Assembly: GCF_013410375.1 (NCBI RefSeq)
Contig: NZ_JACCFL010000001.1
Span: forward strand, 434,001 to 498,000
Reading direction: 5' to 3'
Length of the DNA: 64,000 nucleotides
Origin: Leifsonia shinshuensis
Lineage (GTDB): Bacteria; Actinomycetota; Actinomycetes; Actinomycetales; Microbacteriaceae
Shown in pieces: positions 1 through 64,000 of the stretch. The stretch's first letter is position 1. Each line of letters starts with the position of its first letter. A program made the position numbers and the translations under genes. The notes under the pieces are model-generated. The model did not search any database and was not told where the DNA came from. It worked only from the letters and a program-made list of their open reading frames with translations.

Positions 1-758
1 ACCAGCAGCGGCAGGGTGGCGAGCAACGAGCCCAGCATCAGGCCCGAGTAGTCGACACGGGACAGCCCGATCATCGTGTTGAGGGCGACCGGGATCGTGT
101 ACTTGTCCTCCGTGTTGAGCATCAGCAGCGGCCAGATGAACGCGTTCCACTGACTGACGAACGTGTAGATCACGAGCGCCGCCAACTGCGGCCGCGCGAT
201 CGGGAGGACGACGCGGTAGAACGTGCGCAGTTCGCCGGCGCCGTCGATGCGGGCCGCCTCCACGATCGTGTCGGGGAAGTCGAGGAACGCCTGGCGCATC
301 AGGAAGATCCCGAACGCGTTCGCGAGGAACGGCAGGATGACCGCCTGGTAGGTGTCGATCCAGCCGAGGCTCGCCATCATCTGGAAGAGCGGAACGAGCA
401 GCACCTGCATCGGGATCATCATGGTCCCGAGCACGACGGCGAGCAGCAGGCCGCGGCCGCGGAACCGGAACTTGGCCAGCCCGTAGCCGGCGAGGACGCT
501 CACCGCCGAGCTGAACACGGTGTAGATCACCGCGATCAGGAGGCTGTTCAGCATCACCTGACCGAATCCCGTCTGCTCCTGCAGCCGGGCCAGGTTCGCC
601 CAGAGCTGGCTGCCCGGGAGGATCGGCAGCGGCCGCGCGAACAGGTCGGCGGTCGTGTGCGTGGAGGCCGTCAGCATCCAGAGGAACGGCACGACGCTGA
701 GGACGGCGCCGGCGGCGAGCAGGACGTAGACGGGGACGTGGCGCAGCGCGCGGATCAC
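1..758 (-). CDS. Carbohydrate ABC transporter permease, MalG type (partial, C-terminus cut by window edge)
   Basis: Inner-membrane permease of a sugar ABC importer. The reading frame starts at GTG (758-756), overlapping the TGA of the upstream permease by four bases (GTGA), so the two are translationally coupled. About 252 residues are visible. The first membrane segment is near residues 8-25, and the cytoplasmic EAA loop reads EAARIDGAGE with a downstream LP-x-ARP segment, the site that contacts the ATPase. The last membrane segment or segments lie outside the window. It pairs with the permease at 755-1675 and the binding protein at 1678-2985. The sugar is unknown. Confidence is high for the family and low for specificity. 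Confidence 0.9.
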   Translation of the reverse strand, partial: MIRALRHVPVYVLLAAGAVLSVVPFLWMLTASTHTTADLFARPLPILPGSQLWANLARLQEQTGFGQVMLNSLLIAVIYTVFSSAVSVLAGYGLAKFRFRGRGLLLAVVLGTMMIPMQVLLVPLFQMMASLGWIDTYQAVILPFLANAFGIFLMRQAFLDFPDTIVEAARIDGAGELRTFYRVVLPIARPQLAALVIYTFVSQWNAFIWPLLMLNTEDKYTIPVALNTMIGLSRVDYSGLMLGSLLATLPLL

Positions 759-1675
759 TTCTTCTCCCTCAGAAGACGGAACTGGATGATCGAGATGACA
801 CCGGTGATGAGCACGAGCAGCCAGGCGATCGCCGACGCGTAGCCGGGGTCGAACTGCTGGAAGCCGACCTTGTACAGGTAGAGCACGGGCGTGAGGGTCG
901 CGTTGTTCGGCCCTCCGCCGGTGAGGATGACGTTCTCGTCGAACAGCTGGAGCGCGCCGATGGTCGAGGTCACCGTGGTGAACACGATCGCCGGGCGCAG
1001 CTGCGGCACGACCACCCGGGCGAAGGTCGTCCAGCGTCCGGCGCCGTCCATGCGCGCCGCCTCGTACTGCTCGGCCGGGATGCTCTGCAGGCCGGCGAGC
1101 AGGATGACCATGTTGTAGCCGGTCCACCGCCAGGTGATCGAGGCGATGAGCGCCACACGCGCCCAGAGCTCGCTGTCCAGCCAGTCCACCGGCGCGACGC
1201 CGAACAGCCCGAGCAGCTGGTTGACGGCGCCGCCGTCGGTGGTGAGCAGCACCCGGAACACCACCGAGTACGCGACGAGCGTGGTCACGGCCGGCAGGAA
1301 GTAGAGCAGCCGGAAGCCGGAGCGGAACCGGAGCCAGGTCTGGTTGAGCACGTACGCAAGCCCGAGGGCGATGCCGATCATCAGCGGCACCTGCACGAGC
1401 AGGATGAGGAACGCGTTCCCGAGGCTCGTGGCGACGAGCGGGTCGCGGAACAGCCGGACGTACTGGTCGAGGCCGACCCAGCGCAGTTCGCCGCCCTGCG
1501 TGCTGAAGAAGCTCTGCCACAGCGAGATCACGAGCGGGTACGCGAAGAAGACGGCGAACAGGACCGCGGCGGGCAGGGCAAACCAGGCGCCCGGTCGCTG
1601 GAGCCTGCGCCCCAGCGACCGTGACCCGGCGGACCGTGCCGTGCGACCCCGGGCGACCGTGTCGACGGCGACCAT
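755..1675 (-). CDS. Carbohydrate ABC transporter permease, MalF/UgpA type
   Basis: Predicted 306-residue integral membrane permease, partner of the MalG-type permease that overlaps it by four bases. It starts at ATG 1675 (MVAVDTVARG), two bases after the stop of the binding protein gene, indicating one polycistronic message. A basic N-terminal stretch precedes the first membrane helix (ALPAAVLFAVFFAYPL, about residues 35-55). The EAA loop is recognisable as EAARMDGAGR (about residue 205). The longer in-frame upstream extension runs through the binding-protein gene and is not credible. No ATP-binding subunit is encoded nearby, as is common for actinobacterial sugar importers that share an MsiK-like ATPase. 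Confidence 0.92.
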   Translation of the reverse strand: MVAVDTVARGRTARSAGSRSLGRRLQRPGAWFALPAAVLFAVFFAYPLVISLWQSFFSTQGGELRWVGLDQYVRLFRDPLVATSLGNAFLILLVQVPLMIGIALGLAYVLNQTWLRFRSGFRLLYFLPAVTTLVAYSVVFRVLLTTDGGAVNQLLGLFGVAPVDWLDSELWARVALIASITWRWTGYNMVILLAGLQSIPAEQYEAARMDGAGRWTTFARVVVPQLRPAIVFTTVTSTIGALQLFDENVILTGGGPNNATLTPVLYLYKVGFQQFDPGYASAIAWLLVLITGVISIIQFRLLREKK

Positions 1676-1677
1676 GC

Positions 1678-2985
1678 TCAGCCCGCGATCGTGCGGCCGG
1701 TGGCCGTGGCGATCTGCTGCGCAGCGTCCTTCAGCGCCGCGGCCGGATCCTTGCCGCCCAGCACGGACGCGGCGACGGCGGCGCCGACGATGTCGGTCGC
1801 CTTCGCGGTGTCGGAGGTGTACGCGATCGGCGGGATCTTCGCGGTCTGCTCGGCGAACAGCGCATAGACCTTCTGGCCGCCGAAGTACGGGTCGGGCTGC
1901 GAGAAGAAGGCGTCCTTGAGCGCGGGCAGGTACGCGGGGAAGAGCCCGTCCTTCTTCATCATCGACACCTGGTTGCCGCTGTCGGCGAGGGCGAACGAGA
2001 CGAACGAGGCCGCCAGCTGCGGGTTCTTCGCCTGCGCGGGCACCGCGAGGCTGGAGCCGCCGTTGTTGGAGGTGCGAGCGCCGCCGCTCGCGAACGCGGG
2101 CAGCTCGGTGACGCCGTACTTCCCGCTCAGCTCCGGCGCCTCGCCGGTGAGCGTGGCGGTCCACCAGACCGCCTCCGGGGTGACCGCGGAGTCGCCGTTC
2201 TTGGCGCTCGTGACGCGCGCGTCCCAGCCCTTGACGTTCTTCAGGAGGCCCTTGTCGTTGAGCTCCTTCTCCAGGGTGAGCGCGGCGACCGCCTTCGGCC
2301 CGGAGACCGTGATGCGGCCCTTCGCGTCGAACAGGCCGGAGCCCTGCTGCTGGAGGAGCATCTGGAAGAGGCCGCCGGTCGCGACGTCAGCGGTCACCAG
2401 CGTGTGGCCGGTCGCCGTCTTGATCTTCTCGCCCGCGCCGACCAGGTCGTCCCAGGTGCCGAGCGAGGCGGGGTCGACGCCGGCCTGCTGCAGGTAGTCG
2501 GAGCGGTAGAAGAGGCCGACCGTGCCGGAGTCCCAGGGCGCGGCCTTGATCGCGCCGGAGGCGTCGGTGGCCGCCGCCCACTTGGACGGGTCGAAGTCGG
2601 CCTTCTTGCCGCCGATCACCGGGGTGAGATCGATGAAGCCCTTCGGGAACTGGGTGAGGTAGCCCGGGGTGTGGTCGGTCTCCATCGTCACGACGTCCGG
2701 CAGGCCGGTGCCCGCCTGGAGGCCGACCGAGAGCTTGTCGTAGGCGTTGTCGTAGCCGACGTCGACCACCTTCACCGTCGTGCCGGGGTGCTTGTGCTGG
2801 TACTCGCCCGCGAGCCGCTTGAGCGCGGTCGCCGCGGCGTCCCAGGACCAGACGGTGATCGTGCCGGACGGCGTGGCGTTCGGGTCGAGCTTCGCGGGAC
2901 CGGAGGCGGGGGAGCCGGCCATCGCACAGCCGGTGAGGGCGAGGATGGCGGCGGCCAGCGGGACGAGGGTGCGCAGGCGTTTCAT
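1678..2985 (-). CDS. Extracellular solute-binding lipoprotein of sugar ABC importer
   Basis: Predicted 435-residue family 1 extracellular solute-binding protein. The N-terminus MKRLRTLVPL...LALTGCAM is a lipoprotein signal peptide with lipobox LTGC. The mature part starts GTITVWSWD, and the body carries typical binding-protein features (KGFIDLTPVIG, WDSGTVGLFYRSD). Start ATG 2985 is preceded by an AAAGGAG ribosome-binding site. It is 98 bp downstream of the glycosidase gene and immediately upstream of its two permeases. The ligand cannot be told from sequence; a glycoside related to the substrate of the adjacent GH63-like enzyme is an inference. Confidence 0.92.
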   Translation of the reverse strand: MKRLRTLVPLAAAILALTGCAMAGSPASGPAKLDPNATPSGTITVWSWDAAATALKRLAGEYQHKHPGTTVKVVDVGYDNAYDKLSVGLQAGTGLPDVVTMETDHTPGYLTQFPKGFIDLTPVIGGKKADFDPSKWAAATDASGAIKAAPWDSGTVGLFYRSDYLQQAGVDPASLGTWDDLVGAGEKIKTATGHTLVTADVATGGLFQMLLQQQGSGLFDAKGRITVSGPKAVAALTLEKELNDKGLLKNVKGWDARVTSAKNGDSAVTPEAVWWTATLTGEAPELSGKYGVTELPAFASGGARTSNNGGSSLAVPAQAKNPQLAASFVSFALADSGNQVSMMKKDGLFPAYLPALKDAFFSQPDPYFGGQKVYALFAEQTAKIPPIAYTSDTAKATDIVGAAVAASVLGGKDPAAALKDAAQQIATATGRTIAG

Positions 2986-3002
2986 GGGACTCCTTTGTCG
3001 TC

Positions 3003-3041
3003 GGAACGTGTGTTGGAACGAGAAATGGAACGGATGGAACG
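3003..3041. promoter_or_regulatory. Four direct GGAACG repeats before the second binding-protein gene
   Basis: The hexamer GGAACG occurs at 3003, 3015, 3027 and 3036 (spacing 12, 12 and 9 bp), read as CGTTCC on the coding strand, just upstream of the ribosome-binding site of the binding protein at 2985. This is the only non-coding gap inside the seven-gene array. It could be an internal regulator site or an mRNA processing signal. No -10 box is obvious. Confidence 0.35.
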
Positions 3042-3082
3042 GGAGGAGCACGGGACCGCGTCGCCGGGCAGCGCCTTGGCGC

Positions 3083-4720
3083 TCAGCCGCTGACTTGCAC
3101 CGCCAGATCCACGAAGAGCGCCGCCGACCAGCCGAACGCGGTGGTCGCCCGCGGCGCCTTGGCGCCGGTCGACGGGTTGTAGTACTCGTGCGGGCCGCCG
3201 CCGTGCATGACGAGCCGCAGCGTCTCCTCGACGAGCGCCCGCGCGCGTTCGGCGTGCCCGGACACCGCCAGCCCCTCCGCCAGGAGGGCGTTGACGTTGA
3301 CCCAGACTGGGCCGCGCCACATCCGCTCGTCCGAGTAGGAGGCCTCCCGGCGTGCCACGGTCGGCACGGTCCAGGTGGTCGCGAACCGGGCCGGGTCGTC
3401 CAGTGCGGCGAGGATGCCGGCCACGTACGTCCCCGGCAGGCGACCGGTGAGCAGCGGCAGCAGTGACACGGCCGTCTCGGCGTCGATCGGGGAGCCGGCG
3501 CCGTACGAGCGGAAGTATCCCGCCGACTCGTCCCACATCGACTCCAGCAGCGAGAGCGTCCGGGCGGCCCGCTCGGCGTGACGTGAGGCGGCGTCCGCAT
3601 CGCCGACCGCGCGCGCCCGCGCCGCGAGCAGGTCGTCCTGCAGGATCAGGTAGGCCGCGAGGTCGGGCGACGCCACCGGCAGCTCGGCGTCGAAGACCGG
3701 GCTGTCGTCCAGGCCCGACGAATACGGGTGGCCGTACTCCGGCATGCCGTCGCCGTCGAGGTCGGAGCGGGCGAACCACCAGTCCTGGCTGCGGGCGACG
3801 ACCGCCCAGGCCGTGTCGAAGAACGCCGGGTCGTCCACGTAGCCTTCGAGCCGGCGCAGCGCCCACGCGGCGAGCGGCGGCTTCGTGAGCGGGATGGGCG
3901 CGCTCGGGTCGGCGATCGCCGAGCCCGCGCGGCGCAGGTTCTCGCGGTCGGCCGGCGGGAGGTCGTCGCTCGACGCGAGGATGCCCTCGTCGTGCACGAC
4001 ATCGGGGAGCTGCCCGTCGGCGCCCGGGAAGCCGAAGGCCAGCTCCAGTTGCTCCCGCGCCAGGTCGGGGCCGCCGTGCCGCAGACCGGACGCGATGAAG
4101 TAAGCGTCCCACTGCCAGAGCCCGACGTAGCCGATCTTCGAGGGCACGACCGCGCGGGCGCCGCGGCCCGGCAGCGAGACGATGTTCGCCCCGAGCACCC
4201 ACCAGCAGAACGCGGTCATGTCGGCCAGGTCGTCGCGGACCTGCGGCGTGCGGGCGAGCCAGTCGTCCCAGACCCGCGCCGTCGTCGCGAGGGCGTCGTG
4301 GTGGACGCCGTCGCGGGAGATGCCGTCCGCGGCGATCCGCACGGCGCCGTCGGCCGAGGAGAGCAGGAGGGGCGCGTCGCCCGACGGGAGCTCGACCTCC
4401 ACGGTCCAGGCTCCGTCGCCGCCGACGCTCACCGCGGACGGCCCGTCGAAGGTGAGCGTGACGCCGCCGAACCCGATGCGGTCGGGACGCACGGACGAGA
4501 CCGGAGTCGCGCGCCCGTCGCCGTCGAGGACCCGGAGCGTCCGCACCAGCACGCAGTCGTCCAGGTCGCGCTCGTACTCCGCGAGCCGGATCGTGAGGGC
4601 GTCCCCCTCCCGGAACACCAGGATCCGCGACCCCGGCAGCGTGAACGGCGCCGACACCAGGTCGAGGAAAGGCGCCACGCGGTCGCCGACGGCTCGCGGA
4701 TCGGCCACGAGCCCGCTCAC
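3083..4720 (-). CDS. GH63-like (alpha/alpha)6 glycoside hydrolase
   Basis: Predicted 545-residue cytoplasmic glycosidase (no signal peptide). An N-terminal beta-rich region of about 170 residues is followed by an (alpha/alpha)6 toroid with GH63/mannosylglycerate-hydrolase-like signatures: YVGLWQWDAYF, MPEYGHPYSSGLDDSP, RMWRGPVWVNVN and HEYYNPSTG. By family analogy the Asp and Glu in these blocks are the catalytic acid and base. Start GTG 4720 overlaps the TGA of the upstream permease (GTGA). Its position between two ABC cassettes suggests intracellular cleavage of an imported glycoside. Candidates include glycosyl-glycerate type solutes or alpha-glucosides/mannosides; specificity is not decided. 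Confidence 0.85.
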   Translation of the reverse strand: MSGLVADPRAVGDRVAPFLDLVSAPFTLPGSRILVFREGDALTIRLAEYERDLDDCVLVRTLRVLDGDGRATPVSSVRPDRIGFGGVTLTFDGPSAVSVGGDGAWTVEVELPSGDAPLLLSSADGAVRIAADGISRDGVHHDALATTARVWDDWLARTPQVRDDLADMTAFCWWVLGANIVSLPGRGARAVVPSKIGYVGLWQWDAYFIASGLRHGGPDLAREQLELAFGFPGADGQLPDVVHDEGILASSDDLPPADRENLRRAGSAIADPSAPIPLTKPPLAAWALRRLEGYVDDPAFFDTAWAVVARSQDWWFARSDLDGDGMPEYGHPYSSGLDDSPVFDAELPVASPDLAAYLILQDDLLAARARAVGDADAASRHAERAARTLSLLESMWDESAGYFRSYGAGSPIDAETAVSLLPLLTGRLPGTYVAGILAALDDPARFATTWTVPTVARREASYSDERMWRGPVWVNVNALLAEGLAVSGHAERARALVEETLRLVMHGGGPHEYYNPSTGAKAPRATTAFGWSAALFVDLAVQVSG

Positions 4721-5586
4721 CGTCCGCCCAGCCCGGACGCCGCCATGCTGTTGAGGATGCGGCGCTGGCCGATCACGAACGCGATCAGCATCGGGATCGT
4801 CGCGATCGCGGAGGCCGCCATGATGAGGCCGTAGTTCACCGAGCCGAACTGGCCGCGGAAGCTCTGCAGCAGCAGCGGAACCGTGAACAGGTCCTGCGTG
4901 TTGAGGATCACCAGCGGCAGCAGGAAGTTGTTCCAGGTGCTGAGCGCCACGATGATCGCCAGCGCGCCGAGTCCCGGCCGGAGATTGGGGAGGATGATGC
5001 TCCAGAAGATCCGCCAGCGGCCGGCGCCGTCGACGATCGCGGCCTCCTCGAGCTCCTTCGGCAGCGACAGCACGAACTGGCGCATCAGGAACACCGCGAA
5101 CGGATTGGCGAGCGCGGCCGGCACGATCAGGGCGAGGTGCGAGTCCACCCAGCCGAGTTTCGCCATCAGGAAGTAGAACGGGATCAGGGTCACCTGCATC
5201 GGGATCATCTGCGTCGCCAGGAAGACGACGAACAGCACCCGGCTGCCGCGGAAGGGGATGCGTGCGAAGGCGTACCCGGCCATCGCGGCGGTCACGAGCG
5301 TGCCGGCGACGACGAGCACGGCGATGTAGATCGTGTTCCAGTAGGCGGTGCCGAACGGCACGTCGTTCCAGGCGTCCACGTAGTTCTGCAGCGTGAACGG
5401 CTGCGGCCAGAAGCTCAGCGGGTCGTTGAGCAGCTGCGGCAGCGACTTGAACGACGTGATCAGCATCCACAGGAACGGGAACACCATCGCGATCCCGCCG
5501 GCGAGCAGCACGAGGTGGAGGACGGCCTTGCGGGCGCGGGCGGCGCCGCGGCCGGTGCGCGGCGTCCGGAGCTCTGCGGCGGTCAT
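4717..5586 (-). CDS. Carbohydrate ABC transporter permease, MalG type
   Basis: Predicted 289-residue inner-membrane permease. A basic N-terminus is followed by the first helix (VLHLVLLAGGIAMVFPFLWML, about residues 22-42), periplasmic SFKSLPQ, and several further helices. The EAA loop reads EEAAIVDGAGRWR. Start ATG 5586 overlaps the stop of the upstream MalF-type permease (ATGA), and its own stop overlaps the GTG of the glycosidase, so permease and hydrolase are likely co-translated. It completes the first importer of the block. Confidence 0.93.
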   Translation of the reverse strand: MTAAELRTPRTGRGAARARKAVLHLVLLAGGIAMVFPFLWMLITSFKSLPQLLNDPLSFWPQPFTLQNYVDAWNDVPFGTAYWNTIYIAVLVVAGTLVTAAMAGYAFARIPFRGSRVLFVVFLATQMIPMQVTLIPFYFLMAKLGWVDSHLALIVPAALANPFAVFLMRQFVLSLPKELEEAAIVDGAGRWRIFWSIILPNLRPGLGALAIIVALSTWNNFLLPLVILNTQDLFTVPLLLQSFRGQFGSVNYGLIMAASAIATIPMLIAFVIGQRRILNSMAASGLGGR

Positions 5587-6563
5587 GCTGCACCATCCTC
5601 GTAGTGGACGAACTTCTTCTGCGCGGTGAACTGGATGCCCGTGATGATCAGCGTGATGACCAGCAGGATGATGGACGCCGCGCTCGCGGGGCCGAACTGG
5701 AACTTCCCGAAGCCCAGGTCGTAGATGTGGTAGACGATCGTCCGGGTCGCGTTGTCGGGACCGGCGTTCGCCGTGAGGATGAAGACGGTGTCGAAGGTCT
5801 GCAGCGAGCTGATGAACGCGATGACCGTCGAGAAGAAGATGATCGGCGACAGCAGCGGCAGCCGCACCCGGAAGAACAGGGTGAGCGCCCCTGCGCCGTC
5901 GAGCCGGGCGGCCTCGATGACCGCGGGCGAGATGTTCTGGAGTCCGGCCAGGAAGATGATGACGTTGAGTCCGACCGACGACCAGATGGTCACGATGCAG
6001 ACCGCGAGCAGCGCCAGGTGCGGGTCGCCCAGCCAGTCCGGCGGCGCGATGTGGAAGACGGAGGCGATGAATCCGCTGATCACGCCGTCCTTGCGGAAGA
6101 GCTGCTGCCAGATCATCGCGACCGCCACGGAGGAGGTGACGACCGGCGCGAAGAACAGGATGAGGTAGAGCGTCCGGGTCTTGAGGCGCTCCAGCGCGAC
6201 GGCGAGGACGACCGCGAGGCCGAGGCCGATCGGCACGGTGATGAGCGCGATCAGGAGGGTGTTGAGGATGGCGCGCCCGAACAGCGGGTCGGTGAGCTCC
6301 GTTTTGAAGTTGTCGAAGCCGACCCAGCTGAGGTCATTGAGCCCGTCCCAGTGCGCGAAGGCGAGCACCATGCTCGCCACGAACGGCACGACGACGAAGA
6401 GCGCCATCCCGAGCAGCTGCGGGCCGACGAAGACGTAGCCCCAGCGCCGGTCGCGGCGCCGCCAGGCGGACTCCTTGCGGAGCCCGCCCGGCGTCGCGGG
6501 GACGGCGCCGGCCTCGGCGAGGACTGCTGCTTCGGCCACGGCCTGCTGACCCACTGCGCTCAC
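5583..6563 (-). CDS. Carbohydrate ABC transporter permease, MalF/UgpA type
   Basis: Predicted 326-residue permease. After a cytoplasmic N-terminus of about 40 residues the first helix is YVFVGPQLLGMALFVVVPFV, and the EAA loop reads EAARLDGAGA (about residue 220). The start is GTG 6563 (VSAVGQQAVAEA), 11 bp after the binding-protein stop. Its TGA overlaps the ATG of the next permease. It is the second gene of the cassette starting with the binding protein at 7869. Confidence 0.93.
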   Translation of the reverse strand: MSAVGQQAVAEAAVLAEAGAVPATPGGLRKESAWRRRDRRWGYVFVGPQLLGMALFVVVPFVASMVLAFAHWDGLNDLSWVGFDNFKTELTDPLFGRAILNTLLIALITVPIGLGLAVVLAVALERLKTRTLYLILFFAPVVTSSVAVAMIWQQLFRKDGVISGFIASVFHIAPPDWLGDPHLALLAVCIVTIWSSVGLNVIIFLAGLQNISPAVIEAARLDGAGALTLFFRVRLPLLSPIIFFSTVIAFISSLQTFDTVFILTANAGPDNATRTIVYHIYDLGFGKFQFGPASAASIILLVITLIITGIQFTAQKKFVHYEDGAA

Positions 6564-6573
6564 GGCCGTCGCC

Positions 6574-7869
6574 TCACTTGCCGCCGGTCTTGTCGGCGAT
6601 CATCTTCGCGACGTCGTCGAGCGTGGCCTGCGTGGACTCCTTGCCCTGGTACAGCGCCAGCATCTTGTCGCTGATGTCGCTGGAGAGGCCGGGCACGGAG
6701 GCCTCGGTGGTCGGGTCCTCGAACCCGATGTCGCGCATGTCGAGCAGGGTCTGCGCGTGGGCCGGGTAGCCGTCGAGGACGACCGAGTCGGCGCCCTTGA
6801 TGGACGGGACAGCGTTGCCGCCGCCCTTCAGGCGGAAGGTCTGGCCTTCGGCCGACAGGAAGTTCGTCCAGAACGTGAATGCGGCGTCCTGGTTCTTCGT
6901 CTTGGCGTTGATCGCCAGGTAGCTGACCGCGACGCCGGTCGGGGCGGCCTTGCCGGAGGGCGTCGGCCACGGGGCGACGTCGTAGTTCTCCGGGTCGCCG
7001 GCGGCCTTGACGGTGCCGATCGTGTAGCGGCCCTGGACGAAGAAGCCGGCCTTGTGCGTGACGAACACGGAGTCCGCTCCCGCGCCGGTCGGCAGGGTGT
7101 CGGCGACGACGAAGGTGCCGTCCTGGAAGTTCTTGGCCAGCACGTCCATCGCCTTGACGCTGGTCGGGTCGGTGTTCGCGACGAACTTCCCGCTCGCGTC
7201 GAAGGCCTTGCCGCCCTGGGAGGAGATCCAGCCGTAGTGGGTGGACCAGTAGTTCCAGAACATCGATCCGGTCAGCCCGGCCGTGTGCAGCTTCTCGTTC
7301 ATGTCGAGGAAGGCGGCGGTCGTCCACTTGCCCTCGGCCGCGAGCTTCGCCGGGTCCTCGGTCACGCCGGCCTTCTTGAGGGCGGCCTTGTCGTACCAGA
7401 GGGCGTCCGGGTTGGAGTCGTTCGGCGCCGCGTAGAGCTCGTCGCCCTTCTTCGTGGCGCCGAACAGGCCCTGCGCGAAGTCGGCCGGCTTGGTCTTGCT
7501 CGCCGACGAGTTCATCAGCGAGGTGAGCGGCAGCAGCGCCTTGGAGTTGACGAACTGCCCGATCTTGTCGTCGCCGATGTAGAAGACGTCCGGGGCGGTG
7601 CCGGAGGCCAGCTGGGCGAGCAGCTTGGTGTGGTAGTCGCCGTAGTCGGCGACCGGCTGCAGCACGACCTTGATGTCGGGGTGCTGCTTCATGAACTGGG
7701 TGTCGAAGTCCTTGTACCGGGTGAGTTCCTCGGGAGTTCCCCAGGTGGACCAGACGACGGTCTTGGTTCCGGAGCCGCCGTTGCCGGAGCAGGCGGCGAG
7801 CCCGAGTGCCAATGCGGCGGCCGCCGTGATGGCCAGCGCCCTTCTCACCGTTGAGTCGACGCGAGACAT
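6574..7869 (-). CDS. Extracellular solute-binding lipoprotein of sugar ABC importer
   Basis: Predicted 431-residue binding protein and first gene of the sugar block. The signal peptide has positive residues (MSRVDSTVRR), a hydrophobic core and lipobox LAAC. The mature N-terminus TKTVVWSTWGTPEELTRY is typical of family 1 sugar-binding proteins. ATG 7869 is chosen over upstream in-frame starts because it gives a clean signal peptide and lies downstream of a GGAACGAGG ribosome-binding region and the promoter at 7946-7975. Induction by substrate through the CTGTATACAG operator is an inference. Confidence 0.93.
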   Translation of the reverse strand: MSRVDSTVRRALAITAAAALALGLAACSGNGGSGTKTVVWSTWGTPEELTRYKDFDTQFMKQHPDIKVVLQPVADYGDYHTKLLAQLASGTAPDVFYIGDDKIGQFVNSKALLPLTSLMNSSASKTKPADFAQGLFGATKKGDELYAAPNDSNPDALWYDKAALKKAGVTEDPAKLAAEGKWTTAAFLDMNEKLHTAGLTGSMFWNYWSTHYGWISSQGGKAFDASGKFVANTDPTSVKAMDVLAKNFQDGTFVVADTLPTGAGADSVFVTHKAGFFVQGRYTIGTVKAAGDPENYDVAPWPTPSGKAAPTGVAVSYLAINAKTKNQDAAFTFWTNFLSAEGQTFRLKGGGNAVPSIKGADSVVLDGYPAHAQTLLDMRDIGFEDPTTEASVPGLSSDISDKMLALYQGKESTQATLDDVAKMIADKTGGK

Positions 7870-7945
7870 GAGTACCTCGTTCCTTGAGAGTCTCTGCTGT
7901 GGGTAGTGCGTGATGCTTTGGGGTAGTGCTTGGGTGATCTGTATT

Positions 7946-7975
7946 CTGTATACAGTAGGCAGAAGACGAATGCAA
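7946..7975 (-). promoter_or_regulatory. Promoter with palindromic operator for the sugar-uptake block
   Basis: On the minus strand TTGCAT (7975-7970), a 17 bp spacer and TATACA (7952-7947) form a good sigma-70-type promoter 77 nt before the binding-protein ATG. The -10 box lies inside the perfect 10 bp palindrome CTGTATACAG (7946-7955), with a partial extra half-site GTATTCTG just beside it. A repressor bound there would block RNA polymerase. The sequence resembles GntR-family operators, but no such regulator is encoded in the window. Confidence 0.65.
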
Positions 7976-8038
7976 GTGCCGGGTGAAACCGCGGATTCAC
8001 GCCTTGCATGCGTTCCTGCCGCACGCGATGATGCGGTC

Positions 8039-9067
8039 ATGCCCGACTTCCGCCGCGTCCTCGACCTGGTGGACGCCCGCGGGGGCGCGTCGTGGCTCAC
8101 CGTCATCCACGGCGGGGAGGTCGTGCTCGACCGACGCGCCGGCTGCGACCCCGACGCACTGTTCTACACGTTCTCGGTGAGCAAGCCGTTCGTGGCGCTC
8201 GCGGTGCACCTGCTCGCCGAGCGCGGGATGCTGCGCCTCGACGATCCCGTCGCCGCGCACTGGCCCGCCTACGCGCGCGGCGGCAAGTCCGACATCACCG
8301 TCCGGCACGTGCTCTCGCACCGCGCGGGCGTCCCGTACTCGACGGGCAGCCTGCTCGGCGACACCGTGCGCATGACCGACCCGCGCCGGTCCGTCGCCGC
8401 GGCCGAGGACGCACGGCCGCGCTGGCCCGCGGGCGAGGTGGTCGGCTACCACGTGCTGAGCTACGGCTTCATCCTCGGCGAGCTGGTCCGCCGGGTCAGC
8501 GGGATGCCGGCCGAGCGGTTCATCGCCGAGAACCTGCTGCGCCCGGCCGGGCTGACCGAGACGACCCTCGGCCTCCCGGCCGGGGAGGCCGGCCGGGCCG
8601 TCCCGCTGCGGGCGCTGAGCGCTCCCGAGCGCGCCAGGACCCTCCTGTTCAATCGCCCGAGCACGCGCGCGGTGCCGGTGCCGGCCGCCGCGGTGAGCAC
8701 CAACGGCCGGGAGCTGGCCGAGTTCTACCAGCTGCTCCTCGCCGGAGGCGAGGGCGTCCTCCGCCCCGAGACGATCGCCGCAGCCCGGGCCGTCTCGAGC
8801 GACGGCGAGCCGGACCGGATCATGGGCCACCCGGTGCGCTGGGCGCACGGCTTCCAGCTGGGCGGTCCGATCGGGCTCGCCCGGCCGACCGGCTCCCGGG
8901 CCGATGCGCGCACGTTCGGGCACAACGGCAGCAGCATCTGCAACGTCTGGGCCGACCCGGTGCGCGACATCGTCGTCGCCTACCTGACCAACACCGCCGA
9001 CGAGCGCCGCCGCGCGCTCCGTCACCTCAGCGATGTCAGCGACGCGGTACTGGTGGCCTGCGGCTGA
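8039..9067 (+). CDS. Serine hydrolase, beta-lactamase/esterase EstB family
   Basis: Predicted 342-residue class C beta-lactamase-like serine hydrolase. The SxxK motif is SVSK (in FYTFSVSKPF, about residue 47) and the YxN-like motif is YHVLSYG (Tyr-x-x-Ser-Tyr, about 137). A late FGHNGSS segment corresponds to the KTG/HTG triad region. No signal peptide, so cytoplasmic esterase or peptidase activity is more likely than antibiotic resistance. ATG 8039 follows a GATGAT box by 6 nt. It is divergent from the sugar block, so the two share a 169 bp control region. Confidence 0.85.
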   Translation: MPDFRRVLDLVDARGGASWLTVIHGGEVVLDRRAGCDPDALFYTFSVSKPFVALAVHLLAERGMLRLDDPVAAHWPAYARGGKSDITVRHVLSHRAGVPYSTGSLLGDTVRMTDPRRSVAAAEDARPRWPAGEVVGYHVLSYGFILGELVRRVSGMPAERFIAENLLRPAGLTETTLGLPAGEAGRAVPLRALSAPERARTLLFNRPSTRAVPVPAAAVSTNGRELAEFYQLLLAGGEGVLRPETIAAARAVSSDGEPDRIMGHPVRWAHGFQLGGPIGLARPTGSRADARTFGHNGSSICNVWADPVRDIVVAYLTNTADERRRALRHLSDVSDAVLVACG

Positions 9068-9120
9068 GCGGGTCCAGACTTCTGGCACGGGGGCCGAGCC
9101 GCACGACCAGAGGAGGAGCG

Positions 9121-9522
9121 ATGAGCGCAGGGACGAAGGACGATCCGTGGCGCCTGACCACGGCGCCGGGCACGTCGGAGTACACGATGTACCGGGACGA
9201 CGAGGCCGACCCGCCCGCGCTGGTCTGCCAGGTCGGCTCCACGCGGCTGAGCTACCGGGCGAGCGCGATCGACGACCTCGCGCAGTGGCTGCGCGAGCAG
9301 GGCGACTGGGTGCCGCTGGGCGCGGCGGACGAGAACAAGCCGGTCGTGGCCGGGACGATCGAGGCCTGGGGCCGCGACCCGGTGAACCCGGTGGGCGGTT
9401 GGTACGGGCTGCGCAAGGGCTACCGCGGCCGGTTCGGGATGTACCTCCCGCCGCTGCTGGAGCAGCTCGGGCTGATCGAGCTCACGCACGACGCGCGCAA
9501 CAACCGGGCGCGGGCGAAGTAG
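9121..9522 (+). CDS. Conserved hypothetical protein
   Basis: Predicted 133-residue soluble protein, not recognised with certainty. It has an N-terminal MSAGTKDDPWRL segment, a central WLREQGDWVPLG stretch and a C-terminal region (WYGLRKGYRGRFGMYLPPLLE) conserved in style with small actinobacterial proteins. ATG 9121 has a strong AGAGGAGGAG ribosome-binding site. It lies 53 bp after the serine hydrolase and 9 bp before the isochorismatase-like gene, so co-transcription with either is possible. Confidence 0.75.
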   Translation: MSAGTKDDPWRLTTAPGTSEYTMYRDDEADPPALVCQVGSTRLSYRASAIDDLAQWLREQGDWVPLGAADENKPVVAGTIEAWGRDPVNPVGGWYGLRKGYRGRFGMYLPPLLEQLGLIELTHDARNNRARAK

Positions 9523-9531
9523 TTTAACCAT

Positions 9532-10107
9532 GTGAACGATCTCGCGCTGAACCCCGCAACGACCGCCCTCCTGCTCATGGACCTGCAGCCGGGCATCCTC
9601 GGGCGCCTGCCCGACTCGGACGCCTTCCTGGCCGGGCTGGTTCGCGCGCGGGACGCCGCGCGCGCCGCGGGCATGACCGTCGGCTACGTGCGCGTCGCCA
9701 TCAGCGCGGAGGAGGCCGCGACGATCCCGGCCCGTTCGCGCTTCGCCCGGGCCGGCGAGCGCCTCGACCCCGACCGCCCCGAGACGCAGATCGACCCGCG
9801 AATCGCGCCCGCCGATGGCGAGATCGTCGTCCGCAAGAAGCGCGTCGGCGCGTTCGGCACTACCGACCTGCAGGAGCAGCTCGACGCCCGCGGCGTCGAC
9901 ACCCTCGTGCTCGCCGGCGTCTCGACCGGCGAAGTCGTCCTCTCGACCGTGCGCGACGCCGCCGACCGGGACTACCGGCTCGTCGTGCTGGAGGACGGCT
10001 GCTGGGACTCCGACCCGGAGGTCCACCAGGTGCTCACCGCGAAGGTGTTCGCCCGCGGCGGCGCGACCGTCACCAGCATCGACGACTTCATCGCGTCGCT
10101 GGCGTAG
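9532..10107 (+). CDS. Isochorismatase-family hydrolase-like protein lacking the catalytic cysteine
   Basis: Predicted 191-residue alpha/beta protein of the isochorismatase/cysteine-hydrolase superfamily. The Asp motif is LLLMDLQPG, the Lys motif is VRKKRVGAFGTTDL, and the nucleophile elbow reads AGVSTGEVVLSTVRDA, with Val where the catalytic Cys normally sits. Enzymes such as PhzD also lack that Cys, so activity is not excluded. The start is GTG 9532, 6 nt after a TAGTTT box that overlaps the previous stop codon, consistent with a leaderless transcript. Its 3' end overlaps the convergent Nudix gene by 136 bp. Confidence 0.85.
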   Translation: MNDLALNPATTALLLMDLQPGILGRLPDSDAFLAGLVRARDAARAAGMTVGYVRVAISAEEAATIPARSRFARAGERLDPDRPETQIDPRIAPADGEIVVRKKRVGAFGTTDLQEQLDARGVDTLVLAGVSTGEVVLSTVRDAADRDYRLVVLEDGCWDSDPEVHQVLTAKVFARGGATVTSIDDFIASLA

Positions 10108-10580
10108 CGGACGACCTCGGCGAGCCCGGGCGCGAGGTCGTCCGGGGCGTCCGGCCCGTCGAGCTCGTCGACGGGCAGCCAGTGCAGCTCCTGCGACTCG
10201 TCCTCCCCCGGCGTCCCGGCGGGGTCGGTGGTCGCGACGAACGCGTAGACGATGTCGGTGTGCGCGTGGTCGTCGGTGATCGGGTGCACGTCCACGCACA
10301 GCGGCGCCGGCAGCACGGCGATGCCCTCCGCCCGCTCGATGCGATGGGCCGGCTGCAGCAGCAGGAGCTGGTCGAGGTCGTAGCCGGACTCCTCGCGGAG
10401 CTCGTGCGCGATCGCCGCCCACGGATCCTCGGTGCGCTCGACGTGGCCTCCCGGCTGCATCAGCAGCCCGCGCTTGCGGTGGCGGTGCACCAGCAGATGG
10501 GTGCGCCCGTCGAGCTCTCGCAGGATCAGCGCGCTGGTCGTGAGGTCGTACTCGCCCGGTCCGGTGTTGAGGTGCGGCAT
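9972..10580 (-). CDS. Nudix hydrolase
   Basis: Predicted 202-residue Nudix protein cleaving nucleoside-diphosphate-linked compounds. The Nudix box begins GGHVERTEDPWAAIAHELREE, matching GX5EX7REUXEEXGU except that the first Arg is His. The domain ends near ...APGLAEVVRY (about residue 155). The remaining roughly 46 residues run antisense into the isochorismatase-like gene, because the first in-frame stop is at 9972. That tail is low in recognisable structure, so a shorter functional protein or a lost stop is possible. The start ATG 10580 is divergent from the TMEM175-like gene. Confidence 0.82.
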   Translation of the reverse strand: MPHLNTGPGEYDLTTSALILRELDGRTHLLVHRHRKRGLLMQPGGHVERTEDPWAAIAHELREESGYDLDQLLLLQPAHRIERAEGIAVLPAPLCVDVHPITDDHAHTDIVYAFVATTDPAGTPGEDESQELHWLPVDELDGPDAPDDLAPGLAEVVRYASDAMKSSMLVTVAPPRANTFAVSTWWTSGSESQQPSSSTTSR

Positions 10581-10607
10581 CCCCTCAGTCTGACCGATCC
10601 CCCACAG

Positions 10608-10666
10608 CCGAGTACGCAGATTATCGACGGACTCGACGGTTTCCGGCCGATTTTTCGCGTACTCGG
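10608..10666. repeat. Three-box GAGTACGC element, copy A (degenerate middle box)
   Basis: First box CCGAGTACGC at 10608, expected second box position 10627 degenerate (ACGGACTCGA), third box GCGTACTCGG at 10657. The 19 and 30 bp spacing matches the four other copies. It lies in the 99 bp between the divergent Nudix and TMEM175-like genes. Confidence 0.75.
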
Positions 10667-10679
10667 GCATGATGTGCGT

Positions 10680-11306
10680 ATGGCGGAGGTTCGGACGCGG
10701 GGATTCGACCGGTTGGTCAACTTCTCGGACGCGGTGGTGGCGATCGCGATCACGCTGCTGATCCTGCCCCTCGTCGACGCGAGCTCCGAAGTCGCGAAGG
10801 AGGGCATCGCCCACTACTTCCAGCACAACTTCTGGCAGCTGCTCGCGTTCGCCATCTCGTTCGTCGTCATCGCGCGGCTGTGGATGGTCCACCACCAGGT
10901 CTTCGGCTGGATCGAGGGTTACACGAGCGGCCTGCTCTGGCTCAACATGCTGTGGCTGGCCTGCATCGTGTTCATGCCGTTCACCGCCAACGTGCTGTCC
11001 GACAGTCCGAACGGCCGGCCGGACGTCCACGCGCTCTACCTCGGCGACCTGCTCCTGACCGCGCTGGCAATGCAGTTCATGGAGCTCCTGATCGTCCGGA
11101 CTCCCGGCCTGCTGTCGGACGAGGGCCGGGCGCAGTCCGATCCGCTCCGCGGCTGGACGTTCATCATCCTGCTCGCGGTGGCGATGGTGCTCGCGATCGT
11201 CCTCCCCGACATCGGGATGTTCTGGCTGTTCATCCTCTTCCTGTCGCGGCCGGTGTACCTGCTGCTGGCCCGGATGCTCCGCCCGCGCGAGCGTGCGGGC
11301 GTCTGA
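10680..11306 (+). CDS. TMEM175-like (DUF1211) membrane protein, putative potassium channel
   Basis: Predicted 208-residue integral membrane protein. The N-terminal RGFDRLVNFSDAVVAIAIT contains the R-x-x-x-FSD signature of bacterial TMEM175 channels, which conduct potassium with weak selectivity. About six hydrophobic segments follow (at roughly 20-38, 58-78, 93-112, 127-145, 162-180 and 182-200). ATG 10680 lies 6 nt after a CATGAT box, suggesting a leaderless or very short leader. Divergent from the Nudix gene; the element at 10608-10666 lies directly in its promoter area. Confidence 0.85.
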   Translation: MAEVRTRGFDRLVNFSDAVVAIAITLLILPLVDASSEVAKEGIAHYFQHNFWQLLAFAISFVVIARLWMVHHQVFGWIEGYTSGLLWLNMLWLACIVFMPFTANVLSDSPNGRPDVHALYLGDLLLTALAMQFMELLIVRTPGLLSDEGRAQSDPLRGWTFIILLAVAMVLAIVLPDIGMFWLFILFLSRPVYLLLARMLRPRERAGV

Positions 11307-11352
11307 CCGGACGGCCCTTCCCAGCGGCCCGGCCGGGGGCTATCGTCGCGGC

Positions 11353-11541
11353 ATGCGACCCAAGACCTTTTTCGTGCTCCTCGTCATCGCCGCGGCCTAC
11401 ATCCTGGGCTCCCGCGCCGGCCGGGAGCGCTACGACCAGATCGTCGAGTCGGTGACCGCGTTCTGGAACAACCCGGACGTCAAGAAGGCGCGCAAGAACG
11501 CGAAGAAGCAGGCCGAGAAGGCCCGTAGGCGCTACGCCTGA
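11353..11541 (+). CDS. Small YtxH-like membrane protein with GSRAGRERY motif
   Basis: Predicted 62-residue protein: one N-terminal hydrophobic helix (FFVLLVIAAAYILGS), then the motif GSRAGRERYDQI, and a very basic C-terminus (KKARKNAKKQAEKARRRYA). The same architecture occurs in the 88-residue protein at 33230. Function unknown; a membrane-anchored protein with a cationic cytoplasmic tail is what the sequence shows. ATG 11353 follows TATCGT by 6 nt, which looks leaderless. Confidence 0.8.
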   Translation: MRPKTFFVLLVIAAAYILGSRAGRERYDQIVESVTAFWNNPDVKKARKNAKKQAEKARRRYA

Positions 11542-11556
11542 CCGGCTGAGCCGGGC

Positions 11557-11784
11557 TCAGGGCTCGCGGTAGTCGCCCTCGGTGTACTCGCCTTCCGGCG
11601 CCTCCGCGGGCTCCTCGACGTCGGTGTACGTGCCCTCGACGTCGGGCTCGGGGCCGGGGTTCTCCTCGGTCTCGGTGTACTGGCCGTGGACCGTGCGCTC
11701 GTGCGGTCCCTCGTCGTCGGACTCGGTGTAGCCGCCCTCGAGGTTCTCGCGGGCGGCGCCGGTGGGCTCTTCAGGGTTGCTCAT
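11557..11784 (-). CDS. Small acidic repeat protein (GxYT[ED] repeats)
   Basis: Predicted 75-residue, strongly acidic, hydrophilic protein. Four evenly distributed repeats are visible: GGYTES, GQYTET, GTYTDV and GEYTEG, separated by Pro/Glu-rich linkers. No membrane segment or signal. Likely disordered. The family is not recognised with a known function; the regular repeats and clean ORF support coding. Convergent with the small YtxH-like gene. Confidence 0.72.
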   Translation of the reverse strand: MSNPEEPTGAARENLEGGYTESDDEGPHERTVHGQYTETEENPGPEPDVEGTYTDVEEPAEAPEGEYTEGDYREP

Positions 11785-11900
11785 AGCCAGGAGAGTACGC
11801 TTTCGCGCGCCCCACGACCAGAGTGGAGGGGGCGGTCCTCCACGCGCTGCGCACCCGGTCCCTGTAGACGCTCCGGTACGCCCCCCGCTACCCTTCGGCC

Positions 11901-14738
11901 ATGGCGCGGTCGCCCTCGATCTTCGCTCAGCGCGGTCCGTCGGTCCTCGAGCTGAGGATCCACGGCATCAAGAACACGCCGCCGGCGGAGATGCTCGGCG
12001 TCGCGCCGGGCGACGTGCGCCCGGATCAGGCCGACGAGAACGGCGGCTTCTACGTCCCGACCGTCGACCCCGTCGACCCGACCGACCCGGCGACGCCGCC
12101 GACGGTGATCCGCCGCGAGGGGTACTCCTGGGGGATGCTCGCGCGCTACGGCGGCGGCGCGCTCGTCGTGGTCGGCCAGTTCTTCGTGCAGCTGGCCTGG
12201 CTGCTCATCCTGCCGTTCGGACTGTGCAACACGGCCTACTGGACGCGGACGATCCCCGACCAGCCGCGCACCGGCGAGTGGAACGCCGGCCGCGGCGCCG
12301 CCTCGCTGCGGGTCTTCGCGCTCGGGCTGACCCTCCTCTACGTCTGCGCGCTGGCGTCGGTGAGCCTGGACCTGATCGGGACGCAGTGCCTGGCGCGTCC
12401 GGCGCTGTGCCCGGCGCTGCCCGGCTGGGTGACCGCGTTCTTCACCACGCCGGGGCTCGACCACCGCGGCATCCGGGTCGCCCTGCTCTCCCTCGTGCCG
12501 ATCGCCGGCGTGCTCCTCCTCTTCTTCGTGTCGCATCAGGCGCGCACCCGCTACGAGGCCGGGATCTTCGGGACGGTCGCGAAGATCCGCACCGCGAGCG
12601 ACCTCAGCGGCGTGACGGACGAGCAGGGCGCGACCCCGCGCCGGCCGCTCGCGACCGACGGGTTCTGGGGGATCACCCGGGTGAAGCTGCCCAGCGAGCT
12701 GTTGCACACGGCTGCGGCGTTCTTCCTCATGGCGCTGCTGCTCGGCTGGGACGGCGTCTTCTGGTCGTGCGCGCCCGCCGGCGTCGACCTCCCGCCGCAG
12801 TGCCTCGACCCGGCGCACACGCCGCTGCTGGCGAAGTGGTGGCTGACGCTGGGGGCCGTTCTCGCGGCGGCGGGGCTGATCGCCGTGGTCGCCCTCGTCG
12901 TCCGCAACGTCGACACCACTGTTCGCGGGCGGGCCGAGCGGGCGATGCGCGACGTCGAGCCCGCCGCCAGGACCGCCCGCCGGCACGCCCTGATCCGGCT
13001 CGAGCTGCGGAAGCGGGAGGCCGTGGCCGGCTGGGTGCTGCTGGCCGCGATCGTCGTGTACGTCGCGGTCGGGGTCGCCGTCGCGCTGCCGGACGGCACG
13101 GCGGCCGAGGAGCGGGCCCCCTCGTTCCTCGGGCTCGTGATCGCGCCTTCGATCATCCTCGGCGTCCTGCTCGCGATCGCGCTGTCCGCACTGGGCTGGC
13201 GGCGCGGCGTGCCGCGCTGGCTCTCGATCCTCGTGGTCGCCGTGGGCGGGGTGTCGCTGCTGGTGGCCGTCGTCTCGACGCCGAAGGATCTCCGGCTCGC
13301 CCCGCTCACCGCGGCGGCGTACGGTCTCGCCGCCCTGTGCGCCGTGCTGCTCGCCGTGCTCGTCGTCTTCCGGCCGATGGCGAGGCGGCGCAGCTTCGCC
13401 TACGAGGGCTGGCGGGGGACCGGGCCCGGGGTGATCATGCTGCTCTCGCTGGGCGGCGCCATGCTGCTCTCGACGCTCCTCGTCCTCGGGACGCAGTGCG
13501 CGCTCGCCTCCACCGGCGGCCCGACGCCGGTCTGCCCGCTGGCGCCCGGTGGCCTGACCACGCCGGTAGCGTACCGCAACTTCGGCGGGACGGTCCCCGT
13601 CCTCGCGGTCGTCCTCCTGCTGTTCGTGCTCGTCGTCGCCCTGCTGCGGATGCGCACGACGCCGCGCCTGACCACGCCGGAGACCGTCGGGGGCCGCGCG
13701 CTCCGCGAGCCGCTGCGCAGCTACCGCGACGGCCGGGTGCCGCAGGTGAAGTCCGCGGGCAAGCTGGACTTCCGGATGCTCAACGCCCGCCGGTCGGCCG
13801 CGCTCTTCCACCGCGGCGAGCCCGTCCTCGGGCTCCTGGCGGCCCTGCTGGCGCTCGGCATCGTCGTGGCGATCGCCCTGCCGCAGCCGCTCCGGCCGGC
13901 GCTGCTGGACCTGGCGCTCCCGGCGCTCGGGCTGATCTCCGTCGCCGCGGTCGTGACCATCGCCGAGAACGCGCTCACCACCAAGGAGCGGCCGATCGGC
14001 GTGATGTGGGACCTGATGTGCTTCCTCCCGCGAGCCGGGCATCCGTTCGGGCCGCCCTGCTACGCCGAGCGCGTCATCCCGGAGCTCCGCGACCGCATCG
14101 TCGCCTGGCTGGAGGCCGACATCGCGAAGGACGCCGGCAGCGTGCAGGACCGGCGCACCGCGGAGCAGCGCGCCCGCGACGAGCTCCGGGCGCTGACCAC
14201 GTGGCAGCGCAGGAAGGTCGTGTTCAGCGCGCACAGCCTCGGCGCTGTCCTCGCGGTCTCGACGATCTTCACGCTGGGCGCCGACACCACGGACGGGCTC
14301 AAGAACGTCGGGCTGCTCACGTACGGAACGCAGCTGCGCGCGTACTTCGGCCGGTTCTTCCCCGAGCTGTTCGGGCCGGCGGCGCTCGGCGCCCTCCCGA
14401 GCCGCGCGCCGTCGCTGTGGCAGGCGGACCCGTGGCTGCGGCAGGTCGTGGAGGATCACGCAACGGCGGGGTCGGGCGGCCGCGATCCCGTCGAGCGCGA
14501 CAAGCCGACGCTGCGCGAGCTGCTCACCCAGCCGGACGGGCAGCTCGCCTGGATCAACCTGTGGCGGCGCACCGACTACCTGGGCTTCCCCGACGCCTCG
14601 TTCAAGGACAACGAGATCGACCGGGGGGCAGACGAGTTCGGGCCGCCGCTCTACCTTGTGAAGGTGGCGACGCACCCCAACTACCAGGCCTCCACCCAAT
14701 ACATGACCGCCCTCCGTGACCTCATCCACCGCCTGTGA
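11901..14738 (+). CDS. Large multi-spanning membrane protein with alpha/beta-hydrolase motifs
   Basis: Predicted 945-residue protein. It opens with a hydrolase-like strand and oxyanion-type motif (LELRIHGIKNTPPAEML, residues 16-32). At least nine hydrophobic helices follow between about residues 85 and 680, in two clusters with basic cytoplasmic linkers. Near the C-terminus is VVFSAHSLGAVLAV with a nucleophile elbow A-H-S-L-G, Ser779. Thus the lipase/esterase fold appears split by the membrane region. Substrate unknown. ATG 11901 follows TACCCT by 6 nt, which looks leaderless. A long antisense ORF across the same interval is a codon-bias artefact. Confidence 0.8.
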   Translation: MARSPSIFAQRGPSVLELRIHGIKNTPPAEMLGVAPGDVRPDQADENGGFYVPTVDPVDPTDPATPPTVIRREGYSWGMLARYGGGALVVVGQFFVQLAWLLILPFGLCNTAYWTRTIPDQPRTGEWNAGRGAASLRVFALGLTLLYVCALASVSLDLIGTQCLARPALCPALPGWVTAFFTTPGLDHRGIRVALLSLVPIAGVLLLFFVSHQARTRYEAGIFGTVAKIRTASDLSGVTDEQGATPRRPLATDGFWGITRVKLPSELLHTAAAFFLMALLLGWDGVFWSCAPAGVDLPPQCLDPAHTPLLAKWWLTLGAVLAAAGLIAVVALVVRNVDTTVRGRAERAMRDVEPAARTARRHALIRLELRKREAVAGWVLLAAIVVYVAVGVAVALPDGTAAEERAPSFLGLVIAPSIILGVLLAIALSALGWRRGVPRWLSILVVAVGGVSLLVAVVSTPKDLRLAPLTAAAYGLAALCAVLLAVLVVFRPMARRRSFAYEGWRGTGPGVIMLLSLGGAMLLSTLLVLGTQCALASTGGPTPVCPLAPGGLTTPVAYRNFGGTVPVLAVVLLLFVLVVALLRMRTTPRLTTPETVGGRALREPLRSYRDGRVPQVKSAGKLDFRMLNARRSAALFHRGEPVLGLLAALLALGIVVAIALPQPLRPALLDLALPALGLISVAAVVTIAENALTTKERPIGVMWDLMCFLPRAGHPFGPPCYAERVIPELRDRIVAWLEADIAKDAGSVQDRRTAEQRARDELRALTTWQRRKVVFSAHSLGAVLAVSTIFTLGADTTDGLKNVGLLTYGTQLRAYFGRFFPELFGPAALGALPSRAPSLWQADPWLRQVVEDHATAGSGGRDPVERDKPTLRELLTQPDGQLAWINLWRRTDYLGFPDASFKDNEIDRGADEFGPPLYLVKVATHPNYQASTQYMTALRDLIHRL

Positions 14739-14757
14739 CGGCGACGCCCCGACCGCG

Positions 14758-14810
14758 ATTCGTCACGAATGTGCGTTTTCAGCGTCGCTTTCGCGACATT
14801 CGTCACGAAT
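14758..14810. repeat. Paired ATTCGTCACGAAT boxes (locus 1)
   Basis: Two identical 13 bp near-palindromes ATTCGTCACGAAT at 14758 and 14798 (40 bp apart), each followed by GTGCG. They sit in the 141 bp gap between the membrane hydrolase and the beta-glucosidase. Other loci of the family are at 31884-32002 and 41571-41623. Confidence 0.75.
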
Positions 14811-14879
14811 GTGCGCCGCCCCCGAACCATAAAACCGAGTGGTGTAAGGTTTTGTTACGCCGCCGTTCGAAGGAGAATC

Positions 14880-17126
14880 ATGGTCGACAGCCTGCCCCGA
14901 GCATCCGAACTCACCCTGGACGAGAAGGCGTCGCTCACGAGCGGCCGCAGCTTCTGGGAGACCGAGGGCGTGGAGCGCGCCGGGATCCCCTCCATCTACC
15001 TGACCGACGGGCCGCACGGCGTGCGCAAGCAGGCGCAGGGCGGCGACCACCTCGGCATCGGCGACAGCGTCCCCGCCACCTGCTTCCCGCCCGCGGTCGC
15101 GCTCGGCTCCTCGTGGGACGCCGAGCTGCTGGAGCGGGTCGGCGCGGCGCTCGGCGAGGAGGCCAAGGCCGAGGGCGTCGGCGTGCTGCTCGGCCCGGGC
15201 ATCAACATCAAGCGCTCGCCGCTCTGCGGGCGCAACTTCGAGTACCTCTCCGAGGACCCGATCGTCTCCGGCCGACTCGGCGCGGCGCTGGTCCGCGGCC
15301 TCCAGTCGCAGGGCGTCGGCGCCTCCCTCAAGCACTTCGCCGCCAACAACCAGGAGACCGACCGGCTGCGCGTGAGCGCCGACGTCGACGAGCGCCCGCT
15401 GCGCGAGATCTACCTGCGCGGCTTCCAGCACGTCGTGACCCACGCCCAGCCGTGGACGGTGATGTGCTCCTACAACCGCATCAACGGCGTCTACGCGAGC
15501 GAGGACCCGTGGCTGCTCACCTCCGTGCTCCGCGACGAGTGGGGCTTCGAGGGGCTGGTCGTCTCCGACTGGGGAGCGGTGAACGACCGGGTCAGCGCGC
15601 TGGTCGCCGGGCTCGACCTGGAGATGCCGTCGAGCGGCGGCGTCACGGACGCGCAACTGGTCGCCGCGGTGCGCGACGGCTCGCTGGCGGAGTCCGTGCT
15701 CGACACCGCGGCGGACCGCGTGATCGACCTGGTGGAGAAGGCGCTCGCCGAGGCCGACGCGACCGCCACCTACGACGCGGAGGCGCACCACGCCCTCGCC
15801 CGTGAGGTCGCCGGCCGCAGCGTCGTCCTGCTCAAGAACGACGGCGTCCTCCCGCTGGCGGCGGAGGCCGGACGCACGATCGCCGTCATCGGCGAGTTCG
15901 CCCGCACCCCGCGCTACCAGGGCGCCGGCTCGTCCCAGATCGTCCCCACCCGCCTCGACAACGCATTGGACGAGCTGCGCGCGCTCTCCGGCGACGCGAC
16001 CGTGGTCTTCGCCCCGGGCTACACCCTCGGCGCCGACGCGGACGAGGTCGCGCTCACGGCCGAGGCCGTCGGGATCGCGGCGGACGCCGACGACGTTCTG
16101 GTCTTCCTCGGCCTGCCGGGCGAGGACGAGTCTGAGGGCTTCGACCGCGAGCACCTCGAGCTCCCCGCCGCGCAGACCGCGCTGCTGGAGGCCGTCATCG
16201 CCGCCAACCCGCGCGTCACCGTCGTGCTCTCCAACGGCGGCGTGGTGCGCGTCTCGGGCTGGGCCGATCGGGTGCCCGCGATCGTGGAGGGCTGGCTGCT
16301 CGGCCAGGCCGGGGGCGGCGCGATCGCCGATGTGCTGTTCGGCGTGGTCAACCCGTCCGGCCGGCTCGCGGAGACCATCCCGGTGCGCCTGGAGGACACC
16401 GCGTCGTACCTCAACTTCCCGGGCGAGAAGGGCCACGTACGCTACGGCGAGGGCCTGTTCGTCGGCTACCGCGACTTCGACGCTCGGGCCGCGGCGGTCT
16501 CCTTCCCGTTCGGCCACGGCCTGTCGTACACGACGTTCGCGTTCGGCGCTCCGACGGCGACCGCGACGGCCGAGGGGATCCGCGTGGCGGTGGACGTCAC
16601 GAACACGGGCGACCGGGACGGTCGGGAGGTCGTGCAGGTCTACGTGTCGGTGCCGGCCTCCCGCGTGCAGCGCCCGGTGCGCGAGCTGAAGGGCTTCGCC
16701 ACCGTCGCCGTGGCCGCGGGCGCCACCGAGACCGTGGTGATCGACGTGGCGGCAGAAGACCTCGCCTACTTCGACACCGAGCTCGACGCCTGGACGGTGG
16801 AGGGCGGCGAGTACGTGGTGGAGGTCGGCGCGTCGTCCCGCGACCTGCGCGGCTCCGCCGTCGTGACCCTCGCCGGCGACGGCCGCAGCGCTCCGCTCAC
16901 GATCCAGTCGACCCTCGGCGAGTGGCTGGAGCACCCGGTCGGCGGCCCCGTCCTGATGGCGGCGCTCGCGCAGAGCGCGGAGGCCCAGGGGATGGGCGCG
17001 ATGCTGGCCGACCCGGGCCTGCGCCGGATGGCGGAGTCCATCCCGCTGGTGCGCGCGGCGTCGTTCCCCGGCAGCCCGGTGACGGCGGAGCAGCTGGACC
17101 AGCTCGTGGCGGCGGCGAACCGGTAG
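14880..17126 (+). CDS. Beta-glucosidase, glycoside hydrolase family 3
   Basis: Predicted 748-residue GH3 enzyme hydrolysing terminal beta-D-glucosyl (or related) residues. The (beta/alpha)8 domain includes TDGPHGVRKQ, KHFAANNQE and the nucleophile in VVSDWGAV (Asp230). The second domain starts near residue 310 (RSVVLLKNDGVLPL) and contains LGLPGEDESEGFDRE. The C-terminal fibronectin-III-like domain starts near 555 (FPFGHGLSYTTF). No signal peptide, so it acts in the cytoplasm on imported glucosides. ATG 14880 has a GAAGGAG ribosome-binding site. The roughly 65 residues beyond the fibronectin domain are an extra helical tail. Confidence 0.95.
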   Translation: MVDSLPRASELTLDEKASLTSGRSFWETEGVERAGIPSIYLTDGPHGVRKQAQGGDHLGIGDSVPATCFPPAVALGSSWDAELLERVGAALGEEAKAEGVGVLLGPGINIKRSPLCGRNFEYLSEDPIVSGRLGAALVRGLQSQGVGASLKHFAANNQETDRLRVSADVDERPLREIYLRGFQHVVTHAQPWTVMCSYNRINGVYASEDPWLLTSVLRDEWGFEGLVVSDWGAVNDRVSALVAGLDLEMPSSGGVTDAQLVAAVRDGSLAESVLDTAADRVIDLVEKALAEADATATYDAEAHHALAREVAGRSVVLLKNDGVLPLAAEAGRTIAVIGEFARTPRYQGAGSSQIVPTRLDNALDELRALSGDATVVFAPGYTLGADADEVALTAEAVGIAADADDVLVFLGLPGEDESEGFDREHLELPAAQTALLEAVIAANPRVTVVLSNGGVVRVSGWADRVPAIVEGWLLGQAGGGAIADVLFGVVNPSGRLAETIPVRLEDTASYLNFPGEKGHVRYGEGLFVGYRDFDARAAAVSFPFGHGLSYTTFAFGAPTATATAEGIRVAVDVTNTGDRDGREVVQVYVSVPASRVQRPVRELKGFATVAVAAGATETVVIDVAAEDLAYFDTELDAWTVEGGEYVVEVGASSRDLRGSAVVTLAGDGRSAPLTIQSTLGEWLEHPVGGPVLMAALAQSAEAQGMGAMLADPGLRRMAESIPLVRAASFPGSPVTAEQLDQLVAAANR

Positions 17127-17192
17127 CGTACGCCGCTTTCGGCGACGGTGAACCCCTTGCGTGGGCGGGGGGTTCGGCGTTGCGTCGGTGCC

Positions 17193-17405
17193 ATGAGCGA
17201 CCAGCGAGATGACACGGATGCCGTCGCCGGCCACGACCCGACCAACGGGCTCGCCGGCGACCTCGAAGGCGACGACGGCGGCGCCATCACGCCCTCGGCG
17301 GACCAGAACGTGATCCAGGACGTGATCGCCGACCTCGACCCGGACCGACCGAGGGACGAGGACGACGACTCGGCCACGTCGTACAGCGAGGAGGGCAGGC
17401 CATGA
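17193..17405 (+). CDS. Small acidic hypothetical protein
   Basis: Predicted 70-residue, Asp/Glu-rich, hydrophilic protein (MSDQRDDTDAVAGHDPTN...). No domain recognised. Its TGA overlaps the ATG of the next acidic gene (ATGA), so the two are co-translated. This coupling plus similar composition is the main evidence that both are real. Confidence 0.65.
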   Translation: MSDQRDDTDAVAGHDPTNGLAGDLEGDDGGAITPSADQNVIQDVIADLDPDRPRDEDDDSATSYSEEGRP

Positions 17406-17752
17406 GCGACACCAGCGGACTCCCGAACACGAGCGATCTCGGCGTGCCGGCCGAGGACGACCCCGCGCGCTTCGAGGACGGCGGCGGCGAGGGCCGGAGC
17501 GGCCAGGAGGCCGGGGCCGACCGGGACGCGCAGGCCGCCGAGCCCGGCGAGGACGAGCCGGAGAATGGCGACGTCTCCGCGGCGCACGAGACGGGCGTCA
17601 CGCCCGAGGGAGCGGAGGACGTGACGACGCGCGACACGCAGGGTCCGGCGTCGGAGGGCTCCGACGCCGCCGAACCGCCGCCTGCCGACTTCGACCCGAG
17701 CGAGCAGCCGTCCAACCCGGACCTCGTCAAGAACACCGAGCCCCCGGACTGA
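17402..17752 (+). CDS. Acidic, probably disordered hypothetical protein
   Basis: Predicted 116-residue protein dominated by Glu, Asp, Gly, Pro and Ala (MSDTSGLPNTSDLGVPAEDD...), with no hydrophobic core, membrane helix or signal. Coupled to the 70-residue acidic protein by an ATGA overlap. The stop region carries a small direct duplication of CCGGACTGAGC. Followed at 17771 by a very strong stem-loop. Function unknown. Confidence 0.6.
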   Translation: MSDTSGLPNTSDLGVPAEDDPARFEDGGGEGRSGQEAGADRDAQAAEPGEDEPENGDVSAAHETGVTPEGAEDVTTRDTQGPASEGSDAAEPPPADFDPSEQPSNPDLVKNTEPPD

Positions 17753-17770
17753 GCCGCCGGACTGAGCGCC

Positions 17771-17822
17771 CGGGAGCCGGCGCGCGGGATTGGGTCAGCG
17801 CCGTCCCGCGCGCCGGCTCCCG
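17771..17822. terminator. 19-bp perfect stem-loop, bidirectional terminator candidate
   Basis: Arms 17771-17789 and 17804-17822 are perfect reverse complements (19 bp, GC-rich) with a 14-nt loop. The element lies between the convergent acidic gene (plus) and small membrane gene (minus). The loop holds the stop codon of the minus gene, and the right arm encodes its basic C-terminus (RRAGRR). There is no T-tract. Confidence 0.6.
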
Positions 17823-17995
17823 TACAGCCACACCGCGCCGACGATCAGCCCGGCGACGAGCATCCCGATCCCGACGGCCAGGATCGAGGTGTCGCCGGAG
17901 CGGGGCACGATGAGGCCCACGACGAACAGCACCGCGCCGAGGTTGAGCAGCACCGCGGCCACCCAGCCGAGCGTCGTGCGCAGCGCTGCGTTCAT
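17795..17995 (-). CDS. Small two-helix membrane protein
   Basis: Predicted 66-residue protein with two hydrophobic segments (LGWVAAVLLNLGAVLFVVGLIV, then ILAVGIGMLVAGLIVGAVWLY) and a basic end (GSRRAGRR). The loop PRSGDTS separates the helices. No known domain. ATG 17995. Its last codons form one arm of the stem-loop at 17771-17822. Confidence 0.7.
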   Translation of the reverse strand: MNAALRTTLGWVAAVLLNLGAVLFVVGLIVPRSGDTSILAVGIGMLVAGLIVGAVWLYGSRRAGRR

Positions 17996-18087
17996 TGCCG
18001 GTATCGTAGCCGCCGCCTCTCCGCAAACGCCCTGTTCCGGCGAGAAATCCGGGCACCGGATGCCCGAAGGTGTGTCCGCCCGGGCGG

Positions 18088-18390
18088 TCAGGCCTCGCCC
18101 GGGTGGACGACCGAGGGCGTCGGCGGTTCGTCGAGCGCCTCGTTGATGAGCGCGGCCACGAGGAACTTCCAGTCCGACCCCTCGTGCAGGGTCTCGGTGT
18201 AGCCGAGCGGAATCGCGCCGAACACCGGTTCGTGCTCCTCGCCTTCCGCGGACACCCGCACGAGCCGGCCCAGCTCCGCGTGCGACTCGTCGAGCACCAC
18301 CCACTGGCCCGGCGCCTTCTTCTCGACGTGGAAGATGCGCTCCCGGTACGGGTAGCGGACGCTGGACATCTCGAGTTCGCTGGCGGACAT
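18088..18390 (-). CDS. Conserved hypothetical protein
   Basis: Predicted 100-residue soluble protein (MSASELEMSSVRYPYRERIF...). It is rich in charged residues, with a beta-like centre (KAPGQWVVLDESHAELGRLVRV) and an acidic C-terminus. No recognised domain. The start at ATG 18390 has a GGAAGGA ribosome-binding site 6-7 nt upstream, which supports it over the in-frame longer forms. Divergent from the cupin gene. Confidence 0.65.
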   Translation of the reverse strand: MSASELEMSSVRYPYRERIFHVEKKAPGQWVVLDESHAELGRLVRVSAEGEEHEPVFGAIPLGYTETLHEGSDWKFLVAALINEALDEPPTPSVVHPGEA

Positions 18391-18479
18391 GGCCGTCCTT
18401 CCGTCGGTGGTCGCTCTCAGAGAGCATCAAACGCCCGAGGGGCTGTGCTTGGCAAGATGCGCGTGTCTACGCTGTGCGC

Positions 18480-18878
18480 ATGAGCACGCAGCGGAAGGGG
18501 ACCGCCTCCCCGCAACAGGGTGTCCACAACATCGACGCGGCGTTCGCGCTCGTCCCCGAACCCTGGCAGCCGCACCGGCTCGCCAGCGTGAACGACTACG
18601 ACGTGAAGGTCGCCCGGCTCCAGGGCTCGTTCATCTGGCACGCGCACCCGGACACCGACGAGCTGTTCCTCGTGATCTCCGGCCGGCTCACCATCCAGCT
18701 GCGCGACCGCGAGGTGGAGCTCGGCCCGCACGACGTGTTCGTGGTCCCGCAGGGGGAGGAGCACTGCCCGTTCGCGGAGGAGGAGGCCCTCGTCGTGATG
18801 TTCGAGCCGAAGGGCACGGTCAACACCGGCGACCGCCCCGGAGAGCGGACCAGCGCGTTGCGGGAGCTGCCGGACTGA
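18480..18878 (+). CDS. Cupin-domain protein
   Basis: Predicted 132-residue small cupin. The first cupin motif is recognisable as FIWHAHPDTDELFLVISG (two His and Glu as likely metal ligands), and the second as PQGEEHCPFAEEEA (His). Single-domain beta-barrel proteins of this kind bind a metal and act as isomerases, dioxygenases or ligand sensors; which applies here is unknown. ATG 18480 follows TACGCT by 6 nt, suggesting a leaderless transcript. Confidence 0.85.
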   Translation: MSTQRKGTASPQQGVHNIDAAFALVPEPWQPHRLASVNDYDVKVARLQGSFIWHAHPDTDELFLVISGRLTIQLRDREVELGPHDVFVVPQGEEHCPFAEEEALVVMFEPKGTVNTGDRPGERTSALRELPD

Positions 18879-18888
18879 CCGGCCGGTC

Positions 18889-19539
18889 TCACAGCACGGA
18901 GTCGAGGGCCTCCAGCAGGGCGGCGGGCCCGTCGAACACCGCCCGCGCGCCGGCGTCGGTGAGCTCGGCCGCCCCCACTCCGCCGCAGAGCACGCCGACC
19001 GGGCGGATGCGCGCTCGGGCCGCCGCGGTCATGTCCCACACCGAGTCCCCGACGACGAGCGCTTCGGAGGCCGTCGCGTCCGCCCGGCGCAGAGCGACCT
19101 CCAGGATGCCGGGATCGGGCTTGGCCTCGTCCACGTCGTCCGCGGAGGTGGCGGCGTGCACCGCATCGTCGGCGCCGAGCGCGCGCCGCAGCAGCTCCAG
19201 CTCGTCCGCGGCGGCGGAGGTCGCGAGCACGACCCGGACGCCGCGCGCGCTGACCGCGCGCAGCAGGTCCGCGGCCCCGTCGAACGCTCGCAGCCGCGGC
19301 GCGAGCTCCCGGAAGTGCGCGGCGTGCAGCGCTTTGGCGCGCTCGTTCCACTCGTCGTCGCGCTCGCCGGCGACCGCGCGCAGCAGCTGCGCAGAGTCCC
19401 GGCCCAGCGCGCGGTGGACGCGCCAGGCGTCGACGGGCGCGTCCAGTTCGGCGAACGCGCGCTGCCAGGCGTCGATGTGGAGGTAGTTCGAGTCGACGAG
19501 CGTGCCGTCGACGTCGAAGAGCACGGTGCGGAGGGTCAT
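18889..19539 (-). CDS. HAD-family hydrolase (phosphoglycolate phosphatase-like)
   Basis: Predicted 216-residue HAD phosphatase. Motif I is VLFDVDGTLVDS (Asp9 nucleophile, Asp11), motif II LATSAA, motif III Lys in DEAKPDPGI, and motif IV VVGDSVWD. The cap domain (helical, about residues 17-90) is of the beta-phosphoglucomutase/phosphoglycolate type. It removes phosphate from small sugar phosphates; the substrate is not set by sequence. ATG 19539. Ends 10 bp from the convergent cupin gene. Confidence 0.9.
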   Translation of the reverse strand: MTLRTVLFDVDGTLVDSNYLHIDAWQRAFAELDAPVDAWRVHRALGRDSAQLLRAVAGERDDEWNERAKALHAAHFRELAPRLRAFDGAADLLRAVSARGVRVVLATSAAADELELLRRALGADDAVHAATSADDVDEAKPDPGILEVALRRADATASEALVVGDSVWDMTAAARARIRPVGVLCGGVGAAELTDAGARAVFDGPAALLEALDSVL

Positions 19540-19582
19540 GCCTCCACGTCTTACACCCGGCCGCCGAGCGGGGGAATCAGCG

Positions 19583-19831
19583 TCAGTTGAAGATGGCCCA
19601 CTCCGAGCGGCTCAGCTTGGCGCGCTGGCCGTTGATGACGAGGTACCAGCTCTCCTCGTCGCGGTGGAGGTACTGCGCGAGCATCGTGGTGTACCGCCAT
19701 TCGCCGTTGACCTGGCTCCAGCGGATCAGGGAGATGAGCTGCCCTTGACGCAGGTAGGGCACCGCGACGAAGTCATCGTGTCGCGGGTGTTCGGGACCGC
19801 CCAGCTGGCGCCCCGTCCTCGGAGTGCTCAT
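19583..19831 (-). CDS. Conserved small hypothetical protein
   Basis: Predicted 82-residue protein (MSTPRTGRQLGGPEHPRHDD...). It has a beta-rich aromatic middle (LISLIRWSQVNGEWRYTTM) and a C-terminal WYLVINGQRAKLSRSEW segment. No signal or membrane helix. Not assigned to a known function. Directly upstream of the HAD gene on the same strand (43 bp gap). Confidence 0.7.
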   Translation of the reverse strand: MSTPRTGRQLGGPEHPRHDDFVAVPYLRQGQLISLIRWSQVNGEWRYTTMLAQYLHRDEESWYLVINGQRAKLSRSEWAIFN

Positions 19832-19918
19832 GCGTCACTTTAACCCCACGGCACGCCGTTTGGGAACAGGTGGGAACCTGTTGAAATGAAATAGATTTCG
19901 TGTCAATCCTCGAAGGTT

Positions 19919-20434
19919 TCACCACTCCAGGGTGCGGCTCCAGACCGTCAGCGGGCGGCCGTCCACGTGCGTTCCCGAGCGGAAGCGGGCGAAGCCGCAG
20001 CGGGTCGCGACCGCCTCGCTCGCGGCGTTCCCGTCGAGGGTGCTGAGCCAGACCACCCGCTCGCCCTGGGCGCCGAGCCACGCGGAGAGCGCGGTGACGG
20101 CGCCGGTCACCAGGCCGCGGCCGCGCGCCTCCGGCAGCAACGCGTAGAACACCTCGAAACCGTCCTGCGACCGCCCGAAACCGACCGTTCCGAGCGCCTC
20201 GCCGCCCTCGTCGACGACGTACCGGATGCCGTGCCCCGCCTCCGCCGCGCGCACGTTGCGCTGCGCGCGGAGCCGGGCGCCGTCCTCGTCGAGATCGGCC
20301 GGGTACATCGTCCACGGCGGGATGTCCTCGACGTGCGCGAGCCGCAGCTCGACGTCCCAGTCCTCCTCCTCGAGCCGACGCAGCACCACGCCGTCGTGGC
20401 CCTCCAGAGCGAGACGCAACGGAAACGCATCCAT
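19919..20434 (-). CDS. GNAT-family N-acetyltransferase
   Basis: Predicted 171-residue acetyltransferase of the RimJ/RimL-like type. The acetyl-CoA P-loop is recognisable in LPEARGRGLVTGAV (R-x-x-G-x-G-like), preceded by a beta strand (FEVFYALL) and followed by WLSTLDGNAASEAVATRCGF. The acceptor (protein N-terminus, amino acid or drug) is unknown. ATG 20434 (MDAFPLRL). Confidence 0.85.
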   Translation of the reverse strand: MDAFPLRLALEGHDGVVLRRLEEEDWDVELRLAHVEDIPPWTMYPADLDEDGARLRAQRNVRAAEAGHGIRYVVDEGGEALGTVGFGRSQDGFEVFYALLPEARGRGLVTGAVTALSAWLGAQGERVVWLSTLDGNAASEAVATRCGFARFRSGTHVDGRPLTVWSRTLEW

Positions 20435-20463
20435 CCCCCGACCCTACCCGCCGCACGAAAGAG

Positions 20464-20525
20464 CCGAGTACGCGAATAGTCTGCGTACTCGGCTGCTTCC
20501 GGCTGATTTCGTGCGTACTCGGCGG
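20464..20525. repeat. Three-box GAGTACGC element, copy B
   Basis: CCGAGTACGC at 20464, GCGTACTCGG at 20483 and GCGTACTCGG at 20513. The first two form an inverted repeat, and the third is a direct repeat of the second. Lies between the acetyltransferase start and the oxidoreductase stop. Confidence 0.85.
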
Positions 20526-20529
20526 TGGG

Positions 20530-21549
20530 TCAGCGGGTGGGGGAGAGGGCGGGGATGGTGGCGACGGCGCGCGTGCGGACGGAGTCGTAGGCGCCGAGGA
20601 TGATCCCGAGCACCTCGATGCCCTCCTTGTGCGTGTGCAGCGGGCGGGTGCCGTCGAGGACGCTGCGGGCGAAGTGCTTCAGCTCCTCGCCGAACTGGTG
20701 CACCGGCTCCAGTGCGAGCACGGTGGGCTCGGCCTCCCCGCGCCGCTTGAGCGTGAGGGTGGTCCCGTCGCTGGTCAGGCTGCCGAGCTCGCCGACCGCC
20801 GAGAACTTCTCGGTGCCGGGAGCGGCCTCGTAGGCCCAGCTCGTGACGACGGTGCCGATCACCCCGTTGTCGAAGCGGACGAGCACCGTCGCCGAGTCCT
20901 CGCCCTCCATGAAGGTCAGCCGGTGCGTGGCCAGCATCGCCGTGACCTCGACCGGGGCTCCCCCGGCCAGGTGCAGCAGCAGATAGGTCGGGTGGTAGCC
21001 GGTGTCGATCAGCTCCCCGCCGCCGGAGGTCGACGCGTGCGCGCGCCAGCCCATGTTCGCCGGGTCGAAGTCGTTGTAGAAGGAGTCCGTCGTGCGCACC
21101 TCGTAGACCCGCCCGATCGCGCCGGACTCGATCAGCTCCTTCGCGCGGGCGACCGCGGGGAGGAACAGCTGGTTGTGCGCGCACATCAGGGTGACCCCGG
21201 CCTCCTCGACCGCCGCGGAGACCTCGGCGGCCTCCTCCGGGGTCAAGCAGAGCGGCTTCTCGCAGAGGATGTGCTTGCCGGCGCGGGCCGCGGCGACGAT
21301 CGCGTCCTTGTGGAGGTGGTGGGGCAGGCAGATGTCGACGGCGTCGATGTCCGACTCGGCGAGCATGTCGCGGTAGTCGGCGTAGATCGCCGCGCCGGAG
21401 GCGGCGGCGCGCTTCTCGGCGCTCTCGCGCACCGGGTCGGCGACGGCCGCGAAGGTGATGACATCGGGGTTGAGCAGGTAGCCCTCGACGTGGGCGCCGG
21501 CGATGCCGCCTGCCCCGATCAGGCCGATTCGGACGGTGTTGCTGGTCAT
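20530..21549 (-). CDS. Gfo/Idh/MocA-family oxidoreductase
   Basis: Predicted 339-residue NAD(P)-dependent sugar or cyclitol dehydrogenase. The Rossmann motif is GLIGAGGIAGAH (residues 9-20) and the family signature is AGKHILCEKPLCL (catalytic Lys in EKP). The C-terminal domain contains GGELIDTGYHP, with the Asp and His expected near the active site. It is 110 bp downstream of a second oxidoreductase of the same superfamily, so the two probably act in one pathway (for example inositol or a modified sugar). ATG 21549. Confidence 0.92.
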   Translation of the reverse strand: MTSNTVRIGLIGAGGIAGAHVEGYLLNPDVITFAAVADPVRESAEKRAAASGAAIYADYRDMLAESDIDAVDICLPHHLHKDAIVAAARAGKHILCEKPLCLTPEEAAEVSAAVEEAGVTLMCAHNQLFLPAVARAKELIESGAIGRVYEVRTTDSFYNDFDPANMGWRAHASTSGGGELIDTGYHPTYLLLHLAGGAPVEVTAMLATHRLTFMEGEDSATVLVRFDNGVIGTVVTSWAYEAAPGTEKFSAVGELGSLTSDGTTLTLKRRGEAEPTVLALEPVHQFGEELKHFARSVLDGTRPLHTHKEGIEVLGIILGAYDSVRTRAVATIPALSPTR

Positions 21550-21604
21550 GGGAAGACTCCAAAGAGGATCGAGGGGCGCGTCAGCGCCCGGGAAGTGCCG
21601 GATC

Positions 21605-21620
21605 GGGGCGCTCGCGCCCC
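21605..21620. terminator. Short GC hairpin between two oxidoreductase genes
   Basis: GGGGCG (21605-21610) pairs with CGCCCC (21615-21620) across a 4-nt loop; no T-tract. A second small GC hairpin lies a little upstream. It may attenuate transcription between the two minus-strand oxidoreductase genes. Confidence 0.3.
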
Positions 21621-21659
21621 GCGGCGGTGGTGTGTGTTCGGTGTGGTGGGCCGGCGCGG

Positions 21660-22658
21660 TCAGCGGGTGGCGGCGGGTACGGCGGGCGTCACGGCGCGAC
21701 CCTCCGCGGCGGAGGCGTTCGCCGCGACCACCATGCGGGTCAGCGCGAGCGCGTGGTCGAGGTTGGCGTCGGCACGGCCGCCGTCGTGGATGCGCTGCAC
21801 CCACTCGTCGAACGCGCCGGGCTTGTCGTCCGGGACCGGCAGCTCGCGCCAGCCGTCACCCGTGTCGATCCGCAGCCCGCCGCCGGCGCCCCCGTAGGAG
21901 AGCGCGCCGCGGGTGCCGCGGAGCTCGATCGTGAAGTCGCCGGGTCCCTGCACCAGGCTGGCCTCGAAGACGCCGATCCGTCCGCCCGCGAACTCCGCGG
22001 TGACCACTGCGTTGTCCTCGACCTCACGCCCGGTGAGGCTCGCGTAGGTGGCGTTGATCCGCAGCGGCTCGCTCCGGTGGAACAGGCGGGTGAGGTAGGC
22101 GGGGTGGCAGCCGAGGTCGGTGAGGGCGCCGCCGATCGCCTCGGTCGGGTGGCCGAACCGGTCCGGCAGCCAGCCGGCGATCCAGCCGTCGTGCGCGAGG
22201 CGCACCCGGCTGTAGGCGAGGTCGCCGAGCGTCCCGGCGTCCAGGACCTCCTCGATCCCGGCCGTGTAGCCGTGGTAGAGGCGGGGGAGCGAGACCACCA
22301 GCGAGACGCCGGCGGCGTCGGCGGCGGCGACGAGCTCGTCGGCCTCCTCGACCCTCGGCGCGAGCACCTTCTCGGTGAAAACGTGCTTGCCCGCGGCGAT
22401 CGCGCGCAGGATCACGTCGCGATGGCGGTCGGTGGAGGTGGTGACGGTGACGGCGTCGAGACCGTCACGGGCGAGCAGCTCGTCCAGGTCGGCGACGAAC
22501 TCCACGCCGAACGTCTCGGCGGCCTCGCGGCCGCGTTCGGGGTCGTCGTCCCAGATGGCGACGAGGGTGGTGCCGGGATGCTCCTGGGCGACGCGGGCGT
22601 AATCGCCCGCGTGGACGTGCCAGAAGCCGAGCGCAGCGACAGCGAGTGGATGGGACAT
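21660..22658 (-). CDS. Gfo/Idh/MocA-family oxidoreductase
   Basis: Predicted 332-residue dehydrogenase. The N-terminus AVAALGFWHVHAGDYARVA replaces the usual glycine-rich Rossmann loop with a GFWHVHAG variant. The catalytic block is AGKHVFTEKVLAP, with EKV rather than EKP. IGGALTDLGCHPAYL gives the Asp/His pair. Upstream of the second family member on the same strand, probably co-transcribed. ATG 22658. The substrate is unknown; the divergent loop suggests a distinct subfamily. Confidence 0.9.
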   Translation of the reverse strand: MSHPLAVAALGFWHVHAGDYARVAQEHPGTTLVAIWDDDPERGREAAETFGVEFVADLDELLARDGLDAVTVTTSTDRHRDVILRAIAAGKHVFTEKVLAPRVEEADELVAAADAAGVSLVVSLPRLYHGYTAGIEEVLDAGTLGDLAYSRVRLAHDGWIAGWLPDRFGHPTEAIGGALTDLGCHPAYLTRLFHRSEPLRINATYASLTGREVEDNAVVTAEFAGGRIGVFEASLVQGPGDFTIELRGTRGALSYGGAGGGLRIDTGDGWRELPVPDDKPGAFDEWVQRIHDGGRADANLDHALALTRMVVAANASAAEGRAVTPAVPAATR

Positions 22659-22801
22659 GCCTGTGAAGGCCTCCTTGCCTGGTATTCGATGCGCGCGAAC
22701 TCCTCAAGCCTAACCACTTCACCGCGTCCGGCACAGGTCTTTTGCCGGATTGCCAGCAGAAGTGTGTCCACGGCGCGCGTGACGCGGTAGCGTCGGGCAC
22801 T

Positions 22802-23560
22802 GTGACGCGCATCCCCCTGCATCGCGAATGGCACGGCGACGAGGACTCGCCGCACCCGCCGCTGCTCCTCCTCCACGGCGGCGGCTCCACGATCGAGTCG
22901 AACTGGGGGATGCTGCTCCCGCTGCTGGAGCGCACCCGCTCGGTGCTCGCCGTCGAGCTGCAGGGCCACGGTCGCACGGCCTCCGGCGACCGCGAACCGT
23001 CGTTCGAGGCGTCGGCCGACGATGTCGCCGCGGTGCTCGAGGAGCTCCACCTGGGCCCGGTCGACGTGCTGGGCTTCAGCAACGGCGGCCAGGTCGCGCT
23101 GCAGCTCGCCGCGCGCCACCCGGATCGCGTGCGCAAGCTCGTGCTGGCGTCCGCGCCGCTGCGCCGGGATGCGATGGTCGACGGCTTCTGGGCCGGCCTG
23201 GAGGCCGGACGCTTCGAGGACCTGCCCGCGGTCTACGCCCAAGCCGACTTCGCCGTCAGCCGCGACCCCGGGCACGCCGAGCGGATGTTCGAGCTCGACC
23301 GGCGGCTCATGCTGGGCTTCCAGGACTTCCCGGACGAGCTGGTGGCGTCGGTGGCCGCGCCGACGCTGGTCGTCGGGGCCGACCGCGACGTGGTGCGCAG
23401 CGCCCACTTCGTGGAGGTCGCCGGCCTGCTGCCGGACGCGCGCCTCCTGATCGTGCCGGGAACGCACGGCGACTACCTCGGCGAGCTCCTGGCGGCCGCG
23501 GGCGACGACGCGGCGCTGCGCGCGTTCCTCCCGCACCTGATCGCCTTCCTCGACGCTTGA
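22802..23560 (+). CDS. Alpha/beta hydrolase
   Basis: Predicted 252-residue soluble alpha/beta hydrolase. The oxyanion motif is LLLLHGGGST, the nucleophile elbow GFSNGG (Ser), the acid GADRDV and the late His GTHGDYL. Such enzymes cleave esters or lactones. GTG 22802 is 8 nt after TAGCGT and fits the start of the domain; an in-frame upstream extension exists but lacks domain sequence. Divergent from the oxidoreductase at 22658. Confidence 0.87.
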   Translation: MTRIPLHREWHGDEDSPHPPLLLLHGGGSTIESNWGMLLPLLERTRSVLAVELQGHGRTASGDREPSFEASADDVAAVLEELHLGPVDVLGFSNGGQVALQLAARHPDRVRKLVLASAPLRRDAMVDGFWAGLEAGRFEDLPAVYAQADFAVSRDPGHAERMFELDRRLMLGFQDFPDELVASVAAPTLVVGADRDVVRSAHFVEVAGLLPDARLLIVPGTHGDYLGELLAAAGDDAALRAFLPHLIAFLDA

Positions 23561-23689
23561 GTGCCGCTCCTGATCCCCGCGCCTGACATCCACTTAGGGG
23601 CGGCCGAGCGCCCGAGTTAGGCCGCGCGAAACGCTGGCAATCCGCCCGCGGCCGGGAGGCACGGCCGCGCGCTCTGACAGGCTGGACGG

Positions 23690-23803
23690 GTCGAAGGGGA
23701 GTAGCTCCCCGCGGCACGTCGACACACTGGCCGGCCACGAAGCCCGGCCCGGCGTGCCACCCCGCGCAGCGTCAGCGACCGCGGGGCGAGCGAGACCTTC
23801 GGC
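23690..23803 (+). promoter_or_regulatory. yybP-ykoY-type manganese riboswitch candidate
   Basis: The leader contains the conserved first loop GGGGAGTAGC (23697-23706), a short stem, then CGTCGACACACTGG (23718-23731), matching the family's CGTCAACATACT-like second loop, a GC-rich stem region, and GCGAGACC near the end (23790-23797). CGAAGG (23692-23697) pairs with CCTTCG (23796-23801) to close the structure. It precedes a cation exchanger gene, as expected for Mn2+-responsive riboswitches. Assignment is by memory of the motif; a covariance search would settle it. Confidence 0.8.
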
Positions 23804-23822
23804 CACCCGTCTGCGGTGGCCG
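23800..23822 (+). terminator. Expression-platform hairpin after the riboswitch
   Basis: CGGCCACC (23800-23807) pairs with GGTGGCCG (23815-23822), an 8 bp GC stem right after the closing helix of the riboswitch, whose last bases it shares. The following TCTCCTTCC is pyrimidine-rich but not a T-tract. It could be a weak terminator mutually exclusive with the aptamer helix. Confidence 0.4.
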
Positions 23823-23868
23823 GTCTCCTTCCGTGCCCGGTCGCCGCGCGAGCGAGAGGACCGCTGCC

Positions 23869-25155
23869 ATGACCGGGCCAGCACCCATCACCCCTACCCG
23901 ACCGGGATCCCGGCCCGACGCCGCCCCGTCGCGCCGCCCCGCCCTGCGCCTCCTCCTCCCCCTCGGCTTCGTCGTCGCCGTCGCCGCGCAGGGCGTCGCG
24001 CTCCGGCCGGCCGGCGTCGACCTCCCGCCGGCCGTCGGCATCCTCGCCTTCGGCGCGGCCATCGTCGCCGCCGCGTTCGCGCTCGCCTGGGCCGGGGAGG
24101 CCGCGGAGCTCGACATCTCCGGAGGGCTCGCCGTCGGCCTCCTCGCGGTCGTCGCGATCCTCCCCGAATACGCGATCGACCTGTACTTCGCCTTCTCCGC
24201 CGGCTCCGACCCTGCGCAGGCCGCGTACGCGGCGGCCAACATGACCGGCTCCAACCGGCTGCTGCTCGGCTTCGGCTGGCCGTTCCTGCTGCTGGTCGCC
24301 TTCCTGGCGCAGCGGGCGCTGCGTGCGAGGCGCGCGGCCGACGCCGACGTGCTGCAGAGGCCGTTCTCGATCGGGCTGCCGCGGGAGAACCGCACCGAGC
24401 TCGGCCTCCTCCTGATCGCCTCCGCGCTGACCCTGATCATCCCGCTGACCGGACGGATCGACGTGGCGCTCGGCGTCGTGCTGCTCGCCCTGTTCGTGTA
24501 TTACCTCGTCCGCGTCGCGCGCACGGAGACCGGGGAGCCCGAGCTGATCGGCGTCTCCCGCGACCTCGGCGCGCTGCCGAAGCGGGCCCGCCGTATCGTC
24601 GTCGTCGCGATCTTCGTGCTCGCCGCCGCCGTGATCCTGGCGCTCGCCGAGCCGTTCGCGCACAGCCTCGTCTCGGGCGGCCGCGCCCTCGGGATCGACG
24701 ACTTCCTGCTCGTGCAGTGGCTCGCCCCGCTCGCGTCCGAGGCGCCGGAGTTCGTCATCGCGATCCTTTTCGTCGTGCGCGGCCGGGCGGCGACCGGCCT
24801 CGGCATCCTGCTGGCCAGCAAGGTCAACCAGTGGACGGCGCTCGTCGGCACCCTGCCGATCGCGCACGCGCTCGGCGGCGGCGGCTGGGCGCTGCCGCTC
24901 GACGGGCGGCAGACCGAGGAGTTCGTGCTGACGGCGGCGCAGACCCTGCTCGGCGTCGCCGTGCTGCTCTCGCTGCGGTTCAGCGGGAGGTGGGCCGTCG
25001 CGCTGTTCGTGCTCTTCGCCGCGACCTTCGTGTTCCCGTCGACCGAGGCGCGCTGGCTCGTGGCCGGCGGCTACGCGCTGCTCGCGGGCGTCCTCGCCGT
25101 GGTGCGCCGGCGGGCGCTGGGTGCGACGGTGGCGGCGCCGTTCCGGCGGACCTGA
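23869..25155 (+). CDS. CaCA-family cation exchanger (sodium/calcium exchanger type)
   Basis: Predicted 428-residue inner-membrane antiporter with about 11 hydrophobic helices. The two alpha-repeats are clear: ILPEYAIDLYFAF...GSNRLLLGFGWP (first) and SEAPEFVIAILFVVRG...SKVNQWT (second), carrying the acidic residues that bind cation. Control by a manganese-type riboswitch suggests Mn2+ export, although family members also move Ca2+ or Na+. ATG 23869 has a GAGAGGA ribosome-binding site; the earlier in-frame ATG 23833 would lie in the leader right behind the hairpin. Confidence 0.9.
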   Translation: MTGPAPITPTRPGSRPDAAPSRRPALRLLLPLGFVVAVAAQGVALRPAGVDLPPAVGILAFGAAIVAAAFALAWAGEAAELDISGGLAVGLLAVVAILPEYAIDLYFAFSAGSDPAQAAYAAANMTGSNRLLLGFGWPFLLLVAFLAQRALRARRAADADVLQRPFSIGLPRENRTELGLLLIASALTLIIPLTGRIDVALGVVLLALFVYYLVRVARTETGEPELIGVSRDLGALPKRARRIVVVAIFVLAAAVILALAEPFAHSLVSGGRALGIDDFLLVQWLAPLASEAPEFVIAILFVVRGRAATGLGILLASKVNQWTALVGTLPIAHALGGGGWALPLDGRQTEEFVLTAAQTLLGVAVLLSLRFSGRWAVALFVLFAATFVFPSTEARWLVAGGYALLAGVLAVVRRRALGATVAAPFRRT

Positions 25156-25309
25156 GCGCCGACCGTTCCCGGGCGTCCGGGAGCGGTCGGAGGGCATTCC
25201 CAGTGAGAGCGGTTTCAGCCGCTGGTCCGGTCTTATCCGGGAATGGCGGGTGTGTCAATCCCCTGTATTCGCGAGGCACGATGGGTGTTTCGTGGGGCAC
25301 TATTGCAGC

Positions 25310-25627
25310 ATGGGAAAACTGCTCTACGGCGCAGGTCAGGAATTTGACCTCGATGACCGCGTGCTGAGTCACGTCAAGCTCGCGGTCGTGGCCAAACTGC
25401 GCCGCCACGAGAGCTTCCTGCTCAATTGGGACGTCCCCGTCGACCAGGGTTCGGGGCGCGTGTCGCTCTGGATCAGCCGCGAGATCCCGATCGCGTTCCA
25501 GTTCGCGGGGAGCCGTCCGCCCGCGATCAACCCGCAGTGGCTGGAAGCGCTGATGCACACGTCCCAGCGCACCGGCGGCATGGTCGTGATGGCCGAGGAC
25601 GACCTCAACCAGCACCTTCCCGCCTGA
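25310..25627 (+). CDS. Small conserved Microbacteriaceae-type protein (MGKLLYG family)
   Basis: Predicted 105-residue soluble protein (MGKLLYGAGQEFDLDDRVLSHVKLAVV...). It belongs to a short family common in Microbacteriaceae that is sometimes mislabelled as ATP-dependent DNA ligase; there is no ligase active-site KxDG motif here. The conserved-looking blocks are KLRRHESFLLNW, VSLWISREIPIAFQF and PQWLEALM. ATG 25310 follows CACTAT by 6 nt, suggesting a leaderless start. Function unknown. Confidence 0.8.
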   Translation: MGKLLYGAGQEFDLDDRVLSHVKLAVVAKLRRHESFLLNWDVPVDQGSGRVSLWISREIPIAFQFAGSRPPAINPQWLEALMHTSQRTGGMVVMAEDDLNQHLPA

Positions 25628-25658
25628 TCGAAGCGGCCGGTCGGCTCAGCCGATCGGC

Positions 25659-26582
25659 TCAGCCGTCGCGGGCCTCGTCCAGGGCGCGTTCGGCGTCACG
25701 CACGGCGCGCTGCAGTTCCGGGATGCGCCGCCGCAGCGCGCGCTCCGCAGCCTTCGCGTCGGCGAGCTCGGCCTCGGTCCGCTGGATCCGCCGTTCGAGC
25801 GCGTCGCGCTCGGCCTCCAGGTCGGCGCGGCGGTCGACCTCGGCGTCGAGCTCGTCGTCGAGCGCCTCGGCGTCGGCCCGGGCACGCTCCAGGGCGCGCT
25901 CGGCGGCACGCACGGTCCGCTCGCGCTCCCGGCGGTCGCTGGCGTTCTCCTTCTTCTCCGGTTCGGTCTGTGCGCCGGCGGCCTCCCGCGCGCTCTTCTC
26001 TCCGCCGGGGGTCCGCGCAGTCTTCGTGCCGCTGCGGTCCGCGGGGCGGGGCGCCTGCGTCGCCGTGACGATCGGCTCCGTGTCCCGCTGTGCGAGCGCC
26101 GCCAGCGCGTCGGCGTCCAGCGGCAGCGCGATCGCGTCGGTGACGTCGACGGACTCCACCCCGGTCGACTCCAGCGCGCGCACCAGCATCCCGCTGCGCA
26201 CGGCCGCGGCGGCGGCCGGGTCGATGACGGCGGCCTGGAGGGTCTCCTCCACCTCGCGGCCGACCGCGGCGCTCGTGCCGAGGTCGCGCAGGGCGCGCTG
26301 CAGCAGGCGCTGCCGCTCCCGCGTCAGGTCGCGGATGGCGTCCCGGTCGCGCGCGGCGAAGGCGTCCCGCATGCGGTCGCCGAGCTCCAGGATGCGCTCC
26401 ACCAGCTCGGGGTCCCGCCGGGTCAGCCCGTTGACCGCCGCGGCGGACGCGGTGGGCTTCTTCAGCGTCTTGATGCTGTTCCGCAGCTCGCGGTCCGCTC
26501 CGGCGGCTGCCGCCGAGCGCGCGGCGACGAACTCCGCGGGATCGACCCCGTACAGGTCCGCGGCCACCTCGCGCAGGTCCAT
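25659..26582 (-). CDS. Coiled-coil hypothetical protein
   Basis: Predicted 307-residue soluble protein. The N-terminal helical domain (about residues 1-110) begins MDLREVAADLYGVDPAEFVAAR and contains a basic stretch (SIKTLKKPTASA). A low-complexity Ala/Pro/Thr linker follows. The C-terminal 110 residues form a strong heptad coiled coil (RAAERALERARADAEALDDEL...). No catalytic motif. ATG 26582. Possibly structural or DNA-associated; that is only a guess. Confidence 0.75.
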   Translation of the reverse strand: MDLREVAADLYGVDPAEFVAARSAAAAGADRELRNSIKTLKKPTASAAAVNGLTRRDPELVERILELGDRMRDAFAARDRDAIRDLTRERQRLLQRALRDLGTSAAVGREVEETLQAAVIDPAAAAAVRSGMLVRALESTGVESVDVTDAIALPLDADALAALAQRDTEPIVTATQAPRPADRSGTKTARTPGGEKSAREAAGAQTEPEKKENASDRRERERTVRAAERALERARADAEALDDELDAEVDRRADLEAERDALERRIQRTEAELADAKAAERALRRRIPELQRAVRDAERALDEARDG

Positions 26583-26629
26583 GCCGCGAGTGTACGCGTG
26601 CGCGGCGTCACGCGTCCGGCCCGCGGCAC

Positions 26630-26893
26630 TCAGTGGTCGCGGAGCTCCTCCACGAGTTCCGCCTTGGTCTTCTTCGAGTAGCCGGTCAGGCCGAGCTCCT
26701 TGGCGCGCTTCTTCAGTTCAGGGACCGTCCAGTCGTCGTACGAGCCGGACTCGCCGCCCTTCCGGCCGACGGATTTGCGACCGCGCGCCGCGGCCGCATT
26801 GGAGATGCGAGCAGACTTCTCCTTCGAGTTGCCTTCGTCGCGCAGCTTCTCGTAGAGCTCCTGGTCCTTCAGCGAGTTCTCTCGTCCCGGCAT
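26630..26893 (-). CDS. Small protein with Rho N-terminal/SAP-like domain
   Basis: Predicted 87-residue basic protein. The N-terminal half (MPGRENSLKDQELYEKLRDEGNSKEKSARISNAAAARG) is typical of actinobacterial DUF7218-like proteins. The C-terminal half WTVPELKKRAKELGLTGYSKKTKAELVEELR is a Rho-N/SAP-like helix-extended-loop-helix nucleic acid-binding module. ATG 26893. Likely binds DNA or RNA. Confidence 0.82.
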   Translation of the reverse strand: MPGRENSLKDQELYEKLRDEGNSKEKSARISNAAAARGRKSVGRKGGESGSYDDWTVPELKKRAKELGLTGYSKKTKAELVEELRDH

Positions 26894-26947
26894 GATCCGC
26901 CCCTCTCGTCGTCCGCGACGAACGGTACGCCGGGTGGCGGGAGGAGG

Positions 26948-27664
26948 CTACGCCCGCGGCGCCTTCGACGCCTTGATCGCGGCGAACCACGCCGACGACG
27001 GCCGCAGCCAGATCAGGATCACGGCGACGATCGACGCGAGCACCTGGAGCAGGCCGAACGGGAAGCCCGGGATGATGTTGAACAGCGACAGCACAGTCAG
27101 GACCGTCAGCACGATCCGCGCCCAGTTCGCTCCGCGCCGCATGAAGAACGCGAACAGCACGAAGGTGATCGCCCAGAAGATCAGCGTGACGATGGAGACG
27201 CCGATCGCGACGCTGACCGCCGCGTTCGCGATCTGGTCGAGGCTCTGACCGTTCAGGTTCGCCCGGGAGGTCTGCAACTGGCGGATGATCGCGCCCTTGC
27301 TGCCCGGGGCCGTGGCGATCGTGACGATCCCGCCGATGACGCTGAGCACGGCGCTCGCCACGTACAGCCAGAAGGCGGCGTTCACCGTGGACGGGATGCG
27401 GGTGGGCGCGGCGACGGGCTCCTGCGGTGCGGCCGCGTACGCCGGGAAGGCTCCGGGAGGCGGCGGGACCGAGCCGGCAGCGGGCGCGGGCGGCGCGGGC
27501 GGGAAGCCGCCGGCGGGCGCCGCGGGCGGAGGGGTGACCGGGGCGGCCGGGGGCACCTCAGAGGAAGGAGCCGGCTCGGTGGGCTCGGGGACCGGCGGGA
27601 CGGCGCCGGCAGTGTTGCCGCCCTCGGGAGGCTGCGGCTTGTTCTCGTCCTCAGGAATGGTCAT
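26948..27664 (-). CDS. Membrane protein with proline-rich cytoplasmic N-terminus
   Basis: Predicted 238-residue protein. Residues 1-85 are a Pro/Ala-rich, disordered segment. Four hydrophobic helices follow (about 95-115, 148-172, 180-198 and 203-220). The middle loop contains GSKGAIIRQLQTSRANLNGQS. Similar multi-helix proteins with proline-rich heads are widespread in actinobacteria, but their role is unknown. ATG 27664. Confidence 0.78.
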   Translation of the reverse strand: MTIPEDENKPQPPEGGNTAGAVPPVPEPTEPAPSSEVPPAAPVTPPPAAPAGGFPPAPPAPAAGSVPPPPGAFPAYAAAPQEPVAAPTRIPSTVNAAFWLYVASAVLSVIGGIVTIATAPGSKGAIIRQLQTSRANLNGQSLDQIANAAVSVAIGVSIVTLIFWAITFVLFAFFMRRGANWARIVLTVLTVLSLFNIIPGFPFGLLQVLASIVAVILIWLRPSSAWFAAIKASKAPRA

Positions 27665-27769
27665 GCCGCGACCCTACTGGAATCCCCGAACGCGGGCTAT
27701 AGCCGCGCTCGCGCGCCGCCGAGCCGGACCCCGCCGCCCGCGTCCCGCGTGGCCCAGCGGCTCGTCCCC

Positions 27770-28042
27770 TCAGCTGAGCGAGTCGAAGTCGAACCAGAAC
27801 GAGTCGTCCTCCTCGTGGTCGCTCGCCGTGGCGGGCTCCCGCGGGATGCTGGCCGTCTCGATGCGCACCCGGGTCTGGCTGGTCACGAAGATCTCGCTCG
27901 GCGGACGGCTCGACTGGGTGATCGCGATGAAGTCTCCGGCGGAACGGCTCGCCTGGATCACCTGCCGCTTCAGCTCTTCGACAGGCTCGCGATCGACGAA
28001 CGTGAATCGCAGTTCGTCGATGTAGACGTGGAACACCTGCAT
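27770..28042 (-). CDS. Small hypothetical protein
   Basis: Predicted 90-residue protein, MQVFHVYIDELRFTFVDREP..., with an alternating beta/alpha N-terminus and an acidic end (DHEEDDSFWFDFDSLS). No recognised domain. Coding is supported by ATG 28042, clean composition and co-orientation with the 112-residue protein 139 bp upstream; both may belong to one small operon. Confidence 0.65.
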   Translation of the reverse strand: MQVFHVYIDELRFTFVDREPVEELKRQVIQASRSAGDFIAITQSSRPPSEIFVTSQTRVRIETASIPREPATASDHEEDDSFWFDFDSLS

Positions 28043-28180
28043 GTCCTACTCCCCGGAGTTGCTCTCCCGCCAGATAGTACGCGGCAATCCGGGTTCTGCC
28101 AGTGCACTCCTGTATCGGATGCGGCCGACGGCCGGACGATCCGGCCAGGCGGGAGGGCTCGGCGGGAGGGCTCGGAGCGG

Positions 28181-28519
28181 TCAGAGCAGGTCGACGTCGA
28201 GGTCGTCCAGCTCCTCGGTCCCGGCATGGACGAACGTCGCCCGGCGCGGCCCCAGAGACGTCACGAGGTCGTCCAGCCGGTCGACGAAGTCGGTGTCGCG
28301 CAGCTCCGGACCGTCGTAGGGTTCGCTCTCGGCCAGGATCTGGCTGGCCGGCCCGAGCAGCAGAACCGCCTCGCCGACCTCGCCGGAGTGGAGGATCACC
28401 GGCGCACGCACCTCCGCAGCCGCGGTGTTGGTCGCCAGGACCGCCGCGTACCGCACCAGGACGTCGGCGATCGCGTCGCCGGTGAGCACCGACCCGCTCG
28501 CGTAGTGGATCCTCTTCAT
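28181..28519 (-). CDS. Hypothetical protein
   Basis: Predicted 112-residue soluble protein (MKRIHYASGSVLTGDAIADVLVRYAAVL...). It has alternating strands and helices and an acidic C-terminus (EELDDLDVDLL). ATG 28519 is preferred over longer in-frame starts, because upstream sequence lacks conserved-looking residues. Function not recognised. Confidence 0.65.
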   Translation of the reverse strand: MKRIHYASGSVLTGDAIADVLVRYAAVLATNTAAAEVRAPVILHSGEVGEAVLLLGPASQILAESEPYDGPELRDTDFVDRLDDLVTSLGPRRATFVHAGTEELDDLDVDLL

Positions 28520-28635
28520 AGACCATCCATACGAGCGGACCGGCGGCGGGTCAAGGTCTAGGGGGAGGGGTTGAACTCTGGCGGGATTGGGCATGCCCGC
28601 GGCGACGGCTGCGGGCCGCCGGATAGCATGGCCCG

Positions 28636-29430
28636 GTGGACGCGAGCGACGACACCGCGCTGGTGCGCCGGCTGCGCGCCGCCGGCTGCGTCTTCGCCGA
28701 GGAGGAGGCCGCCCTGCTGCTGGAGGCCGCGGCCTCCCCGGACGAGCTGGAGGCCCTGGTCGAGCGGCGAGTGGCCGGTGAGCCCCTCGAGCCCCTGCTC
28801 GGCTACGCCGAGTTCGGCGGCCTGCGCATCCACGTGGACGCCGGCGTCTTCGTCCCCCGCCGCCGCACCGAGCTGCTCGCCCGGGAGGCGGCCGCGCTCG
28901 CCGCGCCGGACGACGCGGTGCTCGACCTCTGCTGCGGCGCCGGAGCGATCGGCGCCGTGATCGCCGCGCGCGTGCCGGGCGCCGTCGTGTACGCGGCGGA
29001 CGTCGAGCCGGCGGCCGTCCGCGCCGCGCGCGCCAACCTCCCGCCGGAGCGCGTCTTCGAGGGCGACCTGTTCGCCGCGCTGCCGGCCTCCCTGCGGGGC
29101 GGGTTCGCCGTGATCGCGGTGAACGCGCCGTACGTGCCGACGGACGCGATCGCCCTGATGCCCCCGGAGGCGCGCCTGTACGAGCCGGCGGTGGCGCTGG
29201 ACGGCGGCGCCGACGGCCTCGACCTCCACCGGCGGATCGCGGCGGAGGCGCCGGCCTGGCTGACGCCGCGCGGAGCCGTCGTCATCGAGACGAGCGACGA
29301 GCAGGCGGAGCGGACCGCCGGGCTGTTCGAGGCGGTGGGATTCACCCCGCGGGTCGTCTCGGACCCCGACCTGGACGGGACCGTGGTCGTCGCGACCGCC
29401 TCAGCCGCGCACGCCGATCCGGCCTCCTGA
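28636..29430 (+). CDS. Putative protein N5-glutamine methyltransferase (HemK/PrmC-like)
   Basis: Predicted 264-residue class I SAM methyltransferase. An N-terminal helical domain leads to PLEPLLGYAEFGGLRIHVDAGVFVPRRRTELL, the PrmC-type approach. The SAM motif is VLDLCCGAGAIGAVIA, and the catalytic motif is NAPYVP where PrmC has NPPY. PrmC modifies the GGQ of release factors; this shorter paralogue with NAPY may act on another protein. GTG 28636 is 6 nt after TAGCAT, leaderless by pattern. Confidence 0.85.
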   Translation: MDASDDTALVRRLRAAGCVFAEEEAALLLEAAASPDELEALVERRVAGEPLEPLLGYAEFGGLRIHVDAGVFVPRRRTELLAREAAALAAPDDAVLDLCCGAGAIGAVIAARVPGAVVYAADVEPAAVRAARANLPPERVFEGDLFAALPASLRGGFAVIAVNAPYVPTDAIALMPPEARLYEPAVALDGGADGLDLHRRIAAEAPAWLTPRGAVVIETSDEQAERTAGLFEAVGFTPRVVSDPDLDGTVVVATASAAHADPAS

Positions 29431-29505
29431 GCTTCCCTCAGCCCCAGGATCCGCGAAAACGCAAGGGGATGCCGGTTCCCGGCCCTCCGGACTACTCTGT
29501 GCCGC

Positions 29506-30339
29506 ATGTCGAGCCTTACCCGAAGGCTGCCGCTCGGAACGACGCACCCCACCGTCGCCGACCGCATCCGGCAGAGCGGAGTGATCGCCGCCGCCGTCGT
29601 CGCCCTCTGCAGCGCGGCCTACGGCTCCGGACTGGCCGGCGGCCGGCCCATCCCCCAGGTGGCGGGCGGCGCGCTCGGGCCGGACGCCACGCTGCTGGCG
29701 CCGGCGGTGCCGGCGTTCGCGATCTGGTCGGTCATCTACCTCGGGCTGGCCGGGTACGCCATCTGGCAGGCGCTGCCCTCCCAGGCGACGCGCCACCGCC
29801 AGCGAGCCGCCGGCTACTGGGTGCTCGCCTCGCTCCTGCTCAACGCCGCCTGGATCCTCGCCGTGCAGGCCGGGCTGCTCGCCCTGAGCGTCCCGGTGAT
29901 CGCCCTCCTGCTCGCGGTGCTCCTGGTCGCGTTCGTGCGGCTGCGGCACGAGCCGGGCGAGTCCACCGCCGACAGCGTCCTCCTGGACGGCACGGTCGGC
30001 CTGTACCTGGGCTGGGTGATGGTGGCGACCGCGGCCGACGCGGCGGCGTGGCTGCAAGCCGCCGGCTTCACCGGGTTCGGCGTCGCGCCCGAGCTGTGGG
30101 CGATGGCCGTGATCGTCCTGCTCGCGGCCGTCGCCTGCGCGCTCGCCGTCTGGGACCGCGGCCGCCTCGCTCCCGCACTCGCCACCGCCTGGGGCCTGGT
30201 GTGGATCGCGGTCTCGCGGGTGGAGGGCGCCCTGCCGAGCGCCGTGGTCGCGGTGACCGCGCTCGCCGCGGCGGTCCTGATCGTGATGGTCGCCGGGGCG
30301 GCGCGCGTGGCCAGGGGCGGCCGCATCCGGCGCGGCTGA
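29506..30339 (+). CDS. TspO/MBR-like tryptophan-rich membrane protein
   Basis: Predicted 277-residue integral membrane protein with about seven helices. The first part matches the TspO pattern (PAVPAFAIWSVIYLGLAGYAIWQALP and SLLLNAAWILAVQAG), and two further helices extend it beyond the usual 150-160 residues. TspO-like proteins bind tetrapyrroles or regulate stress responses; a function here is inferred only. ATG 29506 follows TACTCT by 7 nt. Confidence 0.8.
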   Translation: MSSLTRRLPLGTTHPTVADRIRQSGVIAAAVVALCSAAYGSGLAGGRPIPQVAGGALGPDATLLAPAVPAFAIWSVIYLGLAGYAIWQALPSQATRHRQRAAGYWVLASLLLNAAWILAVQAGLLALSVPVIALLLAVLLVAFVRLRHEPGESTADSVLLDGTVGLYLGWVMVATAADAAAWLQAAGFTGFGVAPELWAMAVIVLLAAVACALAVWDRGRLAPALATAWGLVWIAVSRVEGALPSAVVAVTALAAAVLIVMVAGAARVARGGRIRRG

Positions 30340-30428
30340 CGGTCGCGCCGCCGCGGCCCACCCCGACGCTGTGAAACGTGGGGTCTGACACACAGGAACT
30401 CCGGATGCGAGTCCCGTAACCTGATGCG

Positions 30429-30878
30429 ATGCCCGCCGACCGACGCATCCGCACCAGAGCGACCATCGGGTTGCTCGCCTACACCGTCTTCGTAGCCGCT
30501 GTCGGGCTGTGGCCGACCCCGGTCGATCGCCCGTTCCACCCGCTGCTCTTCCGCCTCCTCGGCACGCTGGCCGTCGTGGGGATCCGCCCCCTCGACGCGT
30601 ACGACGTCATCGAGTTCACGGCCAACATCGCGTTCTTCGTCCCGCCGGCCCTGCTCCTCGTCCTGATCGCCGGGCGCCGCCGCTGGTGGATCGCCCCGCT
30701 CGCCGGCCTGCTCGCCAGCGTCGCGATCGAACTCACCCAGCACTTCTTCCTCCCCGCCCGGTTCGGTACCGTGCAGGACGTGATCGCCAACACGCTCGGC
30801 GCGGTGATCGGGACGGGCATCGGCGTGCTGGTGGCCGGGAGGCTCCACGCGAATGCGCGCGATCCGCTGACGTCCTGA
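30429..30878 (+). CDS. VanZ-family membrane protein
   Basis: Predicted 149-residue protein with four hydrophobic helices and the VanZ-like core DVIEFTANIAFFVPPALLL...SVAIELTQHFFLPARFGTVQDVIANTLGAVIG. VanZ confers teicoplanin tolerance in enterococci, but most actinobacterial relatives have no known role. ATG 30429 follows TAACCT by 6 nt, leaderless by pattern. Confidence 0.88.
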   Translation: MPADRRIRTRATIGLLAYTVFVAAVGLWPTPVDRPFHPLLFRLLGTLAVVGIRPLDAYDVIEFTANIAFFVPPALLLVLIAGRRRWWIAPLAGLLASVAIELTQHFFLPARFGTVQDVIANTLGAVIGTGIGVLVAGRLHANARDPLTS

Positions 30879-30953
30879 CCGGATCGTGGCGCATTCCTTG
30901 GCAGGATTGTCCCGCAGGATGGTCCGGGGGAGACGAGAGGAGACGCCGCGTCG

Positions 30954-31874
30954 ATGGCTGGAGTGCTGACCGGGTTCGGGATCATCGCCTTCGTCATCCT
31001 GGTCGGCTACCTCGCCGGGCGGTTCCGGGTCGGCGGCCCGACCGCGCCGTACGTGCTCAACCGCATCGCGTTCTTCGTCACCAACCCGGCCCTGCTCTTC
31101 GTGACGCTCGCGCACGCCGACCTCAAAGTCGTGTTCTCGACGCAGCTCGTCGTCGCGGCCATCGCGGCCGTCGTCGCGGCCGGGCTGTTCCTGGCGCTGT
31201 CGCGACTGTTCTTCCGGCGGCCGGCGGCGGAGACCACGATCGGCACGCTCGGCTCCGGCTACGTCAACGCCAACAACATCGGCCTCCCCGTCGCCGTCTA
31301 CGTGCTGGGGAGCGCGTCGTACGTCGCGCCGGTGCTGCTGCTCCAGCTCATCGTGTTCGCGCCGATCGCGCTCACCGTGCTGGACGTCACCAGCCGCGGG
31401 ACGGTCTCGCTCCGGTCGATCCTGACGCAGCCGGTGCGCAACCCGATGATCATCGCCTCGCTGCTCGGCATCCTCGTGGACGTGCTGCACATCCCGATCC
31501 CGGCGGCCGTCTACCAGCCGTTCGAGCTGCTCGGCGGCGCCGCGGTGCCGCTCGTGCTGATGGCGTTCGGGATGTCGCTGCACGGGTCCCGTCCGCTCCA
31601 GGCGGGGCACGGCCGCGCGGAGATCGCGACCGCGGTGGTCCTCAAGTCCGTCGGGATGCCGCTGATCGCGTTCGTCGTGGCCCGGTTCGCCTTCGGGCTG
31701 GACGGTCACGCCCTGTTCGCGGCGGTGGCGCTCGCGGCGCTCCCGACCGCGCAGAACGTCTACAACTTCGCCGCCCGCTACGAGCGCGGGATGCCGGTCG
31801 CCCGGGACATCGTCCTGCTGACGACGCTGTTCGCCGTCCCGGTGCTGCTGGTCATCGCCGCCCTGCTGGCCTGA
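30954..31874 (+). CDS. AEC-family (auxin efflux carrier) transporter
   Basis: Predicted 306-residue integral membrane transporter with about ten helices in two repeats. Recognisable parts are the N-terminal LTGFGIIAFVILVGYLAGRF, the crossover GSGYVNANNIGLPVAVYVLG and the C-terminal LPTAQNVYNFAARY. Family members export carboxylates, malonate or auxin-like compounds; the substrate is not evident. ATG 30954. Followed by the repeat locus 31884-32002. Confidence 0.9.
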   Translation: MAGVLTGFGIIAFVILVGYLAGRFRVGGPTAPYVLNRIAFFVTNPALLFVTLAHADLKVVFSTQLVVAAIAAVVAAGLFLALSRLFFRRPAAETTIGTLGSGYVNANNIGLPVAVYVLGSASYVAPVLLLQLIVFAPIALTVLDVTSRGTVSLRSILTQPVRNPMIIASLLGILVDVLHIPIPAAVYQPFELLGGAAVPLVLMAFGMSLHGSRPLQAGHGRAEIATAVVLKSVGMPLIAFVVARFAFGLDGHALFAAVALAALPTAQNVYNFAARYERGMPVARDIVLLTTLFAVPVLLVIAALLA

Positions 31875-31883
31875 GCCTCCGCA

Positions 31884-32002
31884 CATTCGTGACGAATCGC
31901 GCCTTTCGCGCGCTCAAAGCCGCGATTCGTCACGAATGTCGGTCTGGCGATTCGTGCCGAATGTCGCGTTTGGCGGGGTCAGAGCCGCGATTCGTCACGA
32001 AT
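31884..32002. repeat. ATTCGTnACGAAT boxes, two pairs (locus 2)
   Basis: Four boxes: ATTCGTGACGAAT at 31884, ATTCGTCACGAAT at 31925, ATTCGTGCCGAAT at 31950 (one change) and ATTCGTCACGAAT at 31990. Distances are 41, 25 and 40 bp, so two pairs abut. The first pair with its flanks is a 20 bp inverted repeat. The locus fills the convergent gap between the AEC transporter and the TPR-like gene. Confidence 0.8.
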
Positions 32003-32003
32003 G

Positions 32004-32516
32004 TCAGCGGGCGGCGTCGAGCTCGCGGAGGTACTCGGCGTTGCCGCGCAGCCCCGCCTCGTAGCGCAGCAGGTCGGGGGTGCGGATGCGGTCGGCGGCG
32101 AGCTCCATGAGCTCGGCGACCGCGCCGTCGCTGCGACCGGCGGCGTGCAGCGAGAGCGCGTGCCAGACGCGCACCGACTCGGACTCCGGGAACGCGGCCC
32201 GCGCCCGGTCGAGCACCGCCAGGGACTCGTCGAAGCGCTCGAGGTTGCGCAGGGTGCTGCCGTGCTGCAGCAGGCACTTCCGGAGCGTGTCGCCCGCCAG
32301 TCCGGCATCGAGGGCGCGCTCGTAGTATCCGGCCGCCGTCTCCTCCTCGCCCGCGGTGTCGTAGGAGCCGCCCACCTCGTAGAGCACGTGCGGGTCGTCG
32401 GGGTGCTCGGCGAGCACGGCCAGGAACGCGTCGATGGTCGGGCGCATGTTGTCGCGGTCGCGCGCGGCGAAGAGGACGGCCAGGCGATCGAGCAGCTCGG
32501 GGGAGGTGGTGGGCAT
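32004..32516 (-). CDS. Tetratricopeptide-repeat protein
   Basis: Predicted 170-residue helical-repeat protein. TPR-like units are visible at about residues 38-70 (PHVLYEVGGSYDTAGEEETAAGYYERALDAG), 75-105 and 108-140 (VRVWHALSLHAAGRSDGAVAEL). Proteins of this kind mediate protein contacts; the partner is unknown. ATG 32516 is chosen because longer in-frame forms read through the next gene. Its stop abuts the last ATTCGTCACGAAT box. Confidence 0.85.
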   Translation of the reverse strand: MPTTSPELLDRLAVLFAARDRDNMRPTIDAFLAVLAEHPDDPHVLYEVGGSYDTAGEEETAAGYYERALDAGLAGDTLRKCLLQHGSTLRNLERFDESLAVLDRARAAFPESESVRVWHALSLHAAGRSDGAVAELMELAADRIRTPDLLRYEAGLRGNAEYLRELDAAR

Positions 32517-32542
32517 GCGGCCCAGCCTATGCGCCGGGCGTT

Positions 32543-33184
32543 CTATCGGCGGAGAACGGCCTCCACCGCCTCCCGCAGTGGCGCGGGCAGCTCCGCCGGC
32601 GCCAGCTCCGCGGTGAGGACTTGGCCGTAGCGCTCCTTGCGCCCGGAGGTCGTGCCGAGGAAGCGGTGCAGCTGGGCGAGCGCCGGCCGCTCGCGCTGGG
32701 CGGGCTGGCGCTGGAAGGTGCGGAACAGGCCGAGATCGCCCTCCCGCGCGAGCACCGCCTCCGCCCGCTCGACGCCGAGCGCGCGCAGCAGCTCGCCCTC
32801 CAGATCGGGACGGCACACCGACACCGAGCGCTCGTCCAGCCCGGCGCGCTCGAAGAAGCCGCGCTCGCCGGCGTCGCACAGGCCGTGCAGCCGCAGCTGC
32901 GCCGGGCGCAGCAGGCCGACGAACCGGCGGACGCTCATCGCGCCGCCCATCGGGAGGATGGCCACCCCGGAGCCCGCCGGATCGACCCCGAGCAGCCGGC
33001 ACGCCTCGCGGCACGCGGCGCGGTCGCTCGCGCCCTCCACGAGCAGCGCGCCGACCAGCCCGGCCGGCACGGGCACCGTCGCGGAGCCTGAACGCGCGGA
33101 CCACGCGGACGCCGCGCGCTCGAAGCGCGCCACGGCGTCGCCGCCGTCCTCCCCGCCCCGCACCGGTTCCGTCACCCGGCCCAT
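32543..33184 (-). CDS. Stand-alone TOPRIM-domain protein
   Basis: Predicted 213-residue protein. The TOPRIM core is seen as LVGALLVEGASDRAACREACRLLG (conserved Glu) and, after about 50 residues, LHGLCDAGERGFF in place of the DxD strand. This resembles the TOPRIM half of OLD-family nucleases but with no ATPase domain and no adjacent ATPase gene. The C-terminal LHRFLGTTSGRKERYGQVL region is basic. ATG 33184. Nuclease or nucleotidyl-transfer activity is inferred. Confidence 0.8.
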   Translation of the reverse strand: MGRVTEPVRGGEDGGDAVARFERAASAWSARSGSATVPVPAGLVGALLVEGASDRAACREACRLLGVDPAGSGVAILPMGGAMSVRRFVGLLRPAQLRLHGLCDAGERGFFERAGLDERSVSVCRPDLEGELLRALGVERAEAVLAREGDLGLFRTFQRQPAQRERPALAQLHRFLGTTSGRKERYGQVLTAELAPAELPAPLREAVEAVLRR

Positions 33185-33229
33185 TCTCGTCCCTGGTGCG
33201 GTCGGCGACGCGCGCGTACGGTGCTGCGC

Positions 33230-33496
33230 ATGAAGGTCATCATCTTTCTGGCAGGGGTCGCCGTCGGGTTCGTGGTCGGCACCCGCGCGGGCCGCGGCGC
33301 TTACGAGAACATGCGGAGCAAATGGCAGGGCTTCTCCAATTCGGACCAGGTGAAGCAGGTGAAGGACAGCGTGGGGGACCTCGCCGGCCGCGCCGCCTCC
33401 ACCGTGAGCGACACGGTGTCGGACGCCGTGGGGAAGGCGTCGGACAAGCTCGATCAGGTCACCGGCAAGGCGGACAGCGCCCCGACCGAGGCCTGA
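33230..33496 (+). CDS. YtxH-like membrane protein with GTRAGRGAY motif
   Basis: Predicted 88-residue protein: N-terminal hydrophobic helix (VIIFLAGVAVGFVVGT), GTRAGRGAYENM motif, then an amphipathic helical tail rich in Val/Ser/Asp (VSDTVSDAVGKASDKLDQV). A paralogue of the 62-residue protein at 11353, with a longer tail of LEA/YtxH type. ATG 33230 follows TACGGT by 7 nt. Role unknown; stress-related by family analogy only. Confidence 0.82.
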   Translation: MKVIIFLAGVAVGFVVGTRAGRGAYENMRSKWQGFSNSDQVKQVKDSVGDLAGRAASTVSDTVSDAVGKASDKLDQVTGKADSAPTEA

Positions 33497-33541
33497 GCCC
33501 CGCTCTTCGCCGTACCCGCTGCGCGCCTCACCCTCGGCGCC

Positions 33542-34144
33542 TCACGCTCCTTGGGGCGGGTGCGCCAGCAGGTCCACGCGCTCGGCCAGGTAGTCGTGGA
33601 AGCCGACGGTCTGCTCCGAGGCGGCGCTCCACCGCACCAGCGCTTGCCCGTCCCGGAGCAGCAGCGGCCCGGTCGCGGCGCGCAGGCCCTCGACCGTGAG
33701 CTCGATGTCGGGGGCGTCGAAGTCGACGGTCTCGCCGTCGCGGAAGTGCCCGCGCTCCGCCGCCGCGCGGTAGGCCCTGCGCGTCTCCGCCGACACCGAG
33801 ACGTACTGGGTGCGGCCCGGCGGCGTGGCGCGCACGAGCTGCCCGGTGGCGTGCAGCGTGCCGTCGCGCGCGAGGAGCAGCACGCCCAGCCGCCACACCC
33901 GCCCGGCCGGCCGCAGCACGGGCTCGCGCGGGATGCCGAACCTGCGCCGCCGCGGGACCAGCACGGCCAGCGCCTCGTCGCGCGCGCCGGCCTCCTCCAG
34001 CCGGCGGACCGCGTCGGCGAGGGCGGCCCGGACACGGTCCACGGCCTCGGCGTCTGCGGTCTCCGCGTCCGCATTCTCCGCTTCTGCGGCTCCCGCGCCT
34101 GCAGCCTCCGGACCTAGAGGGTCCGCGTCGCCCAGCTCATCCAC
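33542..34144 (-). CDS. Conserved hypothetical protein
   Basis: Predicted 200-residue soluble protein. A low-complexity Ala/Glu/Asp N-terminus (about 35 residues) is followed by a helical segment and a mixed alpha/beta domain (VWRLGVLLLARDGTLHATGQLVRATPP...). No recognised motif. GTG 34144 overlaps the end of the upstream 106-residue gene (stop at 34137) by 8 bp, so translational coupling is likely. Confidence 0.7.
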   Translation of the reverse strand: MDELGDADPLGPEAAGAGAAEAENADAETADAEAVDRVRAALADAVRRLEEAGARDEALAVLVPRRRRFGIPREPVLRPAGRVWRLGVLLLARDGTLHATGQLVRATPPGRTQYVSVSAETRRAYRAAAERGHFRDGETVDFDAPDIELTVEGLRAATGPLLLRDGQALVRWSAASEQTVGFHDYLAERVDLLAHPPQGA

Positions 34145-34457
34145 GCATCCGAGGATAGGCCGCCTGTGCCGCCGCGCGGTCCGCCGCGGTGGACGGGCGG
34201 ATCGAGAACGACGACGCGTCGGTCACCATGAGCAGCTCGACGCCGTGCGCGTGCCGCAGGATCACGAGCGCGGACGCGTCGGACTCCGCGACCCGCTCCA
34301 CCTGGCGCAGGAAGATCCGCGCCATCTCGTCGCTCACGTGGAAGTCGCGCCCGAGGGCGTGCACGATGTAGCCGGGACCGTGCGGCTGGCACGCCTCGAG
34401 ACGGGTCTCCCGCCGGAACCCGTCGACCGCCGTCCTCGCCTCTGGCGTCATCGTCAT
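34137..34457 (-). CDS. Conserved hypothetical protein
   Basis: Predicted 106-residue protein (MTMTPEARTAVDGFRRETRL...). A central region (GPGYIVHALGRDFHVSDEMARIFLRQVERV) and a beta strand pair (ALVILRHAHGVELLMV) suggest a compact alpha/beta fold. ATG 34457 lies behind AGGAGGGGACCG; a second ATG two codons later is also possible. Overlaps the next gene by 8 bp. Confidence 0.72.
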   Translation of the reverse strand: MTMTPEARTAVDGFRRETRLEACQPHGPGYIVHALGRDFHVSDEMARIFLRQVERVAESDASALVILRHAHGVELLMVTDASSFSIRPSTAADRAAAQAAYPRMRG

Positions 34458-34560
34458 CGGTCCCCTCCTACCGTCCGTCCGGGCCCCGATTCCCCGGACT
34501 GTAGACGGTAGTCTTCTGCGCGAATCCGGCCAGGGGGTTGACGGGGGGTTAGATGGAGGC

Positions 34561-35490
34561 ATGAGAACCCTGAGCCTTCCGAACATCGCCGTCCCCGCCT
34601 CCAACGTCGTCCTCGGTCTCATGCGGATCAGCCCGCTGAGCGACGAGGAAGTCCGCACGCTCGTGGGGACGGCCAGGGACGCCGGCGTCACGGTGTTCGA
34701 CCACGCCGACATCTACGGAGACGAGCGTCACGGCTGCGAGACCCGGTTCGGCGACGCGGGCGCGGTGCCCGCGTCCGAGCGCGACCAGGTGGTCATCCAG
34801 TCCAAGGTCGGCATCCGGAACGGCTACTTCGACTTCTCGCGCGAGCACATCCTGGCCACCGTCGACGAGTCCCTGGCCGCGCTCCGCACGGACTACCTCG
34901 ACCTCTTGCTGCTGCACCGTCCGGACACGCTGGTCGAGCCGGAGGAGGTCGCGGCGGCGTTCGACGAGCTCGAGGCCGCGGGCAAGGTGCGGGCGTTCGG
35001 CGTCTCCAACCACACGCCGGGCCAGATCGAGCTGCTCCGCCGCTGGGTGACGCAGCCGCTGAAGGTGAACCAGCTCCAGCTGAGCATCACGCACTCGCCG
35101 ATCATCGCGCAGGGCGTCGCCGCCAACATGGCCGGCCTCGACCAGTCCATCGACCGCGACAACGGCATCCTGGACTACGCGCGCCTCAACGACATCACGC
35201 TGCAGGCGTGGTCGCCGTTCCAGAAGGGCTTCTTCGACGGGGTCTTCCTCGGCGACCGGGAGCAGTACCCCGAGCTGAACGACGCCCTCGACGAGCTCGC
35301 CGCCGCCTACGGCGTCACCCCCACCGGGATCGCGACCGCGTGGATCACGCGGCACCCCGCGAACATGCAGGTCGTCCTCGGGACCACCAACCCGGGCCGC
35401 GTCCAGGAGGCCGCTGCGGGCTCCGACCTGCCGCTGAGCCGCGAGGAGTGGTACCGCCTGTTCCGGCTCGCGGGGCACATCCTCCCGTAG
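34561..35490 (+). CDS. Aldo/keto reductase
   Basis: Predicted 309-residue NADPH-dependent oxidoreductase with TIM-barrel fold. Visible are the catalytic Asp/Tyr region FDHADIYGDE, the Lys strand VVIQSKVGIR, the His in DLLLLHRPD, and the late cofactor-binding segment VVLGTTNPGRV. It resembles the YdhF group that reduces small aldehydes or ketones. ATG 34561 has a TGGAGG ribosome-binding site. Followed by three-box element copy C. Confidence 0.92.
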   Translation: MRTLSLPNIAVPASNVVLGLMRISPLSDEEVRTLVGTARDAGVTVFDHADIYGDERHGCETRFGDAGAVPASERDQVVIQSKVGIRNGYFDFSREHILATVDESLAALRTDYLDLLLLHRPDTLVEPEEVAAAFDELEAAGKVRAFGVSNHTPGQIELLRRWVTQPLKVNQLQLSITHSPIIAQGVAANMAGLDQSIDRDNGILDYARLNDITLQAWSPFQKGFFDGVFLGDREQYPELNDALDELAAAYGVTPTGIATAWITRHPANMQVVLGTTNPGRVQEAAAGSDLPLSREEWYRLFRLAGHILP

Positions 35491-35508
35491 CGGCCTCCCG
35501 AAACAAAC

Positions 35509-35570
35509 CGCCGAGTACGCGAATTATCCGCGTACTCGGCGGTTTTCGCCCGATTTTGCGCGTACTCGAC
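35509..35570. repeat. Three-box GAGTACGC element, copy C
   Basis: CCGAGTACGC at 35511, GCGTACTCGG at 35530 and GCGTACTCGA at 35560 (19 and 30 bp apart). Located between the aldo/keto reductase and the SGNH/GAF gene. Confidence 0.85.
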
Positions 35571-35647
35571 AGCCTCTCCGGCGTCTGGCGGGAGTCGCGG
35601 CGAGCCGTGGGTGCCGTGGGGCGCATGGTCGGGATACCGTCGTGCAG

Positions 35648-36853
35648 GTGGAAGACGACCGGCTCGGCGCCTCGCGGCGGCTCGCCGCCCGGCTCAGACT
35701 GCTGCGCGTCGGCGGCGTGCGGCAGTCCCTGGCGCGGCCCGCGGACTCGCCGCAGGCCTTCGTCGCCGGGCGCCGGAACCTGCGCGTGCTGCTCGCCGGC
35801 TCCGGACCCGTGGTCGGCTGGGGGGTCAGCAGCCACGACCTGGCGCTGCCCGGCGCCCTCGCGCGGGCGATCGCCGCCACCACCGGGCGCGGGGTCGTCG
35901 TGGACGTGGAGGCGCACCCGTCGGCCGGCGTCCGCCGGCTCGCCCGGATGGTGCGCGCGGCCGGCGCGGGCCGGTACGACGTCGTGATCCTCAGCGCGAC
36001 CGTCGCCGACACGGTCCGCATGGTCGAGCCGGCGCGGTGGCGCGGGCACGTCACCGGGCTGCTCCAGGAGGTCCGCGCCAGCGGGGCGGGGGTGGTCGCC
36101 TGGCTCGGCGCCCAGCCGATCCGGTCGCTGCCGCCCTACGACGAGGAGTTCCGCGACTTCGTGCAGGAGCACGCCGAGCGGCTGAACCGCGCCGCCCGGG
36201 AGGCCTGCGCCGAGACCGGCGCCACGTTCGTCCCCCTGCCGGCGTCGCCCCGGGTGGAGGGCGGCCGGCACCGCAGCCCCGCGGACTATCTGTTCTGGGC
36301 CCGCTCGATCGCCGACGCTCTCGCCCCCGCCCTGATCGGGCACCCCGTAGAGACCGGGCACCACGCCTCCACCGCCGAGGACCGGATCGCGGCGATCGCC
36401 CGGCTGCGGCTCGGCGAGCACAAGCGGGACGCCCGGCTGGAGGGACTCGTCGGCACCGCGCAGCGCACCCTCGGCGCCGAGATCGCGATGTTCACCGTGC
36501 TCGACGACCGCACGGAGTGGCCGATCGCGGCGGTCGGCGCGGCCCTCACCGAGATCCCGATCGAGCAGTCCGCGTGCCTGCACACCCTGGAGTCCCCGGA
36601 CGGGATGGTGGTGCCCGACGCCGAGCACGACGAGCGGTTCGCCACGAACGCCCTGGTCACCGGCCCCGCGCACCTCCGCTTCTACGCCAGCTATCCCGTG
36701 GAGGCGCCCGACGGCACGCGCATCGGCGCGATGTGCGTCTTCGGCCGCACCGCCCGCCGGCCGGCCGAGTCCGACGCCGACCTCGACGTCCTCCGCGAGC
36801 TCGCCCTCCTCGCCCAACGCGAACTCTGGCGCTTCGACCCCTCCGCCTCCTAG
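35648..36853 (+). CDS. SGNH-hydrolase-like domain fused to GAF domain
   Basis: Predicted about 401-residue soluble protein. Residues about 40-235 look like an SGNH/GDSL fold: RNLRVLLAGSGPVVGWGVSSH (nucleophile block, but GSGP replaces GDSL), DVVILSATVADTVR, and RHRSPADYLFWARSIADAL, which keeps the late His. Residues about 240-400 are a GAF sensor domain (LGAEIAMFTVLDDRTEWPIAAVG...GTRIGAMCVFG). The lost Ser suggests a sensory rather than hydrolytic role. GTG 35648 is 7 nt after TACCGT; GTG 35642 is the alternative. Confidence 0.82.
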   Translation: MEDDRLGASRRLAARLRLLRVGGVRQSLARPADSPQAFVAGRRNLRVLLAGSGPVVGWGVSSHDLALPGALARAIAATTGRGVVVDVEAHPSAGVRRLARMVRAAGAGRYDVVILSATVADTVRMVEPARWRGHVTGLLQEVRASGAGVVAWLGAQPIRSLPPYDEEFRDFVQEHAERLNRAAREACAETGATFVPLPASPRVEGGRHRSPADYLFWARSIADALAPALIGHPVETGHHASTAEDRIAAIARLRLGEHKRDARLEGLVGTAQRTLGAEIAMFTVLDDRTEWPIAAVGAALTEIPIEQSACLHTLESPDGMVVPDAEHDERFATNALVTGPAHLRFYASYPVEAPDGTRIGAMCVFGRTARRPAESDADLDVLRELALLAQRELWRFDPSAS

Positions 36854-36919
36854 CCGCTGAGCACAGGAAAAACGTCGCGTTTCAGCGTGATTCGCGACGG
36901 TTTTCCTGTGCTCGGCGGC
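36853..36919. terminator. 27-bp near-perfect stem-loop
   Basis: Arms 36853-36879 and 36893-36919 pair over 27 bp with two mismatches and a 13-nt loop, starting at the last base of the SGNH/GAF stop codon and sitting in the convergent gap before the exonuclease gene. No T-tract; part of the arm is AT-richer (GAGCACAGGAAAA). Confidence 0.6.
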
Positions 36920-36934
36920 TGCTTGGGGGAGGGG

Positions 36935-37855
36935 TCAGGTGAGGGCGGTGAGGCAGCGGTCGAGGGAGCCGCCGAGGGCCCAGCGCTCGGCGAGGGCCGC
37001 AAGGGCCGCGCGCTGCTCGTCGGAAGGGGCCCGCAGGCGCGCGTCGACCGTGCCGAGGGGGAGGTCGCGGACGACCTCGACGACGGTGGGCGCGACGGCG
37101 AGGTAGTCGCCCGCCGCGCCGAACTTCGTCCGGAGCGCGGGCTTCATCGCGCTCGCGGGGTCGGCGGCGGCCGCCCGGATCCCGTCGAGGTCGCCGTACT
37201 CGGCCAGCAGCGCGGCCGCGGTCTTCTCGCCGACCCCGGCGACGCCGGGCAGGCCGTCGGAGCTGTCACCGCGCATCGCGGCGAAATCCGCGTACTGGCG
37301 GGCGTGGATGCCGTACTTGGCCACGACCGTCGCGTCCGTCAGCACTTCCAGGTTGCTCATCCCGCGCGCGGTGTAGACGACGCGCACGTCCCGGTCGTCG
37401 TCGACCAGCTGGAACAGGTCGCGGTCGCCGGTCACGACGTCCACCGGTCCGGGCGTGGTGGTGGCGAGCGTGCCGATCACGTCGTCGGCCTCGTGGTCGG
37501 CGGCACCGACGATCGTGATCCCGAGGGCGTCGAGCACCTCCCGGATGACGGGCACCTGCGCGACGAGCTCGGCGGGCACCTCCTCCACGTCGACCCCGCC
37601 CGGCACCTCCTGCGCGACCCGGTGCGCCTTGTAGCTGGGGATCAGGTCGACGCGCCAGCGCGGCCTCCAGTTGTCGTCCCAGCAGGCCACGAGCGACTCG
37701 GGACGGTAGTCGGTGACCAGCTTCGCGATGATGTCGAGGAAGCCGCGCACCGCGTTCACCGGGGTGCCGTCCGGCGCCCGCACCGTGTCGGGGACGCCGT
37801 AGAACCCGCGGAAGTAGAGGGATGCGCTGTCGAGGAGCATCGTTCGCCCGGTCAC
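36935..37855 (-). CDS. 5'-3' exonuclease (PolA N-terminal-like / FEN family)
   Basis: Predicted 306-residue flap-type nuclease. Metal-binding residues are visible in LLLDSASLYFRGFYG, CWDDNWRPRWR, DHEADDVIGTLA and VVTGDRDLFQLV. The helix-hairpin-helix is GDSSDGLPGVAGVGEKTAA. It removes RNA primers or flaps in replication and repair. The start GTG 37855 (VTGRTMLLDS) is chosen to include the residues before the first strand; ATG 37840 is an alternative. Divergent from the SRPBCC gene with only 33 bp between starts. Confidence 0.92.
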   Translation of the reverse strand: MTGRTMLLDSASLYFRGFYGVPDTVRAPDGTPVNAVRGFLDIIAKLVTDYRPESLVACWDDNWRPRWRVDLIPSYKAHRVAQEVPGGVDVEEVPAELVAQVPVIREVLDALGITIVGAADHEADDVIGTLATTTPGPVDVVTGDRDLFQLVDDDRDVRVVYTARGMSNLEVLTDATVVAKYGIHARQYADFAAMRGDSSDGLPGVAGVGEKTAAALLAEYGDLDGIRAAAADPASAMKPALRTKFGAAGDYLAVAPTVVEVVRDLPLGTVDARLRAPSDEQRAALAALAERWALGGSLDRCLTALT

Positions 37856-37888
37856 AGCCCGATCATGCCATGCCGCTAAGGTGTGCGC

Positions 37889-38335
37889 ATGGCCGGAACA
37901 ATCGTCGTCGAGCGCACCGACACCATCCAGACCACGCCGGAAGCGCTGCTGCCCTACATCGCGGAGCTGCCGCGCTGGGTCGACTGGTCGCCGTGGGAGG
38001 GCATGGACCCCGCGCTGAAGCGCGAGTACACCGGTGAGCCGGGCACGGTCGGCTCCACGTACGCGTGGAGCGGCAACCGCAAGGCGGGCGCCGGGAGGAT
38101 GCGGATCGAGTCCGTCGAGCCGGACGGCGTCGGCGTCGCCCTCGACTTCACGCGGCCGTTCCGGTCGAGCAGCCACGTGCGCTTCCTGCTGAGCCCGGAG
38201 GGCGACCGCACCCGCGTCATCTGGCGGATGGAGAGCGCGAAGACCTTCTTCAGCCGCTTCTTCAACCTGGACAAGCTGATCGGACCGGACTTCGAGAAGG
38301 GACTCCGGCAGCTCAAGCAGCTGGTCGAGGCATGA
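37889..38335 (+). CDS. SRPBCC-family (polyketide cyclase-like) protein
   Basis: Predicted 148-residue START/SRPBCC fold protein: IVVERTDTIQTTPEALLPYIAELPRWVDWSPWE at the start, beta-sheet core (GVGVALDFTRPFRSSSHVRFLL) and a long C-terminal helix (FEKGLRQLKQLVE). Binds a hydrophobic ligand in its cavity; the ligand is unknown. ATG 37889 follows TAAGGT by 6 nt. Its stop overlaps the Nudix start (ATGA). Confidence 0.87.
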   Translation: MAGTIVVERTDTIQTTPEALLPYIAELPRWVDWSPWEGMDPALKREYTGEPGTVGSTYAWSGNRKAGAGRMRIESVEPDGVGVALDFTRPFRSSSHVRFLLSPEGDRTRVIWRMESAKTFFSRFFNLDKLIGPDFEKGLRQLKQLVEA

Positions 38336-38736
38336 CGCTGCCTCCGCTGCAGGTGTCGGCCGTCGCGGTGGTGCGCGACCGGCGCGTGCTCATGGTGACC
38401 TCCCGCGGGCGCGACGTGTACTACATGCCGGGCGGCAAGATCGACGCCGGTGAGACCGCGGCCGCGGCGGCGGCGCGGGAGGCCGAGGAGGAGGTCGCGC
38501 TCGCGCTCGACGCCGACGCGCTGGCCGAGCTGTTCGAGGTGCGGACGCAAGCCCACGGGGAACCGGACGGCCGGCAGGTCCACATGCGTGTGTTCCGGGC
38601 GGAGACGGCGGCCGAGCCCGCGCCGTCCGGCGAGGTGGACGCGGTGCACTGGGTGACGACGGCCGACGCCGACCGCTGCCCGCCCGCCGGGCGCGCGGTG
38701 CTGGAGCGTCTCGCCGCGCTCGGCCTCATCGACTGA
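38332..38736 (+). CDS. Nudix hydrolase
   Basis: Predicted 134-residue Nudix enzyme. The box reads GGKIDAGETAAAAAAREAEEE (G-x5-E-x7-RE-x2-EE), intact except that the conserved Leu is Ala. MutT-like size suggests house-cleaning of oxidised nucleotides or ADP-ribose-type compounds. Translationally coupled to the SRPBCC gene by an ATGA overlap, so the two are one transcript. Convergent with the MarR gene. Confidence 0.9.
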   Translation: MTLPPLQVSAVAVVRDRRVLMVTSRGRDVYYMPGGKIDAGETAAAAAAREAEEEVALALDADALAELFEVRTQAHGEPDGRQVHMRVFRAETAAEPAPSGEVDAVHWVTTADADRCPPAGRAVLERLAALGLID

Positions 38737-38750
38737 CTGCGCACGCGCCG

Positions 38751-38808
38751 AGGGGCACGTGAATGCCCCTGCAACGCCCGTTGAGAGGCCACAGGGCGCC
38801 CCTCGACG
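38751..38808. terminator. GC hairpins between Nudix and MarR genes
   Basis: AGGGGCA (38751-38757) pairs with TGCCCCT (38764-38770) across a 6-nt loop, and an outer CGAGGGGC pairs with GCCCCTCG near 38800. The arm sequence CCGAGGGGCAC is the same as in the tandem repeats at 39971-40534. Likely bidirectional terminator for the convergent pair. Confidence 0.5.
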
Positions 38809-38821
38809 ACCCCGCGGCGCG

Positions 38822-39343
38822 CTACGCGCTCGCGCGGGCGCCCTCAGCGGCCTCCACGATGGCCGCGCACGCGTCGGACGGCCGCCGGGCGGGGTCGATC
38901 GCGCCGACGAGCGCCGCCGAGATGTCCGCGAGCTGCTCGACCTGCTCCGGCCGGAGCGCCCCGAGGATGCGGTCCCGCACGGTCTCCAGGTGCCCGGGGG
39001 CCGCGTCGGCCACCATCGCCGCGCCGGCGTCGGTGAGGACCGCGTTCGTCGCCCGGCCGTCCTCCTCGCAGGGCATCCGCTTGACCAGGTCGCGGGCCTC
39101 CATGCGGGTGATGACGTGGCTGAGTCGCGAGACGGACGCGTTCGTGGCCGTCGCGAGGGCGCTCAGGCGCATCCGCCGATTGGGCTCCTCGGCGAGCCGC
39201 GAGAGCACGAAGTACTCGTAGTGCGTCGCCGCGGCGTCGCGCGCGAGCTGACCGTCGAGCACGGGAGGCAGCAGCTGCGTGAGCGCGACGAGGCCCAGCC
39301 AGGCGTCGCGTTCGCGGCCGGCGAGCTCCTCGTTCGTCCTCAT
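38822..39343 (-). CDS. MarR-family transcriptional regulator
   Basis: Predicted 173-residue winged-helix repressor. The recognition region is RMRLSALATATNASVSRLSHVITRMEARDLVKRMPCEEDGRATNAVLTDAG, the classical MarR helix-turn-helix plus wing. Dimerisation helices lie at both ends. ATG 39343 lies 7 nt after a minus-strand TAGAAT box, so the message may be leaderless; ATG 39352 is three codons upstream and would overlap that box. It probably represses itself and the divergent reductase through the paired operators at 39366-39410. Confidence 0.92.
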   Translation of the reverse strand: MRTNEELAGRERDAWLGLVALTQLLPPVLDGQLARDAAATHYEYFVLSRLAEEPNRRMRLSALATATNASVSRLSHVITRMEARDLVKRMPCEEDGRATNAVLTDAGAAMVADAAPGHLETVRDRILGALRPEQVEQLADISAALVGAIDPARRPSDACAAIVEAAEGARASA

Positions 39344-39365
39344 GGAGAGCATTCTATCGCATTAC

Positions 39366-39410
39366 TTGACGCTTCAACTAATGCGGGCTATCATTTAGTT
39401 GAAGCGTCAA
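39366..39410 (+). promoter_or_regulatory. Promoter embedded in paired inverted operators (MarR control region)
   Basis: TTGACG (39366-39371), 17 bp spacer and TATCAT (39389-39394) form a promoter for the reductase gene. Arms 39366-39381 and 39395-39410 are a perfect 16 bp inverted repeat. Each arm itself contains the dyad TTGAnnnTCAA-like core (GTTGAAGCGTCAAC). One operator covers the -35, the other the start point. Confidence 0.78.
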
Positions 39411-39445
39411 CAAAAGTGGCGCGAACTCGACAAGGAGAAGGACAC

Positions 39446-40015
39446 ATGACCACGGTCAGCATCATCGGGAACGGCAACATGGCGAAGGCGATCGGCGGCG
39501 TCCTGGCCGCGGGCGGCAGCACGGTGGAGTACCTGGGCCGCGCCGGCGGAGCGGTCAATGGCTCGATCGTCGTGCTGGCGGTTCCGTACCCGGAGGTCGA
39601 CGCGGTGCTCGCCACCTACGGCGCCCAGCTCGCCGGGAAGACCGTGGTCGACATCACCAACCCGGTCGACTTCGCCACCTTCGACGGACTGACCGTCCCC
39701 GCCGACTCGTCCGCGGCCGCGACGATCGCGGCCGCCCTGCCCGAGGCGCGCGTCCTCAAGGCGTTCAACACCACGTTCGCGGCCACGCTCGCCTCCGGCG
39801 TCAACGGCTCGCACCCGACCACCGTGCTCATCGCGGGCGACGACGAGGACGCGAAGGCCGAGCTCGCCGCGCTGATCCGCGCGGGCGGCCTCAACGCGGT
39901 CGACGCCGGCCCCCTCAGCCGCGCCCGCGAGCTGGAGGCCCTCGGCTTCCTGCAGATCACGCTGGCCGCCGCCGAGCGCGTCTCCTGGACCGGCGGCTTC
40001 GCGGTCGTCGCGTAA
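39446..40015 (+). CDS. NADPH-dependent F420 reductase-like oxidoreductase
   Basis: Predicted 189-residue Rossmann protein of the F420:NADP oxidoreductase/pyrroline-carboxylate reductase-like group: SIIGNGNMAKAIGGVLAAGG (GxGxM nucleotide motif), IVVLAVPYPEVD, VVDITNPVDF and RVLKAFNTTFA. Unusually short for a two-domain dehydrogenase, as in the family. ATG 39446 with AAGGAG. Divergent from the MarR gene and controlled by the promoter/operators between them. Its last 45 bp are duplicated three more times downstream. Confidence 0.9.
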   Translation: MTTVSIIGNGNMAKAIGGVLAAGGSTVEYLGRAGGAVNGSIVVLAVPYPEVDAVLATYGAQLAGKTVVDITNPVDFATFDGLTVPADSSAAATIAAALPEARVLKAFNTTFAATLASGVNGSHPTTVLIAGDDEDAKAELAALIRAGGLNAVDAGPLSRARELEALGFLQITLAAAERVSWTGGFAVVA

Positions 40016-40534
40016 CCACCGCTGGCTCGCGGACTGCATCCTCCCGAGGGGCACGACCTCCTCGCTTCCAGACCCGGAAGCGATGACGGCGTGCCCCTCG
40101 AGGCGTAGAGGGCGGCCCAGCGTGTTCGGTGGATCGGCGGCTTCGCGGTCGTCGCGTAGCCACCGCTGGCTCGCGGACTGCATCCTCCCGAGGGGCACGC
40201 GACCACCTCGCTTCGCGCCCCGGAAGCGATGACGGCGTGCCCCTCGAGGTGTATGGGGCGACCGAGCGTGTTCGGTGGACCGGCGGCTTCGCGGTCGTCG
40301 CGTAGCCACGCTCGCTCGCGGACCGCATCCTGCCGAGGGCATGACCTTCTCGCTTCCAGGCCCGGAAGCGATGACGGCGTGCCCCTCGAGGCGTAGGGGG
40401 CGGCCGAGCGTGTTGGGTGGACCGGCGGCTTCGCGGTCGTCACGTAGCCACGCTCGCTCGCGGGCCGCATGCTGCCGAGGGCATGACTTTCGCGCTTCCA
40501 GACCCGGAAGCGATGACGGCGTGCCCCTCGAGGC
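39971..40534. repeat. Tandem repeat, four units of 142-146 bp carrying copies of the upstream gene end
   Basis: Unit starts judged by GGCGGCTTCGCGG are 39992, 40136, 40282 and 40424. The homology begins earlier, at the codons for AERVSWTGGFAVVA of the reductase (39971), and each later unit keeps that segment followed by TAG. Every unit then contains CGAGGGGCAC...GTGCCCCTCG with an inner CGCTTCC...GGAAGCG, a two-level stem-loop (for unit 1: 40045-40054 with 40091-40100, and 40063-40069 with 40076-40082). Units 3 and 4 have decayed outer stems; unit 4 ends at about 40534. No gene in the 545 bp gap. Confidence 0.85.
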
Positions 40535-40560
40535 ATCCGGACCGCCAGTAGGGTGTGGAT

Positions 40561-41559
40561 GTGAGCGAGAGCGGACGGGCACCCGGCGTGCGGGAGGTCG
40601 CAGCCGCCGCGGGGGTCTCGCGGCAGACCGTGTCCCGCGTGCTCAACGACCATCCGAGCATCCGGCCGGAGACGCGCGAGCGGGTGTTGGCGGCGATGGC
40701 CGACCTCAACTTCCGTCCGAACCGCGCCGCCCGCATGCTCACCACCGCGCGCTCGCGCACCATCGGCGTGCTGGCATCCTCCGCGTCGTCGCTGTTCGGG
40801 CCGGCGTCCAGCATCGACGCTGTCGAGCAGGCCGCGCGGGACGCGGGCTACTTCGTCACTGTCGCCCACGCGGCCTCCCTCGACCCGGGCGACCTCGGGG
40901 CGGCCATCGACCACCTCGGCGCGCAGTCGGTGGAGGGCGTCATCGTGATCGCGCCGCAGCGTGCGGTGCAGGAGGCCATGGCCGCGTTCTCGCTCGCCGT
41001 CCCGTCGGTCACCCTGCACGGCGCGGGTGTCGCGGGCGACGACGGCGTCTTCGTGGATCAGCTGGAGGGCGCCCGGCTCGCCACCCGCCACCTGATCGAG
41101 CGCGGCCACACGCGCATCGCCCATCTCAGCGGCCCGGGCGACTGGTCGGAGGCTCGCGCGCGGCGCGACGGGTTCCTCGCCGAGCTCGCCGCGGCCGGCC
41201 TCGAGCCGGTGGTGTCCAGGGACGGTGACTGGACGGCCGCGTCCGGCGCGGCGATCGGCGCTGAGCTGCTCGCCGCCCCCGAACTGACGGCCGTGTTCTC
41301 CTCGAACGACCAGATGGCGCTCGGGCTGCTGCACGCGGCGCGGGAGCGGGGACGCCGGGTGCCCGAGGACCTCGCGGTGGTGGGCTTCGACGACATCCCC
41401 GAGGCGGCCTTCTTCGCGCCGCCGCTGACGACGGTGCGCCAGGACTTCGCCGAGCTCGGCCGCCGCTGCGTGGCGCGCCTGGTGGCGCTCATCGAGGGAC
41501 GCGAGCTCGCGTTCGACGCGCCGGTGGCGCCGGTGCTGGTGGTGCGCGACTCGGCGTGA
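40561..41559 (+). CDS. LacI-family transcriptional regulator (probable arabinose repressor)
   Basis: Predicted 332-residue repressor. The helix-turn-helix VREVAAAAGVSRQTVSRVLNDHPSIRPETRERV occupies residues about 10-45, and a hinge helix (NRAARMLTTARS) is followed by a periplasmic-binding-protein-like ligand domain with VVGFDDIPEAAFFAPPLTTVRQD. The start is placed at GTG 40561, 7 nt after AGGG; GTG 40555 is possible. Adjacent upstream of araBDA, so L-arabinose (or a derivative) as inducer and TGTGACCGGTCACA as operator are reasonable inferences. Confidence 0.9.
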   Translation: MSESGRAPGVREVAAAAGVSRQTVSRVLNDHPSIRPETRERVLAAMADLNFRPNRAARMLTTARSRTIGVLASSASSLFGPASSIDAVEQAARDAGYFVTVAHAASLDPGDLGAAIDHLGAQSVEGVIVIAPQRAVQEAMAAFSLAVPSVTLHGAGVAGDDGVFVDQLEGARLATRHLIERGHTRIAHLSGPGDWSEARARRDGFLAELAAAGLEPVVSRDGDWTAASGAAIGAELLAAPELTAVFSSNDQMALGLLHAARERGRRVPEDLAVVGFDDIPEAAFFAPPLTTVRQDFAELGRRCVARLVALIEGRELAFDAPVAPVLVVRDSA

Positions 41560-41570
41560 CCCCGCGCCGC

Positions 41571-41623
41571 ATTCGTCACGAATGTGCAGAACGCGCGAGC
41601 GAGAGCCGCGATTCGTCACGAAT
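41571..41623. repeat. Paired ATTCGTCACGAAT boxes (locus 3)
   Basis: ATTCGTCACGAAT at 41571 and 41611, 40 bp apart, both followed by GTGC. Located in the 155 bp between the LacI gene and araB, upstream of the promoter. Confidence 0.8.
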
Positions 41624-41643
41624 GTGCGCCCGGCGGAGGCGGC

Positions 41644-41699
41644 TTGACAAGGGGATTGTGCGCGAGGGACACTCGTACGACACTATGTGACCGGTCACA
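41644..41699 (+). promoter_or_regulatory. araB promoter and LacI-type operator
   Basis: TTGACA (41644-41649) with GACACT at 18 bp (41668-41673) is a plausible promoter; the -10 match is weak. Downstream, TGTGACCGGTCACA (41686-41699) is a perfect 14 bp palindrome with the central CG typical of LacI-family operators, placed to block transcription start. A 14 bp identical copy of its core and left flank lies in araD. Confidence 0.7.
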
Positions 41700-41713
41700 A
41701 CGAAGTGAGAACG

Positions 41714-43327
41714 ATGAACACCCACCGCGACGCCCTCGTCAGCGGCCGCACCGCCCTCGGGATCGAGCTGGGCTCCACCCGCATCAAGGCCTGCCTGGTC
41801 GACGCCGCCGATCCCGCGACCGTGCTGGCCGTCGGCTCCCACGAGTGGGAGAACGACTTCGTCGACCGCACCTGGACGTACTCGCTCGACGCGGTCTGGT
41901 CCGGCCTGCAGGCCGCCTACGCCGCCCTCGTGGCCGACGCGGAGGCGCGGCACGGCGTGCGGCCGCGGACTGCCGGCGCCATCGGCGTCTCCGCGATGAT
42001 GCACGGCTACCTCGCCTTCGACGCCGCCGGGGAGCTGCTGGTCCCGTTCCGCACCTGGCGCAACACGACGACCGGGCCCGCGAGCGCCGAGCTCGGCGAG
42101 CTCTTCGGCGTCAACATCCCGCTGCGCTGGTCGATCGCGCACCTCCACCAGGCCGTGCTGGACGACGAGCCGCACCTGTCGCGCCTGCACACGATCACCA
42201 CCCTCGCCGGCCACGTGCACGAGCGCCTGACCGGCCGCCGCGTCCTCGGCGTCGGTGATGCGTCGGGGATGTTCCCGATCGACTCCGCCACCGCCGGCTA
42301 CGACGCGGAGCTGGTCGCCCGCTACGACGCGCGCGTCGGGTCGGCGCTCCCGAAGCCGCTCCTCGACCTCCTGCCCGAGGTGCTCGTCGCGGGCGAGCCC
42401 GCCGGCGAGCTGACCCCGGAGGGCGCCGCGCTGCTCGACCCGTCGGGGGAGCTGCTGCCCGGCATCCCGTTCTGCCCGCCCGAGGGCGACGCCGGCACCG
42501 GCATGGTCGCGACCGGCTCGGTCGCCCCGCGCACCGGCAACGTGAGTGCGGGTACGAGCATCTTCGCGATGGTGGTGCTGGAGCGCCCGCTCGCCCAGCC
42601 GCATCACGAACTGGACCTGGTCACCACGCCGGCCGGCGACGCGGTCGCGATGGTGCACTGCAACAACGGCGCCAGCGAGCTGTCGGCGTGGGCGTCGCTC
42701 TTCGGCCGGTTCGCCGAGGCCGCCGGCGTCCCGGTCGCGGCGGACGCGGTCTTCGAGACGCTGTTCCGCGAGGCGCTCGACGGCGAGGCCGACGCGGGAG
42801 GCCTCCTCGCCTACAACTACCTCGCCGGAGAGCCGATCACGGGCCTCGACGAGGGGCGGCCGCTGGTCGCCCGCACGCCGGACAGCCGGCTCACCCTCGG
42901 CAACTTCGCCCGCGCACAGCTCTACGGCGTCTTCGGGACGCTGGCGCTCGGGATGCAGGTGCTGCACGCCGAGGGGGCGGCCCTGGACCGGATGTTCGCG
43001 CACGGCGGGATGTTCCGTACGGCCGGAGTCGCGCAGCGCTTCCTGGCCGGGGCTCTGGACGCGCCCGTTTCCGTCGCCGACACCGCGTCGGAGGGCGGGG
43101 CCTGGGGCGCGGCGGTGCTCGCGGCCTACCTCGGCGCCGCCCGCGACGGCACCCCGCTCGACGCCTACCTCGACCGGGAGGTGTTCTCCGGCTTCGCCGC
43201 CGACACCGTGGAGCCGCACCCCGACGACGTCGCCGGCTTCGCCTCCTACCTCGCCCGCTACCGCGACGGCCTGGCGGCCGAGCGCGCCGCCGTCGAGTCG
43301 ATCGCTCTGAAGGGAACCGCCCGATGA
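41714..43327 (+). CDS. araB: FGGY-family ribulokinase (actinobacterial AraB type)
   Basis: Predicted 537-residue FGGY carbohydrate kinase that phosphorylates L-ribulose with ATP. Two actin-like domains: N-terminal ALGIELGSTRIKACLV (phosphate-1 loop), IGVSAMMHGYLAF; C-terminal SAGTSIFAMVVLE (adenosine loop) and MFAHGGMFRTAGVAQRFLAGAL. Assignment to ribulokinase rather than xylulokinase rests on the araD-araA neighbours. ATG 41714 follows the operator by 14 bp. The stop overlaps the araD start (ATGA). Confidence 0.92.
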   Translation: MNTHRDALVSGRTALGIELGSTRIKACLVDAADPATVLAVGSHEWENDFVDRTWTYSLDAVWSGLQAAYAALVADAEARHGVRPRTAGAIGVSAMMHGYLAFDAAGELLVPFRTWRNTTTGPASAELGELFGVNIPLRWSIAHLHQAVLDDEPHLSRLHTITTLAGHVHERLTGRRVLGVGDASGMFPIDSATAGYDAELVARYDARVGSALPKPLLDLLPEVLVAGEPAGELTPEGAALLDPSGELLPGIPFCPPEGDAGTGMVATGSVAPRTGNVSAGTSIFAMVVLERPLAQPHHELDLVTTPAGDAVAMVHCNNGASELSAWASLFGRFAEAAGVPVAADAVFETLFREALDGEADAGGLLAYNYLAGEPITGLDEGRPLVARTPDSRLTLGNFARAQLYGVFGTLALGMQVLHAEGAALDRMFAHGGMFRTAGVAQRFLAGALDAPVSVADTASEGGAWGAAVLAAYLGAARDGTPLDAYLDREVFSGFAADTVEPHPDDVAGFASYLARYRDGLAAERAAVESIALKGTAR

Positions 43328-44040
43328 CCGCAGCCCAGGCGCCCACCCCCGAGTCCCCCGCCGTCCGCCGCACCCGGGAGCAGGTCGCCGCCCTCCACGC
43401 CGAGCTGGTCCGCTACGGGCTCGTCGTCTGGACCGGAGGCAACGTCTCCGGGCGCGTCCCCGGCGAGGACCTGTTCGTCATCAAGCCGAGCGGCGTCGAC
43501 TACGACGACCTCGCGCCGGAGAACATGATCCTCTGCACGCTCGACGGCGAGGTCGTCCCCGGCTCGGCCGGATGTGACCGGTCACCGTCCTCCGACACCG
43601 CCGCGCACGCCTACGTCTACCGACACCTTCCCGAGGTCGGCGGCGTCGTGCACACGCACTCCACCTACGCCACCGCGTGGGCGGCGCGCGCCGAGCCGAT
43701 CCCGTGCGTCATCACCGCGATGGCCGACGAGTTCGGCGGCGAGATCCCGGTCGGGCCGTTCGCGATCATCGGCGACGACTCCATCGGGCGCGGCATCGTC
43801 GCGACGCTGGAGGGCCACCGCAGCCGCGCGGTCCTCATGCAGAACCACGGCGTCTTCACCATCGGCCGCGACGCGCGCGACGCCGTGAAGGCCGCGGTCA
43901 TGGCGGAGGACGTCGCCCGCACCGTGCACATCGCGCGGCAGGGCGGCCCGCTCGTCCCGATCCCGCAGGAGGCGATCGACAGCCTCTTCGACCGCTACCA
44001 GAACGTCTACGGACAGAACCCGGAAGGATCCCTCGCCTGA
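43324..44040 (+). CDS. araD: L-ribulose-5-phosphate 4-epimerase
   Basis: Predicted 238-residue class II aldolase/epimerase converting L-ribulose 5-phosphate to D-xylulose 5-phosphate. Phosphate-binding [23 protein letters not shown], zinc-binding [12 protein letters not shown] and later QNHGVF are present. Between DGEVVPG and SPSSDT the protein has SAGCDR, a few residues longer than I expect for the family. This insert is encoded by an operator-like palindrome (43572-43585). Coupled to araB by ATGA and to araA by TGATG. Confidence 0.93.
43572..43585. promoter_or_regulatory. Intragenic LacI-type operator copy inside araD
   Basis: ATGTGACCGGTCAC is identical over 14 bp to the araB operator region (41685-41698). 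It encodes Cys-Asp-Arg-Ser with codons TGT and TCA that are unusual in this high-GC sequence, in an extra loop of the enzyme. Confidence 0.65.
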
Positions 44041-45557
44041 TGCCGAAGCTCACGACCTCCCTCGACCACTACGAGGTCTGGTTCCTCACCGGCAGCCAGC
44101 ACCTGTACGGACCGGAGACGCTGGCGCAGGTCGCCGAGCAGTCCCGCGGGATCGCCGACGCCCTCGGCGCCTCCTCCGAGGTGCCGGTGCGCGTCGTCTG
44201 GAAGCCGGTGCTGACCGACTCCGACGCCATCCGCCGCATCGCGCTGGAGGCCAACGCCGACGACGCCGTGATCGGCCTCGTCGCGTGGATGCACACCTTC
44301 AGCCCCGCCAAGATGTGGATCGCCGGCCTGGACGCCCTGCAGAAGCCGCTGCTGCACTTCCACACCCAGGCGAACGTCGAGCTGCCGTGGGGCGAGATCG
44401 ACTTCGACTTCATGAACCTCAACCAGGCCGCGCACGGCGACCGCGAGTTCGGGTACATCCAGACCCGCCTCGGCGTCCCGCGCACCACGGTCGTCGGCCA
44501 CGTCAGCGACCCGGCCGTGACGCAGCGCATCGGCACCTGGACGCGCGCCGCCGCCGGCCACGCGGCCACCCGCTCGCTGAAGCTCGCCCGCTTCGGCGAC
44601 AACATGCGCTTCGTCGCGGTGACGGAGGGCGACAAGACGGAGGCCGAGCTGCGCTTCGGCGTGCAGGTCAACACCTGGGGCGTGAACGAGCTGGCCGACG
44701 CGGTCGCCGCCGCCTCCGACGCCGCCGTGGACGCGCTGGTCGCCGAGTACGAGGACCTGTACGACGTCGTCCCGGAGCTCCGTCGCGGCGGCGAGCGTCA
44801 TCAGTCGCTGCGCGACGGCGCCGCGATCGAGGTCGGGCTGCGCTCGTTCCTGGAGGAGGGCGGCTTCGGCGCCTTCACCACCAGCTTCGAGGACCTCGGA
44901 GCGCTGAAGCAGCTCCCCGGCCTCGCCGTCCAGCGGCTGATGGCCGAGGGCTACGGCTTCGGCGCGGAGGGCGACTGGAAGACGGCGATCCTGGTCCGCG
45001 CCGCGAACGTCATGGGCGCGGGCCTCCCCGGCGGCGCGTCCCTGATGGAGGACTACACCTACGACCTCACGCCCGGCGACGAGCGCATCCTCGGCGCGCA
45101 CATGCTCGAGGTCTCGCCGTCGCTCACCAGCGCGAAGCCGACGCTGGAGGTCCACCCGCTCGGCATCGGCGGCAAGGACGACCCGGTCCGCCTGGTCTTC
45201 ACCGCCGACCCCGGCCCCGCGGTGGTCGTGGCGCTCTCGGACATGCGCGACCGCTTCCGGCTCGTGGCGAACGTCGTGGAGGTCGTCGAGCCGACCGCCC
45301 CGCTGCCGAAGCTCCCGGTCGGCCGCGCCGTGTGGAAGCCGGCTCCCGACTTCACTACGTCGGCGACCGCGTGGCTGGAGGCCGGCGCCGCGCACCACAC
45401 CGTGATGAGCACCGCCGTCGGCATCCAGGCCTTCGAGGACTTCGCCCGCATGGCCCGCACCGAGCTTCTCGTCATCGACGAGGACACCACGCTGCGCGCC
45501 TTCTCCCGCGAGCTCGACTGGAACGCCGCCTACTACCGCCTCGCCCGCGGCCTCTAG
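44040..45557 (+). CDS. araA: L-arabinose isomerase
   Basis: Predicted 505-residue Mn2+-dependent isomerase converting L-arabinose to L-ribulose, the first step of the pathway. Conserved blocks: [13 protein letters not shown] at the N-terminus, [10 protein letters not shown], and the metal and catalytic residues in [24 protein letters not shown] and AHHTVMS (two Glu, two His). Length is normal. ATG 44040 shares one base with the araD stop. Last gene of the operon; followed by three-box element copy D. No arabinose transporter is encoded nearby. Confidence 0.96.
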
Positions 45558-45625
45558 CCGCGCAGACTCCCGGCCGTCGCCCTGTCATCGGCGTGCGGCG
45601 GCCGGGTCCCCCCTCCGCACCGCAA

Positions 45626-45690
45626 CCGCCGAGTACGCGAATTGTCTGCGTACTCGGCGGTTTTCGCCTGATTATTCGCGTACTCGGCGG
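45626..45690. repeat. Three-box GAGTACGC element, copy D
   Basis: CCGAGTACGC at 45629, GCGTACTCGG at 45648 and GCGTACTCGG at 45678. Located in the convergent gap between araA and the MerR gene. Confidence 0.88.
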
Positions 45691-45696
45691 TTGGGG

Positions 45697-46521
45697 TCAG
45701 GAGGCGGGCTCGACGGGAGCCTGGAGTTCGGTGAGCCAGTCGGGGGCGGGCTCGTGGCCGGTGGCGTGGAGGTAGACCTCGCGGGTGGGGCCGACGACCC
45801 GGTAGCCGTCGGCGACGAGGCGCTCGGTGAGCGCCATCCAGGAGTCGCCGATGCCGGTCATGTCGCCGTGGTGCAGCAGCGTCGCGGCGAGCGGGACCGC
45901 GGGGAGGTCGACGATCTCGTAGCCGTCGCCGGCCCGCGGCGGCGTCTCGGCCGGGTAGGAGATGTGCACCTCCAGGCGCTCGTCGTCCCTGGCCTCGTAC
46001 CAGAACACCGACGGCGCCAGGATCGGGCGGCCCGCGGCCTCCAGCGCGCTGTCCAGCGAGCCGATGAGCGGCCCGACCATCGGGCCGACCAGCTCGGGGC
46101 CCATCCCGGGCGCGGTGCCGCTGACGGCGTAGACGGTGACCGCCTCCAGCGGCCGGTACTCGACGGGTGTGGTCATGATCTCGGTTCCTTCCAGTATGCG
46201 GAGGCGCCGCTCCAGGCGGTCGAGCCGGTTCCGGTCGTCGGCGATGCCCGCTTCCAGCTCGGCCCGGCGCTGCCGGAGCGCCGCCGTGAGGGCGGGGCGC
46301 GGGTCGTCGGACGCGAGCACGGCGGCGATGGCGTCGAGGCCGATCCCGAGCTGTCGCAGCTCGACGATCAACAGCAGTCCGGCCAGCTGCGCGTCCGTGT
46401 AGTAGCGGTACCCGCTGCGGTCGTCCACGCGCGCCGGCGGTAGCAGGCCGATGGCGTCGTAGTGCCGCAGCATCCGGACGCTGACCCGCCCGATCGCGGC
46501 GAACTCTCCGATGGTGTACAT
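45697..46521 (-). CDS. MerR-family regulator with GyrI-like ligand domain
   Basis: Predicted 274-residue activator. The winged helix (YTIGEFAAIGRVSVRMLRHYDAIGLLPPARVDDRSGYRYY) spans residues 2-41 and is followed by a coiled coil (RQRRAELEAGIADDRNRLDRLERRLRILE). A C-terminal GyrI/effector-binding domain starts at about 120 (VEYRPLEAVTVYAV) and senses small or cationic molecules in relatives such as BmrR. ATG 46521. Divergent from the NmrA-like reductase; the dyad between them fits a MerR operator. Confidence 0.9.
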   Translation of the reverse strand: MYTIGEFAAIGRVSVRMLRHYDAIGLLPPARVDDRSGYRYYTDAQLAGLLLIVELRQLGIGLDAIAAVLASDDPRPALTAALRQRRAELEAGIADDRNRLDRLERRLRILEGTEIMTTPVEYRPLEAVTVYAVSGTAPGMGPELVGPMVGPLIGSLDSALEAAGRPILAPSVFWYEARDDERLEVHISYPAETPPRAGDGYEIVDLPAVPLAATLLHHGDMTGIGDSWMALTERLVADGYRVVGPTREVYLHATGHEPAPDWLTELQAPVEPAS

Positions 46522-46531
46522 GATGGAGGCC

Positions 46532-46562
46532 ACGATCCAGCCTGACACGGTGTGAGGGTCAA
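46532..46562 (-). promoter_or_regulatory. MerR-type promoter with 19 bp spacer
   Basis: On the minus strand TTGACC (46562-46557) and a -10-like GATCGT (46537-46532) are 19 bp apart, the over-long spacing typical of MerR-activated promoters. The spacer region holds the dyad CCTcACACcGTGTcAGG (46541-46557). Confidence 0.65.
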
Positions 46563-46649
46563 GCACGGGAAGCGGAGCACGCGGACGCTGGACGCGGCGG
46601 CGTCCCCTGACCGATCATGTGGGGAGACGACGGGTCGCAAGGAGCACAC

Positions 46650-47489
46650 ATGACCATCGCAGTCACAGGAGTAACCGGGACGGTCGGCCGGCTCGCCGCG
46701 TCCGAGCTCGCGGAGGCCGGCCTCCCCTTCCGCATGCTGGCGCGCTCCCCGGAGCGCGCCCCGCGATTCCCCGGCACCGAGGTGTTCGCCTGCACGTACG
46801 CCGACGGCGACTCGGTGCGCGCCGCGCTGGAGGGCGTGGACACCGTCCTCATGGTCTCGGCGGCCGAGAACGAGCACCGGCTCCGCGAGCACCTCGCGTT
46901 CGTGGACGCCGCGGCCGACGCCGGCGTGCGGCACATCGTCTACACCTCGTTCTTCGGCGCCGCGCCCGACGCGACCTTCACCCTCGCCCGCGACCACTAC
47001 GCCACCGAGGAACGCATCAAGGCGACCGGGATGGCGTACACCTTCCTGCGCGACGACCTCTATCTCGACTTCGTGGAGTACATGGTCGGCGAGGACGGAG
47101 TGATCCGCGGGCCGGCCGGGCACGGCAAGGCGGCCATGGTCGCGCGCGCCGACGTCGCCCGGGTGGCCGCGGTCGCGCTCCGGAACCCCGAGCAGCACCG
47201 GAACGTCACCTACGATCTGACCGGTCCGGAGGACCTGACGATGGCGCAGGTCGCCGAGAAGCTGACGGCTCATCTGGGCCGCGCCGTCTCGTTCCACGAC
47301 GAGACGGTCGAGGAGGCCTACGCCTCGCGGAAGAAGTGGGACGCCCCGCAGTGGCAGTACGACGCGTGGGTGTCCACCTACATCGCGATCGCCGCCGGCG
47401 AGTTCGCTGGGCCGAGCGGCGATGTCGAGCGCGTCACCGGCCGCCGGCCGCTCTCGCTCGACGAGTTCCTGACCTCCCGCCCCGAATGA
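46650..47489 (+). CDS. NmrA-like NAD(P)-binding SDR (quinone oxidoreductase QorB-like)
   Basis: Predicted 279-residue atypical short-chain dehydrogenase. The Rossmann motif is AVTGVTGTVGRLAASELAEAG, followed by MLARSPERAPRF, which sets NADP preference. Then come HIVYTSFFGAAPDATF and AYTFLRDDLYLDF. QorB-like proteins bind or reduce quinones. ATG 46650 has AAGGAG; the earlier in-frame ATG 46617 has no such site. Divergent from, and probably controlled by, the MerR protein. Confidence 0.88.
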   Translation: MTIAVTGVTGTVGRLAASELAEAGLPFRMLARSPERAPRFPGTEVFACTYADGDSVRAALEGVDTVLMVSAAENEHRLREHLAFVDAAADAGVRHIVYTSFFGAAPDATFTLARDHYATEERIKATGMAYTFLRDDLYLDFVEYMVGEDGVIRGPAGHGKAAMVARADVARVAAVALRNPEQHRNVTYDLTGPEDLTMAQVAEKLTAHLGRAVSFHDETVEEAYASRKKWDAPQWQYDAWVSTYIAIAAGEFAGPSGDVERVTGRRPLSLDEFLTSRPE

Positions 47490-47491
47490 AA

Positions 47492-47554
47492 CCGCCGAGT
47501 ACGCAGATAGTCTGCGTACTCGGCGGCTTCCGACCGATTATGTGCGTACTCGGG
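47492..47554. repeat. Three-box GAGTACGC element, copy E
   Basis: CCGAGTACGC at 47495, GCGTACTCGG at 47514 and GCGTACTCGG at 47544. Fills nearly the whole 67 bp convergent gap between the reductase and the phosphoesterase. Confidence 0.88.
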
Positions 47555-47556
47555 CG

Positions 47557-49230
47557 TTAGCGGTTGTCGTCGCCGTCGTCGCCGTGGCCGTGCGTGGGCA
47601 CGACCTGGCTGACCGCGCCGGAGGCCGGGTCGAGCAGCACCTCGCGGTGCTGCGGGTGCCGCCAGTCGAACAGGCCGTTCAGCGAGCCGGCGCGGGCGTC
47701 GAACGACGCGTCGCCGATCCGGCCGGTGCCCCAGTTGTCCTCGATGAACTTCAGCGGACTGGTCTGCTCGATCGCGGTGTGGTCCACCTTGTTCTGGGCG
47801 GCCCACGGCGAGATCAGCAGGAACGGCAGGCGCTGGCTCGGACCGCAGCGGTCGGCGTAGCCGCCGGCGATCTTCGTCACGCTGGTGCAGACCGCGGAGT
47901 CGACGGCCGGGTCGTTCGAGCCGTTGGCGATGGTCGGCGCGACGTGGTCGTACCAGCCGTCCGAGTCGTCGTAGGTGACGACGACGGCCGTGCTCTTCCA
48001 GTCCTTCGACTTCTGGAGGGCGTTGATCTCGTTGACCAGGAACTTCTGCTCGTCCAGCGGGTCGGAGTAGCCGGCGTGGCCGTCCTGCGCCTCCGGGGCC
48101 TTGAGGAACGAGACGGCGGGCAGGTTGTTCGCCGCGAGCGCCTTGTCGAACGAGGTCAGGTCGTACTGGTGGTTGGCCTGGTCGGTGTGGCCGATGGCCT
48201 GGGTCGACGTCGGCGGCAGGTGGTGCGGGTTCGACGTGGACTTGTAGTACGCGAACGGGTTGTGGTGCGGCGAGTAGTCCTTGGGCGTCGCGCCACCGAT
48301 GTTCGCGGTGGTCGCGTCGCACTTGGCGTAGCTGCCGGCCTGGCCGTTCCACGCGGTGGTCGGCGTGAAGCCGCCCTGGAACCAGCCCCAGCTGACGCCG
48401 CGCGCGTTGAGCAGGTCACCGACGTTCTTGCCGGCCATGCCGACCAGTGCCGAGGTGGAGGTGTGGTCGCTGCCCGAGCAGTCGTCGTACACCGGGTCGG
48501 GGTCGCCGATCACGGTGCCGACGCCCGCGGCGTTCTTCGACTGGACGGACGTGGAGGCGGGGAGCACCGCGCCGGTCTTCGGGTCGTAGGCGGTGCCGCC
48601 GTGGGTCTGGCCCGAGATCAGGTTGAGCGCGCCCGGGGTGGACGGGCCGAACGTGGTGTCCCACATGTTGTCGCTCATCGCGTAGTTCTGCGCGTAGTTC
48701 CACAGCCCGGTGACGGTGTTGCCGTCGTAGTAGTCCATGACCAGGCCCGGCTGGGCGAACGCGCCGGTGCAGGTGTCGGACTCGGTCTTCTGGACGAACA
48801 GGTCCATCTTGCCGTTGTCGACCGCGGCCTGCTCGGCGGCGTAGCTGTGGTTCTGGTCGCAGGTCAGGGCCTGCGCCGGGGTCAGCCGCGTCGGCGCGTA
48901 CAGGTTCGGGTTGCTGGTGAGCGTCCCGCTGCTGGCGAGCGTGTTCGTCGCGGGGGTGTTCGCCGCAGCGGTGAAGGTGGTGCCGTCGGTGTTGGCCGCC
49001 TTCGGGTAGGTGCCGAAGTAGTGGTCGAAGGAGATGTTCTCGTCGAAGATCACGACGAGGTGCTTGATCGGCGTCTGGGTCTGGTGGGAGTGGTCGGGGG
49101 TCCCGTGGGCCGGGAACGCCGACGCGGGGGCGACGGCGAGGACGCCGGCGCCCACGAGGGTCGCCGCGCCGAGCAGCGCCAAGCCGGCCGAGGCGACCGG
49201 GTGGCGGCGCAGACGGTTGAGTCTGGACAC
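47557..49230 (-). CDS. Secreted phosphoesterase (phospholipase C / acid phosphatase family)
   Basis: Predicted 557-residue exported phosphoesterase. The N-terminal signal peptide has basic residues (SRLNRLRRH), a hydrophobic stretch and AxA cleavage (about residue 38). The core shows HLVVIFDENISFDHYFGTYPKA (metal-binding Asp/Glu), TFGPSTPGALNLISGQT, and VVVTYDDSDGWYDHVAP, typical of phosphatidylcholine-type phospholipase C/AcpA relatives. GTG 49230 lies behind AGGAATC. The gene follows efeB by 56 bp. It probably releases phosphate outside the cell. Confidence 0.92.
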   Translation of the reverse strand: MSRLNRLRRHPVASAGLALLGAATLVGAGVLAVAPASAFPAHGTPDHSHQTQTPIKHLVVIFDENISFDHYFGTYPKAANTDGTTFTAAANTPATNTLASSGTLTSNPNLYAPTRLTPAQALTCDQNHSYAAEQAAVDNGKMDLFVQKTESDTCTGAFAQPGLVMDYYDGNTVTGLWNYAQNYAMSDNMWDTTFGPSTPGALNLISGQTHGGTAYDPKTGAVLPASTSVQSKNAAGVGTVIGDPDPVYDDCSGSDHTSTSALVGMAGKNVGDLLNARGVSWGWFQGGFTPTTAWNGQAGSYAKCDATTANIGGATPKDYSPHHNPFAYYKSTSNPHHLPPTSTQAIGHTDQANHQYDLTSFDKALAANNLPAVSFLKAPEAQDGHAGYSDPLDEQKFLVNEINALQKSKDWKSTAVVVTYDDSDGWYDHVAPTIANGSNDPAVDSAVCTSVTKIAGGYADRCGPSQRLPFLLISPWAAQNKVDHTAIEQTSPLKFIEDNWGTGRIGDASFDARAGSLNGLFDWRHPQHREVLLDPASGAVSQVVPTHGHGDDGDDNR

Positions 49231-49286
49231 GATTCCTGCTTCCTTCTGTTCGGTGGGTGTTGCGGGGGTGTTACCTGGGGCCTCCG

Positions 49287-50600
49287 TCAGGCGAGCATCG
49301 TTCGCCCGAGCCAGTCGGAGGAGTCGCGGGCTCCGGGGAGCGCGAAGTAGTAGCCGCCGCCGAACGGCTGGACGTAGTCCGTCAGCGGCTCGCCGGCGAG
49401 CCGCTTCTGGACGGCCACGAACTGCCGGTCGAGGTCCTGGTTGAAGGCGACGAAGACGAGGCCCATGTCGAGGGTCCCGTTGGCGTCGACGCCGCCGTCG
49501 TAGTTGTAGGCGCGGCGCAGCATCCGCTGGTCCGCGCTCGCCGTCGTGCGCGGGTTGGCGAGGCGGATGTGCGCGTCGAGCTGGATGACGTCCCCGGTCG
49601 GGTCGTTCTCGTAGTGCGGATCGTCGAACTCCGCGGAGGCCGTCAGCGGAGCGCCGGTGTCGCGGCGGCGGCCGATCATGTTCTCCTGCTCGTGCAGGTT
49701 CACCCGGTCCCAGAACTCGACCAGCATCCGGATGACCCGCACGACGTGGTAGCTGCCGCCGGCGGTCCAGGACGGCTCGGAGCCCGTGCCCGCGGCCCAC
49801 ACCAGCCGCTTCATCAGCGCCGCGTCGTGCACGTCGGGGTTGCTGGTGCCGTCCTTGAACCCCATCAGGTTGCGCGGCGTGCCGGTCGGTCGCGGCGGGG
49901 ACACGAAGCCGTCCTGCCGCCAGCGGACGCCCATCCCGCCGCGGGTCGCCCGGGCGATCTCGCGCACGGCGTGCGTGACGGCGTCGCGGTCGTCGGCGCA
50001 GACCTGCAGGAGGAGGTCGCCGTCGCAGACCTCGCGGCGGAGCGAGTCGTCGGGGAACTCGTCCATCGTCCGCAGCCGGGCGGGGCGGGCGGACGCCAGA
50101 CCGTAGCGGCCGTCGAAGAGGGAGGCGCCCACCGAGAGGGTGACCGTGAGCCCGTCCGGAACGACGGTGGGACCGAGCACCCCGGAGTCGCGTGGCGGCG
50201 CGGTCAGCCCCGGGTCGGGGGGCGTGCCTCCTGTGGTCAGGAAGCGTGCGCGCTCGGTGATCGTCTTGAGCAGGTCGGCCAGCTCGGCGCGGGAGGCCGC
50301 GGTCACGTCGAGCGCGACGAACGCGGCGGAGCGCTGGACCGGCGTGAGGATGCCCTGCTGGTGCTCGCCGTGGAAGGGGACCTCCGTCGCGCGGGCGCCC
50401 GTCGCCGCAGCTTGGGCGTGGGTGACGGCCGCGCTCGCCGGAGCCGGAGCCGGGGCCAGCGCCGCGCCGACGCCGCCCGTGACCGCGGCTCCGGCCGCGA
50501 CGCCCGCTCCGACCTGCAGGAAGTCGCGGCGGCCCAGCCCCGTCTTCGGTCCCTGGCCGCTCATCGGCACGCGGCCGCTCTCCGGCTCCCGTCCCGTCAC
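49287..50600 (-). CDS. efeB: Dyp-type deferrochelatase/peroxidase EfeB
   Basis: Predicted 437-residue haem peroxidase exported by the Tat pathway (GLGRRDFLQVGAGVAAGAAV, twin arginine at 24-25). The Dyp signature GFKDGTSN contains the catalytic Asp250. A proximal His and the DPTGDVIQLDAHIRLANPR block follow. In the EfeUOB system it acts with EfeO to oxidise or extract iron in the cell envelope. GTG 50600 overlaps the stop of efeO (GTGA). Confidence 0.94.
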   Translation of the reverse strand: MTGREPESGRVPMSGQGPKTGLGRRDFLQVGAGVAAGAAVTGGVGAALAPAPAPASAAVTHAQAAATGARATEVPFHGEHQQGILTPVQRSAAFVALDVTAASRAELADLLKTITERARFLTTGGTPPDPGLTAPPRDSGVLGPTVVPDGLTVTLSVGASLFDGRYGLASARPARLRTMDEFPDDSLRREVCDGDLLLQVCADDRDAVTHAVREIARATRGGMGVRWRQDGFVSPPRPTGTPRNLMGFKDGTSNPDVHDAALMKRLVWAAGTGSEPSWTAGGSYHVVRVIRMLVEFWDRVNLHEQENMIGRRRDTGAPLTASAEFDDPHYENDPTGDVIQLDAHIRLANPRTTASADQRMLRRAYNYDGGVDANGTLDMGLVFVAFNQDLDRQFVAVQKRLAGEPLTDYVQPFGGGYYFALPGARDSSDWLGRTMLA

Positions 50601-51772
50601 GGTGCCCTCCTCGGGTCGCAGATCGCCGCCACCGGCGCGAGCAGTTCCGCCGTCTCGCTGAGCGCCGCGTCGACGTGCTCGCGCTGGGCAGTGCTGAGGC
50701 CCGACAGCGGCGTCCAGGTCCCGTCCGCCGCGCGGAATCCTTCGACGAGCCGCTGGGTCGCCGCGATCGACTGCTCGGTTGCGGCGAGCTGCGGGTAGCG
50801 CGGAGCGAGGATGCCGTGCAGCGGCTCCAGCGCCTGGATCGTGCCGGTGAGGTTCGCGTCGATCGTGGCCAGCTCGGTGCCCGACCCGGCGTCGGCGGCG
50901 CCGCCGAGCACGTCTCGGAGCGCGTCCTCCACGATCTCGTGGGCGCGCAGCCCCATGTCGCCCGGGTCGATCTGCGCCTTCGGGAACCGGGCGATGAGCG
51001 TGTCGACATCGGAGACCAGCGTTCGGGCCGGCCCAGCGGCAGCGGCGGCGGTACCGCCCGTGAAGAGCGGCGCCTCCACCGCGTGGAAGCCGGTCAGGCC
51101 GTGGCGGGGCAGCCCGTCGATGGCGTCGCCCGCCGGGCCGAAGGCCCCGTAGGCGGCGCCGAGGGTCTCATAGGTGGTGTGGGCGGTCAGCCAGTCGCGC
51201 TTCGCGGCCGGTAAGTCGCCCTCCTCGGCGTCGGCCGCGACGGCGGCGACCTGCTGGCGCAGGACGGGCAGGCGGGAGGACACCCACGCCCCGTACGCCT
51301 GGGCGGGCGGGATCAGGTCGACCCGGGTCACCGGCACGATGCCGGGGGTCAGCGCCGTCCCCGGCGGAGCGGGCCCCACCCGCACGGTCGGCCCGTGCGC
51401 CGGGTCCGCGTCGGCCGGGAGGCAGACGAACCGGTAGCGGCCGGAGCCGAGGGAGACGCGGGCGTGGGCGTGCGCGCCCGCGCCGATGCTCTCGAGGTCG
51501 AGGTAGACCTTCTGGGTGTCGACGGACTGGAGGTAGACCTCGACGCCGGCGATCGTCGTGTTCGAGACGTCGAAGGAGGCCGCGCCGCCGAGCGTCCGGC
51601 CGTCGTCGCCCCAGCCGTGGCCGCAGTCGTCCGTCCCCGCGCTCACCTCGGTCTCCGACGAGGGCGCCGCCCTCACCGCCCCCGGTCGCGTCGCCAGGGT
51701 GATGACGACCACCACCGCCACGATGGCGGCCAGTACGCCGAGGAGCGCCGTCAGACGGGCGCGCTTCGACAT
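50597..51772 (-). CDS. efeO: EfeO-type iron-uptake M75 imelysin-domain protein
   Basis: Predicted 391-residue exported protein: one N-terminal hydrophobic helix (LTALLGVLAAIVAVVVVITLA), a cupredoxin-like domain (residues about 45-125), then the helical M75 domain with GFHAVEAPLFTG and LRAHEIVEDALRD (the HxxE metal motif). It binds ferrous/ferric iron. ATG 51772 follows AGGAGG by 10 nt. No efeU permease is adjacent, so the partner must be elsewhere. Confidence 0.92.
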   Translation of the reverse strand: MSKRARLTALLGVLAAIVAVVVVITLATRPGAVRAAPSSETEVSAGTDDCGHGWGDDGRTLGGAASFDVSNTTIAGVEVYLQSVDTQKVYLDLESIGAGAHAHARVSLGSGRYRFVCLPADADPAHGPTVRVGPAPPGTALTPGIVPVTRVDLIPPAQAYGAWVSSRLPVLRQQVAAVAADAEEGDLPAAKRDWLTAHTTYETLGAAYGAFGPAGDAIDGLPRHGLTGFHAVEAPLFTGGTAAAAAGPARTLVSDVDTLIARFPKAQIDPGDMGLRAHEIVEDALRDVLGGAADAGSGTELATIDANLTGTIQALEPLHGILAPRYPQLAATEQSIAATQRLVEGFRAADGTWTPLSGLSTAQREHVDAALSETAELLAPVAAICDPRRAP

Positions 51773-52083
51773 GGCAGGCAAGCCTCCTGGGGAGTGGACA
51801 GGAGCGAGCCTAGGAGGCGCCTGTGCGTTCCCGAAGGGGGCTTCATCCGCTGTTCACCAGACCGTCACGGCGACAGCCCCGAACGGGGGTGGACCGCTGC
51901 GCGAACGCCGCGAAACGCGGGCCGGACTGCTGAGAATGCCCACAGATTGGGGGTCCGCCGTACACCCCTTCTTCATCTTCCGGACGCCGCTCGGTCATCC
52001 GCGCCTTCCACCTTGTTCTCGACGGTCGACCCCGAGGCGTACACCCCCCAGCGCCAGCGCCGTCCCCACCCGAAGGCTGCCCT
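51773..52083. other. Intergenic region between efeO and a plus-strand gene
   Basis: This 311 bp divergent gap must hold promoters for efeO and for the gene at 52084. I see the efeO ribosome-binding site and a CCTAGG centre near 51810, but no convincing Fur/DtxR box, gene or repeat. Confidence 0.5.
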
Positions 52084-52647
52084 ATGTCCGCCACGCCCCG
52101 CATCGTGTTCTCCATGTTCCGCTCCAGCACCGACCCCATGTTCCTGGCCTGGGTCCGCTTCCTCCACGCGGTGGAGGCCGGCGCCCGCCGCTCGGCCGCC
52201 GTCGCCGCAGTGACCGTGACGCCGGCGGGCCCCACGGGCCCGCTCGAGCTGCGACGGGCCCAGCCGGCGGCGCGCGCGGTGTCGGCGACGGCCCCGTGCG
52301 GCGTGTGGCGCGTGCTGGCCCCCAACAATCGCGAGCTCGCCCGCAGCGCCCGCGCCTACACGTCCTTCGCGAGCGCCCGCGCACACGTCACGGCGCTGCG
52401 CGCGGCGGTGGACCAGCTCGCGGTGGTCGCGGTGAACGGCGACCGGGTGGGGATGAGCGGCTGGTACGTGACCCGCAACGGCCTCCCGGTGCTCACCTGC
52501 GGCCGCTGGTACGGTGCGTCGGCGTCCGGCGCGACGGCCGCGCTGGCCGCGCTCGACGCCCTCGCGGCAGCCGTCGTGGAGGACTCCCCGCGCCGGGTGG
52601 AGCCGCCGCGGCGGGCCGGGCTGGCGTCCGACGACGCGGTCTGGTGA
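52084..52647 (+). CDS. Hypothetical protein
   Basis: Predicted 187-residue, Ala/Arg-rich soluble protein (MSATPRIVFSMFRSSTDPMFLAWVRFLH...). It has a C-terminal helical segment (TAALAALDALAAAVVED). No domain recognised. ATG 52084 is preceded by a GAAGG-like site. The frame lacks strong competing ORFs, but its composition alone cannot exclude over-annotation. Confidence 0.55.
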   Translation: MSATPRIVFSMFRSSTDPMFLAWVRFLHAVEAGARRSAAVAAVTVTPAGPTGPLELRRAQPAARAVSATAPCGVWRVLAPNNRELARSARAYTSFASARAHVTALRAAVDQLAVVAVNGDRVGMSGWYVTRNGLPVLTCGRWYGASASGATAALAALDALAAAVVEDSPRRVEPPRRAGLASDDAVW

Positions 52648-52766
52648 CGCGCGCTCCGGTCACCGCAGAGCAGAACGCCGGTCCCACTGGACGCGGACCG
52701 GATTCGGCGTATTGTTCGCAGATTTGGGTTCTTCAAAAGATCGCGCGCCCGTGAGACGATCCCTTC

Positions 52767-53072
52767 ATGAAGGATTCTCACGGTATTGATGTCGCTGAGC
52801 CCGCGTCCGCTCACGGCCCCGGTCGTGCGCCTGCAGGAATCCCCCTGACGATCCGCCTCGGAGAGCGCGAGTTCGCCGCGCTGGTCCGCATCGCCCGCCA
52901 CCGGGAGACGACCGCGGCCGAGCTCGTCGAACAGCTCGTCCTCCACGCCCTGAGCCGCGCGGACGTCCCGCCGCCCGCCGAGTCGCACCCCGCCCGCAAG
53001 CACACCACCTACGAGGAGGCCACCGCCGGCTTCCGCGCCGACTCCGGGGTCCACACCGCGCCGGACATGTGA
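52767..53072 (+). CDS. Putative ribbon-helix-helix protein
   Basis: Predicted 101-residue protein. The middle (residues about 26-62, GIPLTIRLGEREFAALVRIARHRETTAAELVEQLVLHAL) fits a ribbon-helix-helix DNA-binding fold: a beta strand, a helix, a turn and a second helix. The flanking ends are disordered. ATG 52767. May be a small regulator or the antitoxin-like half of a pair, but there is no adjacent toxin. Confidence 0.68.
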   Translation: MKDSHGIDVAEPASAHGPGRAPAGIPLTIRLGEREFAALVRIARHRETTAAELVEQLVLHALSRADVPPPAESHPARKHTTYEEATAGFRADSGVHTAPDM

Positions 53073-53116
53073 GCCGACCCGCCGGTCAGGGGAGCCGACC
53101 CGGCGTCCGGGACGGA

Positions 53117-53296
53117 TCAGCGCTGCTCGGAGTGGCCCAGCGCGTGCACGGGGATGCCGAACGACAGCGCGACGCAGACGATCCCTGCGAAGAAGACGAG
53201 TCCCTGCCACGCGGGGAGCGTGTCGGCGAGGCCGAGCAGGAACAGGCCCACCAGGAACAGCGCCAGGCACAGGATGAATGCGATCACATCGCCCAT
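53117..53296 (-). CDS. Small two-helix membrane protein
   Basis: Predicted 59-residue protein, almost entirely two hydrophobic helices (VIAFILCLALFLVGLFLLGLA and LVFFAGIVCVALSFGIPVHAL). ATG 53296 (MGDVIAFI). Function unknown. Confidence 0.68.
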   Translation of the reverse strand: MGDVIAFILCLALFLVGLFLLGLADTLPAWQGLVFFAGIVCVALSFGIPVHALGHSEQR

Positions 53297-53349
53297 GGCG
53301 CAACTATCCACCCCGCCCCGGTGCTTGGCAATACCGCTCCGCCGGCGGG

Positions 53350-54075
53350 ATGCTGGGCAGCGTGGCAGAGCACCCGCGTCCGCATCCCCTCCGCGGCGTC
53401 CTGCGCCTCGGCCGCCGGATCGGCGTCGTCCTCGCCGACTACGAGTACGTGCTGCGCCACCAGCTGCGGGCGGCGTTCGACCGGGGCGCGCCGGAGGCGC
53501 TCGTCGACGAGGGCGGCGAGGGCGGCCCGGTCGTCCTGCTGCCCGGCATCTACGAGACCTGGCGGTTCCTGCACCCGCTCGCGCGGCGCCTGCACGCGGC
53601 CGGGCACCCCGTGCACGTCGTCGCCGGGCTCGGCGACAACCGGATGCCGCTGGGCGAGGCCGTCGACCGTGTCGAGCGGCACCTGCGCGAGAACCACCTC
53701 AGCGGCGTGACGATCGTCGCGCACAGCAAGGGCGGCCTGGTCGCGCGGCTCCTGCTCGCCAGGCCGGATGCCTCGGCCCGGATCCGCCGCGTGGTCGCGA
53801 TCGCCACCCCGTTCTCCGGCTCCGTGCTGGCGGCCTGGGTCCCGTTCCCCGCGGTGCGCGCGCTGCGGCGCGGCCACCCCGACCTGGTGCGGCTGGCGGC
53901 CGACGGCGTGGACGTCGGGCGGATCGTGTCAGTCTGGGGCTGGTACGACCCGCACATCCCGGGAGGCTGCGCCCTGCCGGGCGCCGTCAACGTGGAGGTG
54001 CCGGTCGGCGGCCACTTCCGCATCCTCGGCAGTCCGACGGTGCTGGCGCTCGTCGACGACCTCACCCGAGGGTGA
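53350..54075 (+). CDS. Alpha/beta hydrolase, lipase class 2-like
   Basis: Predicted 241-residue hydrolase. The oxyanion strand is VVLLPGIYETWRFLHPLARRL, the nucleophile elbow VAHSKGGLVAR (Ser) and the late His GGHFRILG. IATPFSGS is common in triacylglycerol lipase-like proteins. No signal peptide. ATG 53350; GTG 53362 is an in-frame alternative. Likely esterase or lipase on lipid-like substrates. Confidence 0.85.
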   Translation: MLGSVAEHPRPHPLRGVLRLGRRIGVVLADYEYVLRHQLRAAFDRGAPEALVDEGGEGGPVVLLPGIYETWRFLHPLARRLHAAGHPVHVVAGLGDNRMPLGEAVDRVERHLRENHLSGVTIVAHSKGGLVARLLLARPDASARIRRVVAIATPFSGSVLAAWVPFPAVRALRRGHPDLVRLAADGVDVGRIVSVWGWYDPHIPGGCALPGAVNVEVPVGGHFRILGSPTVLALVDDLTRG

Positions 54076-54177
54076 GATCGGGGATGACGACCCTGTTGCG
54101 CGCTCGTCGCGCCCCGCTATCCTCGGCCTCGTGACGCGGGCCGCAGCACCGGGCGGCCCGCAGAGGGGGAGGACGAC

Positions 54178-54567
54178 ATGGCGCGGACGATCCGGCGGGC
54201 ACCCGCCCGCTTCATCGGCGGCGCCGCCGTCGCCGCAGCGGCCCTTGCCCTCCTCGCCGGCTGCGCCGGCACCCCGAGCGGCGCGGCGCTGGTCGGCACC
54301 TGGGGGTCGACGGCCGCCCAGCAGCCGAACCTCACCATCCAGAACGACGGCGCCTTCTCCGGCACGGACGGCTGCAACCGCCTCTCCGGCAAGGGGACGG
54401 TCGACGGCGACACCATCACCTTCGGCCCGATCGCCAGCACCATGATGGCGTGCCAGGGGGTCGACGAGTGGCTGGCGAAGGCGTCGAGCGGGACGGCCAA
54501 GGGCAGCACCCTGGTCGTCTACGACATCAACGGCAACGAGATCGGGAAACTCGACAAGTCGAAGTGA
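54178..54567 (+). CDS. META-domain lipoprotein
   Basis: Predicted 129-residue exported lipoprotein: signal peptide with lipobox LAGC, then a META/HslJ-like domain (LVGTWGSTAAQQPNLTI, FSGTDGCNRLSG, ITFGPIASTMMAC). Such proteins are linked to stress and envelope functions. ATG 54178 has GGGGAGGA and lies about 55 nt after a TATCCT box. Confidence 0.85.
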   Translation: MARTIRRAPARFIGGAAVAAAALALLAGCAGTPSGAALVGTWGSTAAQQPNLTIQNDGAFSGTDGCNRLSGKGTVDGDTITFGPIASTMMACQGVDEWLAKASSGTAKGSTLVVYDINGNEIGKLDKSK

Positions 54568-54629
54568 TCCGCGGCCGACAAGGAGGCGTCGCCGACCCGT
54601 GACGGCGCCGCGGCAGAGAGGGGCGGCGC

Positions 54630-56057
54630 ATGGCGCGGCTCGAGTCAGACATCCAGACGGCGAGCGGTGACACCCGGCTCGCCCCCGCCTACACCGGCCG
54701 GCTGTCCCGGAAGAGTCCGCCGGACACCCTGCCCGACGACGCCACCGATCCGGCCAGCACCTACCGGCTGATCCACGACGAGCTGCTCCTCGACGGGAGT
54801 TCGCGCCTCAACCTGGCCACCTTCGTCACGACGTGGATGGACCCGGAGGCCGAGATCCTGATGGCCGAGGCGTTCGACAAGAACATGATCGACAAGGACG
54901 AGTACCCGGCCACCGCGGCGATGGAGCGGCGCTGTGTGTCCATCGTCTCCCACCTGTTCCACGCCGAGCCCGGCGAACCGACCGGAGCGGCCACCATCGG
55001 GTCGAGCGAGGCCGTCATGCTGGCCGGCCTCGCGCTCAAGTGGCGCTGGCGCGCCAAGCGGGCGGGGGTCTCCGGAGGTGCGGAGCCCGGCGGGGTGCCC
55101 AACCTGGTGCTGGGCGCGAACGTCCAGGTGGTGTGGGAGAAGTTCTGCCGCTACTTCGAGGTGGAGCCCCGCTACCTCCCGGTCGCCAAGGGCCGCTACG
55201 TCATCACGCCGGAGCAGGTCGTGGACGCGGTGGACGAGAACACGATCGGCGTCGTCGGCATCCTCGGCACCACCTACACCGGCGAGCTGGAGCCGATCGC
55301 GGCGATCTGCGACGCGCTCGACACCCTGGCCGCCTCGGGCGGCCCCGATGTGCCGGTGCACGTGGACGCAGCGAGCGGCGGGTTCGTCGTGCCGTTCCTG
55401 CACCCGCACCTGGAGTGGGACTTCCGTCTGCCGCGCGTCGTGTCGATCAACGTCAGTGGGCACAAGTACGGGCTGACCTATCCCGGGATCGGGTTCGTGG
55501 TGTGGCGCTCGCCGGAGCACCTGCCGGAGGACCTCGTCTTCCGGGTGAACTACCTCGGCGGCGACATGCCCACGTTCACCCTGAACTTCTCCCGGCCCGG
55601 CAACCAGATCGTCGGCCAGTACTACAACTTCGTCCGGCTCGGCCGCTCGGGGTTCACCGCGATCATGGAGGCGCTGCGCGACACCGCCCTGCTCATCTCG
55701 AAGGGCCTCTCCGAGGATCCCGCGATCGAGGTCATCACGGACGGCTCCGCCATCCCGGTCATCTCGTTCGCGCTCAAGGACGGGACGCCGTACACCGTGT
55801 TCCAGGTGTCGCACGAGCTGCGCGCCCGCGGCTGGCAGGTGCCCGCGTACACGATGCCGGACGACGCGACCGACGTCGCCGTGCTGCGGATCGTCGTGCG
55901 CGACGGGTTCAACGCCGACCTCGCCCAGGATCTCGTGAACGACATCCGCGCGGTGTGCGCCGAGCTCGGCGAACAGGCCGAGAAGGCGGGAGCGGCGGTC
56001 GCCTCGCCGGCGAAGGCCACGGAGTCCGCGCGCACGCGGACCCACTTCGCGCACTGA
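54630..56057 (+). CDS. gadB: Glutamate decarboxylase
   Basis: Predicted 475-residue PLP enzyme making GABA from glutamate while consuming a proton. The group II decarboxylase pattern is clear: ATIGSSEAVMLAGLALKWRW, GTTYTGELEPI, HVDAASGGFVVPF and the PLP lysine in SINVSGHKYG (Lys279), followed by YLGGDMPTFTLNFSRPG. ATG 54630 with AGAGAGGGG. No glutamate/GABA antiporter is next to it. Seven bases upstream of a membrane-protein gene. Confidence 0.95.
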   Translation: MARLESDIQTASGDTRLAPAYTGRLSRKSPPDTLPDDATDPASTYRLIHDELLLDGSSRLNLATFVTTWMDPEAEILMAEAFDKNMIDKDEYPATAAMERRCVSIVSHLFHAEPGEPTGAATIGSSEAVMLAGLALKWRWRAKRAGVSGGAEPGGVPNLVLGANVQVVWEKFCRYFEVEPRYLPVAKGRYVITPEQVVDAVDENTIGVVGILGTTYTGELEPIAAICDALDTLAASGGPDVPVHVDAASGGFVVPFLHPHLEWDFRLPRVVSINVSGHKYGLTYPGIGFVVWRSPEHLPEDLVFRVNYLGGDMPTFTLNFSRPGNQIVGQYYNFVRLGRSGFTAIMEALRDTALLISKGLSEDPAIEVITDGSAIPVISFALKDGTPYTVFQVSHELRARGWQVPAYTMPDDATDVAVLRIVVRDGFNADLAQDLVNDIRAVCAELGEQAEKAGAAVASPAKATESARTRTHFAH

Positions 56058-56064
56058 GCGTGCC

Positions 56065-56673
56065 GTGAGCGACGGAGGAGGCGCCGGGGAGCGGAGAAGA
56101 CTCCTGCTCTCCGACGCCTCCTTCGCGGTCGGCTCGGTGTGCTTCGCGGTCGCCGCGCTGCCGTCGATCGCCGCCGCGCTCGGCGCGGTCGTCACGAACG
56201 TCGTGTTCGTCGTCGGCTCCGTGTTCTTCACGCTGGGCGCCGGGCTGGCGCTCGGGGTGCCGGACCGGAGCTCGTCGGTCATCCAGTTCGTCGGGACGCT
56301 GTTCTTCAACGTGAGCACGTCGCAGGCGCTGATCGCCGCGATCTCTGCCGGGGCGAAGGGCGGGACGGGCTGGCGCCCGGACGCCTTCGGGTCGATCTGC
56401 TTCCTCGTGTCGAGCGTGCTAGCGGTGGTCGCCGTGGCCCGGCAGCGCGGTTCGTCGCGCGACCGCGCCGGCGTCTGGCTCAACCTGCTCGGCTCCGTGC
56501 TCTTCGGCTTCGCGGCCGTCGGCGCGTTCGTGCTGCCGGGCACCGACGCCCTCCTGAGTCCGTTCTGGACCGGGGTGGGCACGGTCGGCGGCGCGCTGTG
56601 CTTCCTCGCCGCCGCCGTCATCGGCCTGCTGCCGGCGCCAGGCGCTCAGCGCGCGGCGACCGCCTCGAAGTAG
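56065..56673 (+). CDS. Membrane protein (YrhK-like, tentative)
   Basis: Predicted 202-residue protein with about six hydrophobic helices and repeated G-S-x-x-F elements (VVGSVFFTLGAG, FGSICFLVSSV, LGSVLFGFAAV). This suggests duplicated two-helix units like YrhK. GTG 56065 is 7 bp after gadB, so likely co-transcribed. Its 3' end overlaps the convergent epimerase by 28 bp. Confidence 0.75.
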   Translation: MSDGGGAGERRRLLLSDASFAVGSVCFAVAALPSIAAALGAVVTNVVFVVGSVFFTLGAGLALGVPDRSSSVIQFVGTLFFNVSTSQALIAAISAGAKGGTGWRPDAFGSICFLVSSVLAVVAVARQRGSSRDRAGVWLNLLGSVLFGFAAVGAFVLPGTDALLSPFWTGVGTVGGALCFLAAAVIGLLPAPGAQRAATASK

Positions 56674-57551
56674 GCGCCGGACGCGAAGTCCTCCAGCAGG
56701 GTCGGCCCGGTGGGCGTCCAGCCGTAGCGCTCGCGGGTGATCGCGCTGGAGGCCGGGATGTCCATTCCGAAGAACCGGCCGATCCAGCCGAAGTGCGCGT
56801 CCACGTCCTCGGGCGCGATGGACTCGACCGGGAGGCCGAGACCCTCGCCGATCGCCGTCGCGATGTCCCGGGTCGGGATGCCCTCCTCGCCGACCGCGTG
56901 CACGCGCGCGGCCGGGGTGGCCTGCTCCAGGGCGAGCCGGACCAGGCGCCCGGCGTCGAGCCGGTGGACGGCGGGCCAGCGGTTGGAGCCGTCTCCGACG
57001 TAGCCGGCGACGCCCTTCTCGCGGGCGACGCGGACCAGCTCGGCGCTGAAGCCGTGGTCGCCGCGGCCGTGGACGGTCGGCGAGAACCGCAGCGCGACCG
57101 GCCGCACGCCGCGGTCGGCGTACTCGAACGCGAACGCCTCGCCGCCGCCGCGCGGCGCGTCCGGCCCGACGTAGGGCGACGGGACGTCCTCGGTGAGCAG
57201 CACGCCGGGGCGCGCGACGATGCCGGACGCGAACAGGAAGGGCCGGTCGGACCCGGCGAGCTCGTCGCCGATGGTGGCCACGACGGCGCGCTCGGTGCGG
57301 CCGGCGCCGGCGTAGTCGGAGAAGTCGTGCTTGAAGCCGAGGTGGATGACCGCGTCGGCCGCCGCGGCGCCGGAGCGGATGCTCTCCAGGTCGTCGAGCG
57401 AGCCGGGAACGGGGGTGGCGCCGGCGGAGCGGATGCGCTCGGCCGAGGCCTCGGAGCGGGCGAGGCCGGTCACCTCGTGGCCGGCGGAGAGGAGTTCGGG
57501 GACGACGGCGGAGCCGATCCAGCCGGATGCTCCGGTGACGAAGACGCGCAT
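56646..57551 (-). CDS. NAD-dependent epimerase/dehydratase (extended SDR)
   Basis: Predicted 301-residue SDR. The Rossmann motif is VFVTGASGWIGSAVVPELLSAGHEVTGLAR, and the substrate side shows AVIHLGFKHDF, then RFSPTVHGRGDHGF where the usual YxxxK is altered. ATG 57551 has GGGAGG. Divergent from the TetR regulator, whose operator-like repeats fill the gap; regulated by it in all likelihood. The 3' end overlaps the membrane protein gene. Confidence 0.9.
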   Translation of the reverse strand: MRVFVTGASGWIGSAVVPELLSAGHEVTGLARSEASAERIRSAGATPVPGSLDDLESIRSGAAAADAVIHLGFKHDFSDYAGAGRTERAVVATIGDELAGSDRPFLFASGIVARPGVLLTEDVPSPYVGPDAPRGGGEAFAFEYADRGVRPVALRFSPTVHGRGDHGFSAELVRVAREKGVAGYVGDGSNRWPAVHRLDAGRLVRLALEQATPAARVHAVGEEGIPTRDIATAIGEGLGLPVESIAPEDVDAHFGWIGRFFGMDIPASSAITRERYGWTPTGPTLLEDFASGAYFEAVAAR

Positions 57552-57593
57552 GGGAATGACCTCCCGAGTCATGGGATCGTGGATGGTGTCGAT

Positions 57594-57675
57594 GTCAGTG
57601 ACTGTCGTCAGTGACTGACATCACGATAGCACCCATGTCAGCAACTGTCATCACTTCGCCGGAAACCGGTAGAAT
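57594..57675. promoter_or_regulatory. TetR operator cluster and divergent promoter
   Basis: GTCAGTGACTG occurs at 57594 and 57607; TCAGTGACTGA (57608-57618) is an odd palindrome; TGTCAGCAACTGTCA (57636-57650) is a second dyad with the same CAG...CTG half-sites. A TAGAAT box (57670-57675) lies 6 nt before the TetR GTG. Confidence 0.6.
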
Positions 57676-57681
57676 GACGCC

Positions 57682-58242
57682 GTGGGACGCTGGACACCGG
57701 ATGCGCGCGGCCGCCTGGCCCAGGCGGCGATCGAGCTGTACGCCGAGCGCGGCTTCGAGGGGACCACCGTCGCCGACATCGCCGAGCGCGCGGGCGTCAC
57801 CGAGCGCACCTTCTTCCGGCACTACGCGGACAAGCGCGAGGTGCTCTTCGCCGGGTCGACCGCGATGCAGGACGCCGTCCTCGCCGCCATCGCGGCCGCG
57901 CCGGAGGACGCGACGCCGCTCGCCGTCGCAGGGGACGGGATGCGCGCCGCCGCAGCCCTGATCGACAGTGCCGGCGGGGACTTCCCGCGGCGGCGCTCGG
58001 CCGTCATCGCGGCCAACCCGAGCCTCCAGGAGCGCGAGCTGCTCAAGCTGGCCGCCCTCGCCACCGCGAGCGGCGGGGCGCTGCGCGCCCGCGGCGTCCC
58101 GGAGCCCGCCGCGAGTCTCGCGGGACAGGCGGCGGTGGGCGCGTTCCACGTCGGCTTCGCCCAGTGGATCGCGGGCCCCGCCGACGCGACGCTCGCGTCG
58201 CACGTCGAGCAGGCCCTCGCAACGCTGCCCACCCTCGCGTAG
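57682..58242 (+). CDS. TetR-family transcriptional regulator
   Basis: Predicted 186-residue repressor. The helix-turn-helix GRLAQAAIELYAERGFEGTTVADIAERAGVTERTFFRHYADKREVLFAG occupies residues about 10-58; the rest is the helical ligand domain. GTG 57682 is 6 nt after TAGAAT, a leaderless start. It likely represses itself and the divergent epimerase. Confidence 0.92.
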   Translation: MGRWTPDARGRLAQAAIELYAERGFEGTTVADIAERAGVTERTFFRHYADKREVLFAGSTAMQDAVLAAIAAAPEDATPLAVAGDGMRAAAALIDSAGGDFPRRRSAVIAANPSLQERELLKLAALATASGGALRARGVPEPAASLAGQAAVGAFHVGFAQWIAGPADATLASHVEQALATLPTLA

Positions 58243-58267
58243 CCGCAGCACCGCGCGGCCGCGCCGC

Positions 58268-58324
58268 ACAGGGGTCGCAACACGCTGCTACGCCGCGCCC
58301 ATAACGGCGTGTCGCGACCCCTGT
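58268..58324. terminator. 17-bp stem-loop between convergent genes
   Basis: ACAGGGGTCGCAACACG (58268-58284) pairs with 58308-58324 with one mismatch, loop 23 nt. Located between TetR and the convergent aldo/keto reductase; no T-tract. Confidence 0.55.
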
Positions 58325-58333
58325 CGCGCCGAC

Positions 58334-59326
58334 CTACTCCAGCACGCTGTCGATCGCGGCGAGCTCGTCGGCGGTCAGCGCGGGCGCGTCCAGCGCGCCC
58401 AGGTTCTGCTCCAGCTGGGCGACACTGCTCGCGCCGATGATCGCGGACACCACCACGGGGCTCCGCAGCACCCACTGCAGCGCGAGCTGCGCGAGGCTCT
58501 GGCCGCGCTCGGCGGCGATATCGTTCAGCGCACGCACCGTCCTCAGCACATCCTCGGTCAGGTCGGACTCGTGCAGGAAGACGCTGGTCACCGCGCGCGA
58601 GCCCGCCGGCACTCCGTTCAGGTAGCGGTCGGTCAGCATCCCCTGGGCCAGCGGAGAGAACACGATCGCGGCCGCCCCCGCAGCGTCCACCGCGTCCAGG
58701 ACGCCGTCCTCCACGTGCCGGTCGAACATCGAGTAGCGCGGCTGGTGCAGCAGCAGCGGCGTCCCGGCATCGGCGAGCAGCGCCGCCGCGGCCGTCGTCT
58801 GCGCGGGGTCGTAGTTCGAGACCCCCGGGTAGAGCGCCTTGCCCTGGGCGACCGCCGTCGTCAGCGCGCCCATCGTCTCCTCCAGCGGCGTCTGCGGGTC
58901 CGGACGGTGGTGGTAGAAGACGTCCACGTACTCCAGCCCCAGCCGTCGCAGGCTCTGGTCGAGCGACGACAGCAGGTACTTGCGCGAGCCGAAGTCGCCG
59001 TACGGGCCCGGCCACATCAGGTAGCCGGCCTTGGTCGAGACGACGATCTCGTCCCGGTAGGCGCGCAGGTCGGTGGCGAGGATGCGCCCGAAGGACTCCT
59101 CCGCCGCTCCCGGAGGCGGTCCGTAGTTGTTGGCGAGGTCGAAGTGCGTCACGCCGAGATCGAACGCCCGCAGCACGATCTCCCGCTGCGTGTCGAACGA
59201 GCGCGCGGTGCCGAAGTTCTGCCAGAGCCCGAGCGAGAGCGGCGGAAGCTGGAGGCCGCTGCGTCCGGCGCGGCGGTAGGGCATCGAGTCGTAGCGGCCG
59301 GGATCGGCGACGAAAGGCGTGGGCAT
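58334..59326 (-). CDS. Aldo/keto reductase (YghZ-like)
   Basis: Predicted 330-residue NADPH-dependent reductase. Catalytic region FDLANNYGPPPGAAE (Asp, Tyr), VVSTKAGYLMWPGPYG (Lys), YVDVFYHHRPDP (His), and the late SAIIGASSVAQLEQNLGAL cofactor loop. The pattern fits the L-glyceraldehyde 3-phosphate reductase/potassium-channel beta-like group. ATG 59326. Confidence 0.93.
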   Translation of the reverse strand: MPTPFVADPGRYDSMPYRRAGRSGLQLPPLSLGLWQNFGTARSFDTQREIVLRAFDLGVTHFDLANNYGPPPGAAEESFGRILATDLRAYRDEIVVSTKAGYLMWPGPYGDFGSRKYLLSSLDQSLRRLGLEYVDVFYHHRPDPQTPLEETMGALTTAVAQGKALYPGVSNYDPAQTTAAAALLADAGTPLLLHQPRYSMFDRHVEDGVLDAVDAAGAAAIVFSPLAQGMLTDRYLNGVPAGSRAVTSVFLHESDLTEDVLRTVRALNDIAAERGQSLAQLALQWVLRSPVVVSAIIGASSVAQLEQNLGALDAPALTADELAAIDSVLE

Positions 59327-59367
59327 GGGGCCAGCCTAGAGGCCCTGCGCCCCGCTACCTTTGGCCT

Positions 59368-60507
59368 GTGAGCGGGGTGACCGGAGGCCGGATCGCGCGG
59401 GTGGCGTCGCGCGTGTCCACGATCGAGCTGCTGTTCGACCTGGTGTTCGTCTTCACGATCGGCCAGCTGACCGCAGTGATCGTGCAGTCGCCCGGCGTCG
59501 AATCGGTGCTGCGCGCCGCGGCCATCCTCGCCGTCGTCTGGTGGATGTACGACGCGTTCGCGTGGCTCACCAACCAGGCCGTGCCGGACACGGTCCCGGT
59601 GCGGCTGCTGCTCATCGCGGCGATGGCGGCGTTCCTGGTGCTGTCGCTGGCGATCCCGGATGTGTTCACCGGCTCCGGCGTGCTGTTCGGGGTCGCGTAC
59701 CTGGCGGTGGTCGTCATCCACTCCGGGCTGTTCATCGCCCGGGGAGGCCGCGGCTCGGTGCGGGTCATGCTGCGGGTCGGGCCGCTGAACGCCGTGGCCG
59801 CGCTCCTGCTGATCGCCTCCGGGTTCGCGACGGGCTGGCTGGAGTGGGTGCTGTTCCTGGCGCCGCTGGTCCTGTTCCTGGTGTCCGGGCTGCTGGCCCG
59901 TGCGTCGCCGTTCGCACTCGGCGCCTCCCATTTCGTGGAGCGGCACGGCCTGCTGATGATCATCGCGTTCGGCGAGTCGATCGTGTCGGTCGGCGCCGGG
60001 CTGACCGCGTCCGGCCTGCGTCCGCAGGTCGTGCTCGGCGCGGTGGCGACGGTCGCGATGGTCGCGGCACTGTGGTGGTGCTACTTCTCCGGGGACGACG
60101 AGCGGGCGGAGCGGTCGTTCGGCCGGGCGGCCGGCCGTCGTGGCACGACGCTCGCCCTCACCGCCTACTACCTCGCGCACTTCGTCATGCTGTTCGGCCT
60201 CGTCGGCGTGGCCGCCGGGCTGCACCTCTCGCTGGAGGACGCCTTCGCGCCGGTCACGCCTGCGGCGGCCTGGCTGCTCTCCGGCGGCGTCGCGGTGTAC
60301 CTGGTCGGGGACGCCGAGTACCGCCGCGAGCTGCGGCTGGGCCCGTGGGTCTACCGGCTCATCGGAGCCGCGGGCAGTCTCGTGGCGGGCCTCCTCGCGG
60401 CGTGGATGCTGCCGCTGCGGGCGGGCGGGCTGCCCGGCATCGCGCTCATCGGCGCGCTGCTGGCGATCGTCGTACTCGTGCTGGTGGCGGAGCGCAGCCC
60501 GCGGTGA
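59368..60507 (+). CDS. Low temperature requirement protein A (LtrA) family membrane protein
   Basis: Predicted 379-residue integral membrane protein with about ten helices. Family motifs: STIELLFDLVFVFTIGQLT near the N-terminus, WWMYDAFAWLTN, and HFVERHGLLMIIAFGESIVSVG in the middle. LtrA was named from a Listeria cold-growth phenotype; the biochemical role is unknown. GTG 59368 follows TACCTT by 6 nt, leaderless by pattern. Confidence 0.9.
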   Translation: MSGVTGGRIARVASRVSTIELLFDLVFVFTIGQLTAVIVQSPGVESVLRAAAILAVVWWMYDAFAWLTNQAVPDTVPVRLLLIAAMAAFLVLSLAIPDVFTGSGVLFGVAYLAVVVIHSGLFIARGGRGSVRVMLRVGPLNAVAALLLIASGFATGWLEWVLFLAPLVLFLVSGLLARASPFALGASHFVERHGLLMIIAFGESIVSVGAGLTASGLRPQVVLGAVATVAMVAALWWCYFSGDDERAERSFGRAAGRRGTTLALTAYYLAHFVMLFGLVGVAAGLHLSLEDAFAPVTPAAAWLLSGGVAVYLVGDAEYRRELRLGPWVYRLIGAAGSLVAGLLAAWMLPLRAGGLPGIALIGALLAIVVLVLVAERSPR

Positions 60508-60544
60508 TCCCGGACTGTCCGAGGGCCTGAGTACCATGCGGGGC

Positions 60545-61492
60545 ATGGACACGATCGAGTGGCTCCTGGACTCCGACCCGAGCATCCGCTGGCAGGTGCT
60601 GCGCGATCTGGCGGGCGCCTCCGACGAGACCGTCGCCGCCGAGCGCGACCGCGTCGCGACCGAGGGCTGGGGGGCGCGGCTCCTCGACGCGCAGGGACCG
60701 GACGGCACCTGGGACGGCGGCGTCTACCGGCCGGGCTGGGCGCAGGAGGACCGCCCGTTCTTCGACGCCTGGACCGCGACCCACTTCGTGCTGCAGCAGC
60801 TCGCCGACTTCGGCGTCGACCCGGAGCACCCGCGTGCGCTGGAGGCCGTCTCCCATGTGCGCGACCACGTCCGCTGGGACCACGCCGGCGAGCCCTACTT
60901 CGACGGCGAGACCGAGCCGTGCATCAACGGCGTCGTGCTGAGACTCGCGGCCTACTTCGGCCAGGACGGCTCCAACGTCGCAGCGACCCTAGCCGGCGGC
61001 CGGCTCGACGACGGCGCCTGGAACTGCTGGGCCGAGTACGGCGCGCGGGTGTCCTCGTTCCACTCCACGATCTGCGCGGTGGAGGGCCTGGCCGCCTGGA
61101 ACGCCACCGGCGGCGGCGACGCGACGACGGCGGACGCCCAGGGCACGGGCGAGGAGTACCTGCTCGCCCGAGGACTGTTCCGCCGGCGGAGCACCGGAGA
61201 GGTCGCCGACCCGCGCCTGACGATGCTGAGCAGCCCCACGCGGTGGTTCCACGACATCCTGCGCGGGCTGGAGCACTTCCGCGCCGTCGACCGCCGCGAC
61301 CCGCGACTCGCGGAGGCGGTGGAGCTGCTGCGCGGCAAGGCCGACGCCGACGGCCTCTGGAACCTGGAGAACCGGCACGAAGGCCCGGTCTGGCTCGACT
61401 TCGGCGACAACGAGGGGATGCCCAGCCGCTGGGTCACCCTGCGGGCGCTGCGCGTGCTGCGCTGGTGGGACGCGGAGGCGCCTGCGGCCTGA
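60545..61492 (+). CDS. Prenyltransferase/squalene-cyclase-like alpha-toroid protein
   Basis: Predicted 315-residue soluble protein. Repeated motifs such as GPDGTWDGGVYRPGW, LDDGAWNCWAEYG and ADGLWNLENRHEG resemble the QW-like repeats of alpha/alpha-toroid enzymes, but the acid DXDD motif of cyclases is absent. Role unknown. ATG 60545 is 7 nt after TACCAT; ATG 60536 is the in-frame alternative and would overlap that box. Confidence 0.8.
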   Translation: MDTIEWLLDSDPSIRWQVLRDLAGASDETVAAERDRVATEGWGARLLDAQGPDGTWDGGVYRPGWAQEDRPFFDAWTATHFVLQQLADFGVDPEHPRALEAVSHVRDHVRWDHAGEPYFDGETEPCINGVVLRLAAYFGQDGSNVAATLAGGRLDDGAWNCWAEYGARVSSFHSTICAVEGLAAWNATGGGDATTADAQGTGEEYLLARGLFRRRSTGEVADPRLTMLSSPTRWFHDILRGLEHFRAVDRRDPRLAEAVELLRGKADADGLWNLENRHEGPVWLDFGDNEGMPSRWVTLRALRVLRWWDAEAPAA

Positions 61493-61523
61493 GCCGCGCG
61501 CTGCCCTGCCGCGCCTTCTCGCC

Positions 61524-62729
61524 CTACGCCGAGGTGGTCGCAGCCTCCGCCAGGTGCTCCTTCGGTAGCCGGCGCACCTTCGTGCGGCGCTTCCGGCGGT
61601 CCGGGATCATCGACCGCATCTCCTCCAGCTTGCCGAAGCAGAGCAGCCGGTCGCCCGCCTGCAGCTCGACGCCGCTGCGCGGGTTCGGGATGACCGTCGC
61701 GCCGCGGTGCAGCGTGAGGACCGTGATGTCGCGGTCCCACAGCCCGGACTCCTTGATCGTCTTGCCGATCAGGTCGGCGTTGCCGTGCACGAGCAGCTCG
61801 GCCACGCCGTACCCGCGGGAGACGCTCAGCCGTTGGCGCACGTCGATCTCGGGGAACGCGACCTGGTTGGAGATGAAGTCGATGATCGCGCCGGCAACGT
61901 CGAGGCCGGTGGCGCGCTCGATGCCCTCCAGGCCGGGGGAGGAGTTGACCTCCATCACCAGCGGGCCGTCGTTGCCTTCGAGCATGTCGACGCCCGCCAC
62001 GCGGAGGCCCATGATCTGGGCCGAGCGCACCGCAGCCTCCTCGTACTCCGGCGTCAGCTCGACCTTCTCGACCGTGCCGCCGCGGTGCACGTTGGAGCGG
62101 AACTCGTCCCCGCTCGCCACACGCCGCATCGCCGCCACCACGCGGTCGCCGACGACGAGCGCGCGGATGTCGCGCCCGCGGCTCTCCGAGATGAAGCTCT
62201 GGATGAGGACGTTCTGCTTGGTGGAGTGCAGCGTCTCCACGATCGACTCGGCGATCTTCGCCTCCGGCGCGAGGATGACGCCGATGCCCTGGGTGCCCTC
62301 CAGCAGCTTGATGACGACCGGCGCGCCGCCGACCTGCTCGATCGCCATGCGCACATCGGCGCGGCTGTTCACGAACGTGGTCGCCGGCATCCCGATGTTG
62401 TGCCGCGACAGGATCTGGTTGGCGCGCAGCTTGTCGCGCGAGTTGGTGATCCCGTTGGCGGTGTTCGGCGTGTAGACGTCCATCTGCTCGAACTGGCGGA
62501 CGACGGCGGTGCCGTAGTAGGTGATCGAGTTGCCGATGCGCGGCAGGACGGCGTCGTAGTCGGACAGCAGCCGGCCGCGGTACTGCAGGTCGGGCTCCTC
62601 GCCGGAGAGGTCGATCGCGAAGCGGAGCGTGTTCAGCACCTTGACGGTGTGGCCGCGGTCGCGCGCGGCCGCGCGCAGCCGCTGGGTGGAGTACGCGTGC
62701 GGAGCGCGGGAGAGGATGGCGAGCTTCAT
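61524..62729 (-). CDS. rimK: RimK-type ATP-grasp glutamate ligase with C-terminal RCK_C (TrkA-C) domain
   Basis: Predicted 401-residue enzyme. The ATP-grasp ligase (residues about 1-300) shows the RimK features: LPRIGNSITYYGTAVVRQFE, NSRDKLRANQIL, PVVIKLLEGTQGIGV, DIRALVVGDRVVAAMRR and LVMEVNSSPGLEGIE. Residues about 315-385 form a TrkA-C-like domain (LIGKTIKESGLWDRDITVLTLHRG, LQAGDRLLCFG). RimK adds glutamates to ribosomal protein S6; the target here is not proven. ATG 62729. Divergent from the protease gene with only 25 bp between starts. Confidence 0.92.
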   Translation of the reverse strand: MKLAILSRAPHAYSTQRLRAAARDRGHTVKVLNTLRFAIDLSGEEPDLQYRGRLLSDYDAVLPRIGNSITYYGTAVVRQFEQMDVYTPNTANGITNSRDKLRANQILSRHNIGMPATTFVNSRADVRMAIEQVGGAPVVIKLLEGTQGIGVILAPEAKIAESIVETLHSTKQNVLIQSFISESRGRDIRALVVGDRVVAAMRRVASGDEFRSNVHRGGTVEKVELTPEYEEAAVRSAQIMGLRVAGVDMLEGNDGPLVMEVNSSPGLEGIERATGLDVAGAIIDFISNQVAFPEIDVRQRLSVSRGYGVAELLVHGNADLIGKTIKESGLWDRDITVLTLHRGATVIPNPRSGVELQAGDRLLCFGKLEEMRSMIPDRRKRRTKVRRLPKEHLAEAATTSA

Positions 62730-62754
62730 CGATGGATCCTGCGAAGATAGGGGA

Positions 62755-63276
62755 ATGGCCGGTGACCTCCATTCAAACACCCTGGTCGTGGGGTGGCGTG
62801 AATGGGCGAGCCTGCCCAGCATCGGCATTCCGTGGATCAAAGTCAAGATCGACACCGGGGCGCGCAGTTCGGCGCTGCACGCGTTCGACCTGGAGGAGCT
62901 CCCGGGCGACCGCGTCCGGTTCATGGTGCACCCGTGGCAGGACGCGGACACCGACGCGTCGGTGGTCGAGGTCCCCATCCACGACCGCCGCGTGGTGCGC
63001 AGCTCGTCGGGCCACACCGAGGAGCGGATCGTGGTGCTGCAGGAGATCGTCCTGGGCGGCCGGACGGTCCTCGCCGAGACCACGCTGAGCAACCGCGACC
63101 AGATGGGCTTCCGGATGCTGGTGGGCCGGGAGGCCCTCCGCCAGGGCTTCGTCGTCGACCCGGGCCGCTCGTTCCTCGCGGGGCGTGCGCCGCGGGAGGT
63201 CCGGCGGCGGAACCGGGGGAGGACGGCGGAGCCGGGGGCAGCGCGGCAGTCTGCGACCGAGGACCCTACCGCATGA
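62755..63276 (+). CDS. Retropepsin-like aspartic protease (ATP-dependent zinc protease/RimB family)
   Basis: Predicted 173-residue protein with a single-lobe pepsin fold: IPWIKVKIDTGARSSALHA (catalytic DTGA), HTEERIVVLQEIVLGGRTVL, and FRMLVGREAL before a basic tail. Retropepsin-like proteins are commonly encoded beside RimK, forming the RimBK pair in pseudomonads. It may trim glutamate tails or process the RimK target. ATG 62755; the stop overlaps the MFS start (ATGA). Confidence 0.9.
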   Translation: MAGDLHSNTLVVGWREWASLPSIGIPWIKVKIDTGARSSALHAFDLEELPGDRVRFMVHPWQDADTDASVVEVPIHDRRVVRSSSGHTEERIVVLQEIVLGGRTVLAETTLSNRDQMGFRMLVGREALRQGFVVDPGRSFLAGRAPREVRRRNRGRTAEPGAARQSATEDPTA

Positions 63277-64000
63277 CGCGGACGGCCGTGTCGTTCAGCC
63301 GCGGCCTCGCACTCCTCGTGGCCGCCACGTTCTTCATGGAGAACCTGGACGGCACGATCATCCAGACCGCCGCCCCCACGATGGCGCGCGAGTTCGGCGT
63401 CGCGCCGGCCGACGTGAGCGTCGCGATGGTCGCCTACCTGCTGGCGGTGGCCGCCGGCATCCCGGCGACCGGCTGGCTGTCCCGCCGGATCGGCATCCGC
63501 CCGGTGCTGCTGACCGCGATCGTCGTCTTCACCGTCGCGTCGCTGCTGTGCGCGTTCGCGCCGACGCTCACGCTGCTGACCGTCGCCCGCGTGCTGCAGG
63601 GCATCGGCGGCGCGCTCATGGTGCCGGTGGGGAGGCTGGCGGTGCTCCGCGACATCGACCCGGTCGACCTGCTCGACGCGATCGCCTACCTCACCTGGCC
63701 CGCGCTCATCGCCCCGGTGATCGCGCCCGCCCTCGGCGGCATCCTGTCGGACACGGTCGGCTGGCGCTGGATCTTCCTCATCAACCTCCCCTTCGGCGTC
63801 GCCGCGGTCATCGCCGGGCTGGTGCTGGTGCCGCACACCGAACGGCAGCGCGACCTCCCGTTCGACGGCCGTGGCTACGCGGCGATCGCGCTCGCCCTGG
63901 TGCTGCTCACCGCCGGAGCGGAGGGGCTGAGCGCCGAGGACGCGCGGCTCCAGCTCGCGGGCGGCGCCGCCATCCTCGTCGCGATCGCCGTCGGCTGGGT
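63273..64000 (+). CDS. DHA2-type MFS drug transporter (partial, C-terminus cut by window edge)
   Basis: About 242 residues of a 14-helix major facilitator are visible. The N-terminus AVSFSRGLALLVAATFFMENLDGTIIQTAAPTMAREF, motif A-like GWLSRRIGIRPVLL, and APALGGILSDTVGWRWIFLINLPFG are typical of EmrB/QacA proton-drug antiporters. ATG 63273 overlaps the protease stop. Substrates unknown. Confidence 0.92.
   Translation, partial: MTRTAVSFSRGLALLVAATFFMENLDGTIIQTAAPTMAREFGVAPADVSVAMVAYLLAVAAGIPATGWLSRRIGIRPVLLTAIVVFTVASLLCAFAPTLTLLTVARVLQGIGGALMVPVGRLAVLRDIDPVDLLDAIAYLTWPALIAPVIAPALGGILSDTVGWRWIFLINLPFGVAAVIAGLVLVPHTERQRDLPFDGRGYAAIALALVLLTAGAEGLSAEDARLQLAGGAAILVAIAVGW

Follow-up and report, generated by a model that had tools for sequence, protein, structure and literature searches.

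A three-box repeat family with predicted hairpins at gene 3' ends in Leifsonia

Five three-box units in the window

The window, a 64,000-nt stretch of Leifsonia shinshuensis DNA, contains five copies of a unit of about 69 bp in which a 15-bp box is followed by its inverse and then by a direct copy of that inverse. Genomic counts given later refer to the whole L. shinshuensis genome; the positions below are those of the window.

10603-10671, + strand: three-box element copy 1, with boxes at 10610-10617, 10627-10634 (degenerate) and 10657-10664; neighbors are an isochorismatase-domain gene (9532-10107, +) and a TMEM175-domain gene (10680-11306, +)
20459-20527, + strand: three-box element copy 2, with boxes at 20466-20473, 20483-20490 and 20513-20520; neighbors are a GNAT gene (19919-20389, -) and a GFO/IDH/MocA oxidoreductase gene (20530-21549, -)
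35506-35574, + strand: three-box element copy 3, with boxes at 35513-35520, 35530-35537 and 35560-35567; neighbors are an aldo/keto reductase gene (34561-35490, +) and a GDSL-lipase-like gene (35642-36853, +)
45624-45692, + strand: three-box element copy 4, between the convergent araA (44040-45557, +) and a MerR/GyrI-like gene (45697-46533, -)
45631-45638, + strand: copy 4 box 1, GAGTACGC
45648-45655, + strand: copy 4 box 2, GCGTACTC, the inverse of box 1, with a 9-nt loop between the two
45678-45685, + strand: copy 4 box 3, GCGTACTC, a direct copy of box 2 lying 30 bp on and the alternative partner of box 1
47490-47558, + strand: three-box element copy 5, spanning the ends of two convergent genes, NmrA-like (46650-47489, +) and phosphoesterase (47557-49230, -)

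A sequence-only reading of this DNA had reported five intergenic copies, at 10608, 20464, 35509, 45626 and 47492, and all were recovered there, intergenic by our own gene calls, with 19 bp from box 1 to box 2 and 30 bp from box 2 to box 3 in 5/5 (10-letter boxes, start to start). The copy at 10608, which had been described as degenerate with its spacing kept, indeed has two mismatches, which lie in box 2 (GACGGACTCG). The three-box pattern with ≤3 mismatches matched exactly 5 times in the window versus 0 times in 100 dinucleotide shuffles, and 14 of the 18 exact box 8-mers of the window lie inside the five elements. The full box is longer than GAGTACGC, at about AACCGCCGAGTACGC, and because each box extends beyond GAGTACGC, boxes 1 and 3 are also the terminal inverted repeats of the unit. 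The middle of the unit, previously noted as similar among the five, is conserved outside the boxes as well: conservation starts 7 bp ahead of box 1 and continues until 7 bp past box 3, and columns 15, 41 and 43 are T, A and T in 49/49 copies genome-wide. These column and flank statistics were taken over 49 genome-wide copies, while the exact-geometry count is 48.

Folding prediction of the window copies yielded both of the alternative hairpins that had been proposed, on either strand. In the copies at 20464, 35509 and 47492, the predicted minimum-energy fold joins boxes 1 and 2; in the copies at 45626 and 10608, it joins boxes 1 and 3. Both strands agree in each case, and the folding z-scores range from -2.3 to -9.9 (five copies, both strands). 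On one strand, T-rich columns 31-34 follow the box 1-box 2 stem in the 49-copy alignment columns. No known structured RNA family was matched: Rfam 15 had 0 matches above the gathering score across the whole window.

Genome-wide copies and their placement at gene ends

In the L. shinshuensis genome, 48 copies keep the 19/30 geometry exactly, versus 0 matches when the spacing is off by one, and they occur singly, in tandem and back to back. Among the 45 junctions that hold a three-box copy, overlap with a gene by >10 bp was found in 0/45 (own gene calls). Convergent gene pairs account for 23 of these junctions, tandem pairs for 18 and divergent pairs for 4, and the convergent share is enriched over the background of 58/291 (20%; p ~3e-6). 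Elements lie a median of 7 bp from a gene 3' end, with 55 of the 64 distances at ≤30 bp. At tandem junctions, the box-3 side of the element faces the incoming gene in 13 cases, versus 5 for the side where the hairpin is followed by TTTT (p 0.096). One copy lies between the genes for the large and small subunits of ribonucleotide reductase and another in the divergent LigD/Ku region. Terminator prediction over 34000-50000 of the window gave 1 match versus 2.2 expected in shuffles; this match, a 5-bp stem adjacent to the main one, overlaps with copy 4, and the other copies there were not called. Separately, no listed copy lies in the 852-kb stretch between 3.813 and 0.247 Mb (post hoc p ~0.001 if placement is uniform). 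This stretch is one-sided because dnaA lies at 0.350 Mb, and an origin-centered mark of a chromosome domain was therefore rejected.

Distribution, box classes and shared junctions among relatives

Related genomes carry the same geometry with other box spellings. The generic three-box pattern is present in 12 of 28 Leifsonia genomes, and with 0 mismatches it was found in 0/388 sampled genomes from elsewhere in the family and 0/295 from elsewhere in the class; the repeat family is genus-restricted. Copies are also present in contigs of L. aquatica DSM 20146. The suggestion that these copies belong to a wider family is borne out, both by the 48 copies in this genome with their conserved core of about 69 bp and by the relatives. 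A match in G403 was left uncounted, being a different palindrome with GAGTACGC ends that falls outside the family. G402, which a one-locus tree places as sister to the element-bearing G178, has no copy, and the elements are therefore dispensable. An origin in phages or plasmids was rejected: viral contigs gave 0 exact matches to the hairpin pattern, and plasmids and phages had no match to one consensus-like copy. Among the matches listed in a literature search, there was no account of this repeat.

The boxes of a copy go together in spelling: of 182 rows, drawn from nine genomes, 171 have a single class throughout all three boxes. Both classes occur in seven of these nine genomes. In the GGC class, box 1 and box 2 are complementary in 56/107 rows versus 35.3±4.0 in within-genome shuffles, a value reached in 0/5000, and these two boxes covary as a stem. 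Box 1-box 3 complementarity is 44/107 versus 38.9±4.1, which 696/5000 shuffles reach; a conserved box 1:box 3 alternative pairing was set aside, given that the full three letters are not above shuffles (inner two letters, 54/5000). Identity between boxes 2 and 3 also exceeds shuffles in the GGC class, and the hairpin does not account for it. The covariation of the stem rests on the relatives because the box cores of L. shinshuensis hardly vary; its outer stem pairs covary weakly (best p 0.018).

Many copies share their place between species. Junctions with an element coincide with those of L. shinshuensis for 16/23 in G178 and 11/18 in G408, and orientation at shared junctions is mostly the same in these nearer relatives, among which copies are largely inherited in place. 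Box class nevertheless differs at 9 of the 16 junctions common to G178 and L. shinshuensis. In G413, 2 of 17 copies (3 with a weak match) are at a junction shared with an L. shinshuensis copy, and some junctions in relatives lack the element. At the copy 4 junction, G402 has no element (28 bp versus 98 bp) and G178 carries two GGC-class copies in tandem; at the copy 5 junction (genome position 481497), both carry a similar hairpin with no third box and with paired differences in both arms. The copies at 986208 and 1908439 agree at 31/31 variable positions and have unrelated flanks. The earlier description of the family as mobile is partly supported: dispersal took place, as this pair and the mostly unshared copies of G413 show; against mobility as such stand the place-keeping of most G178 and G408 copies, the lack of a target-site duplication signal and the absence of PF01797 matches from the 28 genus genomes.

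Competing explanations of the family

The usual explanation of REP-type repeats is a RAYT transposase. PMC3733652 and PMC8266576 describe REPs as palindromic, placed between convergent and unidirectional genes, and arranged singly, in tandem or inverted; the word "Actinobacteria" has 0 occurrences in those two papers. The label REP/BIME-like given by the sequence-only reading is apt as a likeness, given that our elements are likewise short hairpin-forming intergenic palindromes in tens of copies with a 3'-end and convergent or unidirectional bias. It does not extend to membership in REP/RAYT systems, which we rejected because PF01797 (the REP transposase family), and with it a Y1 (HUH) transposase of the TnpA-REP/RAYT kind, was found in 0/28 genus genomes, whereas controls scored in 5/14, E. 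coli included. Neither GTAG nor CGTC is fixed at one foot of the hairpin: the flanks over 49 copies are mostly AA at -6/-5 and TT at 61/62, and CGTC stands at the foot in a minority of copies only, those spelled CCGTCGAG. Unlike REPs, the unit also has a third box at a fixed 30 bp, class-dependent spelling and many copies shared in place between species. A REP/RAYT-type system whose transposase was lost or diverged beyond recognition would explain the size, palindromic form, gene-junction placement and arrays (described for REPs in PMC3733652), but is improbable in view of the PF01797 result and the missing tag. We regard the three-box family as an unusual version of an already known class of bacterial repeat. 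We also considered a MITE, with boxes 1 and 3 as terminal inverted repeats (AACCGCCGAGTACGC...GCGTACTCGGCGGTT) moved by a DDE-type transposase. MITEs resemble the unit in being short, non-autonomous and bounded by such repeats, and the 31/31 pair and the junctions lacking the element in relatives would be expected of one. However, no signal of a target-site duplication emerged when lengths 2-9 were tried at 49 boundary offsets (392 tests, best z 2.5), no transposase or recombinase was present among the 40 scanned of 96 copy-adjacent genes, so that no driver gene was seen beside a copy, the phage, plasmid and viral-contig searches were negative, and the internal third box is unexplained; this reading has a low probability.

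The Neisseria DNA uptake sequences have dialects, that is, species-specific spellings of a short word, and occur as inverted pairs at gene ends. An uptake-like system with inverted box pairs doubling as terminators would match our genome-specific spellings and gene-end pairs, but it is very improbable: the boxes are far fewer and nearly confined to three-box units, 4 of the 18 exact boxes in the window lying outside them. The rigid three-box geometry is not known to have a counterpart in Neisseria, nor is such DNA uptake known in Leifsonia. The boxes could instead be half-sites of a putative double-stranded DNA-binding protein, two of them inverted and the third displaced by three helical turns, with the hairpin incidental; a shift of specificity between lineages would then change all three boxes together. 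The uniform class within rows, the 30-bp step with its few off-by-one exceptions, and the box flanks in L. shinshuensis (GGCGG, GACGG, GGCTG, GAGCG and others), which vary largely independently among boxes of one copy as degenerate binding sites would, agree with this. The 3'-end placement, the rarity of divergent promoter regions (4/45) and the box 1-box 2 complementarity above within-genome shuffles speak against it, and we regard it as unlikely.

The explanation that we favor, with a probability of roughly 0.5, is a genus-restricted, non-coding REP-like family that works as a hairpin at gene 3' ends. Transcribed from either side, the 69-bp unit would form a long G+C-rich stem (box 1 with box 2, or box 1 with box 3), and it is the RNA form that would be functional. 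Its position a few bases from stop codons, often between convergent genes, suggests that the effect is most likely transcription termination or protection of mRNA 3' ends. The G+C-rich stem close to stop codons, the convergent placement and the paired differences across species resemble intrinsic terminators. The five window copies are predicted to fold stably, and the T-run after the box 1-box 2 stem is on one strand, but tandem genes more often read the other; in contrast to such terminators, one sequence family recurs at about 48 places, termination itself is putative, and the conserved loop, spacer and third box would be needless. Against the hairpin reading, the tandem bias is the reverse of what a simple one-way terminator would show, a strong terminator would be out of place between the ribonucleotide reductase genes and at LigD/Ku, terminator prediction over 34000-50000 called no main stem, stem covariation in L. 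shinshuensis itself is weak, box 1-box 3 complementarity does not exceed shuffles, and G402 is copy-free. Copies may have spread by a putative copying activity other than a Y1/RAYT transposase of known type, to be inherited, converted or lost; later exchange of sequence between copies would account for the differing class of all three boxes at shared junctions.

A more tentative possibility is a RAYT-less actinobacterial repeat system in which a putative trans-acting factor reads the three boxes together and dispersed sites are re-spelled in concert. Inherited copies would keep their place, geometry and mostly their orientation while all three boxes switch class, and loss of the factor would remove the whole set, as may have happened in G402. 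With a comparable REP-like family in a genus where no RAYT was found, and with nearby species in which gain, inheritance, re-spelling and mass loss can be followed junction by junction, one can test what makes the dispersed non-coding repeats of a genome stay similar and whether such repeats are a source of gene-end hairpins. The absence of copies from G402 set against their retention in its sister G178 provides a natural subtraction for finding the responsible gene.

A three-box unit of fixed geometry

Five copies of GAGTACGC-N9-GCGTACTC-N22-GCGTACTC, which the sequence-only reading had reported in the window, were recovered at 10608-10666, 20464-20525, 35509-35570, 45626-45690 and 47492-47554. 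At up to three mismatches, the three-box pattern matched five times in the window and not at all in 100 shuffles. The window is 434001-498000 of one 4,418,190-base contig, and the whole genome of L. shinshuensis (the own genome) gave 48 matches at this threshold compared to 0 for a reversed-pattern control. A hairpin-only pattern (up to two mismatches) found 49 places. Re-reading of the own-genome stretches gave 49 three-box copies, the additional one, with four mismatches, being 247013 in a tandem triplet (247013, 247086, 247159; 73-bp spacing). At 2978726/2978756 and 3142205/3142235, copies on both strands have one hairpin in common. Merging copies within 300 bp left 45 own junctions. We also observed an 852-kb region without a listed copy, from 3.8135 Mb across the contig start to 0.247 Mb, which stops about 0.1 Mb from dnaA (0.350 Mb); the post hoc p is about 0.001 if placement is uniform.

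Column statistics of the 49 own copies define a unit of about 69 bp, with next to no column information outside it: AACCGCC-GAGTACGC (box 1), a 9-base loop of RRATNNTCY type, GCGTACTC-GGCGGTT (box 2), a 15-base spacer and GCGTACTC-GGCGGTT (box 3). The spacer has nearly invariant letters (G40 in 47/49, A41 and T43 in 49/49), and near-fixed loop and spacer letters bear out the similar middle sequence noticed in the window. The three-box geometry is rigid, given that altering the second step by one base gave 0 own matches (6 in 28 genomes) compared to 48 for the generic pattern, CGAGNNNGC-N9-GCNNNCTCG-N21-GCNNNCTCG, with the correct step. Two own near misses, 2088215 and one side of 1847205, have a 31-bp step.

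The GAGTACGC form occurred in 20 stretches across 84,980 species genomes, all Leifsonia, and in 3 of 398 family genomes, all of this genus. A repeat family had been proposed, and the search of the whole genome and its relatives returned 48 own copies and, at up to one mismatch, the generic form in 12 of the 28 genus genomes (reversed control 0 in 28/28). At 0 mismatches, the generic form was found in 4/10 genus members (own counted) and 0/388 others of the family sample, and in the own genome alone in the class sample (0/295 others).

Generic-form counts in genus genomes (G-numbers)
Top six: own 48, G413 59, G398 41, G399 35, G409 32, G178 23
Remaining six: G411 22, G408 16, G405 15, G360 10, G401 8, G304 2

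Box pairing and placement at gene ends

When folded as RNA in both orientations, each of the five window copies is predicted to form long stems. Both of the alternative hairpins that had been proposed appear among the predictions, with box1:box2 preferred in three copies and box1:box3 in two, 45626 and 10608; box 2 of the 10608 copy is damaged.

Units with other boxes occur in the relatives; their geometry is unchanged and their loop similar, and the boxes fall into a GGC class (chiefly GAGRCGGC and GAGTGGGC) and a CGC class (GAGTACGC, GAGTCCGC, GAGTGCGC). Among all 182 printed rows from nine genomes, a few of them other-strand readings of palindromic places, one class holds for all three boxes in 171 (107 GGC, 64 CGC), while 11 have one odd letter, which in four gives one box the letter of the other class. 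Both classes co-occur in 7/9 genomes. In the GGC class, boxes 1 and 2 are fully complementary at the three variable letters in 56/107 rows compared to 35.3+-4.0 after shuffling within genomes (0 of 5000 rounds reached this), and box 2 equals box 3 in 52/107 compared to 35.1+-4.3 (0/5000); for boxes 1 and 3 the values are 44/107 and 38.9+-4.1 (696/5000). Both the stem with box 1 and the identity with box 3 exceed the shuffles, which links box 2 to box 1 through pairing and to box 3 through direct repetition. The box cores show hardly any variation in the own genome, where the outer stem pairs covary only weakly. The box1-box2 stem does not account for the class shared by box 3 with boxes 1 and 2, which points to a factor reading all three boxes or to exchange between copies. 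In some GGC-class units, box 3 doubles as the right-hand arm of another hairpin lying 30 bp further on, with a complete or near-complete left arm, an arrangement suggesting descent of the three-box unit from two tandem hairpins.

GGC-class units with box 3 as second-hairpin arm (genome, contig:position)
G399: C18:151069, 249633, 250339; C21:46071
G409: C1:3010899, 3739247
G398: C2:444987

Genes were called with a simple purpose-made codon-usage caller. The copies are intergenic, as had been claimed: 0/45 own junctions overlap a called gene by more than 10 bp. Of these junctions, 23 are convergent, 18 tandem and 4 divergent. The convergent excess over the other gaps in the same stretches (58/291, 20%, element junctions excluded) has a p of about 3e-6; by count, divergent placement is rarer than background (p 0.005). 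From element to gene 3' end, the median distance is 7 bp, with 55/64 at 30 bp or less. At tandem junctions, the gene reads into the element from box 3 in 13 cases and from box 1 in 5 (p 0.096), which does not favor a simple one-way terminator with a T-run after box 2. Single copies lie between the ribonucleotide reductase large- and small-subunit genes (own 1683208) and in a divergent LigD/Ku region (own 1995109).

At own 481497 (window copy 5), G402 and G178 have a similar hairpin with paired differences. Together with placement and stem covariation, this favors reading the element as a hairpin that forms in RNA at the 3' ends of genes and would terminate transcription or protect 3' ends.

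In two published accounts, REPs are 20-40 bp palindromes with a GTAG or CGTC tag, chiefly at unidirectional and convergent gene junctions and frequently linked to the transposase RAYT (PMC3733652, PMC8266576). The Leifsonia family resembles REPs so described in form and placement; however, it failed both the transposase test (no PF01797 protein in 28/28 genus genomes) and the tag test. The proposed REP/BIME-like character is thus retained for form and placement and dropped for REP/RAYT membership, and we file the family as a REP-like variant outside REP/RAYT. No transposase was found among 40 of 96 neighboring genes, and no target duplication at own copies. A literature search, with subscription papers mostly outside its scope, found no report of such repeats in Leifsonia.

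Inheritance across relatives

Own flanks were mapped onto 400-kb stretches of G402 and G178. Some of the matching junctions lack the element, for example own 759970 in G178 (2 bp vs 91) and 479631, window copy 4, in G402 (28 bp vs 98). In G178, 14/18 fetched elements sit at own-element junctions, one (own hairpin-only place 1516449) matched by one flank; own 479631 and 469513 are also shared and three more in the same stretch are not, for a total of 16/23, whose chance estimate assumes a guessed 3,500 junctions. The proportions are 11/18 in G408 (C34:360428 and C23:379907 by one flank or one neighbor only), 2/4 in G360 and 2/17 (3 counting a weak 71-base match) in G413, which lies elsewhere in the tree. 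Orientation was the same in 20 junction pairs and opposite in 3 (L283, L296, L300), with L276, L307 and L305 left out; the G178 unit at L281 is readable both ways. Of the further G178 junctions, 479631 is the same and 469513 opposite, so that 21/25 agree overall (p about 0.001, some junctions counted in two genomes).

At 9/16 G178-shared junctions the class differs, GGC in G178 and CGC in the own genome. We ranked the ortholog's loop and spacer among the 49 own copies. The ranks of unswitched pairs (2, 2, 45, 2, 1, 2, 1, 18, 1, 2, 7, 2) mostly indicate clear descent. Those of switched pairs (9, 7, 35, 47, 1, 34, 1, 8, 20) do not tell, in most cases, whether the unit changed where it stood or a different copy took over its position. 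The clearest case is own 1470890, a junction common to G178, G408, G411, G405 and G409, where G178 retains the loop and GACGG flank with both stem arms and box 3 changed. A tree built on a single locus from 21 genomes places G402, which has 0 copies, as the sister of G178 (support 0.89), and the own genome branches next; given this order, the simplest reading, on the thin evidence of one locus, would be that G402 lost its elements.

Other hairpins

Relatives also have a second hairpin family, long and perfect in form, of the type GGGCACGTAAACGCCCC...GGGGCGTTTACGTGCCC (or with TTGTTGTC); twice it occupies an own three-box junction, 736326 (in G402) and 454466 (in G178).

Second hairpin family
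G402: C1 about 3135173 (joined-stretch 95173)
G178: joined-stretch 66277, 271783, 337766

A different palindrome at G403:C1:1351649-1351703 (L078) ends in GAGTACGC and GCGTACTC and matches on both strands. The window also has a 16-bp perfect inverted repeat (ttgacgcttcaactaa) at 39366-39410, unlike the three-box element, which coincides with the only promoter-like + strand site in window 34000-50000.
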